Shown: positions 1-64,000 of the stretch, piece by piece | Position numbering within the stretch: the stretch's first letter is position 1 | How the letters are laid out: every line of letters starts with the position of its first letter | NCBI RefSeq assembly: GCF_000003815.2 | Contig: NC_049987.1 | Coordinates: forward strand, 10,832,714-10,896,713 | From: Branchiostoma floridae | Lineage: Eukaryota > Chordata > Leptocardii > Amphioxiformes > Branchiostomatidae | Direction of reading: 5' to 3' | Length of the DNA: 64,000 nucleotides | The notes under the pieces: generated by a model | Databases searched by the model: none | What the model was told of the DNA's origin: nothing | Seen by the model: only the letters and a program-made list of their open reading frames with translations | Program-made: the position numbers and the translations under genes

Positions 1-724
1 TGATAACCTGGGTAAATAAAACATACAACGTCAATACGTCTTGATCCATATGCTTAAAAACAGCATTCGACGTTAGCTCTGTCCATGTCTTCCCACAAGA
101 CATGTCTGGCCACAAGAACAATGGTTTGATATTACGGCAGACGACAGGAAGATTTTTATATTAACTAACATCTCAAGTTTTGAAAAGTCATGTACACTTA
201 TTTTCAAGAAAACATTGTAGGACACACAAAAAAAAGATATATATAGTTGCTGCAAACATAAAACCCAATGCAGTACAGTTCAGGCGTTAACAGTTTTAAC
301 TTCACAAAAGAGCTCGAGCGTTATGTTGTATCACGGCCTTCAGTTAAACACTTGTTCGGACTATTTAGATTTTGCTACTTGTAACTGTCTTCCCCACATG
401 TACAGCTCAACTAGCTTTGAAGTCTGGTAATAGGGTTTATAATGGTGCTACTTATCTAAAATTAGTTCGTAGTCGAAGAGATCAGTGTAGACCGGGGCTC
501 TGTAGCAGTGTAGGACTGTACAAGGTGTATCGTTTTCAAATTGTCTGAGACACACTTCCAGGACGACATGGCCAGCTATGCGTTATAACGATAATCTGTG
601 TAAGCTGACTTGTAAACTACGCTGAAATGTGCATATGTTCGACCAAACTTCAATTCCTTATCTGTTCAAGACTGCTGTCTTACGTACATTCCAAACGGTT
701 TTGAAGAGTAACTACAATACTTGG
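1..724. other. Intergenic, no gene seen
   Basis: AT-rich sequence with only short chance reading frames. I see no splice-bounded exon, RNA gene or repeat structure that I can support here. Confidence 0.4.
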
Positions 725-1652
725 TTAACCCTATTCAGACCGGGGGGGCGGGGCTTTTGAGGCCTGCGCTAACTTCGATGTCCTATAACGCCAGAACGGC
801 TTACGCTAGAGCCACCAAATTTAGTGAGTTTTCCTAAAATTTTGTTGGCAACAATTTTACAAAGTTTGACAGATTTTCTATTTTTTCGTGGTGCCATGGC
901 AACCGTTTGTTGACAGGCAGTTTTGCCAAAAATCACTATTTTTGGTTCTAACTATGTATATTTCACATCTATTTGCTATATTACTGCGATTTTGTTACAT
1001 AAATAAAATCTTATATTATTCAGCATATCTTTCATAATTATATATGCATAAATTATGCTAATTTGATGACGTCATCAGCCCAAATTCCAAGATGGCGGAC
1101 CGAATGGCCAGATCAAGAATAACAAGCTAATTATCCCTTAAAATTTGTAACTAGCTGGTATTTTTTCATCAAAAACCATCTAAATGAATGAATTTAGTCT
1201 ATTTCCATTGCCCTTTGTGATTATTTGTTGCAAAAAAAGTATTTTTAAAAATTCAAGGCGGTGGATATAATATGGCGGAGCCCAACTCGTGTCTTAGATG
1301 TGCATGACGTCATTTTATGACGTCATATTGACGTCATTGATGTTGCTATTGGCAACGCAAGTAGTAATAAACATTATTATTGTTATCTGCACTTGTTGTT
1401 ACATTTTTGCAGCATAACTTGAAGTTTTCTGAGAATACCCCTTTTCATGGGTTTGGCCAATGTAATCAAATTGATGACGTCATAATTACGTCATCTTACG
1501 TCAACGTAACGTAAATCGAAATCATGTCCTAAAAATTTGGTGGCCCTACGGCACGTCGTTTTAGAGTTATAGGACTTAGAAGTGGAGGGCCTCAAAAGCC
1601 CCCCCCCCCCGGTCCAGGGATGACCAAAAAAGCCCGGTCTGAATAGGGTTAA
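725..1652. mobile_element. TTAA-flanked MITE, piggyBac-like ends
   Basis: A perfect inverted pair, TTAACCCTATTCAGACCGGG at 725-744 and its complement at 1633-1652, bounds 928 bp. Inside it come a G/C homopolymer tract and a GCTTTTGAGGCC-type stretch that also pair across the element. The outermost TTAA fits the target duplication of the piggyBac superfamily, and the first element bases, CCC, agree with that family. No transposase frame is present, so this is a non-autonomous copy. The interior carries five exact TGACGTCA sites (1067, 1305, 1318, 1329 and 1475). Kolobok elements also use TTAA, so the superfamily is not settled. Confidence 0.75.
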
Positions 1653-1940
1653 GTGCATCAGTCTACCATCACTGATGTGAACACTGTGGTGGTTTGGACC
1701 AGACTGGGTTCAAGTAAAACATTGGTCTTTAACTCGTCTGGAAATATCTCCTTCTCTAACATCTACATCCCTTAATAGTTTACGATGTTAGAACTGATGC
1801 CTCTTTTCCCAAGCCCTATCTTACCTTTATTCAGTATCATCGACTTCGCCACAAAGGCATATACCTATAGATAGCTTATGTGATGGCTGTTACTTATTTG
1901 CTCTGGTGTAAACCCCTCAATTATGTGCCCTCTATTCCAG
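1653..1940. other. Probable intron upstream of the discoidin-like exon
   Basis: Unremarkable noncoding sequence ending in a pyrimidine-rich stretch and CAG at 1938-1940. This is the acceptor used for the exon that follows. No other exon of the same gene was recognised to the left. Confidence 0.4.
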
Positions 1941-2384
1941 CTACATGGCTACCAAAGCGCGGGTCCTGGATTGTGACTGAAACTTACTCACAGCCGACCG
2001 GGGAAACCGCCGAACTCGCGATCGATTATGCCTTTGGAACCCGCTGGAACGCCCCAGTCGCCGTCCCAGCAAGGAGATACTACAACAACTGGTTCTTCTC
2101 GATGGATCTAACGGTGCCGCACACTCTAACCCGCATAATGGTACAGAATTATGGAGACACCACACACGACATCAAAGTCTTCAAGTTGCAGAAGTCACAG
2201 GGTCGAAGTCCGTACAACTGGGAGGATGTCAAGTCCGTTTCTAACGTACAGGCAGGGACTCCCATTGCCCAGGTGTTCAGCAGTTTCCAGGGAACAGCGC
2301 GGTACTGGAAGTTCCTGGTCACTCAGACCCACAGTGGCTATCAGCCATGGCTAAGGGAGTTGGACTTCTACGGATTCCCGTCTG
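1941..2384 (+). CDS. Discoidin / F5-8 type C-like domain exon (partial gene)
   Basis: This 444-nt internal exon encodes 148 codons resembling a galactose-binding-like F5/8 type C (discoidin) domain, a fold used in secreted and membrane proteins to bind glycans or lipids. Visible signs are SWIVTETYSQPTGETAELAI near the start, then TRWNAP, WFFSMDLTVPHTLTRIMVQN and the closing PWLRELDFYGFPS, which match the order of strands in that family. A pyrimidine-rich acceptor ends at 1940, and the donor GTGAGT begins at 2385. Both boundaries fall in phase 1, the symmetric class common to shuffled extracellular domains. The open frame runs back to an ATG at 1880, but that stretch lies across the acceptor and is likely intron. 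No adjoining exons were recognised, so the full protein and its partners are unknown. Confidence 0.72.
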
Positions 2385-2429
2385 GTGAGTAAAACGTCAT
2401 GGTTTCTTTGTTCTGTGTTCTTTAATGGC

Positions 2430-3510
2430 CATTTTTCTCTTCGCCAAGAAGAGTATGAGATTGCTTGACTTGGGTCTGTATGTAGGTCAACAGCATATAA
2501 CTCGAGAAATTGTGGATGGAACTTTGTGATTTTTGGTAGGTGTGTAGCAGTTGTCGAAAGGAATGCCAAGTTGGAAAACGGTTTACCTGGCGTTTTCCTA
2601 CGGTACTGCAGCGAGCTTGGTATGTTTTTTGCGGTTTGTTTTTGGCAGCATAAGTCAAAATCTAGCTGGGCGATTTTCACGAAACTTGGTAGGTGTGTAG
2701 CGGTTTTGGAGAGGAAGGTCAAGTGCGAAAATGGTTTACCTGGCTCTTACCTATGGTGCTGTAGCGGGATTTGTATGTAAGTGCGTTTGTCTGTAAGCAA
2801 GATAACTCGAGAAACCTTGAATGGATCCTGATTATATTTGTTAGGTGGATTGGGGTTAGGAAAACGAAGGTCAAGTTCGATAATGGGCACCCTAGTGGCT
2901 GTCTAAGGTACTGCAGCAAAACTTTTAATTTTGGCACTTCGTGTTCTGGACATGCTGTGGTCATGATTTTTGAGTGGTAGATAGCCCTTAAAACAGAGAG
3001 TAAGTGCTGTGAGTTTGGACCCCCTAGCGGCTTTTTGGGAACTGCAGGCACCGATTTCCGTTCAAACTTTGGACGAGGATAACTTGAGAACGTGTAAACA
3101 GATCATCAGGATTTTCGGTATGTAGATAGAATGAGTGATGACTTATACAATGTAATACTACTTATGCAAATCAGTAGCTTATTTGCATAATTAATGAGGA
3201 AAGTTCATAAATCCATGCCAACAGCATATAACTCAAGAAGCTGTGTATGGATTTTCATGATATTTAGTATTTAAGTAGCGGCTGCGGAAAGGAAGGTTGT
3301 GTTCGAAAATAGTTAACGTAGCATTTTCCGTTAGGACGGTAGCGGGCCGAGTGTGTGCGTCCTTTTGTTTGTGGAATGCATAACTCGAGAAGCCTTGAAA
3401 AAATCCTGATGATATTTGGTAGGTGGGTAGGGGTCAGGAAAACGAAGATAAATTATGATAGTGGGCCCCCTAGCGGCTTCCTAAGGTACTGCAGCAAAAC
3501 TTATTAACAG
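2430..3510 (+). repeat. Dispersed repeat family R, internally repeated (+ orientation)
   Basis: At least five diverged subunits of roughly 150-190 bp follow one another. Each has an AACTCGAGAA-like block, then TTTGGTAGGTGTGTAGC-like sequence, a GGAAGGTCAAGT block and a CGGTACTGCAGC block. Related copies, mostly in the opposite orientation, occur at about 9540-9690, 11150-11350, 12020-13210, 16500-16930 and 17220-17460. Weak reading frames inside them differ between copies and are not conserved. The origin is unknown; it may be a decayed transposon. Confidence 0.6.
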
Positions 3511-3715
3511 AAATAAACTGTGCTCTATATATCTCATTTTGACCTATATCTATGGACACAGCTGTTATACAGATGGTTTGCTGGAGGACGCCCTTACACT
3601 GGGGACATTCTAAATTGACAGGCATGAAATTCTGATTGACCAGGGATGCTACCAGGTCATCTGTCCGGTCACAGTCTGGTTTTGGTAATGTTTGTGTGTT
3701 TGTGAGGAACAATAA

Positions 3716-5228
3716 GACCTTAAGAGCTGATGTCTGTAAAAACCAAGCAAAATCAGAAAAAGTTGGCCAAACTCAAAAAATCGATTTTCCTTAAATTTTG
3801 TGTGGTGGCAGGGCCTTGGTCCAAACCTACAAAAATGGCAAAGTTTTAGATCTGCGGTCACCGGTTGCCATGGCAACGGTCATTTTTCAAAATGGCGGAT
3901 TTTCAGCAAGGGAAGGTCTTGGTCGCGTCCGAAATAGGCCTCCTTTGGACTCCTGTAGCCCCCACAAATTAACTGATATTTTATTGATTCTCGGATATGT
4001 TATTACCCATATTCTAATGAAAAAAATGATATATAGTGATGCTCAAAATGTTTTTGTAGTGAGGTGCAGCAGATGTTTGAAAATGATGTGTTTTCGTGAA
4101 TTTCCAAAATTGACAAAAATCAATTTTTTGACCATTTTTATTGACCATTAGCTCATTAACAGGCAAATCAATTTGCTTGATTTTTGGCACAGTTATAGTT
4201 TGAACCTTTGTATACATCATATGTAAAAAAAAGTTTGGGCCTTTTACGTATCGAACCGTGGTGGCCCCGAGAGTAAACCAATATTTCCATTTCAAGAAAA
4301 TCGTAACCATAGAATTATTCCTGGAAAAACAGTCATAGCTTACCCAAAATGAATTTCAGTTTCATGTTATGTAGCAGAGGAACTTACCTATCACTTATAA
4401 AAGCAGGGTTGTTCTAGATTTTTTTATAATTGCCTTTAAAATGATTTTATTGAGTTTTTTTCGTCATTTTTAGACCAAAAAATGTATATTTTGGCCCAAG
4501 CACCCTGGTATTGCAACCAAATGACCTGAAATTTGGTATAGGAATGTCCTGGACAAGTACACACATGGATTGATAACTGGTTTGCCATGTAATAGAACAA
4601 AATGCTGAATTTGGTGACTTTTTTTTGGCATTTTCGGCCCAAAAAGTACATTTTTGGCCCCTGTACCCAGTGGTTTTACAACCGAATGCCCTGAAATTTG
4701 GTATAGGAATGCCCTGGACACATGCGCACATAGATTCAATAACCATTTTGGCATACTGTTCAAACAAAATGCTTAATTTTGTGATTTTTGGTTTATTTTT
4801 TTCCAAAAAAAAGTACATTTTTGGGTCCCATACCCTGGTTTTACAACTGAATGACCTGGAATTCGGTATAGCAATGCCCTGAACATACATGTATGCGCAC
4901 ATGGATTCAATAACATGTTTTGCATACAGTACAACAAAATGCTTTATTTTGAACTTTTTGCCATTCTTTTTTCCCAAAATCATTTTCGCTCCTGTTCCTT
5001 GGTTTTCCAAGTAAATAACCGGTAAAAATTTGGTATAGGAGCGCCTTGGAAATGGCTTTTATAGCCCGTTTTTGCATACAGTGCAACAAAACGCGTAATG
5101 TTGTAATTTTTGGTCATTGTTTTACCCAAAGTACATTTTTGGCTCTTTCTGTAATTTTTGGCGCCAAAAGTACATTTTTGGCCCATTGAACCCTGGTTTT
5201 ACAACTAAATGACCTGAAATTTGGTATG
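3716..5228 (+). repeat. Left arm of a 3.9 kb palindrome
   Basis: This arm is the near-exact reverse complement of 6119-7616, differing by scattered substitutions and small indels. It starts with a block shared with 7590-7616, continues through a CCATGGCAACGG-containing stretch near 3868, and ends in an array of about 165-bp units (4440-5228). Reading frames in the two arms mirror each other and have no independent support as genes. Confidence 0.85.
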
Positions 5229-5260
5229 GAAATGCCCTGGACACATGCGCACATAGAGTC
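4440..5260. repeat. Tandem array of about 165-bp units inside the left arm
   Basis: Five units are marked by a GAAATTTGGTATAGGAAT-like core at about 4528, 4694, 4858, 5026 and 5216, so the spacing is 164-191 bp. Each unit also has an AAGTACATTTTTGGCCC-like block. Unit lengths are not multiples of three, so the long minus-strand frame over 4447-5010 is a by-product of repetition. A more diverged stretch of the same family lies at 11530-12020. Confidence 0.75.
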
Positions 5261-6012
5261 AATAATAATTTTGGCATGATGATGGCTGTTTCTTCGTATC
5301 CGAAGATCAATGGTAGGCAGAAAAGGTTGATTAGACGACCAGTCTGCCTGGCCTGCACGTGACTATTTTTAAGGTGAAGGAGGGGTGTGCACTCCCTTCT
5401 CCACCCTCTCGTCTACTGGCGCACTAAGTCATACAGGGACAGAACTGTTTGCCACGTAAGACGGCCTCAGCAGATGCAGGTTTATTATTTGGAGTTTCCG
5501 TCTCCTAGGAGGACTTCCGACCAAGGATGTGAGGGGTTCCTCCTACCCCCGATCGCGCAACTCGTGTGTCATGGCGGGTGCGTCATGCCCGAACATGCCC
5601 CTAAGGCTTGTCTCGGCCACAAAGCCCCGCCAAGGCCACTAGCCGAAGCTAGAACCTTGAACCTTGAACGTGGACATCTTTGAGATGCCGAAGCTAGATA
5701 CTCATTTAAACCTGAGTTAAGTGAGGAAAGTCATGTAAAGTGCCTTTCCCAAGGGCACAAGATCGGTGACACAGCAGTCGGATTCGAACCCGCCACCTCT
5801 CGGTTTCGAGCCGAATGCTTGTCATACAGTACAGCAAAATGATGAATTTTGTGTGTTTTTTGTCATTTTTTTTACCCCCCCAAAAAAACATTTTGGCTCC
5901 TGTACCCTGTTTTTCCAACTAAATAATCTGAAATTCTGAAACTTTTTGGCCATTTACAAAGACACGTCATCTTTTAACATCTGCTGCAACTCACTACAAA
6001 AAACTTTCGAGT
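5261..6012. other. Spacer of the 3.9 kb palindrome
   Basis: Single-copy spacer between the arms. It includes a GC-richer stretch (5290-5690), a truncated tRNA-derived SINE (5690-5822) and one degenerate unit of the 165-bp family (5822-5945), then runs into the assembly gap. The + strand frame at 5387-5683 shows no recognisable domain and looks like repeat sequence. Confidence 0.5.
5690..5822 (-). mobile_element. tRNA-derived SINE fragment
   Basis: Read on the minus strand it has a B-box-like GGTTCGAATC (complement of 5781-5790), followed by a conserved SINE body with CCTTGGGAAAGGCAC and a GACTTTCCTCACTT block. The 5' tRNA-like A-box part is missing, so the copy is 5' truncated. The same body, on the + strand, is seen at 9300-9345. 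Confidence 0.6.
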
Positions 6013-6112
6013 NNNNNNNNNNNNNNNNNNNNNNNNNNNNNNNNNNNNNNNNNNNNNNNNNNNNNNNNNNNNNNNNNNNNNNNNNNNNNNNNNNNNNNNN
6101 NNNNNNNNNNNN
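6013..6112. other. Assembly gap of 100 N
   Basis: Exactly 100 N, the conventional size for an unsized gap, placed at the inner end of the palindrome's right arm. The real spacer length is unknown. Confidence 0.95.
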
Positions 6113-6118
6113 TAATAA

Positions 6119-7616
6119 CATATACGACCAAATTTCAGGTCATTTAGTTGTAAAACCAGGGTTCAATGGGCCAAAAATGTACTTTTGGCGCCAAAAATTA
6201 CAGAAAGAGCCAGAAATGTACTTTGGGTAAAACAATGACCAAAAATTACAACATTACGCGTTTTGTTGCACTGTATGCAAAAACGGGTTATAAAAGCCAT
6301 TCCCAAGGCGCTCCTATACCAAATTTTTACCGGTTATTTACTTGGAAAACCAGGGAACAGGAGCGAAAAATGATTTTGGGAAAAAAGAATGGCAAAATGT
6401 TCAAAATAAAGCATTTTGTTGTACTGTATGCAAAACATGTTATTCTTATATTGAATCCATGTGCGCATACATGTATGTTCAGGGCATTGCTATACCGAAT
6501 TCCAGGTCATTCATCAGTTGTAAAACCAGGGTATGGGAGCCAAAAATGTACTTTTTTTTGAAAAAAATTAAGCATTTTGTTGAACAGTATGCCAAAATGG
6601 TTATTGAATCTATGTGCGCATGTGTCCAGGGCATTCCTATACCAAATTTCAGGGCATTCGGTTGTAAAACCAGGGTACAGGGGCCAAAAATGTACTTTTT
6701 GGGCCGAAAATGCCAAAAAAAGTCACCAAATTCAGCATTTTGTTCTATTACATGGCAAACCAGTTATCAACCCATGTGTGTACTTGTCCAGGACATTCCT
6801 ATACCAAATTTCAGGTCATTTGGTTGCAATACCAGGGTGCTTGGGCCAAAATATACATTTTTTTGTCTAAAAATGACGAAAAAAACTCAATAAAATCATT
6901 TTAAAAGCAATTATAAAAAAATCTAGAACAACCCTGCTTTTATAAGTGATAGGTAAGTTCCTCTGCTACATAACATGAAACTGAAATTCATTTTTGGTAA
7001 GCTATGACTGTTTTTCCAGGAATAATTCTATGGTTACGATTTTCTTGAAATGGAAATATTGGTTTACTCTCGGGGCCACCACGGTTCGATACGTAAAAGG
7101 CCCAAACTTTTTTTTACATATGATGTATACAAAGGTTCAAACTATAACTGTGCCAAAAATCAAGCAAATTGATTTGCCTGTAAATGACCTAATGGTCAAT
7201 AAAAATGGTCAAAAAATTGATTTTTGTCAATTTTGGAAATTCACGAAAACACATCATTTTCAAACATCTGCTGCACCTCACTACAAAAACATTTTGAGCA
7301 TCACTATATATCATTTTTTTCATTAGAATATGGGTAATAACATATCCGAGAATCAATAAAATATCAGTTAATTTGTGGGGGCTACAGGAGTCCAAAGGAG
7401 GCCTATTTCGGACGCGACCAAGGCCTTCCCTTGCTGAAAATCCGCCATTTTGAAAAATGGCCGTTGCCATGGCAACCGGTGACCGCAGATCTAAAACTTT
7501 GCCATTTTTGTAGGTTTGGACCAAGGCCCTACCACCACACAAAATTTAAGGAAAATCGATTTTTTGAGTTTGGCCACCCTATGCTTGGTTTTTACAGACA
7601 GAGCCTCTTAAAGTCT
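6119..7616 (-). repeat. Right arm of the 3.9 kb palindrome
   Basis: Reverse complement of 3716-5228. It carries the 165-bp-type units at 6119-6905 followed by the unique part of the arm (6905-7616). Compared with the left arm there are small deletions, for example within the homopolymer-rich stretch near 6555. Confidence 0.85.
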
Positions 7617-7765
7617 TAAATAAAGGCATGATTATTTGGCGAAGAGATGGGTTCGTTGAACTCTAGTTTTTATTCATATTGTACGTTTACAAGCATACAA
7701 ATATAAAATGTCGTACATGTAACACTAGGACTGCTGGTACTTAATCTAAACATGAATACTAAAAC

Positions 7766-7775
<10 letters not shown>

Positions 7776-7805
<30 letters not shown>
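7776..7805. repeat. (TA)n microsatellite
   Basis: About 14 uninterrupted TA dinucleotides. Confidence 0.9.
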
Positions 7806-7808
<3 letters not shown>

Positions 7809-9213
7809 TTCGGCTCGTTTATGTCTCTTTGTGAGAAGATATCTGTTAAGATGACACAATACAATTGATGGAAATAATCTTTTTATAGCAATCAGAGATT
7901 AAATGTAAAGAAGCTTACATTTGATATTATTTTAAATAATATGTTAATACTTGTATAATACTTGTTTAATGTTGATCAATTGCTAACCTGCGAGACGGCG
8001 ACTTTGGCCACATGGCTGTATTTACAACCATTGTTTTTCTTATGTTCATACAGTGTAGTCAGTTGCCTCCCACTATTGTCGTGAAGTGGAAAACCGTGAA
8101 AACATGGACTGGACACGCAATGGATTCCCGTCTGCTGACTCATTATCTTAGGTTTAGAAAATGCACCATACCAGCTAACGCCAAGCAAGTAGGTTTTCAT
8201 TGGTTACACGTTTGGAACACAATTGTAAAGGATAGATTTGAAATTGCTCTGAATGGCTTGTAAAAAACAAATAGTTTAAACATTTGCAGCACATCGTAGA
8301 AATGATCAGGTAAAAGGTGTATTTTCTACCCGTGAGATAATGAACTGTGAGGCGTCCCTTGGGTTTAGATATATCATTTTTCTCATCAAGCCGCAATGAA
8401 AACAATATATCTGCATTCCTCAATGTCTAAAAGCATCGTATAGTTGGTAAAATAAACATAGACAGAAATTGCAAAAAAATACTGAAACTTGAGCTGAAAC
8501 CAAAAAAGCGCCTTGATTGAGATCATGATGTGTTTAAGTCCGATTATCCAACGACAACTGCAGTGCAATGCTGGGTAATGCTAGGTTCACATTGTAAGTT
8601 CGGCCCGGCCGGGCGGTTTAAGGAACGAAATGTATGATAAGACAGAAAACAGCAACAAAACATCATACCAAGAATTATTCAAGATCATAACTTGTGTGCA
8701 TTTTTATTCAAATGTACTTCAATTTTTCCCGTACAAAAACAGTTCGATCGGGCCCTAGTTAGAAAATGTGACCCTAGCATCATTAATAGGCTCTTTGATT
8801 TAACTTAACTTGAGTCTTACCAATTTCATTTGTTTTGGCGCTGACAATTAACGATGAGATTAAACAAGAAAATTCATTGAGATTAAACCGAAAAAAAAAC
8901 GATTTGAGAAATTAAGAAAAAGTACGCTAACATATGTGCCACTACAGCATTGCATTTAGTGATATTTAAAGAGACATATTGAATAACTATTACTATGACT
9001 TTCAAAATTAGTCGGCGGCGCGGTTACTCTATGACGACATTTGTCTGACAATCCCGTCACTGTGTTGCCCTTTTGTAGCTCTCAGGACCACCGCCATTTT
9101 AACCATCGTAATCTAAATTTGTCCAACAATACTATCAGTAGATGACAGACTAAATCTCTTCATGTCCTAATTTCATTGAATATCGAAACTTTAGCGCAGC
9201 CCTCCCACTGTTA
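7806..9213. other. No gene seen
   Basis: AT-rich sequence with short frames (for example 8012-8263 on the + strand) that have no recognisable domain, splice context or codon pattern. I see no repeat structure that I can support. Confidence 0.4.
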
Positions 9214-9410
9214 TGTGGCGTCAAATGGCCCAGTGGCTAGGTTAGCGGACACAAGATCGGTTCGGTCCCTAGCTAGCATTCTTGGCTAGATAATGTGCCT
9301 TTAGGAAAGACACTAAACACGACTTTCCTCACTCCACCCAGGTGAAAATGAGTCCGCCGTTATGATGGTTAAGGTGGTGGTTTACACCTGATAAGGATTA
9401 TACATATCCA
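9214..9410 (+). mobile_element. tRNA-derived SINE
   Basis: An A-box-like TGGCCCAGTGG at 9226-9236 and a B-box-like GGTTCGGTCC at 9259-9268 mark an internal RNA polymerase III promoter. The tRNA-unrelated body follows, with GGAAAGACACTAAACACGAC and a TTTCCTCACTCCACCCAGG block, matching the body at 5690-5822 in inverse orientation. It is not a tRNA gene: no acceptor stem closes around the boxes. Confidence 0.7.
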
Positions 9411-9539
9411 AGATTTGCTTCTTGCAATTATTGTAGCTACAGTAATTATGCAAACTAACTCCTGATTTGCAAATCTAGTATCTAATTCTGTAAATCAAAA
9501 ATAACGACGATCATGATCAGTCAACTAGTTCTTTACTTA

Positions 9540-9690
9540 CACGCATTCTTGATGAAAGTCAACAACAAAATCTACCTCTGCTATTCAGGAAAAAACCTAC
9601 TTAGGTGGGCCCAAACCTACACCACTTACTCTCTGTACCAACAGCTATCTACTACTCAAAAATGTTACCGTAGCATATCCAGATAATATA
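9540..9690 (-). repeat. Fragment of dispersed repeat family R
   Basis: It contains the GGGCCCAAACCTACACCACT and ACTCTCTGTACC blocks of family R in the orientation opposite to 2430-3510. The surrounding 9411-10479 shows nothing else I can support. Confidence 0.5.
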
Positions 9691-10589
9691 TGTTTCATTG
9701 TATCGATTGTATCCTATATGACTATCCATAAAGATGCGTGCGAGCGTGCGGAGAATGAGAATTTGGGCAAAACAAATTATCTTTATTATAAAACTATGAA
9801 AGCTAAGTGATTAGGAAGGTTGAACAAATAATGCGATTTAAAGTATGCCGCTTTTTTCTTGGAAAGAGATGCACTTGCGTTGTTGCACGTGTGGACCCAT
9901 GTCATCCATAATATTAAGTCAGCGTAGCCTTAGTCAATCCGAAGATTTATGCAAGATATAGCAAAGTCGTATTTGAAGTTATTAACTGTCAGATCATTAT
10001 CGCATAAGTATTTAACTTACTACAAAATTAAAAGATTCGTGTTTAACATAATATTCAAGAAACACAATTTCTTAGGACTACAAAGGTGTTGTAATTCTTC
10101 TTACTTTTAGTTTGTGCTTGCTGAAAATAATTCGAAAATTCATACATATACATTCTTTATTTAGTTTGAATAAAGATGCAGTTGTCGTTCCTTTTTGTTG
10201 TACATGTGTTCAGTGCGTTTCTCGTATCGTGAAATATGGTGCCGCATTTGTTATCTAAACAAATGTTCATACTCAAACTAATGAAAAACTCAACTAATAT
10301 CTAAGAAGTTGTTAATATAGAAGGGGAGGGGGTTAATATGATTAAATCATGTCTAGAATCATCTGAAACATAATTTAAATTGCAATATCATCGCGATATC
10401 ATCCTACCATAGCATCACCCATTTGTGCTATAGCTAGGTTGTACGAATGCTATGGTAGCAATATGATAAATATAGAAAGATGGTAACCACTATGGTCCCA
10501 AAAATCAATCCTGACCATTGCCTGTCCTACATATACTCACATATTATATATCCCAATTCAGTGGTTCTTAAGGTATTACACACACATAC

Positions 10590-10760
10590 ACACCACACAT
10601 ATATGCGCATGTGCAATAAAGACTACAATGGTTCTAGACAGCTTAAACGCCACATGTCAACTGTACACAACGAACACAAATATGTTAAAAAGAATGTTTA
10701 TTATCAGTGTAACATCACGGAATACACACAGCACCCAAAATATCTCCTTTAATTAAATAT
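10590..10760 (+). pseudogene. Decayed C2H2 zinc-finger fragment (tentative)
   Basis: An open frame contains CNKDYNGSRQLKRHMSTVH, which has the C-x12-H-x4-H spacing of the second half of a C2H2 finger followed by a linker-like stretch. The partner cysteine that should lie three residues upstream is a methionine. The following YQCNITEY resembles the start of a next finger with its second cysteine replaced. The stretch is isolated and not bounded by convincing splice sites. It may be a relic of a zinc-finger gene or a chance match. Confidence 0.3.
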
Positions 10761-11149
10761 GGCAAAAGAAAGCAAACTAAATCCCAATACGATCATGTAA
10801 CAAGAATTTTGACATATCCATTCGGTGGTACTGTGGAACACCAGTTTTGCCTTTGAGTGGTGCATTGAGCTTAGTGGAAACTGTTTTGTGTCTGGTGCTT
10901 CTTTCCTTCACTACAGTATCAAAGAGGTGATTTTAATTGCAAGTAGAGTTCCACGAATACATACCAAAGTAAACAGGTTTGTTATGTAGAATGATGCCTT
11001 TAGACATAAATGTGTTTCTCATTACATTGTATTTTATATGTTTGGAGTTACATCATAAATTTTGTCATTAATTGTATAATTTAGATCCCAATTTACATAA
11101 TTGATATCAAATTGTATCAAGCGTCATTTAAGCTATCAGCATACCAAAA

Positions 11150-11350
11150 ATCATGATGATCCTTTCATCCCTTCTTGACTTATTCATTTCAAAATCTGAA
11201 ACTAAAACGGCTCCTGCAGTTCCAGAAAAGTCGTTAGGTTACCCTAACATACACCTCTTACTTTCTGTCATCTTTCTCAATTACATATTATGTGAAAAGT
11301 TTGAAAGTTCTATCACAGATTGCAGTGGATTTATCAACTTTCCTCTTTAA
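11150..11350 (-). repeat. Fragment of family R
   Basis: The block around CTCCTGCAGTTCCAG and the CTTACTTTCTGTC stretch align with family R, inverse to 2430-3510. It leads into an octamer-containing stretch at 11353-11385. Confidence 0.45.
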
Positions 11351-11529
11351 TTTTGCAAATTAGCTGTAATTTTGCAAAATGATTATCTCACTAGAAAGGC
11401 CTACATTTGCTTGAGAGCAAATACAGCATATTTCAGCCATCTCCCTCATGCAACAATAGGCCTTGTCGTCGTTGACCCCTTTGGCCATTGGAAAATGACC
11501 CACAAAATTCCCAAATATATCATTTTATA

Positions 11530-12020
11530 GTGTTCTATGCCAAAAATTATACATGGGTCATTTGGATAAATATGTCGAGCACCCCTTTACCAAATTTCGG
11601 GTCATTATTTTTGTAAACCCGAGTAACATGAGCCAAGAATTTCCAATTTTTTTCAAAAAATGGCCATAAAATCACAATATTAAGCATTATGTTGTACTGT
11701 ATGAAAAAAAACTGTTATTGAATTCATGTGCACATAATTGAAGGTCACTTTTATACCAAATTTCAGGGCATCCGGTTGTAAAACGAGGGTACATGAGGCA
11801 AAAATGTGCTTTTTTTGTCAAGAAATGCCAGAAATCGCAAAATAAAGCATTTTGTTGTACCGTATGCCAAAACTGTTATTAAATCTGGGTGAACATATGA
11901 TCAAGGCACCTCTGTATCAAATTTCATGTCATTCGGCTGTAATACCAAGGTACAGGAACCCAAAATATACATAAGAATTGACAAAAACCTCAATAAAATC
12001 ATTTTAAAGGCAGATATGAA
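11530..12020 (-). repeat. Diverged 165-bp-type units
   Basis: Three units resemble those of the 3.9 kb palindrome's right arm, marked by TACCAAATTTCAGGGCATCC-like cores and AAGCATTTTGTTGTAC-like blocks. They are clearly more diverged than the palindrome copies, so this is an older member of the family. Confidence 0.6.
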
Positions 12021-13210
12021 AAAAAACGCATGAGGGTATTGGCTTATTCTACCTTTGTGCCAAATTTCAAGTCAATTGGTTTAAAAACGGCGGAGTTGAT
12101 TCTATTTGAAGATTTGACAGGAGAAAGAAAGAAAGAAAGAAACATTACGAATACAATATATTTCACCAAACCTATGGTATGGCTGAAATATAATTATGTA
12201 AGTTTTCACTTAGGTTATCGACATACCAAAATCATGGCGATCCATCAACAAGTTCATATTTTGCTATTAATTATGCAAATTAGATCATCATTTGCATAAT
12301 TAATATGTTTTGATATTTCTCTCTTTCCCAGCTACAAATGTGACAAGTTTAAAAGTCGTATAATGGAATGCAGTGGATTTACAAAACTTTCCTTCTTAAT
12401 CATGCAAATTAGCTGTTGATTTGCATATTAATAAGAATTCCATCGTGTAAGTCTTCCCTTTGGCTATCTACATACCAAAAATCATGATGATTCGTTAACA
12501 CGTTTATATTTTCTCCTTAATTATGCAAATGAGACCACCATTTGCATAATTAATATGCATTGATATTTCTCTCTTTCTCATCCATATATGTGACAAGTAT
12601 AAAAGTCCTATCATGAAATGCAGTGGGTTTATAAACTTTAGTCATTAATTATGCAAATTACCTGTTGAATTAGTATTATTTTACCATGTACACTGTTACT
12701 TGGGCTTTCTAAATATCAAAAATCATGACGATCCATCTACACTTTCTGGAGATATTCTCGTCCAAAGTTTGAAAGGAAATCGGCGGCTGCAGTTGTAAGG
12801 GGTCTAAACTTACAGCACTTACTCTCTGCCCCAAGGGCTATCTACCACTCAAAAGTCGCAACCATAGCATGTCCAGAACACGAGATATTAAATATTGAGG
12901 TTCTACTGTAGTACTTTAGTATGCGGCTAGGGGGCCCATTATTGATGATGATGATGATGATGACTTAATTGATAATTCACAGTGGGACCACTGAATTGCA
13001 TTCAATTTACATTTGAAACACACGATAAACAGAGTCAAATATTACACATTACTAAAAAACAAGTACTATATACATATATACATAGGTTAAAATTTCATTT
13101 GGACTTATTGAACTTGACCTTCGTTGCTTCAACCACTATCTGACAATTAAATATCTTTAACATCCATCTAAGTCTTCTCGAGTTATGCTGTTAACACACA
13201 GACAGGCCTA
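12020..13210 (-). repeat. Family R copy with paired octamers
   Basis: Three tandem modules (about 12220-12400, 12460-12620 and 12620-12760) each carry an inverted pair of ATGCAAAT octamers or its remnant. A typical family R end follows (12760-13200) with ACTCTCTGCCCCAAGGGCTA and TCTCGAGTTATGCTG blocks. A (GAT)n run lies at 12942-12963 and a GAAA run at 12120-12143. Confidence 0.55.
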
Positions 13211-13670
13211 CAGGCCTAAAACATAACCTTAGCAATTATGGTAAAGGTAACAACATCAATTGGGTCGGAGGTTTCCATGGCTCTACAGGTGCTGCAGCTG
13301 GCTCTGTAGCTGCTGTAGGGATTACATCCACTGACTGGCTTCTCAACACCTGTCTGCACGTACGCACTGGTACCTGGTACATCTGTCAAATTCTTTCAGT
13401 ATTCTTGTTGTGAGCTTGGTGACGCCGGTACACAACGGAGCGGGTAGAAACAATGTTTAATTAGTCTAACTTTTTGGGCGTGCTGATTGTAAGCGGACGT
13501 CAATAACATGTAGGTGCTTGAATAAACATTAATCGACTCAGCAAATTAGAGAGCGGCTGTTATAGAAGGAACAATAAATGATTGTGATGTCATCGTCCAT
13601 ATTGTGTTCAAATTCATATGTCGTAACTTTTTCGCCGGAGCAAATAATTATTAAGTACATCCTCTCCTCT
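13211..13670. other. No gene seen
   Basis: Mixed-composition intergenic sequence with no supported feature. Confidence 0.35.
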
Positions 13671-14060
13671 TAATGGGATTTTGAGGCTTTTTTGACCCCC
13701 CCCCCCCCCCCTTCGTATCTCTAACGGATTGAGTTAGGATCTCCAAATTTAGAGGGAATGATGTAATGGTAATGTTTTATACTTTCTGTAAATTTGGTGT
13801 CACTATGATGTAATGTGACGTAATGAAGACGTCATATTGTCATATTTTTGACTAAAACATTATAAATATGGACTTTCCGATATACTTAAATCTCTTAAAC
13901 AAAACGTTGACTATGAAGAGTACCATATTGGTATCTAAGCCTGCCATGTCTTTTGTTGCCAATGAAGACGCCACTAGTGCCTATATGGCGTCAGAAAATG
14001 ACGTCATTTTTCCGCCATCTTGATTGGACAAGTCTGATTTTTAAAAGACGTTTTTTTCTA
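13670..14060. mobile_element. Relic related to the TTAA MITE at 725-1652
   Basis: TTAATGGGATTTTGAGGC at the left, a 15-C run (13697-13711), a CTCCAAATTTAGAGGGAATG block, a TGACGTCA site near 14000 and a nearby GCCATCTTGATTGG block match the inverse of the element at 725-1652. No matching right end with TTAA was identified, so the copy is diverged or truncated. Confidence 0.5.
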
Positions 14061-15282
14061 CGTATAACCCAATAGAAGAAGTAGACTAAAAGGTGTAGAC
14101 AAATAAATGTGTTTTGAAAACAAAAAGAATTTGACAGAATTTGATTTTTTTTTTATCATTGCTAATGACATTGTCCACCATCTCGGATTTCGACCCATTG
14201 TTGGGTGTGTATGTGCATGTGAGTGTGCGGGCTGATGATTGTACATGTCAACATTTAACTACCGTCCCCCAAATTCTGATAAATAATTCTAATAAAGAAA
14301 CAAATGCCTTGCTACTTACAGGATTTGATTATTTTTACATATGACCACCAATATCCGATTAAGAAGTCACATTATGTGATACATTATGCAGGTCAAAAAG
14401 CCTAATTATAGGCATGGTAGATTAAAAGGGACCAATAAAGGATTTGGCTATGTTCATGTTTAAGATAACGTGTAGACTTGTGATTTTACAGTTTCTTAGA
14501 GGCGGAGTAGCCTGGACAGTCCCTGCAATGGACATTGCATTTATCTTGATGAAAGCTACCCTAGCGGTTTTGCTGTGCCATTTGCAGCTGGGAGTTACAG
14601 GACACCCCTGAGTGGTCAGACAACATAGCTCGACTGGGAAAACCGTACGGTCTGGTCTCCTTTACATTGTTTGACTTCGATTCAGTGGAGGCTAAACGTT
14701 CCCTGGGACTTTAAAGTATGCAAATAATATAAGCCCCTGTTAGGACTTTTTGATAAATTCAATTACATGTACACAGATGACATCTGCACACACATACATC
14801 CCCCCGAACTATTGTGCAAGCTTCCATACATACTGTAAATCGGTTGCTACAAAAGGAAAAGGCATGTAAATGTTGGCCAAATTGAACGTTTTGGTCATGA
14901 AATTGCGATGGTCATTGAAAAAGATGTAAAAAAGGAAAACTTTATTGCTTAGTTCAATTTTTACTTAGAAATCATAATAAAGGGATTTTATGGCTTTGTA
15001 TGCTCGCTTCACTTTTGGGTTTCCTAGAGAACGTTATTCATTGAATCAATATGGCGTATCCCAAATAGGCTAGACCAAACTAGTAATAACTGTTTGTTTT
15101 AAAGACACGCCAGCGCCACCTGGCTACCACACAGCGCAGTGAAAAATATCGGACACAGATCACAAGGCTGTAGACAAGTGCAGAAAGGAATGCGTCTTCT
15201 TTCGAACAATTTGGTTGGTGATTAATAATCAACTAGAGTTCCACGACCCCATACCTTCGCCAAATAAGCCTACCTTTCTTTA
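14061..15282. other. No gene seen
   Basis: AT-rich intergenic DNA. The frame at 14141-14344 begins in a T-run and has no domain signature. Confidence 0.35.
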
Positions 15283-16070
15283 CAATGGACCCTTCCAGCC
15301 GAACGCCATATCGAACAAATAGAACCCCCTATTCTATTTCGAATACTCGGTCAAAACAGCCCTAATGGGACAGGAATGGGCAAAGAAAAATGCTATACCT
15401 TTTTTGTTGATGACTATACCGACCGAGTATTGTTGTTTTGGGAAGGGTAGGCGCTACACAGCATTACTTTCTTCCTGGACAGGATGCGCATGTAAAGCGA
15501 TGTTCGTAGAAGAGACGGGACTCCGCACTAGCGGACTTTGTAGTGGTGTCTTATATTTGACACGTGGTACAAGCTCCCTCTCCGCGAGTGACCGAGCTAC
15601 TTTCTTCTTAATTTGGTTTTTCTCCTGAGCATGTATGCACATGCCATGTATGCAACAAACGCGGTAGACAACCTGTCACATATATACGTACCCAGCTTTA
15701 CACCTGCATCGACCGCATGTCAGAAACTGGGCACTCCTGCCCATTAACAATGTAATATTATGGAGCGCCTCCCGCTTGCGCTTTGACTGAAATTATATCG
15801 CCCTTACCGCAACTATATACGTCCCCTCCTAAAATGACTGTACCCAGTGGATGTAGCCTTCCACAAAGAATGCATAGCATTTTTCTGTCGCCCGTTCTAA
15901 GAGGATTCTAAGGCCCCAAAAGCTAAACCGAAGTCAGTCAGTATCCTCAGCCTAATAGCAGCGGCGGCCATGTTTTTGCAACTCGCGCCGTTTTTGACCG
16001 AGGTTTTGAAATAGAACCCGACATCGAACAAGGGGCGGGGCTTTTGGCGTTCGGCTGGAAGGGTCCATTG
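15283..16070. mobile_element. MITE, about 788 bp, 26-bp terminal inverted repeats
   Basis: CAATGGACCCTTCCAGCCGA begins at 15283, and its complement ends at 16070. A second, imperfect inverted block (near 15332-15358 and 15985-16016) extends the pairing to about 75 bp. No clear target duplication is visible. The internal frame 15365-15628 lacks any transposase-like motif and is not supported as a gene. Confidence 0.7.
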
Positions 16071-16084
16071 CTGTATTGGTTGTG

Positions 16085-16930
16085 TTTTTTATTGATTATG
16101 CAAATAAGGTTCTCATTTGCATAAATTACATCAGCTGGTCATCTCCTCCACCAGACAGCAGACGTACACAATCTATGTTAAGAAAGAAGGCTTTTATCGC
16201 ATTTTCTGCTAATTTATGCAAATGATGATCTCATTTGCATAATTGATGTTCAACGATGTTCACCTGTACATAACTTCCAAATGCTACAAGTAAAAATTTC
16301 CTGTCATTTACCACAATGAAATAATAGCATTTTCTCATTAATTATGCAAATTAGGTCTTTATTTTGCCTAATATACATCAATCAATATTCCTGTCCTTCT
16401 CAGTTACAAATGTTACATGTTGTAATGGTCCCATAATGGACCTGAGCGCATTTACCAAATTTCCTAATTAATTATGCAAATTAGATACAATTTTGCCTAA
16501 TTGTTATGTCATTATATGTAGCATAACTTCAGACATCTACATACCAAAAAGCATAACAATCCGTTAATCCTTTCTTGAGTTATTCTCTTTTAAAGTCTGA
16601 CACTAAACCTGCCCTGCAGTTCCAAAACAAGTCGCTAGGGGGCCCAAACCTATACCACTTACTCTCGACATCAAGAGCTATCCACCACTTAAAAAGCATT
16701 GCCGCAGCATGTCCAGAACTCGAGATATCAAACCAGGAAGTTCCGCTGCAGTACCGTAACAGGCCGCTAGGAGGCCCAGAATCTAATCGTTTTTAGGTCT
16801 CAACAAGACCTACCTACATACCGAATATCAATACAATCCATCCAGGCATTCTTGAGTTATGGTGGTCTTCTACAGACATAGAAACATACATACACACGCT
16901 ACCCAAAATATAACCTTTTTGGCGAAGGTA
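16085..16930 (-). repeat. Family R copy with octamer pairs
   Basis: Four modules with ATGCAAAT and its inverted partner or remnant (about 16098, 16212, 16340 and 16470) are followed by the family R end with CTAGGGGGCCCAAACCTATA and GCAGTACCGTAACAGGCCGC blocks. Confidence 0.55.
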
Positions 16931-17219
16931 ATTAGCGATTCGATGTGTGAACCCAGTCACTTAGAGATTTTTTGTTACTAAATGTATCAAAAATTTGCTA
17001 CAAGTTATATGTAGAATATAGTGTCCATGGTAGACACACGCATACACACACAAACATGTCCTGTTTACGTTGACCAAGGGTTAAATTTAGCCAAAATATT
17101 GCAGCAGTTTTACCGTGCTATAATCAATCATAGCTAGGTTAATACAGAGACCAATCCCTTTTTATTTGGGCGGTTCACTAATCTAGAAGGCTTAGTTATG
17201 AATCACTAAGTATCATTTC

Positions 17220-17460
17220 TTTAACTTAATTACCTTCGTCAAGATCTAGAAGGATAATTGCTTTTAGTTATGCCCTAGGGTGGGTCTATATGTAGGTTGA
17301 GAACATAAGTCAAGAACACGTGGATGGATTCTTATGATTTTCAGTCTTCATGTGGCGGTTGTAGAAACAAAGGTCAAGCCCAATATAGTGGTTCTCTTGA
17401 CATTTTCCGTCGGTACTGTAGCGCAAGCGGGTAAGGAAACAATCATAATATTACAGTGTA
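17220..17460 (+). repeat. Fragment of family R
   Basis: A TATGTAGGTTGAGAACATAA block followed by a GTGGCGGTTGTAGAAACAAA block and a CGGTACTGTAGCGC block align with the + oriented copy at 2430-3510. Confidence 0.45.
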
Positions 17461-18315
17461 AGTTGAAACCACCTAGCAACTTGATTGGAATTGCAATTTG
17501 CGTTTTCATTTTGTAATTTAGGCATGAATAACACATAAAGCGGTTGTCGTATCAAATCATGTTTTTTCCGTATACATAGCTTCAGTGATGCTTTACCTGA
17601 TTTTATGCTAAGTATGCAAATCGTTAACTTATCTGGATTTTTGTAAGACAATGGTATAAATCAGAGGCATTTTGTCAAAGGTACCGTTATAACTAAAAAA
17701 GGGAAATAAATATCTTAATGTACACCTTATTCATATAATGGATGAAAAAATACATTTATACTTCAGTGGTAAATGCTCGGAGTTTCATTTTTGCAGCATT
17801 TTGAAGTTCAGTAGAAATGAACATCGTTAGACATAAATCATGCAAATCAGGGTCTTATCTATATGATTTATGAGCATAAAGTAGCTTTCTTTGTTAAGTT
17901 AAAAACATGGTAGTTTGGCAGAAGGTATGACTTCGATCGTCAGTCTTCGCCACTAGGGATCTCCCTTGTGGGCTCCGCTCAACACATGTTGTCAAGATAT
18001 AGGCGAATTCTACATTTAACACAACCAGCAGTTACTTACATTGCTTACGTTTCGATGTCTCTCACCTTTGTCAGAGCTTCTAACGGGACGTCTGCTTCTC
18101 ACAGCCATATGTAGCCGATGTAGGTGCCGCTTTTGCGGCAAGTTGCCAAGTTGTGACCTTCAGTTTATGCAACGGTCAGTGTACGCCGCATAGGGCGTTA
18201 GAGCAAGTATTGCAATACATAATAATTTCTGTACTGTATTGCACAGCAAAGTCAAGTCAACCATTGTATTGTATAGCCAGTCCCAAAAGGTTTGCGTACG
18301 TAAGTGTCACGAGTG

Positions 18316-18613
18316 TAAAGCTAAGGGCACAACCAATCGTACGTACAGATACGTGCTGTCTACGTGTCAAAACGTTTGGGATCCGTAAATCGTAAGTACC
18401 GCTTTTGTACGAACCCGTTGAACTTTACGTGAAGGCAAAACTTTGTGTGCCGTCGGGCTGTGGATTCGCCCCGTACATGCAGTACGTATACGGGCGACGC
18501 GCCTGCCCTGTACAGTCTATACGTTGTCAGAAAAATGTGGCGGAGGTGGCCTTCAAAAAGAAAAAAAATGTACGGACAAATTGCATGTACGACGGATTGT
18601 GCCCTTAGCTTTA
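18316..18613. mobile_element. Short MITE, 298 bp
   Basis: TAAAGCTAAGGGCACAACC at the left pairs with the inverse GGATTGTGCCCTTAGCTTTA at the right. The interior is rich in ACGT and TACG steps. The target duplication cannot be separated from the palindromic end. The flanks 17461-18315 and 18614-20690 hold nothing I can support. Confidence 0.65.
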
Positions 18614-21600
18614 ACAAGAAAACTGATTGGCCATGGGTATCGGAGTGGGACACGTTTAAGTGTTGCCTAGGGGGACATGTACCATAAAATTTGTATCAAA
18701 TAAATATTTGTAAAAAAAGTATTCACATAAAGAAAGTGACTTAGATAAACGGATTACTGAGTTATTAGACAGACGACATTGGAAGCCATCCGGCAGACGT
18801 AATAGTGCGCGTGTCCACTCTCGCCCTTGGTCCTTCGATCTTTGTCGTTGGTAACTTGGATAGGTGATTGGTTTGCTTGTAAGAAGAATTCCAACTTTGC
18901 CTACATGCTTTGTATTATGTGGTCTGTATTACATAAACCTTTCAAATGGACAAGATTAAGAATTAATCTACAATGTGATTTTCTTTTAAATCAATAAGTT
19001 GTATAGATGGAATCGATCAGTTGTCTTGAAAATATTGGTGACTGGTAAATTGAAAGTTACTATATCTGCTAGATTATCCAACATTTATTCTGTTGATCTT
19101 CAAACGTTACCGAAACGTTACATTACCAATATATTAAGATACCTTCTTGCTGTTACTCTTTAGGTTACATTTACAATCAAGTTTGGAATACTCACTATTC
19201 CATCAAGTTGTTTTATTGACCAAAGCAATCCGCACAAAGTAAATAATGAAAAATCAACATAGTAAGACAATCTATTCAATGACATTTTCTATCGTTTTTC
19301 TTCTATAAAAGCAAGTAAAATTACAAAACACGGCGGTCGGTTGCTAGGGTATTCTTTCCCGTTGTTATGCGAGTTCGACAGAGTATCGGGTTACAAGAGG
19401 CCTGCTATTTGCTAATCGTGAAATATTTCAAAATAAACAAAATGTTATGACAAGGAAAATGTATTCAAAATAAGATTAAATTCCTAATTCCAGATAGTTT
19501 GAATCTTCCTGTTTGAATTGAGATAGTTCTTTTTGTTTCGAGTTTGCTTCCAAAGACGATTATTTGCTGTTTCAAGGAAGGCCTTCAATTTGACCATACT
19601 CTTGATAAGATGGGTCGCAAGTGCCATGGCAAATTCTCGATTTTTATATTTTTCGTCATCTGAGAGGCAAATAAAACTTTTTGTTTTGGGGATTTTTTAA
19701 TTTCTAATTTTAAGCAAAGTTATAGTCGAAAATATGCGTAAAAATGACATTTTTCGCACTTAATTACCAATAATTCAAAATCTAAGACATTTTTTTAAAA
19801 ATCCCCAAACTAAAATCTCGGAAAACCGTTGCAGTCATTTTGAGCCGTCAATGAGTTAAGTTGGACTCTTCTTGATCGAGATCTTAAACGATGTTTGCAC
19901 GCATGTCATCCCGCACGAATAGCGGGAGGGTGTAATTGATACCGGGGTAAACAACAATTATGATATTCAAGGTCACGAACAAAAACGCCAGTAGCTTCGT
20001 TACATATTACAGGTCCGCAACAAAGTAAAAGCATAGATGTACTGTCCAGAAAATTGTTTATATTGGATAAAAACTATATTTTTCGCCTGATTCAAGTTAG
20101 TTGGGGGGAAAATGCCAGAAAGCACGATTTTACCTGCAATGACCGCAGATGACCTAAATAGAACACGGGTTCGGTTTGAATTACGTCAGATGGAACATCG
20201 TGGAAGAAGGTTCGAATTCGGCTAGACATGGGAGGTTTTGAGCCCGCATTTGACCACCGTGAAACAAAACAAAAACTTCCAATTAAACCCCCTAAGATAC
20301 ATCTCTGTACAAAACCTTACGACAACTTGACATATCTCTTTCCTACAATATGTTTTCTAGCAGAAACACTATAAACGGCAAACTTCAGCTTTTTTAAAGG
20401 TATTTGTGTAATGGAAGAGCCGCCAATACTCAGTGACCGTGCGCCAAACGTAGTTTTGTTTGTGTTTTTTTTCCCCTAAAATTTCGTTGTTGACCCCAAA
20501 ATCGGTTAACTATACACCAATCCATGTTTCATTTAGACGACAGCTCTATACATAAACTTGAGTTCTTATTCAGTTCTGTGGATAAAAATAAACATATCAG
20601 TTGCACATCATTCGAAGTCAGGAGACATCCAAAGTATATCCCCATATTAACGTTACTACATATGCGTACCACAGTTGTCGGTCTGTCTTAAGGTGGGTTT
20701 ACACTTGCGTATATTTTTAAGTGCGCGTGAGTTCCGCATGAAATTTTGTCAATACGCGGCCGAACGCCCAACATTTGGAATTTTTTTGGAATAAATTAAA
20801 TTGTACGTCGAGCCCATCTGGCGTTTGAATTACGACTTCAGCGTTTTCATTTCGCATGAGATGCGTATGATTGCAACTGAAATGCGCAACAAAATTTTCC
20901 GTACTGCGAATAGACTCGTATGGGGTACGTATGTTGGGCGTTTTCCGGACGCACACAACGTCTACCGACCGCATGCCTGACGCACCTGGTGCTATCTGCA
21001 TTCCAAACGCATTTCAGGTGTGTCAGAGGAACAGTTTGTGTTACATATACTTTTGTTTGCGAGCATTGCCAATAGAGTATTTTTGTTAGAGGAACCCTTT
21101 GTACTACGTATGCCTTTGTTTACAGGCAGTGCAAGTAGAACATTGACAAGTAAACAGTGAAGAGGTTTTTTTTATTCATTTGCGAAGCAGTAAAGCAGTG
21201 ACACTGTGCTTCTACAGAAATGTGGGCCATCCTTTACCTTAAGAAATTATGTGCACTGTTAAGATTGTGTTTGTTTTCACTTTGTCCTTAATGATTTCCC
21301 CTATCATCTTAGTAGTTCAACTACTATAAAAATCACACTCATACACACCACAAAACGTATTCAAGATCTTTATCAAACACGTAAATTAAACAATTATGAA
21401 ACCTTACGCCCTCTTTCAAAGTTGTAATATGGCTCTATATTGCACCTTTATATCATGTGGTTCTACACACAAAAAAGTGCCATTATCAGCAAATTAAGTC
21501 AAATATCTGTTACACAAAATGGCACGTGTGTCACACAAATTGACCCAGTGCTTGAGCAGGTTCCTCTACATCTTCCCGTCCCTGGAGGCTCTGTTGGGAC

Positions 21601-21689
21601 CAGTGTCCTGCATTCATGGTGTCCTGCAAGTTGTGACCATCGCTCCATGCCCCTGGTACAAATTCGTCAGTCCTGGCCTGGATCTGACA

Positions 21690-22160
21690 TCATAAACCGG
21701 AAGGTTCCAAAAAACCCCTATCGACCAGGGGGTTTGTCCATTCTGTCCAGAGCTAATAGAAGACGAATATCACTTTATGGTTGTATGTCCCAAATATTCC
21801 GATATACGCAATTCTCTATACAGAAGGCTATCATTTTGTACACAAGGATTTATCCAAATGGACCTGAAGTGCAAATTCAAATATATAATGACATGTGACA
21901 ATCCCTGCATGGCAGATATAGGAAAATATATCAAAGAAGGTTTCGACATTAGAAATTCCCCAAATGATTGTAAAAGCCTCCAATGATTGTAAGAAACTTA
22001 TCCCATAATACAACTCCTGTAGTAGTTAGATAAGCCTTAACTAAAGTTAAGAGGTGCAAAGTATGGCATCTACATAACTACAGTGCTATACAGTGTAGTT
22101 ATGTAGATGCCATACTTTGTACCTCGTACAATTGTTGTGCAATAAAGTTATATACATCTT
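21690..22160 (+). pseudogene. LINE ORF2 C-terminal zinc-knuckle fragment and 3' tail
   Basis: The frame through 21740-21986 encodes VCPFCPELIEDEYHFMVVC followed by PKYSDIRNSLY. This is the C-x2-C-x8-H-x4-C knuckle found after the reverse transcriptase domain in many non-LTR retrotransposons. The upstream part is frameshifted, and the catalytic domain is absent. The fragment ends in a 3' tail with a 32-bp hairpin (22051-22125) and AATAAA at 22141. It is a dead 5'-truncated insertion inside the Harbinger-like element. Confidence 0.65.
22051..22125. other. Near-perfect 32-bp hairpin
   Basis: Arms 22051-22082 and 22094-22125 are complementary with a single G/A difference and an 11-nt loop. It lies 16 bp before an AATAAA signal in the LINE-like tail. 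Confidence 0.85.
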
Positions 22161-22749
22161 GAGATGATTTTTTTTGTCTGGAGTCAGATGCACCTTCGTA
22201 TTTATTCCAAATCTGGAGTGTGCGTCGATCACGCTATCAGTACGCGTAGTATGCGCAAAGCGATCGCAGAACGCACGGTACTAAATCGTGATCTATGTGT
22301 GCATTCGTTATACGGTCGCTCATGGTGCGTTGTGTCTGCGCTGTAAGAACGCTATGTACTCGCATTACCGCGATTTCCGCGTATTACTGCGTGTAAAGCG
22401 CAAACATGTAGCGTCTTCATAGCGCAATCGACCGACGTGGGACCACTGTATTGCGCATCCATAACGTTTTGGGCACCAAACTGCGTACGAATGATAGTTT
22501 TGTGCATGTCCAAAACTATCAGACGAATTGGGCGTATATTTTTGTTTGCCTGCGTACGTGAAACTTTCTAAAGACGATTCAGATGCGATAGAGGTGCGAC
22601 TTGTGCGTGCGGCCGCGTATTGAAGAAATTAGTCAAAATGTCGAAAAATGTTCAAACGGAACTCATGCGGCATGAAAATATACGCAGGTGTAAACCCACC
22701 TTTAGAAAAAATGCTACTAGTACTCTCTCTGTCGACCATATGCGTTTAT

Positions 22750-23100
22750 ACCCACTTTCCATTTGGACGGCGCTCTCATGGCGCGCTCTCTGCGACCTCA
22801 AATTTGGAAAAGCGCGGTGAGAGCGCGGTGGGATCGCCAAGGTCGCCATTGGAGCGCGCAGAGAGTCGCCATATATGGCCATCACCTCCGCGACTGTTTT
22901 GAAACTGCTCAAAACAGTCGCAGTGAGAGCGCCGTGGACGGCGATCCAACGATGAGCGCAGAGAGAGCGCAGAGAGAGCGCGCAGCGAGCGTCGTGAGCG
23001 CCTGCGCACATCGAGCGCGGCGAGCCCAATAGCTCTCAACAGTGGTTTATGATACCAATTTAGCTAGGACGGCGCTCTCTCTGCGCTCTCAACCGCGGTT
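22750..23100. repeat. GC-rich GAGAGCGC-repeat stretch with hairpin
   Basis: Short motifs such as GGCGCTCTC and GAGAGCGC recur in both orientations. A perfect 13-bp inverted pair, GCGACTGTTTTGA with its complement, lies at about 22891-22922. Overlapping frames on both strands are consequences of the repeated motif. It is possibly an inverted-repeat element, but I could not define its ends. Confidence 0.45.
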
Positions 23101-23800
23101 TGTGAAGAAGTATATTTGACACAGACAGAACCTGGAGAAATGTCCAAAATGTACAATAACAGCCGCCACGCCATACCGAGAGTTCTATGCAGTTTTCTTT
23201 TCCTTCCGCGAGAGAAAGTAGTCCGTTCCACGACTCCGCGCGTCAACACGGCTCAGACAAAAACTTGCCACTGGAGTATAAAACCATGTATCTCCGTAAT
23301 TTCAAGTTATTTATAACTTTCAAAGTTGCTATGTAGCTTACATGTAACTTTTGAACTGGTAATTTAGCTTTATCTTTTCGATAATATGATTGGAAAAGGG
23401 GTCATTTTGGTGAAAATTCACCTCGCGTTTTCGCCTTTTTACAAATTTCAAACCAACAGGAAAGTTAGTGCATAAGGAAGCGGCAAGTCTCTACTTTCTG
23501 TTGGTATATAACTTGTTATACATTGTTTATGCGTAATGGGTTTGCCCCGATATTCCGTGAAGTCATGACATAATTTTGATTCCAGAATAGAACGCACCGG
23601 GTTTGATGATTTAGCAATTATCCAACCGGGACAGCTCCTCTCTCCGTAAATCTTAAAGTTTATGACCAGAAATTTGTTTACGGTGGTCTCCAGTTTGTAA
23701 ATTCCGAGTTTCAAGTCAATATACCAATCCGAAGTGGTCTAAGTCTAATTTCAAAATTTCTAACTGACTGCCGTAGCGAACAGCGCGCCGTTTTGAGACA

Positions 23801-23808
23801 GTTGTACG
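23801..23808. repeat. 8-bp direct repeat, left (GTTGTACG)
   Basis: Candidate target-site duplication of the foldback element; the second copy is at 29310-29317. Confidence 0.5.
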
Positions 23809-24037
23809 CAATAGGGGCTGTACGAGCAACCTCCATGGAGGAGCTCCACAGAGCACCTCCATGGAGGTTGCTCGTACAGCCCTCCAGCTCCACGAAACGG
23901 GCTCTACGCACTAATGAATGCAAACACTTAGTTCTCGTCACCTTCATGATTTTTTTTTAATCCATGGAGAAGCTTCTCTCGTAGAAGAAAAACAAACGGG
24001 GACGGGCTGAACTAGCACCTTCAACAAATGCGAACTA

Positions 24038-25255
24038 TGAATGTAAATATTTGGTTCACGTTAACCAAAACAAATCGGTATTGGGGCTCTATACGGAGAT
24101 ATTGTAAACAACAAGCACAGAGCCGATAGCTGAACAAGCAGCGCTCTGCGCACTATGAATGTAAACACTTGGTTCACGTCAACATCAACAAATCGGTGTT
24201 TAGTGCTCCATACAGAGATACTGTAAACAACAAACACACGGAGCCGATAGCTGATCAAGCAGCTCCACGGGCTATATGAATGTAAACACTTGGTTCACGT
24301 CACCATCAACAAATCGGCGTTTAGGGCTCTATACAGGGGTACTGTAAACAACAAACACACGGAGCCGATAGCTGATCAAGCAGCTCCACGGGCTATATAA
24401 AGTAAACACTTGGTTCACGTCACCATCAACAAATCGGTGTTTAGGGCTCTATACAGGGATACTGTAAACAAGATACACACGGAGCCGATAGCTGATCGAG
24501 CAGCTCCACGGGCTATATTCGAATGTAAACACTTGGTTCACGTTACCATCAACAAATCGGTGTTTAGGGCTCTATACAGGGGTACTGTAAACAACAAACA
24601 CACGGAGCCGATAGCTGATCAAGCAGCTCCACGGGCTATATAAAGTAAACACTTGGTTCACGTCACCATCAACAAATCGGTGTTTAGGGCTCTATACAGG
24701 GATACTGTAAACAACAAACACACGGAGCCGATAGCTGATCAAGCAGCTCCACGGGCTATATGAATGTAAACACTTGGTTCACGTCACCATCAACAAATCG
24801 GTGTTTAGGGCTCTATACAGGGATACTGTAAACAAGATACACACGGAGCCGATAGCTGATCGAGCAGCTCCACGGGCTATATTCGAATGTAAACACTTGG
24901 TTCACGTCACCATCAACAAATCGGCGTTTAGGGCTCTATACAGGGGTACTGTAAACAACAAACACACGGAGCCGATAGCTGATCAAGCAGCTCCACGGGC
25001 TATATAAAGTAAACACTTGGTTCACGTCACCATCAACAAATCGGTGTTTAGGGCTCTATACAGGGATACTGTAAACAAGATACACACGGAGCCGATAGCT
25101 GATCGAGCAGCTCCACGGGCTATATTCGAATGTAAACACTTGGTTCACGTTACCATCAACAAATCGGTGTTTAGGGCTCCATACAGAGATACTGTAAACA
25201 ACAAACACACAGAGCCGATAGTTGACCGAGCACCTCTACGCACTTAGTGAATATA
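24038..25255 (+). repeat. About 121-bp tandem repeat, 10 units (left arm)
   Basis: Units start near 24038, 24158, 24278, 24400, 24520, 24645, 24764, 24886, 25010 and 25128. Unit lengths vary between 120 and 123 bp through a variable junction (TGAATG, AAAG or TTCGAATG before TAAACACTTGG). Each unit carries GTAAACA motifs and a GCCGATAGCTGATCAAGC block. Frames such as 24410-24643 cross unit boundaries and are not genes. Confidence 0.9.
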
Positions 25256-27730
25256 AACAAGGAGGTTACAAATCATGCGGACAAATCAATACCCATTACC
25301 TAACGTACCATTGAATTACCCAAGAAAGTGAATATTTTTTTCTTCAAGCGGATTTTTGGTCACAGAATGGTGAGTTGGGAAAAGTAGTCGGAATTTATCG
25401 GTTCGCTCCCTTCACGTGGGGACCCAACCTCTGCTAGGAGAATAGATACTTGTTTGTTTGCCATTGTAAAGAATGAGGAAACTTTGCACCTTCATGCTAA
25501 TAGCTGTTATTGGTTTACTCAAGGAGGTTTAACCTCCTTGGTTTACTTCAGTCCTGTGACAAGTTTGTAGAGATCTGTTGGTCCACTACGAAAAAAAAAC
25601 ACATATGGCTTCATAAAGATATGAATTTAAACCTGTTATGAGGAGATCTCCAAAGCCAGGAGTGCCTGTTTTTATAAGAATATAACGGCTTTCATAAGAG
25701 TTTAATCAAGGAGGTTATATGTACGAATTTATAGTTATTTTAAACGATTCATTACCAAACAACACACGGATTTGAATTCAAAAGAGGTTTGCGAAATGCA
25801 CACGATATATTTACGATTAGTAGAGCTCGTATGAATTCCGTAATCCTAATCTCAAAGAAAGTTCTTGGTGTCTGAGAAGAAATCAAAACAACCCATTCAT
25901 TGAATGAAGCGGTTTGTTGGCTCTCGCCAGGAAAGCTGAAAGTTCGCACCTCCGTGCTAATCCGAAATCGCCCCAGAGCGCGACCTTACCACGCCAGGAC
26001 ACTGACGCCGGAAGCAGCTGGCTGACTGGCGTATAACGTTCCAAGCAGATGTTGGTGGAGTAAAGTGTGATCAGCCCAAAGGTCACTTTTGGTCACCCCG
26101 CTGGTCCTACCGGCATATGAGAAGTTGACAATGTTGAAGACTCTACCAACCTGTACATGCTTGCTTGGAGAGTGGGTCATGTAGTCTGGTAGAGCAAAAA
26201 TGATAAAAGCTCCGTGGGAAGAGTAATGTCAAAGTACAGTTTGCGCAAAATAAATAAATAAACTATCTTTGACTACTAGTATTGATTCAATATTAATCTC
26301 AAAGGTTTTAATATTGAACACGAGTTTGTAAGCTCCTCACAATTCAGGCAAAAGACACCTTTTGTGCTCACTACACCCCTTCGTCTGAGTTTGGTACTTA
26401 TTAACCTTGTCGGCCATTGTAGGATCTGCTTGGAGATTAAAGAAACACACGAATCTGACTTAATTCATATGAGTTTTACGGAATCCATACGATCCTTAGA
26501 GCTCGTATGAATTCCGCAAATATTTCCTGAATACACCCCTGTTAAGACAGACATGGTACATGTTTGCTTCACCTTCAAGAAATCATATTTCACAAACCAC
26601 GCCCTTCCCGCCACACTCACAGACACAAACACTACTGTAACAATGATTTTTCCCTTGCATGGCAAATTAAAACAACCCGTTCATTGAATGAAGCAATCGG
26701 TGAATTGTTTGTCGCTCTCGCAAAGAAAGCTGGAAGTTTACACCCCGTGCTAATACGATATCGGCTTTACCACGTGCACGCCGAAAAAACAGCTGGCTGA
26801 CTAGAGAGGTCTACAACTTTCCAAGCAGAGGTCGGTGGAGAAAGGTGTGACCCTTTACTTCAATGTCACTTTCTCCATTGGTCCTACCGGCACATGTGAA
26901 GGTCACGATGTTCTCTACGAACCTGTACATGCTGGCTTGGTCATAAAGTCCGTTAGAGTGATTAAGTCAAAGTACAAGGTTTTAATATCAAACACTTGGT
27001 ATGTACAAGCAAGGAGGTGAGAAAACTTCCTTGGTACGAGGTTTGCAACATTGTTGGGTACTTATATAAACCATATAACAATTATCAAGTACCATTATAT
27101 AATCTATATCATTATTCTATTTGAGAATTTTGCACGCTAATATATGAGATCTCTCCCATTCAAGCACGTATCTCGCCTGTTTTGGCTACTCCACTTAGAA
27201 ACCCGCAGTCGCCTTCGTTGCAGTCTTCGAACGGGTCTGTTTTTTATGGGGGGGGGGGGTGTCTTGGTTCGCGATTTTCAACATTACATAAGTTCTCTTG
27301 TGCCGGGAAAGGGGGTTTGCCGAGGAAGAGAGTTTCGCCTTCCACAGCAAATTACTAGACTAGTACTTTTCCTGGCACAAGAGAACGTAGCCAACGTTGA
27401 AAATCGTAACCCCCCTTCCCCCCACCCCAATAATAACCAGACCTGTTCAAAGACGGCAACTGAGGATATACCCGCAGGGGGGTTATACATATATCATTAT
27501 CTGTTATTTGTTTATGTAACGACATAACCTTTGCTTTATCAATTTTTCTACAGTAACTGATAACAAAGGCATAAAGCACTGTACATGTAAGTACAACTGA
27601 TGAAAAATACATTACATACCTTACATTACCCACTGATCTCTATCCATATAAACATTGCACATGGAAAGCCAATTTCAGATTTACAGTTCAAATGGTTCTA
27701 AAGAAAAATGTTATGTTACTGCCAGCTGCT
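25256..27730. other. Loop of the foldback element
   Basis: It contains two diverged direct copies (about 25820-26240 and 26497-26980) that begin with GAGCTCGTATGAATTCCG and share a TTCATTGAATGAAGC block, a CAGCTGGCTGACT block and a GGTCCTACCGGCA block. It also has recurring CAAGGAGGTT motifs (about 25257, 25523 as a palindrome, 25707 and 27009) and a nested MITE. The second copy has a short frame at 26564-26800, but the first is interrupted, so no gene is supported. Confidence 0.55.
27247..27428. mobile_element. Small hairpin MITE, about 182 bp
   Basis: A G-run followed by GATTTTCAACATTAC and TTCTCTTGTGCCGGGAAA pairs with TTTTCCTGGCACAAGAGAAC and GTTGAAAATCGTAACCCCCC. The arms are about 60 bp. 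It is nested inside the loop of the foldback element. Confidence 0.6.
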
Positions 27731-29090
27731 GAACCAAGTGTTTACATTCATATAGCCCGTGGAGCTGCTTGATCAGCTATCGGCTCCGTGTGTTTGTTGT
27801 TTACAGTACCCCTGTATAGAGCCCTAAACGCCGATTTGTTGATGGTGACGTGGACCAAGTGTTTACATTCATATAGCCCGTGGAGCTGCTTGATCAGCTA
27901 TCGGCTCCGTGTGTTTGTTGTTTACAGTACCCCTGTATAGAGCCCTAAACGCCGATTTGTTGATGGTGACGTGAACCAAGTGTTTACATTCATATAGCCC
28001 GTGGAGCTGCTTGATCAGCTATCGGCTCCGTGTGTTTTGTTTTACAGTATCCCTGTATAGAGCCCTAAACACCGATTTGTTGATGGTGACGTGAACCAAG
28101 TGTTTACATTCATATAGCCCGTGGAGCTGCTTAATCAGCTATCGGCTCCGTGTGTTTGTTGTTTACAGTATCCCTGTATAGAGCCCTAAACGCCGATTTG
28201 TTGATGGTGACGTGGACCAAGTGTTACATTCATATAGCCCGTGGAGCTGCTTGATCAGCTATCGGCTCCGTGTGTTTGTTGTTTACAGTATCCCTGTATA
28301 GAGCCCTAAACACCGATTTGTTGATGGTGACGTGAACCAAGTGTTTACATTCATATAGCCCGTGGAGCTGCTTGATCAGCTATCGGCTCCACGTGTTTGT
28401 TGTTTACAGTATCCCTGTATAGAGCCCTAAACACCGATTTGTTGATGGTGACGTGAACCAAGTGCTTACATTCATATAGCCCGTGGAGCTGCTTGATCAG
28501 CTATCGGCTCCGTGTGTTTTGTTTTACAGTATCCCTGTATAGAGCCTTAAACGCCGATTTGTTGATGTTGACGTGAACCAAGTGTTTACATTCATATAGC
28601 CCGTGGAGCTGCTTGATCAGCTATCGGCTCTGTGTGTTTGTTGTTTACAGTACCCCTGTATAGAGCCCTAAACACCGATTTGTTGATGGTGACGTGAACC
28701 AAGTGTTTACATTCATATAGCCCGTGGAGCTGCTTGATCAGCTATCGGCTCCGTGTGTTTTGTTTTACAGTATCCCTGTATAGAGCCCTAAACACCGATT
28801 TGTTGATGTTGACGTGAACCCAGTGTTTACATTCATATAGCCCGTGGAGCTGCTTGATCAGCTATCGGCTCCGTGTGTTTTGTTTTACAGTATCCCTGTA
28901 TAGAGCCCTAAACACCGATTTGTTGATGTTGACGTGAACCAAGTGTTTACATTCATATAGCCCGTGGAGCTGCTCGATCAGCTATCGGCTCTGTGTGTTT
29001 GTTGTTTACAGTATCTCTGTATGGAGCCCTAAGACCGATTTGTTTTGGGTGACGTGATCCAAATGTTTACATTCATAGCCCGTGTAGCAT
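27731..29090 (-). repeat. About 121-bp tandem repeat, 11 units (right arm)
   Basis: Reverse-complement counterpart of 24038-25255. Units begin near 27731, 27853, 27973, 28093, 28214, 28334, 28455, 28575, 28696, 28816 and 28936, followed by a degenerate partial unit. Some units carry TGTTTTGTTTTACAG in place of TGTTTGTTGTTTACAG. Confidence 0.9.
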
Positions 29091-29317
29091 GTTTTGCGTA
29101 CAGCTGCTAGTTCAGTCCGGTTGTTTGTCCTCTACGAGAGAAGCTCCTCCATGTAGTACTAAAAATTCCATGAAGTTGACGAGAACCAAGTGTTTGTATT
29201 CATAGCGCATAGAGCTCGCTCGGTGGAGCTGGAGGTCTGCACGAGCAACCTCCATGGAGGTCAGCTCTGTGGAGCTCCTCCATGGAGGTTGCTCGTGCAA
29301 CCCCTTCTCGTTGTACG

Positions 29318-30150
29318 TTCCATGGACCCCGGGCGTGGAGACTACCTACCAAAAAGCTTGTCGCTCGAGTTTACAACTATGTACAATCAATATTTCATCA
29401 CGTTTACAATTATTAAAGTTTCCATTTTACTCCTACGTACATTTTAAACCGAATTTTACCTCTACCCGTTTGATGATATGATCTGCAATCAGTCGATTTT
29501 AGCGCAAGTTCCCCGCTTCGTTTTACCTAATAGCTGATTTCAGAACGAAAGGAAATCTAGTGCGTAAAATAGACCGAAGTCTCTTCCTTCAGGTGGTGTA
29601 TGGCATATTATCAATTTCGAGGGCAAAAAAGGCTTAAATTTTAACCGCGCGAGGCCACCTCATCAGAGGCGTCCGAAAAAGAACGCTTCAGCGCTGGCAT
29701 CAGCTCCCGTTCCATAGAGCGCACGCCGGACCCGCACCGTTGTATTTACGTACTGGTTACCGTAAAACTAAGACACCATTTGCTAATTCACTCCGTCTTC
29801 AAGTATAGTTTTTCTTTAGGCATCCTTTGAAAACACTGGAGAGGTATATTAGTGCCGATACGTGTGTTAAAAGTCGATTACACTCGAATCAACCAAACCA
29901 ACGACTTGCAACATTTAGACTTAAAACAGTCGAAAAGGTGACCTCAGTAAACATGGAACTACAAACCTTCCCAGATTTCAAACCAACAAGATTTTCACAA
30001 GAGGTAAAGTAGAAAAATCAACAATTCTGGGGCACTAGTCATTGACAGAAGAATCGAAGGCGTAATGCATTTGCCCCGATATTCAAATTCGTCGAAAATT
30101 TAGCTCAGTATGTCACCACCATTTTGCCAATTTCACTGTGTAAGAAATAT
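29318..30150. other. Flank of the foldback element; diverged direct repeats
   Basis: Blocks at about 29545-29610 and 29965-30085 resemble blocks at about 23446-23575 left of the element in the same orientation, for example TTTCAAACCAACA and TTTGCCCCGATATTC. No gene is supported; the frames at 29827-30012 and 30110-30490 have no family signature. Confidence 0.4.
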
Positions 30151-31411
30151 GATCAGGAAACTAGACATAAATTTGTACGTACATTTAAATGTACTTTTAA
30201 TTATTCATCGCTTATGTTTACGTCATTTTCATTTTATGAAAGCTGTGAATCCTAATGGTTTAAAAGCCTCAGGGCGAACAGTGCGTTTGCCGTTGATGCA
30301 TACTGGATATCTATATGTATCATTAAAGAGCTCTTGCGACCCGGTGATGATTGCATCCATTGCAACCTTTGACGACATATGGCGTCAAGATAAAGCATTG
30401 ACTTTAGCTTGTGACTTCCTCATGTCATATACAGTGACCATCAACTTGATCGTTCTAGTCTGTTGTACTTTGAATGACAGCTGTACATGAATAGGTGGAA
30501 TAAAATCCTGCTGTTACTCTGTATTACGATCATAGTACGTCATACTCGGGTGCCAAGAAGGCAACTACACAAAAATCAATTCGCGAAGCTTTATTCCATT
30601 GACATGGGAACAGATGTCACTACAATTAATGTTCGTCTGTGTAGCAGTACCGTGTAGTGCGTCACTACAGAACATTACAGAGATATAAGCAGTCCATTTT
30701 ACATATTATTAGAATATCCACAGGACACATTTATTTCTTATATTCACAATTTGCAACTATACTTTTAAGTGTAGATGTTTCTTTTATTGACGATGCGCTA
30801 CCAGTACGTTGTGGTAATATAACGTCACACATATAACTTATCAAATGCTACTCTATATACTTAAATCTTATTATCATCAGGAAAAAGCTCCAGACAAACT
30901 CCTGTTTCTCTGTACTGTCCAAGTCTACGGCCAACGGATCAAACTACGTACTATAACGTTACGATTCTTTGGCCTTTGAACGCCAATACCGTTGCTGTCA
31001 AGCGGACAATGTGTAGTAAATATGACTCTAGCTGAATTGGCACTAGTGTTTAAAGTTATACAAACGCTCGGTGACCTGGAAATATATCAAGTTTCAAGAG
31101 AATCTGTTCTTCAAAAATCAAATGCGTACTTCCACTATACCCTCAGGTAAAAAACTGAAGATTATACGAGACATTCTAAAAGATGACATAAAGTGCGCTG
31201 TACAACTCTACTGATTTTGACTAAAATAACATCATCTTATTGAATAAACATTAGCTCTATTTTCTATTTTCTGCTCAAAGATTCATGTACAGGGGATTGT
31301 AATCACACTAAACATAATTTAGAACATTCAAGAAAGGTTCACATTAATATAAACTGCCCAACTGTATAAACTACAACGAGCAATAATAAACAGAAGATCG
31401 CGATGTCGGTG
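30150..31411 (-). other. 3' flank / probable 3' UTR of copy A
   Basis: It aligns with 41140-42393 and 49660-50909, the same position downstream of copies B and C, but is more diverged. A minus-strand AATAAA (complement of 30590-30595) corresponds to ones at 41567-41572 and 50084-50089 and is a candidate polyadenylation signal about 0.8 kb after the stop codon. Confidence 0.45.
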
Positions 31412-31559
31412 CTACTGATCCCCATCGGAATACGGTGGAAGGGATGTCGAGTGAACCAGCCCTGCATTATTTAGAATAAAGAAAAAAATGTATGTTCAGC
31501 AATGTTTACTTACTTGTGAACACAATATTTTGTATCTTCATAGAAGACTACGTGCAATA

Positions 31560-33779
31560 AAAAATATAGCCAAACCATGGATCCATCAAAACAAAGAGAT
31601 CAAAGCGGCCATCCGACGAAAGCACCGGCTCCACTCCAGAGCCAAAAGCAAAAACACTCCTGAAGCCTGGTCTGCCTACAGGAAACAACGAAACCTGGTC
31701 ACCACCCTCACCAGAAACGCAGAGGCGGCATACATCCAAGAAGTGACGGAAGATGTAGAAGCTGGAAACACAAGGCGCTTCTTCTCCTTTGCCAAATCTG
31801 CTTTAGGAAAGGCGTCAACCGGCATCCCAGCACTCAAAGATGGGACAGATATCATTGAAAGACCCGAAGACAAGGCAAATGCCCTCAACAACTTTTTCAT
31901 ACAACAGACTGACCTAAATGACAGGAACGACTCCCCTCCCACCTTCCAACCAACGACAATCCCTGAAACAACACTAAGCAATCTTCAACTGACTGTAGAC
32001 GAAGTGCGACAGCAACTGAAAACGCTAAAGGTGGGCAAGTCCTGCGGTCCAGACAACATCACTCCAAACCTTCTCCGACAGGTAGCTGACACCATATGTG
32101 CACCCCTCACCCGGCTATTCAACACATCACTCAGCCTTGGTCAAGTTCCTTCTGGTTGGAAAGAGGCCAATGTAACCCCCATCCACAAATCCGGCAGTCG
32201 TCATCTCACCAACAACTACAGGCCGATTTCCCTGCTCAACATCGTTCCGAAAGTGCTAGAGTCACTAGTCAACAAACATCTAATTAAACAAATCAATCCA
32301 GTATTGTCCCACCACCAGAGCGGATTCAGAGCCCACGACAACACCACACTCCAACTAGCCCGACTTGTAGAGGAATGGACCCGAGCTATGGACAGAGGGG
32401 AAGTTGTTGGTTGCGTGTTTCTGGACCTGCGTAAAGCATTCGATAAAGTGTGGCACCAAGGGCTCTTGACCAAAATCCGAGCACATGGAATACATGGACC
32501 CATGCTGAACTGGTTCCACAGCTACCTATCGAACAGACGTCAAAGAGTAGTCATCCAGGGCGGAACATCCGAATGGAAATCTCCTCTCGCGGGTGTCCCA
32601 CAAGGTTCCGTACTAGGTCCCACCCTCTTCATCCTCTACATCAACGATCTACCCACCTGCTGCACACAGTCTGACGCAAACCTGTTCGCCGATGACACAT
32701 CACTCTCAACCAGCAACCGATCCGTCCAACATGTAGTCAACTCACTCAACACGGACCTACGGTCCGTATCCAACTGGCTAACAAACTGGAAGCTAGAAGC
32801 CAATGAGGACAAATGCAAGGTGATGTTCATCACAACCCGCACTCTCCCTAGACCCCCTGCTCCAGTCATACTAGGCGGTTGTACACTACAAGTTGTTACT
32901 AGCTACAAGCATCTTGGTGTCACCCTAACAAACACACTTTCCTGGTCTAAACACATTGAAACAACCTCCACTAAGTCAAGAAGATCTGCTGGCCTACTGT
33001 GTGCACTGAGAAAGAAGGTACCAAAGGATATCCTGCTCAGACTGTACAAAACCATCACCAGACCTGGTCTGGAGTACGCCGACGTCGTTTGGGCTGGACT
33101 CACCAAGCGCGACGAAACAAAACTGGAATCAATTCAATACCAAACTGCCAGACTGATCAGCGGACAACATGGACTCCCGTACCCGTCATACCAATCTCTG
33201 TACACCCAGCTATCCCTTCCATCACTGCAGTTCCGACGACAATTCCACACCGCTGTCACCCTGTACAAGCTCCTCAACGGTCACTGCCCTCCACACCTTC
33301 AAACCCTGATACCCAGAACCCGTGCGTCTGCTACTGAGTCACGTTACTCCCTCAGGAACAGCGACCACCTGACATCTGAACTCACTAAGTCCACCAGAGG
33401 CCAGAAAACACTCATCTACAGAGCAACAGCACTCTGGAACACTCTCCCTACTGCTACTCGCACAGCCACCTCCACGGCTTCTTTCAAAAGAAAACTGTGG
33501 GAATGTCTAGGCAACCCTTACGCATGGTAAATTAGTCATACACGTGTATATACTGACCCTGACCTCTCATTGCAAATATTGTTGTCGATGATATGATGTT
33601 ATATACTCCATTTTAGATGATATGTAAGTTATCCTACACCATGTACATACAAATGTTCTTTTTTTTAAATTTGTATTGTTTATGTGTTTGTCAGCAGGGC
33701 TAGCCCTTTGTAATAGCCATAGGCTAGTTGGGCAGCCCTGGCTGTGTGTTCGGTGCAGCCAAACCAATAAATAAATAAA
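31560..33779 (+). mobile_element. 5'-truncated CR1/Jockey-group LINE with intact RT domain
   Basis: An open frame to 33530 encodes a non-LTR reverse transcriptase: NYRPISLLNIVPKVLESL near residue 243, the motif A aspartate in FLDLRKAFDKVW (313), GVPQGSVLGP (369-378) and the catalytic FADD (400-403), followed by the thumb and a C-terminal tail ending at 680. Comparison with copies B and C places the insertion right after GCAATA at about 31560. The first 24 codons of the frame (from ATG 31488) are therefore host DNA and not LINE. The apurinic endonuclease domain expected upstream is missing, so it cannot transpose by itself. The 3' end is a (TAAA)n-like tail at 33764-33779. It lies in intron 10 of copy A, antisense to it. 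Confidence 0.88.
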
Positions 33780-34767
33780 AGGAGTAGATGTTTACCGGAG
33801 TAAGAAAGTCCAACCGACTCCCACTTCTTCTCCATCCGTGGCGGAGGCCGAGGCTTGAGTGTACCGTACATCTCCTGTAGCTCCAGGTCCTCCACACCGG
33901 AGTCAATGGTGCCGGTCTTGTACACGTACTTCGGTACAGGAGGCATCGGGCGGGAGGCGGACAGGTCAAGGGAGTCTAAAACATAGTGACAATTTTAAGT
34001 GTAGTATACACTGTTTCTTTTAGCAAAAACGTGAATTTGATTTTATAAAGATAGTCTAAGTCGACACTCCTATGTAACATAAGCAAACACGCACCGTCTT
34101 GATAAGACTTGCATATCCAGCCCTTCCTCTTGCAAATGACTATGGTAACCACCACAGCAACTGTCACCAGAAGAACCACTCCACCGGTGATAGCTGGGAT
34201 CATGACAGTCTTTGGAATGGATTCTGTTGAGCAGAAAATTAAAGACTGAATGTTACATATAGATTCACAAAGTTTTTGCCTTCTAGCAAGGTGAATTTTG
34301 TATAGTATAATAAAGCTCTAGGAAAATATATACTACCTTTGATCTCCAAGTGTATGTTTCGCTTGACAGTCCCGAACATGTTGGTTGTCTCGCAGATGTA
34401 GCTTCCACCATCCTTCACAGCCACATTCTGTATGGTCAGTGACGACGTCATTTCCTGGTTCCGTCTGGTTGTGACTATACGGAAATCAGCACTATCTAGC
34501 TCGGTTTCAAACCCGTAATTATTTCGCCAGGTCCACTGGACACGAGATGGCAAAGGGTCGGCTGCAACAGTACAAGCAAGTCGCACTGTTTCCCCGGTAT
34601 CGGCAGATACCATCGCTGTGTCGCCTTCTCCTTCCATATAGGGTTTTCCTGTGGAATATACATATCATTGAACTTAGATGGCTAGTAAAGGCCTACCTGC
34701 ATTTGGTTAAAGGTATACTGATTAGAGCGATGTATGACTATTATGAGTTAGAAATTCTATGCCTGTA

Positions 34768-35662
34768 ACATCTATTATCATAATACCGGTACGTTTACGA
34801 CGATTTCTCTAGCCATACTGATTTGACAAATTGTCAACACATCATTTTCTCCAGTTACATGTTGCTGTTATAGGTTACCCTTGCCACTTTTTCTGTGTAA
34901 CTTTTCTGCCACTCTTGTCCTGCTAAAAGCGTAATATTGTAATTGTAACACGCCGCGGAATTACACGGCGAACGGGCGCGTGGTTGGGAGGGGGTACAAA
35001 ATACCGGTAGGAAGAAACACGGCACAATTAACTGCCGCTATGTACATTTATACGTCCTCTGATGTTCCTTCCTTTTCTGTCAGTAAATGCATAAGACATA
35101 AACCTGCATGAGCATACAAAATGTCATGAGAAAACGGACGTATACTGTCAAGAATTTTCATTTAACTTCTGTCCGTCACAACCGCTATGACGTAACACTT
35201 CACTGCTAGCGTAGATATAAAAATGGCGGGAAAATGGCTGCGTACGTTCAATTTTGCCCATTCAGTCGTAGATCCGGGCTATTATGCAACGGTTCTTCAC
35301 ACTTTTACATGAGTTGTAGGTCACCAACAGAAATTCAAGATTGTTGTTGAATCATGTTCGTCTTGTGCCGTGAGCATGTGTAATTATGATCTATATAAAT
35401 TTGGCAATGAATGTGACAGTGTGTTCGTCCCACGACGAGCTGCCTACCCCGAAATTTAAAGAAAAGTATACTGAAAACTTTTGGCCTTGTTGTCTTCGAA
35501 TGCATTGTTATCGATGCTTTGTAAATGGTGTATTGGACACCTAGATGTCTGAAGTGTGCACAGCTCAGAAATAACTATTGTTGCATGTGTAGATCTCTTT
35601 AAGTTCCAGTATTTTTAATCTACCGGTATAAGTCTTACTACCGGTATTATGGCAATGCATGT
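34768..35662. mobile_element. MITE with TA target duplication, 895 bp
   Basis: Absent from the equivalent introns of copies B and C. The undisturbed site in copy C (around 52270) reads GCCTGTATATCAG. In copy A TA is present on both sides (34766-34767 and 35663-35664). The ends form imperfect inverted repeats with a shared CATAATACCGGTA block. TA duplications are usual for Tc1/mariner-type elements. No transposase is present. Confidence 0.8.
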
Positions 35663-37221
35663 TATATCAGCTCTAAGTTTTTTTTATAAATAATGATGAG
35701 GAACTAACCCACAACATCGATGAAAACATCCTTCGTCTTCTCAAGGAATCCATCGCTTGTTGCTACGCACTGATACATTCCTTCTACATCATAGCGCACA
35801 CGGTGGAACCGGAGAGGGTTTTTCCAGTACAACTTTGTATTCTTCCGCCGCCATGTTACTTTCGGTTTTGGATTTCCGTCGACCAGACAGTTCAGGGAGA
35901 AGTCATCATCCTCTGAAAGGGCGGTCACCTTGTCGTCCATGGAGGGGTCAATCAGCGGTGGGTCTATTTTCAACCAAAGAAAGAAGATAAGTAGTATTGA
36001 TTTAAATTGTTATCCAACATTCATCGCATGTTGATTATACGAAAACAAAATCATCTTTATTTTGTGAAAGACCTTCGTACACATGTAATAGAGATAACAA
36101 ACTGTCTATGTACAGACAATGAGCCTCATTCAATCTACGGAATTTGTCACTTGACAGTACTGACGCATATGATACGCTTATTGCGCAACAACAAAGTCTC
36201 CAATGGAACGCTGTGTATGTACGTATGTGTAAAAGTAGTAAACAGACCATACGTACACAAAACCTCTAATGTCACAGTCCCCATTCCTAAGTGAGCTACA
36301 CCATTGTCTGCCGTGCATTGGTAGGTTCCTGCATCCTGACGAGATGTACTGGGGATTCGAAACGTCTTCTGCCTGTGGAAGAAAAGAAATACGCAACCTG
36401 CCTTTTAAATCCAATTCACTGTATGATATAAGCGTTTATCTTGTACATTACTTGACTTGAAAAATAGTCGGGTAATTCTGTCGTATAAAGCCATTATACC
36501 CTATGTTGCCACTCATTAATGCTGGGCGGTGAGATCTTGTCCAGCTGATGGTTGCAGGAGGATTGCTGTCAACCAGGCAGGTCAGATCTGCTGAGTCTCC
36601 CTCTATGACGCGAACCGAAGGAGTGGGAACAGTCACGCTTGGGGGATCTAAGAATGAAAAAAACAACACAGGTATGTTGTAATTATGAACTGTTCAATGC
36701 AATAAAAATCGTATATATGCGGTGCATATATCTGGTCTACCAGGTGATGGTGACTTTATACAGTACGTTTACAGAATAGACTTAAACATGCGACTCACAA
36801 TGCACTTGCAAAATCGTCCAGGATTCCTGAGCAGAAGTGATCTCCGGAAATGGCTGGCTGGCTCTGCAGGTCAGGTTCATACCGTTATCCCATTTGGTCA
36901 GTCGCCGGATAGTAAGGTCAAGCTCTACTTGACTTTCACGTTCTTCAAAATTCACATCTTGCTCTGTAAACGCCTCCGTCCCATTGTACCAGGTAAGTTG
37001 AGGCAGTGGATGGCCTCCTGGAGATGTACAGCTTAACTCTAGCTGCTGCCCTGCCTGGACCGGTACTTCTGTACGTCGCAGTGTAGGGGGCTGGTGAACT
37101 GGAACTGCAATGAAACATATTGATTGTGAAAACTTGCATTTCATAAAAAAACATTCACCACCAATAAAGCCAATAGATGTCATCAAGAATCAACTTCATA
37201 TTTGTATCAAATACGTCTCAC

Positions 37222-37340
37222 CTACTACGGTTAGCGTTGCCTCTTTCATCCTCTAGTTGTGCTAGTCTAGCTCCTTCATCCTCTAGTTGTGCGTCCTGAA
37301 TTCGTAAATGAAACTCTCCTTTCTGCACGTTACCAACAAC
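37222..37340 (-). pseudogene. Frame-breaking exon 3 of copy A
   Basis: The exon has normal GT-AG borders but is 8 nt shorter than its homologues at 45281-45407 and 54557-54683. The first 19 codons align; then an internal near-duplicate block takes the place of the region encoding GAYTCSIFGLEP in copy B. The distal part again matches, but in another frame (TLTVVG). Confidence 0.8.
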
Positions 37341-40300
37341 CTGAGAAATCAATCGATAGTATATCAACAAATGATTAAGGGTGTTGCTAATAGATTCGGC
37401 TTGAAATCAAGGCTTACAGAAACACACGATTATGTTCATTCATGACCTATCCAGACGGCGCACACGATGAAGGACGTAATTTTAATAGCTGGAACTTATG
37501 TATAATTACGTTATGATGTGGATAAGAAAGACCTTGTAGCGTGGGTACTTTGGGTCCACTCTCCGGCCGGACGTTATGAACCGCCTAGGTGACCTAACCC
37601 AATTCACGACATCATCTGGTGACAGGTCACGGAAGCTGCAGTGAAGTGTAGCTGTATGGCCATGTAGGACAGCGGTGGGCAATGGAACTGCATTGTAGCT
37701 GACACAACTGGCTGTAATTTAAACACCTTAGGTGTGAGCTATCTTGCACATAACACATTGTAGAAGTGACATACTTGTTTGTGTCGTATTTGCCTATATA
37801 GACGTGATGCACCAAGAATACATCAAAGCGTCATTATACCAGTACAAAGAATTGATTTACGATTGTGACTGCATACTCACAAGAAATATCCCACTTATAA
37901 GGTACGTAGATAGCAATAGTAGAGGCGTTAGCTAGTAACATCCTTTCCCTATAACAATACCCTTTTACAGAGACAGCAAGAAAACTTGCTGAACTATGTG
38001 CCTACAAAATGAATGGCAACAACAACATACGTAGAACAGCAACAGAACGACATTATCATTGCTTACAATACATTCTCTATCCTTTGCTCCATCATAGCGT
38101 AATGGCCACACGATATGATCCCATTTACGTAGCAGTTGAGACACTTTAGAAGCAATCAGTGCGTGAACACTGTAAAGACTCGATCGTTTGGAGGAGCTTC
38201 TAGCTCAAGGTTAAAGCTTGTTATGACGTCGACGTCTATTTTGCTGTGGTGAGAGGCTTTGGGGCTTGCAGATGGTTTTGTTAGCCTCAATAAGCGTCAT
38301 GAAGGCCGTTCCGTCTACTGGCCAATTTGCGCAAAACAAAAGGCATATGACAAGACGTTTAAAACGTCCCCTTGGATTTGCCTCTTTTAAATAGTAATGC
38401 TTTTATTTCAATCCTTTTTCAAAATCCAAGACTGTAACAAAGCCTTAAGGTCAAAATAAAATCATTTTGTGTTATCTTAACAAACGAACTATTCTTATTA
38501 CTATGTCCTTTATTATATCTTTGTTATCTTCGTCAGTTGTAGCAACTACATTTTAACAACAAATAAATATGCCCCCTTCAATGGACATGATTGATGGTGC
38601 TCTTGTTTTGGCTTTCTATGATTTTATGGACAGACGTAAGTAGATTTGAACGAAGTGCGTAGTAAGAACGTGAATATATCACATGTTCCATTAGACCACA
38701 AAGCTTTAAATTACTTCAATAAGAATATTTTACTGTCCACGACACATAGCAATGTTCCAAGATAAAAATATTAAATATCTCCGGAGTACATTAACCGTTG
38801 TCAATATCTATTAGATAGATTATACGAACAGTTGGTTTATCCGCTTGCGGTGTTAACGCATTTCCGTTACATCTTGTTTGGTAGCTCATGTGTGGTGTGA
38901 TCGAAAAAAATATTCCAATGGATTGTTTTGCTGCCATTCATCATCACTACATAATGATAAATGAATGTGGTAAAATGCATAAGTAAGTATAGGCAATTCT
39001 AATAAAAGAAGCATGTGTCCTTGAACCATTCGAAAGCCCAGTAAAGCTCTCTCTAACGCTTTGGCGTCTTCACACTTTAAAGGAATACTAATGGCGTTAT
39101 TCAGAAGGAACAGTCCTGTTTGATTATAGCAACGGTAAGGTCAATTGCAGACCGGCAGCGCTTGTAGTTGTAGAAAAGCTGATACATTGTTACAAGTGAG
39201 CGACTCATTGATGATGATTGCATAGTGTTGCTATTATCATACATCTTGGTGATAATAGTGGCCCCGTAATAGCTCTTACTAACATTTACATTGAGGGTTC
39301 TATGTTCAGTGAACTGTTCCATGTTCTCGTCACGCCAAATTTCTTCATGAATGTATTATCGCCAAAGGCGATGTAACTGCATCGACTTGGGTAAGGTTGT
39401 AGAATAAGGTCATACACCATTACGAAAGTCATGAGCCATGGATGAATGACCATAAAGTATATCAAAAAATTACAGTAACTCCCTTCAGGTTGGAGTATAT
39501 AAGTCTTGTTCATTTTTTAACAACTTCACTAACATTATTTGTGCTTTAGTGGATCATGTACTCCTGTTATTGATTTAGCCGTAAATAAAGCATACTTTAT
39601 TCAGTGTGATATAAATACCGTGTCTGCTTTACACAAGGCATATCATCATTGTGCTGTTCATCGTGCCTCGGGTGTGTAACAATGAGGAATCATTTGACGT
39701 ATTTAAAGCTAAGGTAAGTGGGTAAAGTTAATGAATCATCAACCATATGATGATGAATGATGCCTTTGCTTCATTGTCACTAGCTGGTATCAATTCCCAA
39801 AAAACATTACCACCACGTATTCTTGATATGATTAACGTCATCACAAACAATATGTACAATATGACATGGTACTATCATCATTTATAACGTATGATTATTG
39901 GTCTCGCATGTATTTATACGGCAGTGTTCTTATGTTATGAAATGCAGGAAATACTTCATTTGCAAGCGTTTTGAAAAGGCTATGGCGTCTACATTCTATA
40001 GGGCCTAGTGTACTACATTTAGATCTAGTTATCATAATGACGGAAAGAGCCTGATAACAGCGATAGGTCAACAACATTCCAAAACAGCAAACCGCTAGAA
40101 AACAAACGACCTCCTGTTTAATTTTCATAACGGGTTCCGATTCATCACAAAGAATCTCTTGTTCTTAGAAGATGCAGATGAGACGAGATATCGACATGAC
40201 GACTAAGCGTACCCACCTTTACCCACCCAGTACAGATAGCATCATGCATGGCATAGCATAGAAAAAATGTCGTAACCAGTAATGAAAATATTGATTAGCT

Positions 40301-40372
40301 TCACCTACCGTCAGGAAAAACACTGAATAACCCGGCTGCAGCAAGCAAAAATACGTTTATGTTGGTCAGCAT

Positions 40373-42393
40373 CTTGTTAGTGATACTTGCAGCAGTTCCG
40401 TGGCGATATGGTACGTCGAAGACGGGCTCAGTCTAAATGTGACATATGCCAAAAAGACCACAAGGGGAACTAGATCCTCTCTGGGCGCATCAATATGGCA
40501 TTACAGGGAGCAGAAAGGATAGAAGCGTATCGTCTGGCATTTCACTGACGGATTGCGTGTGTATCAGTCCGCACACACCCATAGACCCAGGCCCTAAATG
40601 AAATCCTTCTGCGGCCCTCGGGGAAAGCTGAACACATTAGTTCGGCTGGAAGATCCCAGTAATGTGTTCCAATTACATTATGTCATCCATAATGCATAGC
40701 CTAAGTCAGTTAGAATAGATTTGGTGCACAACTTCCAGAAACAATGAGATCATGAACTTGCAGCAGGCTGCAAATATCCTTGAATTAGGAATTGTTATTT
40801 TTATACAGATATGCAGTCAATTAATGTTGTTTATAGATACGGGAAAAATTGATACCTAAAGCCCTTTTTCCAAACTAACGATTACCTGAAGCTTCCCGTT
40901 TACGTGTGACAAATAAGAGTTAATGTTTCCTCGTAAAACCTTAAGCTTCCTATGATTCTTTTTACTGCTATTTTCTGTGAAAGAAATGGAATTTTTTTTC
41001 TTATAATCAAACCTTTCTTATATGTTTTTGAAATGGATTTGTCACGTACTTTATGATTATCGATGTTTGGTTGTTACTGATAGCGAGGACACGTGGGATT
41101 ACAAGAAAGACTGCATAACTGAACAATTTTGTGCTTACATTTGTACGTTAGTCCTTTCATTTATTGATCGTTTGTCTTTACACCATTTGAATCTAAAGCT
41201 GTAAATACTTATGATTTGAAACAAAGCGACCTGTGCGTTTACCAATACTGGGGTAGCCTTATGTATCATAAAGTGAAAAGAGCTGCGACCTCTTGCGACC
41301 CGCTGATGATTGCATCCACTGTAACCTTAGACGAATAAAATGCATTAAGATAGATTATTGACTAAAGCAAGAGCCTTCCATATACTGGGACCAATGTCTT
41401 GACCAATTTTGGATAAGCAATTTAAATTACAGCTGCGCATGAATGGTCAAATAAGACCATGTATACGCTATACACAGTACACGATCACAGTGTGTCATAT
41501 TCTATGGTGCGGTACAGTACGTGGTTTCTGCCTAGAAGGTAACGCACAGAGATCAACTGGCTTAACTTTATTTCATTCACATTGGTACAGATGTCACTAG
41601 AATGGAACAGATGTTATTGTTAGTCTAACTATCTACGTCTCATGATGTTTAGCTACGTTTACAGAACAGCACAGAGGCATTTGAAATATATGTCACATAA
41701 TATTGAAATATCCACAGAACACATGTTTATCATTTACTATCACAATGTCTAACTATACATTATACTTTTCTGTACTTTGTGTTAATGAGTATGTTGTGTT
41801 GCAACAAATGTCAGTTGACATATAAAATTCATTAAATGCTACTTAACATACTTCAAACCCATCAAACATCGATAAAACAATCTCATCATCATCAGGAGAG
41901 TGCACTGGACAAAGTTCACTCTCCTTGTCAAAGTTCGGCCATGACATGGCCCTATGTACTAATTACCTGCTGTCACACAGATGTAAAAATGCTGGCCTTT
42001 TGATGATTGCACGTCAATGCTATAGGCTGCTCAGCAACGCAATAAACAACCTAGAAAATATGTTTACATGCGTCCGTCAAAAACGCAATGTTCAATGGTA
42101 CCTATATCCTCAAGGTATCGACTGCAAATGATATGACATTCTAGCAGATAATATCACACGCACTAATTATATATAATATAAATAGTTCCGTTGATAATTA
42201 CTGAAACGACTATTAAAAAATCTTTCATTTGAAGAAACATTAACTCCACTATTTTCTACTCTCATCTCAGTGTAAAACAAATTTCAACCACGGTGTATAT
42301 AATGTAAAACATTCCAAAATGTTCATATAAATATGAAGTGCCAATCTGTAAACTACTCCGTGTAATAACAAATTGAGAACCGCGATGTCGGTG
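40373..42393. other. Intergenic between copies B and A
   Basis: Upstream region of copy A plus 3' flank of copy B. A conserved stretch in the first 200 bp upstream of exon 1 is shared by all four copies and probably holds the promoter. No TATA box can be placed with confidence. The short frames (41022-41204 and 41925-42131) recur in the B-C interval as expected for recent duplicates. Confidence 0.45.
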
Positions 42394-45300
42394 CTACTGA
42401 TCCCCATCGGAATACGGTGGAAGGGATGTCGAGTGAACCAGCCCTGCAATATAAAGAATAAAGAAAAACGTATGTTCAGTAATGTTTACTTACTTGTGCG
42501 AACACAATTATAATTGTTGTCTTCACAGAAGACTACGTGCAATACAAATATAAAAGTAGTAGATGTTTACCTGAGTAAGAAAGTCCAACCGACTCCCACT
42601 TCTTCTCCATCCGTGGCGGAGGCCGAGGCTTGAGTGTACCGTACATCTCCTGTAGCTCCAGGTCCTCCACACCGGAGTCAATGGTGCCGGTCTTGTACAC
42701 GTACTTCGGTACAGGCGGCATCGGGCGGGAGGCGGACAAGTCAAAGGATTCTAAGAATAGTGGCATTAGTAACTGTTACGGTAGTATACATTACGTTGAT
42801 GAAAGTTATACATCCAGGTAATAAGATACGCCAAAACCAATTGATCGAGCAACTGGATATGGTTTTGGAAACAGTGACACCCATAGTGTACTGACGGAAG
42901 AAAACTGATGTTGTCTGAAACGTCTGACCGTTTCCAAAATCATATCCTGTTGCTTGAGGTGTTGTTTTTGGCGTAGTATTCACTATTTCGTTTAGTTAAA
43001 TCTTTAACCCTCAAGCACCCGACCTTTTTTTGCGACTAAAATGTTTGCAAGAATTCGGTGTTATATAAGTAGATAAATACCATCTTGATAAGACTTGCAC
43101 ATCAATCCCTTCTTCTTGCAGATGATTATAATAACCACCACAGCGACTGTCACCAGAAGAACCACTCCACCAGTGATAGCTGGGATCACGACAGTCTTCG
43201 GAATGGATTCTGTTGAGCAAAATTTAAAGACTGAATGGTACATATAGATTCACAAAGTTTTTGCCTTGCAGCAAGGTGAATTTTGTACACGTATAATAAA
43301 GCTCTGGGAAAATATATACTACCTTTGATCTCCAAGTGTATGTTTCGCTTGACAGTCCCGAACATGTTGGTCGTCTCGCAGATGTAGCTTCCACCATCCT
43401 TCACAGCCACATTCTGTATGGTCAGTGACGACGTCATTTCCTGGTTCCGTCTGGTTGTGACAATACGGAAATCAGCACTATCTAGCTCGGTTTCAAACCC
43501 GTAATTATTTCGCCATATCCACTGGACACGAGATGGCAAAGGATCGGCTGCAACAGTACAAGCAAGTCGCACTGTTTCCCCGGTATCAGCAGATACCATC
43601 GCCGTCTCGCCTTCTCCTTCCATATAGGGTTTGCCTGTGGAATATACGAATCACTAATCTTAGACGTCAACAACATTTCTTCCTGAATTCGAGAAGCTTA
43701 GAGCGAAGTGTGACTCTTATGAATTAGAAATTCTGTGACTAAAAATAATGATGAGGAACCAACCCACAACATCGATGAAAACATCCTTTGTCTTGTCAAG
43801 GAATCCATCACTTGTTGCTACGCACTGATACATTCCTTCTACATCATAGCGCACACGGTGGAACCGGAGAGGGTTTTTCCAGTACAACTTTGTATTCTTC
43901 CGCCGCCATGTTACTTTCGGTTTTGGATTTCCGTCCACCAGACAGTTCAGGGAGAAGTCATCATCCTCTGAAAGGGCGGTCACTTTGTCGTCCATAGAGG
44001 GGTCAATCAGCGGTGGGTCTATTTTTCAACCAAAGAAAGAAGATAAGTACTATTGATTTAAATTGTTATCCAACATTCATCGCATGTTGATTATACGAAA
44101 ACAACATCATCTTTATTTTGTGAAAGACCTTCGTACACATGTAATAGAGATAACAAACTGTCTATGTACAGACAATGAGCCTCATTCAATCTACGGAATT
44201 TGTCACTTGACAGTACTGACGCTTATAATACGCTTATTGCGCAACAACAAAGTCTCCAATGGAACGCTGTGTATGTACGTATGTGTAAAAGTAGTATACA
44301 GACCATACGTACACAAAACCTCTAATGTCACAGTCCCCACTCCTAAGGGAGCTACACCATTGTCTGCCGTGCATTGGTAAGTTCCTGCATCCTGACGAGA
44401 TGTACTGGGGATTCGAAACGTCTTCTGCCTGTGGAAGAAAAGAAATACGCAACCTGCCTTTTAAATCCAATTCACATGTATGATATAAGCGTTTATCTTG
44501 TACATTACTTGACTTGAAAAATAGTCGGGTAATTCTGTCGTATAAAGTCATTATACCCTATGTTGCCACTCATTAATGCTGGGCGGTGAGATCTTGTCCA
44601 GCTGATGGTTGCAGGAGGATTGCTGTCCACCAGGCAGGTCAGATCTGCTGAGTCTCCCTCTATGACGCGAACCGAAGGAGTGGGAACAGTCACGCTTGGG
44701 GGATCTAAGAATGAAAAAAAAAAAACAGGTATGTTGTAATTATGAACTGTCCAATGCAATAAAAATCGTATATATACGGTGCATATATCTGGTCTACCAT
44801 AGAGACTTTATACTGTACATTTACAGAATAGACTTAAACGTGCGACTCACAATGCACTCGTAAAATCGTCCAAGATTCCTGCGTAGAAGTGATCTCCGGA
44901 AATGGCTGGCTGGCTTTGCAGGTCAGGTTCATACCGTTATCCCATTTGGTCAGTCGCTGGATAGTAAATTCAAGCTCTACTTGACTTTCACGGTCTTTAA
45001 AATTCACATGTTGCTCTGTAAATGCCTCCGTCCCATTGTACCAGGTCAGCTGAGGCAGTGGATGGCCTCCTGAAGATGTACAGCTTAATTCTAGCTGCTG
45101 CCCAGCCTGTCCTGGAACTTCCGCACCTCTCAGTGTAGGGGGTTGAGGAATAGGTACTGAAATGAAATACGTTTGAGATGTTTTGTTACTGTGAAAATAT
45201 GTATTCTACGAAAAGACAAATTTACCTAGAACGCCAAGAGGAATCATTGAGAATCAAGTATTGCATCAAATGTTTCTTACCTACTACAGTTAACATTGCT

Positions 45301-48300
45301 TCTTTAGGTTCAAGACCAAATATGCTACACGTGTAAGCTCCTCTGTCCTCTAGGCTAACGTCCTGGATCCGTAGATTAAACTCCCCTTTCTGCACGTCAC
45401 CAACAACCTGAGACATATTTCAAAACGTTTAAGGAATTGCTTTAATATTTAATGAATTTGGTCTAAAATCAAGGAAGTACATAGATTTTTTGACTGCTCT
45501 TTAATCCATTCTAACTGCACGATGAAACAAATAGCTAATTGCATTGCATAATGTTGTGTTTACTTATCACGAAATTCAGGACGCGAATAAATATATAGAA
45601 TTTTAGAAATACCTGGTATCGTGGGTACTTTGGGTCCACCCTCCTGCCAATTGTAATGGCTCTTGCAGGTGATGACCTCACCCAACTAACGGCATCATCT
45701 GGTGACAAGTCATGGAAGCTGCAGTGAAGCGTAGCAGTATGGCCCAGTAGGACAGCGGTGGGCAATGGAACTGCATTGTAGCTGACACCACTGGCTGTAA
45801 TATAAACACCGACTTAGGTGTGAGCTTTATTGTACATCACACATTGTAGAAGTGACTTGTTTGTGTCGTGATTGCTTATATAGACGTGATGCACCTAGAA
45901 CACATTAAAGTGCCATTATACCAGTACAACGAATTGATTTACGATTGTAACTTCATACTAAGAAATATCCCACAGTATACTGTAAGTAGATAGCAATAGT
46001 AGGGGCGTAAGCTAACAATCTTTCCCTTTAACAATGCACTGATACAGATACAATAAAGGAACTTGTTGACCTATGTGCCACAAGGCCTTACAAGATGAAT
46101 GGCAACAACAACATATACGTAGAAAGGCAACAGGATGAAATTATCATAGCTTACAATACATTCTCTATCCTTTGCCTCATTATAGCGTAATGGCCACACG
46201 ATCTGCACCTTTTACGTGGCGCAGTTGAGGCACTTTAGAAGCAATCAGTGCGTGATCACCGCTAAGACTCGATCGTTTGAAGGAGCATCTAGTTCAAGGT
46301 TAAAGCTTGTTATGACGTCTTCTCAGCTGTGTTGGGAGGCTTTGGAGCTGGCTGATGGTTGGAGATGGTTTTGTCAAGTTCAATAAGCGTCATGAAGGCC
46401 GTTCTGTCTACTGGTCAATTTGCGCAAAACGAAAGGCACATGACAAGACGTTTAAAGTGTCCCCTTGGATTTGTCTCCTTTAAAAATTATTTGTTTTTTA
46501 ATGCCAATCTTTTTATTCAATCCAGGTGCATATCAAGACTGTAACAAAGCTCGAAGATCAAAATTAATTAGTTTTGTGTTAGTCTTATTAAACTGAACTA
46601 TTTCCATTACTATGTTCTTTACTAGTTTGTTGAATGTTTCGTCAGTTGTAGCAGCTGCAACAGAAAAAGGCTCCTGTGATTGATGATGCTTTTGGGCCCT
46701 TGTTTTGGCTTTCTAAAGCTTTTATGGATAGCCGCAGGTAGATGTCAACGAAGTGCGTAATTAGAACGTGAAGATGTCACATGTTCCATTAGAACACAAA
46801 GCTTTTACTTCAATACGAATATTTTCCTGTCAATATGACACATAGCAATCCTGCGTTCCAAAATCTTTTGTATCGCATATCTGTGTGGTGTGATCGTAAA
46901 AAATATTCCAATCAACTGTTGTATTATCGTTCATTACCACTAACAAATGATACATATTTATATGGTAAAATGAAAAAGTAGGTATGGGCACTTCTAGTTA
47001 AAGAAGCATGTGTCCTTGAACCATTCGAAAGCCTAGTAAAGCTCTCTCTAACGCTTTGGCGTCTTCACACTTTAAAGGAATACTAATGGTGTTATTGAGA
47101 AGAAACAGTCCTGTTTGATTATAGCAACGGTAAGGTCAATTGCAGACCGGCAGCGCTTGTAGATGAGCTGATACATTGTTACAAGTGACCGACTCATTGA
47201 TGATGACTGCACTTCAGTGTTGCTAGCTTAGATTTTACAGAAAATTTAAAACCAAATATTGTATAGAGAAATATCTCGAACTTTGTGACTTTGAGCAGCG
47301 TTCCGCTACCAGTAAGATTAGAATTAGTGCCCACCCCCTGGAAATAGAAAAGGGGAGATATATCAAGCTACCTGTGTCCGAGAGGATTTGTAAATATTGC
47401 CCCTCAAATGCTGTGGAAGACGAGAGTCATTTTATCACTAATTGTTCTTTTTATGATGATATAAGAAACCAACTATTTACGAGTGTATCCAAAATACACG
47501 CTTACTTTCCAACTATTCCCGACAATGAAAAATCAATCCTACTATTAAAATCAAAGAACCCACACATTATAAAAGAAGTGGGTAAATTCGTCTTCCACTG
47601 CCTAAAGAGAAGAAGTCTAACCCAACAAAACCAGTATAATGTACACTAGCATAGCACAGTCATAGAATGTAGTTCCTAGCACCTTTGTATTTTTCCTTAT
47701 TTTACATGTTGTCTGTACCTGCAATTAGCCCTCGGGCAAGAACTTGCAATAAACATATCACAATTATCATACATCTTTGTGATAATAGAGGCCCCGTAAT
47801 AGCTCTAACATTAACATTGAAGGTTCTATGTTCAGTGAACTGTTCCATGTTCTCGTCACGCCAATTTTATTCATGAATGTATTATCGCCAAAGGCTATGT
47901 AACTGCATCGACTTGGGTAAGGTTGTAGAATAAGGTCATACACCATTACGAAAGTCATGAGCCATGGATGAATGACCATAAAGTATATCAACAAATTACA
48001 GTAGCTCCCTTTAGGCTCGAGTCAATAGGTCATGTTCATTTTTTAACAACTTCAGTTACATTATTTGTGCTTTAGTGGATCATGTGCTCCTGTTATTGAT
48101 TTAGCCGTAGATAAAGTATTCCTTTTTCAGTGTCATATAAATACTATGTCTGCTTTACACAAGGCATACATCATTGTGCTGTTCATCGTGCCTCAGGTGT
48201 GTAACAATGAGTAATCATTTGACATATTAAAAGCTGAGGTAAGTGGGTAAAATTAATGAATCATCAACCATATGATGATGAATGATGCCTTTGCTTCATT

Positions 48301-48899
48301 GACACTAGCTGGTATCAATTCCCAAAAAACATCACCGCCACAATATTCTTGGCATAATTAACGTCATCACAAACAATATGTACAATATGACATGGTACTA
48401 TCATCATTTATAACGTATGATTATTGGTCTCGCATGTATTTTTACGGCAATGTTCTTATGTTACGAAATACAGGAAATACTTCATTTGCAAGCGTTTTGA
48501 AAAGGCTATGGCGTCTACATTCTATAGGGCCTAGTGTACTACATTTAGATCTAGTTATCATAATGACGGAAAGAGCCTGATAACAGCGATAGGTCAACAA
48601 CATTCCAAAACAGCAAACCGCTAGAAAACAAACGACCTCCTGTTTAATTTTCATAACGGGTTCCGATTCATCACAAAGAATCTCTTGTTCTTAGAAGATG
48701 CAGATGAGACGAGATATCGACATGACGACTAAGCGTAACCCACCTTTACCCACCCAGTACAGATAGCATCATGCATGGCATAGCATAGACAAAATGTCGT
48801 AACCAGTAATGAAAATATTGATTAGCTTCACCTACCGTCAGGAAAAACAGTGAATAACCCGGCTGCAGCAAGCAAAAATACGTTTTTGTTGGTCAGCAT
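42394..48899 (-). CDS. Kirrel/Neph-like Ig adhesion receptor, copy B
   Basis: Predicted 622-residue type I membrane protein of the Kirrel/Neph (kin of IRRE, SYG-1, Roughest) family, cell-surface adhesion receptors that bind themselves or nephrin-type partners. Exons: 48899-48836, 45794-45613, 45407-45281, 45156-44851, 44704-44557, 44428-44313, 44018-43764, 43634-43323, 43209-43081, 42750-42571 and 42443-42394 (TAG stop at 42396-42394). They sum to 1869 nt with matched phases throughout. Domains: signal peptide (1-21, MLTNKNVFLLAAAGLF), Ig1 (about 25-124, YPRYQVVGDVQKGEFNLRIQ, typical of Neph Ig1), Ig2 (125-226), Ig3 (227-314), Ig4 (315-399), Ig5 (400-503, VQWIWRNNYG), membrane span (about 511-533) and an 87-residue tail. 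Each Ig domain keeps its cysteine pair (LHC/YTC, LSC/LTC, LTC/YQC, LNC/YQC, LAC/YIC). The tail has KPRPPPR and LPPY but no C-terminal PDZ ligand. Family assignment is from memory of the sequences. Confidence 0.85.
42825..42980. mobile_element. Hairpin MITE in intron 9 of copy B
   Basis: Inverted arms of about 45-50 bp share ACGCCAAAA, a GCAAC block and GGATATG(G/A)TTTTGGAAAC. The equivalent copy A intron (between 33976 and 34094) lacks it; copy C has it at 51342-51500. The host sequence on both sides is GTAGTAT(A/T)CA(C/T). Confidence 0.7.
47227..47764 (+). pseudogene. 5'-truncated LINE fragment in intron 1 of copy B
   Basis: Encodes the end of a non-LTR ORF2: KYCIEKYLELCDFEQRSATS, ISAHPLEIEKGRY, then RICKYCPSNAVEDESHFITN, giving C-x2-C-x8-H-x4-C. 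The frame stops at 47649, and the element ends with AATAAACAT near 47757. The intact site in copies A and C reads GTGTTGCTATTATCATAC, so the insertion point falls between GTTGCTA and TTATC. No clear target duplication is seen. It is antisense to the host gene and unrelated in sequence to the LINE at 31560. Confidence 0.75.
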
Positions 48900-50909
48900 C
48901 TTGTTAGTGATACTTGCAGCAGGTCCGTGGCGATATGGTACGCCGAAGACGGGCTCAGACATATGCCAAAAAGACCACAAGGGGGAGCTAGATCCTCTCT
49001 GGGCGCATCAATATGGCATTACAGGGAGCAGAAAGGATAGAAGCGTATCGTCTGGCATTTCACTGACGGATTGCGTGTGTATCAGTCCGCACACACCCAT
49101 AGACCCAGGCCCTAAATGAAATCCTTCTACGGCCCTCGGGGAAAGCTGAACACATTAGTTCGGCTGGAAGATCCCAGTAATGTGTTCCAATTACATTATG
49201 TCATCCATAATGCATAGCCTAAGTCAGTTAGTAAAGATTTGGTGCACAACTTCCAGGAACAATGAGATCATGAACTTGCAGCAGGCTGCAAAAATCATTG
49301 AAATAGGAATTGTTATTTTTATACAGATATGCAGTCAATTAATGTTGTTTATAGATACGGAAAAAATCGATACCCAAAGCCCTTTTTCCAAACTAAAGAT
49401 TACCCGAAGCTTCCCGTTTACGTGTGACAAATAAGAGATAATGTTTCCTCGTAAACCCTTAAGCTTCCTATGATTCTTTTTACTGCTATCTTCTGTGAAA
49501 GAAATGGATTTTTTTTCTTATAATCAAACCTTTCTAATATGTTTTTGAAATGGATTTGTCACGTACTTTATGATTATCGATGTTTGGTTGTTACTGATAG
49601 TGATGACACGTGCGATTACAAGAAGGACTGCATAACTGAACAATTTTGTGCTTACATTTGTACGTTAGTCCTTTCATTTATTGATCGTTTATCTTTACAT
49701 CATTTGAATTTAAAGCTGTGAATACTTATGATTTGAAACAGAGAGACCTGTGCGTTTACCAATACTGGGGTAGCCTTATGTATCATGGAGTGAAAAGAGC
49801 TGCGACCTCTTGCGACCCGCTTATGATTGCATCCACTGTAACCTTAGACGAATAAATTGCATTAAGATAGATTATTGACTTGCGCAAGAGCCTTCCATAT
49901 ACTGGTACCAATGTCTTGACCAATTTAGGATAAGCAATTTAAATTACAGCTGCGCATGAATGGTCATATAACACCATGTATACGATATACACAGTATACG
50001 ATCACAGTGTGTCATATTCTATGGTGCGGTACAGTACGTGGTTTCTGCCTAGAAGTTAACACACAGAGATCAACTGTCTTAACTTTATTTCATTCACATT
50101 GGTACAGATGTCACTAGAATGGAACAGATGTTATTGTTAGTCTAACTATCTACGTCTCATGATGTTTAGCTACGTTTACAGAACAGCACAGAGGCATCTG
50201 AAATCTATGTCACATAATATTGAAATATCCACAGGACACATGTTTATCATTTACTATCACAATGTCTAACTACACATTATACTTTTCTGTACTTTGTGTT
50301 AATGAGTATGTTGTGTTGCAACAAATGTCAGTTGACATCCAAATTCATTAAATGCTACTTAACATACTTCAAACCCATCAAACATCGATAAAACAATCTC
50401 ATCATCATCAGGAGAGTGCCCCGGACAAAGTTCACTCTCCTTGTCAAAGTTCGGCCATGACATGACACTTTGTACTAATTACCTGCTGTCACACAGATGT
50501 AAAAATGCTGGCCTTTTGATGATTGCACGTCAATGCTATAGGTTGCTCAGCAACGCAATAAGCAACCTAGAAAATATGTTTACATGCGTCCGTCAAAAAT
50601 GCAATGTTCAATGGTACCTATATCCTCAAGGTATCGACTGCAAATGATATGACATTCTAGCAGATAATATCACACGCACTAATTATATATAATATAAATA
50701 GTTCCGTTGATAATTACTGAAACGACTATTACAAAATCTTTCATTTGAAGAAACATTAACTCCACTACTTTCTACTCTCGTCTCAGTGTGAAACAAATTT
50801 CAACCACGCTGTATATAATGTAAAATATTGCAAAATGTTCATATAAATATGAAGTGCCAACCTGTAAACTACTCCGTGTAATAACAAATTGAGAATCGCA
50901 ATGTCGGTG
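48900..50909. other. Intergenic between copies C and B
   Basis: Same organisation as 40373-42393 and very similar in sequence. It holds the upstream region of copy B and the 3' flank of copy C, including a minus-strand AATAAA at 50084-50089. Confidence 0.45.
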
Positions 50910-53900
50910 CTACTGGTCCCCATCGGAATACGGTGGAAGGGATGTCGAGTGAACCAGGCCTGCATTATTCAGAATAAAGAAAAAATGTATGTTCAGCAAT
51001 GTTTACTTACTTGTGAACACAATATTTTGTATCTTCACAGAAGGCTACGTGCAATACAAACTCATGATAAAAGTAGTAGATGTTTACCTGAGTAAGAAAG
51101 TCCAACCGACTCCCACTTCTTCTCCATCCGTGGCGGAGGCCGAGGCTTGAGTGTACCGTACATCTCCTGTAGCTCCAGGTCCTCCACACCGGAGTCAATG
51201 GTGCCGGTCTTGTACACGTACTTCGGTACAGGGGGCATCGGGCGGGAGGCGGACAAGTCAAAGAATTCTAAGAATAGTGGCATTAGTAACTGTTACGGTA
51301 GTATACATTACGTTGATGAAAGTTATACATCCAGGTAATAAGATACGCCAAAACCAATTGATCGAGCAACTGGATATGGTTTTGGAAACAGTGACACCCA
51401 TAGTGTACTGACGGAAGAAACTGATGTTGTCTGAAACATCTGACCGTTTCCAAAATCATATCCTGTTGCTTGAGGTGTTGTTTTTGGCGTAGTATTCACT
51501 ATTTCGTTTAATAAAATCTTTAATGCAGACTTACTTTTATGCAGATAGCTTTTAAGCAGATTTTTTGCAAGAATTCGGTGTTATATAGGCAGATAAATAC
51601 CATCTTGATAAGACTTGCATATCCAGCCCTTCCTCTTGCAAATGATTATAATAACCACCACAGCGACTGTCAACAGAAGAACCACTCCACCAGTGATAGC
51701 TGGGATCATGACAGTCTTTGGAATGGATTCTGTTGAGCAAAAGTTAAAGACTGAATGTTACATATAGATTCACAAAGCTTTTGCATTGCAGCAAAGTGAA
51801 TGTTGTATACGTATAATAAAGCTCTAGGAAAATATATACTACCTTTGATCTCCAAGTTTATGTTTCGCTTGACAGTCCCGAACATGTTGGTTGTCTGGCA
51901 GATGTAGCTTCCACCATCCTTCACAGCCACATTCTTTATGGTCAGTGACGACGTCATTTCCTGGTTCCGTCTGGTTGTGACAATATGGAAATCAGCACTA
52001 TCTAGCTCGGTTTCCAACCCGTAATTATTTCGCCATATCCACTGGACACGAGATGGCAAAGGGTCAGCTGCAACAGTACAAGCAAGTCGCACTGTTTCCC
52101 CGGTATCGGCAGATACCATCGCTGTGTCGCCTTCTTCTTCCATATAGGGTTTTCCTGTGAAATATACATATCATTGAACTTAGATGGCTTGTAAATGCCT
52201 ACCTGCATTTGGTTAAAGGTATACTGATTAGAGCGATGTATGGCTATAATGAGTTAGAAATTCTATGCCTGTATATCAGCTCTAAGTTTTTTTATAAATA
52301 ATGATGAGGAACTAACCCACAACATCGATGAAAACATCCTTTGTCTTCTCAAGAAATCCATCACTTGTTGCTACGCACTGATACATTCCATCTACATCAT
52401 AGCGCACACGGTGGAACCGGAGAGGGTTTTTCCAGTACAACTTTGTATTCTTCCGCCGCCATGTTACTTTCGGTTTTGGATTTCCGTCCACCAGACAGTT
52501 CAGGGAGAAGTCATCATCCTCTGAAAGGGCGGTCACCTTGTCGTCCATGGAGGGGTCAATCAGCGGTGGGTCTATTTTCAACCAAAGAAAGAAGATAAGT
52601 ACTATTGATTTAAATTGCTATCCAACATTCATCGCATGTTGATTATTCGAAAACAAAATCTTCTTTATTTTGTGAAAGACCTTCGTACACATGTAATAGA
52701 GATAACAAACTGTCTATGTACAGACAATGAGCCTCATTCAATCTACGGAATTTGTCACTTGACAGTACTAACGCTTATAATACGCTTATTGCGCAACAAC
52801 AAAGTCTCCAATGGAATGCTGTGTATGTACGTATGTGTAAAAGTAGTAAACAAATCATACGTACACAAAACCTCTAATGTCACAGTCCCCATTCCTAAGG
52901 GAGCTACACCATTGTCTGCCGTGCATTGGTAAGTTCCTGCATCCTGACGAGATGTACTGGGAATTCGAAACGTTTTCTGCCTGTGGAACACGAGAAAGAT
53001 GCAGCCTTGAAAAAACAATTAACTGTATAATGTAACAGAGTGTTTATTTTGTTCTTTACTTGACAAAACGTCGGGAAATTCTGTACGGTAAACCACTAAC
53101 TTCAAAGTAACGCTTTTGTCGTATGAAGCTATTACCCGATATTGCCACTGAGTAATGCAGGGCGGCCAGGTCTTGTCCAGCTGATAGTTGCAGGAGGATT
53201 GCTGTCCACCAGGCAGGTCAGATCTGCTGAGTCACCCTCGATGACGTGAACAGATGCAATGGGAACAGCCACACTTGGGGGATCTAAGAATGGAAAGAAA
53301 AACACATGAAAGTTGTAATAATGCACTGTCCAATGCTATAAAAATCGTATATATATGCGGTGCACGTATCAGGCTACCACGTAGACTGTATACGCTTACA
53401 ATGTATAATTAAGGGTTAATGACCCGCCTCGAGGTGTATATGGTGTCATAACGCCTGGTCCTTTGCTATAACCACCGAATAAAACCACCGAGTGAGCGAA
53501 GCGAACGAGGTGGTTTTATGAGGTGGTTATAGCAAAGGATCAGGCGTTATGACACCATGTACACCGAGGAACAGGCGGGTCATTAACGTTATTATCATAT
53601 AGCCTACCCAAACTTGCAAACTCCTGTATGACGCATAGATCCCTTGGTACTATACGTATGAATTCCTTTGTCGAATTTCTGAAAGTTCATATTTGTTCCT
53701 TGGTACATTTGTTTAAAGATTGCAGTTTGAAACCAAAATTTCCACAGAAAATATTTAAAACATTGCAGTCTTCGCTTTTTCGAACAACAAAACTCATTAT
53801 CAATGTTAACATTGTCTGTACTTTTTTCCCTCTGCTCTGGCATATGTTTCGCTCCTTTTGATTGGCCAAACCCTGCATATCTGTGTGTATCAGTCTGGTT

Positions 53901-56900
53901 GGTCAGAATGAATCGACACCGGCACCGGTGCCGGTGTCGATGCAAATCGACACCGGTGCCGGTGTCGATCCATTCTGACCAATCAGAAGAGGATACACAC
54001 CGGCCTGGCCAGAATCTAAGTGTTATGGCGACATAACCAACGTGGAACGGGGCCTTCTGATTGGTCCGCGGCGCCTGGCTATATGATAATAGACTTTAAC
54101 ATAATGGCAACTCACAATGCACTCGCAAAATCGTCCAGGATTCCTGAGCTGAAGTGATCTCCGGAAATGGCTGGCTGGCTCTGCAGGTCAGATTCATACC
54201 GTTATCCCATTTGGTCAGACGCCGGATAGTAAGGTCAAGCTGTACTTGACTTTCATGTTCTTCAAAATTAACGTCTTGCTCCGTAAATGCCTTCGTTCCA
54301 TTGTACCAGGTAAGTTGAGGCTGTGGATGGCCACCTGAAGATGTACAGCTAAGCACTAGCTGCTGCCCAGCCTGACCTGGAACTTCCGCACCCCTCAGTG
54401 TTGGGAGCTGAGGAATAGGTACTGATATAAAATACGTTTGATAAGTTTTTGTACTGTGCAAATATGTATTAGACGAAAAGACAACTTTAGCTAGAGAATC
54501 AACCAAGAGTAGTACCTTGAGAATCAATCAAGAGTATTGCATCAAATGTTTCTTACCAACTACAGTTAACATCGCTTCTTTAGGCTCAAGACCGAAGACA
54601 TTACACGTGTAAGCTCCTCTGTCCTCTAGGTTAGCGTCCTGGATCCTTAAATGAAACTCTCCTTTCTGCACGTCGCCAACAACCTGAGACATAGTTTGAA
54701 ATGTTTAACCGATGGCTCTAATGAATTTGACCTGAAATCAAGGAAGAACATAGATTTTTCTCTTATCCATTAATACAGCTAGATGAAACTAAAAGCTAAT
54801 TCAATTACCTTGTAATGTTGTGTTATAAAGGAAACTACGTAAGTAAAAAACAGACAGACCTGGTAGCGTGGGTACTTTGGGTCCACCCTCCGGCCAGATG
54901 AAATGGCTCTTCCAGGTGATGACCTAACCCAACTAACAACATCATCTGGTGACAAGTCATGGAAGCTGCAGTGAAGCGTAGCTGTATGACCCAGTAGTAC
55001 AGCGGTGGGCAATGGAACTGCATTGTAGCTGACACCGCTAGCTGTAATATGAATAGCGACTTAGTTGTGATCTATATTGCACATCACACATTTGTCTACT
55101 TGTTTGTGTCGTGATTGCTTATAGATGTGGTGCCCCTAAAGTACACTTAAGCGTCATTATATCAGTACAAAGAATTGATTTATGATTGTAACTGCATACT
55201 GACAAGAAATATGCCACAGTATAAGCTGTCAGTGAGTGAATATCAATGGTAGTGGATAAGCTAGCAACCTCTCCCTGTAACAATACCCTGCTACAGAAAC
55301 AGAAAGGAAACTTGCTGAGCTATGTGCCTCTAGGTCCTACAAGATGAATGGCAACAACAAACATATGTAGAGCGGCAACAGGACGAAATTATCATAGATT
55401 AAGATACATTCACTATCCTTTGCCCCAGTATAGCGTAATGGCCACGCGATCTGCACCGTTTATGTAGCAGTTGAGGCACTTTAGAAGCAATCAGTGCGTG
55501 AACACCGTAAAGACTCGATCGTTTGGAGGAGCATCTAGCTCAAGGTTAAAGCTTGTTATGACGTCTTCTCAGCTATGTAGAGAGGCTTTGGGGCTACCAT
55601 GGTTTTGCCAGCTTCAGAAAGCGTCATGAAGGCCGTCCCGTCTACTAGCCAATTTGCGCAAAACGAAAGGCACATGACAAGCCGTTTAAAGTGTCCCCTT
55701 GGATTTGTCTCCTTTAAAAAGTATTTTATTTATTTCGATCTTTTTATTCAATCCAGGTGCATATCAAGACTGTAACAAAGCTTGAAGATCAAAATTAGTT
55801 AGTTTTATGTTAATCTTAGAAAACTGAACTATTTTCACTACTATGTTCTTTACTAGTTTGTTGAATGCTTCATCGGTTGTAGCAGCTGCAACAGATAAAT
55901 ATGACCCCTATGATTGATGATGCTTTTGGGCCCTTGTTTTGGCTTTCTATGCTTTTATGGACAGCCGCAGGTAGGTTTCAACGAAGTGCGTAGTAAGAAC
56001 GTGAGGATGTCACATGTTCCATTAGACCACAAAGCTTTTACTTCAACAAAATATTTTGCTTTCCATATGACACATATGCATAACAAGCCTACTTTCCAAA
56101 AGTTTTTATATTACATATCTGCGGAAAGTACATTAACCGTTGTCAATGTTTATTGGATAGATTATACTAACGGTTGGTTTATCCGCTTGCGGTGTTAACG
56201 CATTTCAGTTACATCTTGTTTGGTAGCTCATGTGTGGTGTGATCGAAAAAAATATTCCAATCGATTGTTGTGTTATCATTCATCATCACTGCATAATGAT
56301 AAATGAATGTGGTAAAATGAATAAGTAAGTATAGGCAATTCTAATAAAAGAAGCATGTGTCCTTGAACCATTCGAAAGCCCAGTAAAGCTCTCTCTAACG
56401 CTTTCGTGTCTTCACAAAGGAATACTAATGGTGTTATTGAGAAGAAACAGTCCTGTTTGATTATAGCAACAGTAAGGTCAATTGCAGACCGGCAGCGCTT
56501 GTAGATGAGCTGATACATTGTTACAAGTGAGCGACTCATTGATGATGACTGCACTTCAGTGTTGCTATTATCATACATCTTGGTGATACTAGAGGCCCCG
56601 TAATAGCTCTCACTAACATTAACATTGAAGGTCCCATGTTCAGTGATCTGTTCCATGTTCTCGTCACGCCAATTTTCTTCATGAATGTATTATCGCTAAA
56701 GGCGATGTAACTGCATCGACTCCGGTAAGGTTGTAGAATAAGGTCATACACCATTACGAAAGTCATGAGCCATGGATGAATGACCATAAAGTATATCAAC
56801 AAATTACAGTAGCTCCCTTTAGGCTCGAGTCAATAGGTCATGTTCATTTTTTAACAACTTCAGTTACATTATTTGTGCTTTAGTGGATCATGTGCTCCTG

Positions 56901-57707
56901 TTATTGATTTAGCCGTAGATAAAGTATACTTTATTCAGTGATCATATAAATACTATGTCTGCTTTACACAAGGCATACATCATTGTGCTGTTCATCGTGC
57001 CTCGGGTGTGTAACAATGAGTAATCATTTAACATATTTAAAGCTGAGGTAAGTGGGTAAAGTTAATGAATCATCAACCATATGATGATGAATGATGCCTT
57101 GGCTTCATTGTCACTAGCTGGTATCAATTCCCAAAAAACATCACCGCCACATATTCTTGAAATGATTAACGTCATCACCAACAATATGTACAATATGACA
57201 TGGTACTATCATCATTTATAACGTATGATTATTGGTCTCGCATGTATTTATACGGCAGTGTTCTTATGTTACGAAATACAGGAAATACTTCATTTGCAAG
57301 CGTCTTGAAAAGGCTATGGCGTCTACATTCTATAGGGCCTAGTGTACTACATTTAGATCTAGTTATCATAATGACGGAAAGATCCTGATAACAGCGATAG
57401 GTCAACAACATTCCAAAACAGCAAACCGCTAGAAAACAAACGACCTCCTGTTTAATTTTCATAACGGGTTCCGATTCATCACAAAGAATCTCTTGTTCTT
57501 AGAAGATGCAGATGAGACGAGATATCGACATGACGACTAAGCGTAACCCACCTTTACCCACCCAGTACAGATAGCATCATGCATGGCATAGCATAGACAA
57601 AATGTCGTAACCAGTAATGAAAATATTGATTAGCTTCACCTACCGTCAGGAAAAACAGTGAATAACCCGGCTGCAGCAAGCAAAAATACGTTTATGTTGG
57701 TCAGCAT
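50910..57707 (-). CDS. Kirrel/Neph-like Ig adhesion receptor, copy C
   Basis: Predicted 622-residue protein with the same architecture as copy B. Exons: 57707-57644, 55041-54860, 54683-54557, 54421-54116, 53283-53136, 52980-52865, 52571-52317, 52154-51843, 51729-51601, 51267-51088 and 50959-50910. The lengths equal those of copy B exon for exon and sum to 1869 nt. The signal peptide is MLTNINVFLLAAAGLF. Ig1 contains VSWVRSSPGRAISSGRRVDP and YTCNVFGLEP; Ig5 contains VQWIWRNNYGLETELDSADF. The membrane span lies within MIPAITGGVVLLLTVAVVV. Ig3 (exon 5) differs more from copies A and B than the other exons do. Intron 4 carries a foldback and a palindrome-bearing element (53415-54090), the latter ending only about 25 bp from the exon 4 donor. 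An in-frame TAG lies upstream of the start in the copy A equivalent. Confidence 0.84.
51342..51500. mobile_element. Hairpin MITE in intron 9 of copy C
   Basis: Orthologous to the copy at 42825-42980 with the same borders and internal pairing. Confidence 0.7.
53415..53587. mobile_element. 173-bp foldback with TTAA ends
   Basis: GTTAATGACCCGCCT at 53415 pairs with its exact inverse ending at 53587. The arms continue for about 75 bp with few mismatches around a small loop containing GAGCGAAGCGAAC. Absent from intron 4 of copies A and B. Confidence 0.8.
53588..54090. mobile_element. MITE with TTATCATATAGCC ends and internal palindromes
   Basis: TTATCATATAGCC near 53592 pairs with GGCTATATGATAA at about 54076-54089. 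Inside lies a nested palindrome (53899-53982). The right 100 bp matches, inverted, the left end of the insertion at 58652, including an AATCAGAAGGCCCC block. The minus-strand frame 53604-53945 is not supported as a gene. Confidence 0.7.
53899..53982. repeat. Nested GC-rich palindrome
   Basis: A perfect 30-bp palindrome (53912-53941, built from ATCGACACCGG and GGTGCC steps) is followed 4 bp later by a 24-bp near-palindrome of the same motif (53946-53969). Both sit inside an outer inverted pair, TTGGTCAGAAT (53899-53909) and ATTCTGACCAA (53972-53982). Confidence 0.9.
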
Positions 57708-58651
57708 CTTGTTAGTGATACTTGCAGCAGCTCCGTGGCGATATAGTACGTCGAAGACGGGCTCAGTCTAAATGTGACATCTGCCAAAAAGACCACAGGG
57801 GGAACTAGATCCTCTCTGGGCGCATCAATATGGCATTACAGGGAGTAGAAAGGATAGAAGCGTATCGTCTGGCATTTCACTGACGGATTGCGTGTGTATC
57901 AGTCCGCACACACCCATAGACCCAGGCCCTAAATGAAATCCTTCTACGGCCCTCGGGGAAAGCTGAACACATTAGTTCGGCTGGAAGATCCCAGTAATGT
58001 GTTCCAATTACATTATGACATCCATAATGCATAGCCTAAGTCAGTTAGTAAAGATTTGGTGCACAACTTCCTGGAACAATGAGATAATGAACTTAAATAT
58101 CCTTGAAATAGGAATTGTTATTTTTATACAGATATGCAGTCAATTAATGTTGTTTATAGATACGGAAAAAATCGATACCTAAAGCCCTTTTTCCAAACAA
58201 AATATTACCTGAAGCTTCCCGTTTACGTGTGACAAATAAGATTTAATGTTTCCTCGTAAAACCTTAAGCTTCCTATGATTCTTTTTACTGCTATCTTCTG
58301 TGAAAGAAATGGAATTTTGTTTCTTATAATCAAACCTTTCAAATTTTTTTTTGAAATGGATTTATCACGTACTTTATGATTATCGATGTTTGGTTGTTAC
58401 TGATAGTGAGGACACGTGCGATTACAAGAAGGACTGCATAACTGAACAATTTTGTGCTTACATGTGTACGTTAGTCCTTTCATTTATTGATCGTTTATCT
58501 TTACATTTGATTTGAAACAGAGCTACCTGTGCGTTTACCAATACTGGGGTAGCCTTATGTATCATGGAGTGAAAAGAGCTGCGACCTCTTGCGACCCGCT
58601 GATGATTGCATCCACTGTAACCTTAGACGAATAAATTGCATTAAGATAGAT

Positions 58652-59435
58652 TATCATATAGCCAGGGGACGTGGGCAAATCAGAAGGCCCCATTTCATGC
58701 TGGTTATGACGCCGTAACAGCCGTGCATTAATTTTTTTATTATTGCACGTGTGCATTAATGACTTTTGAAAGTTTAAACCAATCAGAAGGACAGACAAAC
58801 AGGACGCTGGCCAATCAGAATGAGATATCCAGGAATCGTCCATCTGCCAAGATAAGGGAATAAGTACAGGCATGGCAGGGGGGATGGCTCCCTCTATTAA
58901 CATCGGTAGTGCGAGTTTCTTTGTTCAAAGAAAACATTTGCCGTCTTAAAACAACATTAAATTACCTATGATATTTAAGACAATAAAATCTATTTCAAGT
59001 CATGTCCAATTTAAACTACAAATGGAAAATAAAATTATTTGCACCCCCGCCCATTCAAGTTCAGACGACAATAACACCACGGTCCGCCATTGAGTAGCGG
59101 TCATGGCGCTGGAGGACCAAAATGCTACCTTTCTTCGGAGAAGACGTGTCTGAGTTCGTAGTGAACGAGATTCTCAAGAGCTGTGAAGCACAGGGGATCC
59201 CGGAATGCCTCAGGAAAGCCGGCAGAGATTTAGCGCCTGATACGAACGAACGACAAACTGGAGAATGGGCGAGTGGAGAAATACGTAGCGTGCAACAGTT
59301 TGTAACATAATGAATCGACTTTGTTCTTATTTCAAGCCTTGGAACAGAAATACATTTCACGTACAAGTTTTATGTTGTTCAAATTCACTGTTCAAATTTA
59401 TGTACTGAATAAAAGATGTATGTTTTATAAAGGAA
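58652..59435. mobile_element. About 780-bp insertion upstream of copy C
   Basis: The matching position between copies B and C (49876-49884) is uninterrupted (AGATTATTGAC), and TTAT now appears on both sides. The left end shares the CATATAGCCAGG end of the 53588-54090 element, but no matching right end is present. The right part instead has AATAAA at 59410 and may be a transcript-like 3' end. Confidence 0.6.
59122..59310 (+). CDS. Small hypothetical frame in the insertion
   Basis: A 62-codon frame begins MLPFFGEDVSEFVVNEIL and is followed 100 bp later by AATAAA. It shows no recognised domain. The GC-richer composition between AT-rich flanks and the downstream signal make it more gene-like than its surroundings. 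It could be a fragment of a captured gene or pure chance. A competing ATG at 59104 opens a different, 16-codon frame. Confidence 0.25.
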   Translation: MLPFFGEDVSEFVVNEILKSCEAQGIPECLRKAGRDLAPDTNERQTGEWASGEIRSVQQFVT

Positions 59436-60146
59436 TTTATTGACTTGAGCAAGAGCCTTCCATATACTGGGACCAATGTCTTGACCAATTTAGGGTAAGC
59501 AATTTAAATTACAGCTGCGCATGAATGGTCAAATAAGACCCTGTATACGATATACACAGTATACGATCACAGAGTATCATATTCTATGATGCGGTACAGT
59601 ACGTGGTTTCTGCCTAGAAGGTAACACACAGAGATCAACTGGCTTAACTTTATTTCATTCACATTGGTACAGATGTCACTAGAATGGAACAGATGTTATT
59701 GGTAGTCTAACTATCTACGTCTCATGATGTCTAGCTACGTTTACAGAACAGCACAGAGGCATTTGAAATCTATGTCACATAATATTGAAATATCCACAGG
59801 ACTCATGTTTATCATTTACTATCACAATGTCTAACTATACATTATACTTTTCTGTACTTGGGTTAATGAGTATGCTGTGTTGCAACAAATGTTAGCTGAC
59901 ATATAAAATTCATTCAATGCTACTTAACATACTTCAAACCCATCAGACATCGATAAAACAATCTCATCATCATCAGGAGAGTGCCCCGGACAAAGTTCAC
60001 TCTCCTTGTCAAAGTTCGGCCATGACATGGCCCTATGTACTAATTACCTGCTCCCACACAGATGTAAAAATGCTGGCCTTTTGATGATTGCACGTCAATG
60101 CTATAGGTTGCTCAGCAACGCAATAAACAACCTAGAAAATATGTTT
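59436..60146 (-). pseudogene. 3' flank of the deleted copy D
   Basis: It aligns with 49884-50593, the region downstream of copy C, and then jumps at 60146 to sequence equivalent to 55105 in intron 1 of copy C. All of exons 2-11 of copy D are therefore missing, about 4.5 kb. Confidence 0.75.
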
Positions 60147-62732
60147 CGTGATTGCTTATAGATGTGGTGCCCCTAGAGTACACTAAAGCGTCATTATATC
60201 AGTACAAAGAATTGATTTATGATTGTAATTGCATACTGACCAGAAATATGCCACAGTATAAGCTGTCAGTGAGTGANNNNNNNNNNNNNNNNNNNNNNNN
60301 NNNNNNNNNNNNNNNNNNNNNNNNNNNNNNNNNNNNNNNNNNNNNNNNNNNNNNNNNNNNNNNNNNNNNNNNNNNNNNNNNNNNNNNNNAACAACACAAC
60401 ATATGTAGAGCGGCAACAGGGCGAAATTATCATAGATTACAATACATTCACTATCCTTTGCCCCATTATAGCGTAATGGCCACGCGATCTGCACCGTTTA
60501 TGTAGCAGTTGAGGCACTTTAGAAGCAATCAGTGCGTGAACACCGTAAAGACTCGATCGTTTGGAGGAGCATCTAGCTCAAGGTTAAAGCTTGTTATGAA
60601 GTCTTCTCAGCTATGTAGAGAGGCTTTGGGGCTACCATGGTTTTGCCAGCTTCAGAAAGCGTCATGAAGGCCGTCCCGTCTACTAGCCAATTTGCGCAAA
60701 ACGAAAGGCACATGACAAGCCGTTTAAAGTGTCCCCTTGGATTTGTCTCCTTTAAAACGTATTTTATTTATTTCGATCTTTTTATTCAATCCAGGTGCAT
60801 ATCAAGACTGTAACAAAGCTTGAAGATCAAAATTAGTTAGTTTTATGTTAATCTTAGAAAACTGAACTATTTTCACTACTATGTTCTTTACTAGTTTGTT
60901 GAATGCTTCATCAGTTGTAGCAGCTGCAACAGATAAATATGACCCCTATGATTGATGATGCTTTTGGGCCCTTGTTTTGGCTTTCTATGCTTTTATGGAC
61001 AGCCGCAGGTAGGTTTCAACGAAGTGCGTAGTAAGAACGTGAGGATGTCACATGTTCCATTAGACCACAAAGCTTTTACTTCAACAAAATATTTTGCTTT
61101 CCATATGACACATATGCATAACAAGCCTACTTTCCAAAAGTATTTATATTACATATCTGCGGAAAGTACATTAACCGTTGTCAATGTTTATTGGATAGAT
61201 TATACTAACGGTTGGTTTATCCGCTTGCGGTGTTAACGCATTTCCGTTACATCTTGTTTGGTAGCTCATGTGTGGTGTGATCGATTGTTGTGTTATCATT
61301 CATCATCACTGCATAATGATAAATGAATGTGGTAAAATGAATAAGTAAGTATAGGCAATTCTAATAAAAGAAGCATGTGTCCTTGAACCATTCGAAAGCC
61401 CAGTAAAGCTCTCTCTAACGCTTTCGTGTCTTCACACTTAAAAGGAATACTAATGGTGTTATTGAGAAGAAACAGTCCTGTTTGATTATAGCAACAGTAA
61501 GGTCAATTGCAGACCGGCAGGGCTTGTAGATGAGCTGATACATTGTTACAAGTGAGCGACTCATTGATGATGACTGCACTTCAGTGTTGCTATTATCATA
61601 CATCTTGGTGATACTAGAGGCCCCGTAATAGCTCTCACTAACATTAACATTGAAGGTCCCATGTTCAGTGATCTGTTCCATGTTCTCGTCACGCCAATTT
61701 TCTTCATGAATGTATTATCGCTAAAGGCGATGTAACTGCATCGACTCCGGTAAGGTTGTAGAATAAGGTCATACACCATTACGAAAGTCATGAGCCATGG
61801 ATGAATGACCATAAAGTATATCAACAAATTACAGTAGCTCCCTTTAGGCTCGAGTCAATAGGTCATGTTCATTTTTTAACAACTTCAGTTACATTATTTG
61901 TGCTTTAGTGGATCATGTGCTCCTGTTATTGATTTAGCCGTAGATAAAGTATACTTTATTCAGTGATCATATAAATACTATGTCTGCTTTACACAAGGCA
62001 TACATCATTGTGCTGTTCATCGTGCCTCGGGTGTGTAACAATGAGTAATCATTTAACATATTTAAAGCTGAGGTAAGTGGGTAAAGTTAATGAATCATCA
62101 ACCATATGATGATGAATGATGCCTTTGCTTCATTGTCACTAGCTGGTATCAATTCCCAAAAAGCATCACCGCCACATATTCTTGAAATGATTAACGTCAT
62201 CACCAACAATATGTACAATATGACATCTTACTATCATCATTTATAACGTATGATTATTGGTCTCGCATGTATTTATACGGCAGTGTTCTTATGTTACGAA
62301 ATACAGGAAATACTTCATTTGCAAGCGTCTTGAAAAGGCTATGGCGTCTACATTCTATAGGGCCTAGTGTACTACATTTAGATCTAGTTATCATAATGAC
62401 GGAAAGATCCTGATAACAGCGATATGTCAACAACATTCCAAAACAGCAAACCGCTAGAAAACAAACGACCTCCTGTTTAATTTTCATAACGGGTTCCGAT
62501 TCATCACAAAGAATCTCTTGTTCTTAGAAGATGCAGATGAGACGAGATATCGACATGACGACTAAGCGTAACCCACCTTTACCCACCCAGTACAGATAGC
62601 ATAATGCATGGCATAGCATAGACAAAATGTCGTAACCAGTAATGAAAATATTGATTAGCTTCACCTACCGTCAGGAAAAAGAGTGAATAACCCGGCTGCA
62701 GCAAGCAAAAATACGTTTATGTTGGTCAGCAT
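60147..62732 (-). pseudogene. Kirrel-like copy D: signal-peptide exon and intron 1 only
   Basis: The first exon, 62732-62669 (64 nt), encodes MLTNINVFLLAAAGLFTLFP plus one residue and a split codon, with the donor GTAGGT, identical in structure to copies A-C. The following 2.5 kb is intron 1 of a copy almost identical to copy C (55105-57643). No Ig, membrane or tail exon follows before the breakpoint at 60146. On its own the locus cannot encode a receptor. Its promoter and first exon remain intact and in the right phase (1) to splice to exon 2 of copy C. Confidence 0.75.
60277..60389. other. Assembly gap of 113 N
   Basis: It lies in intron 1 of copy D. The homologous interval in copy C (55240-55352) is also about 113 bp long, so the missing sequence is probably a simple homologue of it. 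Confidence 0.9.
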
Positions 62733-63118
62733 CTTGTTAGTGATACTTGCAGCAGCTCCGTGGCGATATAGTACGTCGAAGACGGGCTCAGTCTAAATGT
62801 GACATCTGCCAAAAAGACCACAGGGGGAACTAGATCCTCTCTGGGCGCATCAATATGGCATTACAGGGAGTAGAAAGGATAGAAGCGTATCGTCTGGCAT
62901 TTCACTGACGGATTGCGTGTGTATCAGTCCGCACACACCCATAGACCCAGGCCCTAAATGAAATCCTTCTACGGCCCTCGGGGAAAGCTGAACACATTAG
63001 TTCGGCTGGAAGATCCCAATAATGTGTTCCAATTACATTATGTCATCCATAATGCATAGCCTAAGTCAGTTAGTAAAGATTTGGTGCACAACTTCCAGGA
63101 ACAATGAGATCATGAACT
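62733..63118. other. Upstream region of copy D
   Basis: Nearly identical to 57708-58090. Homology with the other copies stops at about 63118, which marks the right limit of the duplicated block. Confidence 0.55.
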
Positions 63119-63292
63119 TGCGGGGGGTTGCAGATTTGTCTGTATAAGAAACAGATATAATTACATTTGTTTTAAAATAAACATAATTCTTAAGATACCA
63201 TAATTGATGATTTCTTGACTCTATAAAAATATAGCAATTGTGCAACTTTGCCGTTTAGGATACGCGATTTTTTTTTATCATCCTAATTTTAA
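63119..63292. other. No gene seen
   Basis: AT-rich single-copy sequence between the array and the minisatellite. Confidence 0.4.
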
Positions 63293-63790
63293 CAAACTGG
63301 TTTAGTTACACTGTAATGCCACTGGCAGATTTGAGAATAAAATAGGTTCTAGCCAGTCAGTGTGGTTAGACAGTAATACAACTGACAAATTTATAAAGAA
63401 AATATGCTCTAGCTAGTCAGTGTAGTTACACAGTACTAGTAATACAGTTGGCAGACTTGAGAATAAATAAGTTCTAGCCAGTGTAGTTACACAATAATAC
63501 AGATGAAAAATTTATATAAAAGAAATATGCTCTAGCTAGTCAGTGTAGTTACACAGTACTAGTAATACAGTTGGCAGACTTGAGAATAAATAAGTTCTAG
63601 CCAGTGTAGTTACACAGTAATACATATGACAAATTTATAAAGAAAATATTAGCTCTAGCTAGTCAGTGTAGTTACGTCAGTGTAGTTACACAGTAATACA
63701 ACTGACAAATTTATATAAAGGAAATCTAGCTAGTCAGTGTAGTTACACAGCTTATGTTATACTATTCTTATAATGTTACAGTTGACAGAT
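63293..63790. repeat. Minisatellite of about 60-bp units
   Basis: About eight units, each with GTAGTTACACAGTA, AATACA(A/G)(C/T)TG(A/G)CA and a GCTCTAGCTAGTCAGT or TTCTAGCCAGT block. Two unit types alternate, giving an about 120-bp dimer. Confidence 0.85.
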
Positions 63791-64000
63791 TTATAAAATC
63801 ACAGGATAACAAGTGGCAGGGCGTATAGGAGCATCTTACACATCAAACATGTAAAACCAATGGCAACATTTGCAGTGGGAGAAGTTTTGCAGAAAAAAAG
63901 GTCCTGCTCTATGGCTGGCAGTGCAGGGTAAGCAGAGAAACCTCACCTAGTCCCAAACAAGCCCGATTGAACCTACCATATGGGCAATCAGAATTGCTAC
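63791..64000. other. End of window, no gene seen
   Basis: No supported feature in the last 210 bp. Confidence 0.4.

Follow-up and report, generated by a model that had tools for sequence, protein, structure and literature searches.

A large family of five-immunoglobulin-domain receptors, mainly on one lancelet chromosome and probably of Kirrel ancestry

A tandem array of immunoglobulin (Ig) domain genes in a 64,000-nucleotide stretch of the Branchiostoma floridae genome (the window) raises the question of whether these genes are a local expansion of Kirrel/Neph receptors, as a sequence-only reading had proposed. The outer limits given for the array, 31412-62732, are correct, and its four copies, A to D, all lie on the minus strand. 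The proposed gene model is likewise exact for copies B and C, each with eleven exons of 64, 182, 127, 306, 148, 116, 255, 312, 129, 180 and 50 nt that are compatible in phase and amount to 623 codons, stop included. In A, B and C together, every one of the 30 donors is GT and every one of the 30 acceptors is AG. The count of three full copies was wrong, since copy A is damaged, with an exon 2 of 179 nt and an exon 3 of 119 nt; only B and C are intact. The single relic that had been recognised, copy D, is reduced to exon 1.

Copy B occupies 42394..48899 on the minus strand. Exon 1 (48899-48836) is followed by exons 2 (45794-45613) and 3 (45407-45281) for Ig domain 1 (D1), exon 4 (45156-44851) for D2, exons 5 (44704-44557) and 6 (44428-44313) for D3, exon 7 (44018-43764) for D4 and exon 8 (43634-43323) for D5. 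Exon 9 (43209-43081) encodes a segment that is hydrophobic on reading its sequence and is a putative transmembrane (TM) segment, and exons 10 (42750-42571) and 11 (42443-42394) encode the tail. Copy C (50910..57707, minus strand) has its exons 1 to 11 at 57707-57644, 55041-54860, 54683-54557, 54421-54116, 53283-53136, 52980-52865, 52571-52317, 52154-51843, 51729-51601, 51267-51088 and 50959-50910. Pfam identifies five Ig stretches in the receptor. An exon 1 placed at an ATG ahead of a hydrophobic stretch (MKIKQEVVCF) was dropped; a 64-nt exon with a GT donor, common to the four copies, was found elsewhere.

The two damaged copies carry different lesions. Copy A (31412..40372, minus strand) has exons 1 to 11 at 40372-40309, 37711-37533, 37340-37222, 37104-36799, 36647-36500, 36372-36257, 35963-35709, 34648-34337, 34223-34095, 33975-33796 and 31461-31412. 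Its exon 3 is broken, its D1 has lost the F-strand cysteine, and use of the standard junctions leads to a stop at codon 174; the frame of exons 4 to 11 is still open. Intron 10 is 2334 bp long in A but 127 bp in B and 128 bp in C. Within it, save for a few first bases overlapping exon 11, sits a plus-strand open reading frame (31455..33530; 691 aa stop to stop) with the reverse transcriptase domain of a non-LTR-like element. Copy D retains exon 1 (62669..62732, minus strand; signal peptide MLTNINVFLLAAAGLFTLFPD) and has lost exons 2 to 11 in a deletion of about 4.5 kb. The unstranded deletion joint at 60142..60146 is where sequence matching copy C 50400-50581 meets sequence matching copy C 55105-55239, with a 5-bp overlap. 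The idea that the 113-N assembly gap at 60277-60389 conceals a full copy was rejected, because the joint is in assembled sequence and the gap is exactly as long, at 113 bp, as the stretch of copy C that corresponds to it; D is therefore a genuine relic.

Copies B and C differ by 64.5 synonymous changes over 442.8 sites and 50.5 nonsynonymous changes over 1423.2 sites (dN/dS 0.22). A Fisher test on these counts, rounded down, gives p 1.3e-14, which argues that the reading frame is under selection and not open by chance. In a sample of ten window-like genes, the median pairwise omega of every one of seven segments falls at 0.10-0.25; purifying selection acts on every domain of these genes, and diversifying selection across whole domains is ruled out. 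Synonymous divergence between B and C is uneven, with a dS of 0.20-0.34 in D1-D3 versus 0.06-0.10 from D4 to the tail.

The expansion far exceeds the window. D1 is found at 58 places genome-wide, two of which are canonical Kirrels and 50 of which are on the chromosome of the array (C9). The distinctive tail exon is found at 38 places, 34 of them on C9. As 25 of the 58 D1 places, many of them on C9, have no tail nearby, treating all of them as one family is an assumption. Within the window-like group, mean pair identity is 92.7% for the tail exon versus 68.1% for D1.

To what lineage do these receptors belong? A D1-D2 profile built from ten family members and compared with PDB structures has its best single alignment with Kirrel1 (84.7 bits, covering both domains). 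SYG-2 (74.1 bits), Rst (63.9), SYG-1 (63.4) and DIP-gamma (63.1) come fairly close; the best neurotrimin stretch scores 42.0 bits. DSCAM and titin, which led the first PDB list, were set aside, since each owes its score to the addition of several weaker stretches; DSCAM exceeds Kirrel1 if its weak domain scores are added up. By these scores, Kirrel appears to be the closest match of D1-D2 among the Ig families, with a modest margin over SYG-2, Rst and DIP. In a genome-wide comparison with the D1 of copy B, in which all 96 candidates were scored, the first match outside the family, taken as the places on C9, C4, C7 and C138, is a canonical Kirrel at C1:8260893 (48.8 bits). The lancelet canonical Kirrel is also the best of nine reference D1s for 16 of the 16 family D1s compared. 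A D1 tree is poorly resolved and places the family member 11.643 and neurotrimin among the Kirrels. We conclude that B and C are probably working genes for single-pass, five-Ig adhesion receptors, belonging to a large family, clustered mainly on one chromosome, that derives from the Kirrel lineage at least in its membrane-distal part.

The most serious competing account, which we consider unlikely, is that the family arose in a different part of the Ig superfamily (nephrin, IgLON/DIP or Siglec-like) and resembles Kirrel in domain 1 only. In its favour, MAG aligns over D2-D5 in a single stretch (82.3 bits), and a genome search with D5, in which 150 of 187 candidates were scored, matched no canonical Kirrel and had its best hit outside the family contigs at C1:20829455 (40.4 bits). 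The score of SYG-2, a nephrin relative, points the same way. However, domain 1 and the canonical Kirrel match each other in both directions genome-wide, and several divergent family members share with canonical Kirrel a D1 contained in one exon, where B and C have two.

Strict Kirrel/Neph orthology, by which a canonical gene rose in copy number locally and kept its canonical glutamine-based binding, is still less probable. The top PDB alignment, the five Ig domains and the hydrophobic segment would all suit it, but a canonical Kirrel D1 is already present on another chromosome, C1, and the signature residues are absent from the family. W.KD occurs in 0 of 16 family D1s, whereas the full W.KD..LG motif is present in 7 of 7 canonical D1s; glutamine after the F-strand cysteine (CQ) is found in 0 of 18 members versus 7 of 7 canonical D1s, and glutamine before the C-strand tryptophan (QW) in 0 of 19 versus 6 of 7. 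These two positions probably correspond to the interface glutamines reported for Kirrel, Q128 and Q53/Q54. The tail of B and C, too, is short, unlike that of Kirrel, and terminates in SDGDQ; a C-terminal PDZ-binding motif was looked for in both and is absent, this end not being a known PDZ ligand. Members 3.912 and 20.002 extend into an additional exon, with 20.002 ending in CEIF. The conserved tail motifs are the proline-rich PMPPVPK and KPRPPPR, followed by GT.DSGVEDLELQE and YGTL. On the test of signature residues strict orthology is already disfavoured. The label "Kirrel-like" is right for the distal domains; the name Kirrel in the strict sense is not, given the canonical D1 on C1, the missing residues, the tail and the D5 search.

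It is very improbable that the assembly created some of the array or family by setting unmerged haplotypes head to tail or misplacing them: the B. floridae assembly did build divergent haplotypes separately and merge them later, C9:10728887-10730891 and 7235104-7233098 are 99.65% identical across 2007 bp, and several family pairs score nearly equal in the genome-wide D1 search, but two haplotypes of one gene cannot give three copies, A and D each bear their own lesions, and dS among A, B and C is 0.27-0.48 in D1 and D2, probably beyond the divergence of two alleles.

The reading we favour is of receptors derived from Kirrel whose tail is constant and whose binding face has diversified. When residues 22-606 of ten window-like genes are scanned in stretches of 17 residues, the most variable of the 569 stretches lie in the C-C' region of D1. 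Codons 56-72 of copy B (AVSWVRSSPARAITIGR; 45643..45693, minus strand; placed from the exon table and checked by eye), which form the C-C' hairpin, fall in this most variable part. The pN/pS there is 0.53 versus 0.27 in the rest of D1; the ratio is below 1, the stretch was picked after the data were seen, and loops are variable in any case. This hairpin probably belongs to the face by which Kirrel-type receptors bind, and variation would thus be concentrated at the likely site of binding. Family members may serve in surface recognition, the GFCC' face of domain 1 binding, homophilically or heterophilically, either its own kind or a partner receptor on an adjacent cell. The conserved tail could link them to common cytoplasmic partners, such as SH3 and endocytic or kinase adaptors. 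Through duplication and, presumably, gene conversion, the tail and membrane-proximal half would stay alike while the distal domains diverge; a homogenised 3' half next to a diverged 5' half suggests that exchange between neighbours can part constant from variable regions of a receptor.

Earlier literature, in the portions accessible to us, credits amphioxus with one Kirrel and one nephrin. If the genes are expressed, lancelets own a large set of Kirrel-related receptors, of which those portions hold no description. Whether large recognition repertoires arose from one ancestral adhesion domain in different phyla becomes a testable question. A bolder and doubtful proposal is that several dozen Kirrel-derived receptors on one chordate chromosome, with the ancestral glutamine contact discarded, the hairpin diversified and the tail held constant, form an independent combinatorial recognition code, neural or allo-immune. 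If true, that code arose in the lineage that is sister to tunicates plus vertebrates.

Like the Kirrel/Neph receptors (mouse Kirrel1-3, fly Rst and Kirre, worm SYG-1), the lancelet family combines five Ig domains, among them a comparable D1-D2, with a putative TM segment and a cytoplasmic tail; unlike them, it lacks W.KD..LG and the CQ and QW glutamines, has another tail and exists in dozens of copies. The canonical lancelet Kirrel at C1:8260860 and its neighbour at C1:8299385 have the closest D1 outside the family, and their one-exon D1 recurs in several of its divergent members, but they lie on a different chromosome, retain the canonical motifs and gave no match in the tail search. Nephrin and SYG-2, the partners of Kirrels, are related in D1-D2 but have more Ig domains than the five of the lancelet family, and an FN3 domain. 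The fly Dpr and DIP receptors have two or three Ig domains and score lower than Kirrel1 in the PDB search; they are alike in working, as many paralogues that could diversify the binding face of D1.

The reading frame of the two intact copies, B (42394-48899) and C (50910-57707), is under selection, and their gene models are sound. Self-comparison of the window reveals head-to-tail repeats across 31.3-63.1 kb, with all copies on the minus strand. The eleven exon lengths proposed by the sequence-only reading match exactly in B and C, yielding 623 codons including the stop and no internal stops; donors are GT (30/30) and acceptors AG (30/30) across copies A, B and C. Between B and C, dN/dS is 0.22 (synonymous versus nonsynonymous change, Fisher p 1.3e-14). 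Exons 2-3 encode Ig domain 1 (D1), exon 4 D2, exons 5-6 D3, exon 7 D4, exon 8 D5, exon 9 the transmembrane segment and exons 10-11 the tail. Elsewhere in the window, self-comparison shows two inverted tandem-repeat blocks with a period of ~120 bp (24036-25259 and 27730-29088), and the plus-strand open frame at 1871-2392 includes an F5/8 type C (discoidin) domain.

The same reading counted three full copies, which is correct for B and C but not for A (31412-40372). Exons 2 and 3 of A are shorter than those of B by 3 and 8 nt, the F-strand Cys of D1 is lost (we take Ig strand names, here F and below C and C', from general Ig knowledge), and standard junctions lead to a stop at codon 174. Exons 4-11 of A (1496 nt) have no internal stop; judging from the sequence, a donor within exon 3 could rescue the frame, with the cysteine lost regardless. 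Intron 10 measures 2334 bp in A, compared with 127 bp in B and 128 bp in C; in A it contains an open frame that encodes a reverse transcriptase domain and shares a few bases with exon 11. Copy D keeps only exon 1 (62669-62732). Exons 2-11 of D have been deleted, because its left flank joins a match to copy C 50400-50581 to a match to 55105-55239, with a 5 bp overlap, and its 113-N gap has the length of copy C 55240-55352.

All genome-wide searches covered 513,431,437 bases in 431 contigs. The whole protein gave at least 84 matches (71/699 candidates scored). The tail exon gave 40 matches at 38 places (48/48 scored), 34 of them on C9, the chromosome of the window, and copy B D1 gave 72 matches at 58 places (96/96 scored; 57 places under looser joining), 50 on C9. 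A tail follows on the same strand within 20 kb downstream of 33/58 D1 places, and 5/38 tails lack a D1. The family count is only approximate, since the 58 places include two canonical Kirrel places on contig C1 and some weak matches. We defined 20 further genes in stretches outside the window, their exon matches ordered along a single strand; 16 have the complete set of exons 2-8 and 10. Members 3.912 and 23.908, named by place, lack exons 2-3 at a stretch edge, with D1 places just beyond; 7.233 lacks exons 2-4, and 7.033 has exons 7, 8 and 10 only. Of the 23 sampled genes, 22 were placed in a tree, where A pairs with B (support 83), A, B and C cluster together (100), and C9:7.233 and C9:10.729 join that cluster (93). 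At C9:8.5-8.7, 9.9-10.2 and 22.3-22.5 Mb lie D1 relatives with no conserved tail nearby, perhaps a second subfamily with a different tail.

Divergence among copies is a patchwork. Between B and C, dS is 0.30, 0.34 and 0.20 in D1, D2 and D3, and 0.06, 0.08, 0.10 and 0.06 in D4, D5, the transmembrane segment and the tail. A and B are almost identical in D3 (dS 0.03; D1 0.45, D2 0.29), and all four copies share 97-99% identity across 201 bp of the exon 1 region. This pattern would fit gene conversion or unequal exchange. At two sites separated by 3.5 Mb (C9:10.720-10.740 and 7.227-7.247 Mb), family genes share 99.65% identity over 2007 bp (C9:10728887-10730891 versus 7235104-7233098) and 100% over 601 bp, with remaining aligned pieces mostly at 73-94%. 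Recent conversion, inverted duplication or an assembly mosaic could each account for this, and some family members, perhaps this pair, may be unmerged haplotypes; the assembly of B. floridae, including how haplotypes were merged, is described in PMC7269912.

Among the ten family genes closest in kind to the window copies, A included, the D1 C-C' hairpin (residues 56-72, a stretch chosen post hoc, after data inspection) has at least four residues at 7/17 columns, versus 13/86 elsewhere in D1 (Fisher p 0.021). Matching stretches around the Trp of D2, D3, D4 and D5 have 1, 3, 0 and 3 such columns of 17. When 569 17-residue windows are ranked by residues per column, 58-74 and 54-70 share first place at 3.53, 56-72 reaches 3.47, and the highest window that overlaps none of these lies in D2 (3.06). 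Hairpin pN/pS is 0.53 versus 0.27 in remaining D1, and relaxed constraint is therefore possible. Median omega by segment is 0.10-0.25.

In this group, mean identity is 92.7% in exon 10 and 68.1% in D1. Pfam returned no family match to the 76-residue tail. The exon 11 start GLVHS(S/T)S(L/V)PPYS is present in A, B, C and 7/20 other genes by motif scan, and SDGDQ is the C-terminus of B and C. Their short tail looks derived, because the distant members 3.912 and 20.002 continue into an additional exon with PPVPPPKDG (20.002 ends CEIF). Most distant-group members carry D at the Y position of a YGTL motif. SH3, YxxL and PDZ readings of these motifs are putative.

The label Kirrel/Neph-like holds in part: on sequence comparison the family is Kirrel-related, but not canonical Kirrel, and its receptor function is putative. 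A whole-protein PDB search ranked DSCAM, titin and MDGA1 top by summed scores, with one long MAG alignment (82.3 bits). With D1-D2, Kirrel1 gave the best single alignment among the matches listed (56.9 bits for copy B, 84.7 for a profile of 10 family members), although the DSCAM summed score was higher in both searches. In the profile search, any single stretch of SYG-2, Rst, SYG-1 or DIP-gamma must score below Kirrel1, since their totals are already lower (74.1, 63.9, 63.4 and 63.1 bits). Mouse Kirrel1 D1-D2 gave 28 genomic matches (74/74 scored), led by C1:8260860 (73.8 bits) and C1:8299385 (61.7), then C1:8309496 (45.6), C9:9623743 (41.9) and C1:8324754 (41.5); family D1s scored 40.4 bits and lower, and a few places lay on C4, C6 and C17. 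Copy B D1 matched C1:8260893 at 48.8 bits, after places on C9, C4, C7 and C138; the higher-scoring C9 places are mostly, though not without exception, sampled family members or tail-bearing. C1 Kirrel was top among nine reference D1s for 16/16 family D1s; just two of the nine references were non-Kirrel domains, and support in the D1 tree is weak. D5 found no canonical Kirrel among at least 69 genomic matches (150/187 candidates scored); its best match beyond family contigs was C1:20829455 (40.4 bits).

Canonical Kirrel signature residues are absent from the family D1s compared. W.KD..LG occurs in 7/7 canonical D1s and W.KD in 0/16 family D1s; Gln follows the F-strand Cys in 7/7 canonical and 0/18 family domains, and precedes the C-strand Trp in 6/7 (the exception is mouse Kirrel3) and 0/19. 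Passages of a review describe Q53-Q54 as a key glutamine-glutamine contact of SYG-1/SYG-2 Ig1 (PMC13388366), and parts of other reports describe KIRREL3 Q128 as required in trans-homophilic binding (PMC12497595) and an Ig1-Ig1 contact of Sns and Kirre (PMC12489029). We infer that the counted Gln positions correspond to Q53-Q54 and Q128.

Titles, abstract starts and passages of the open-licence literature gave no account of such a Kirrel-type expansion in amphioxus or Branchiostoma. PMC8805411 gives amphioxus one Kirrel and one NPHS, and a passage in PMC8294545 has one Branchiostoma accession each in a presumed KIRREL column and a nephrin column. D1 is split by intron 2 in the window-like group (copies A-C included) and contiguous in L025, L026, L031, L032 and L034, stretches with family genes outside the window, and in canonical Kirrel. 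Because D1 is contiguous in several distant members and canonical Kirrel, the split suggests an intron gain. Two canonical Kirrel-type D1 exons on C1 (8260860, minus strand; 8299385, plus strand) lie head to head with ~38 kb between them. This arrangement is reminiscent of mammals, in which KIRREL2 and NPHS1 form a head-to-head pair.
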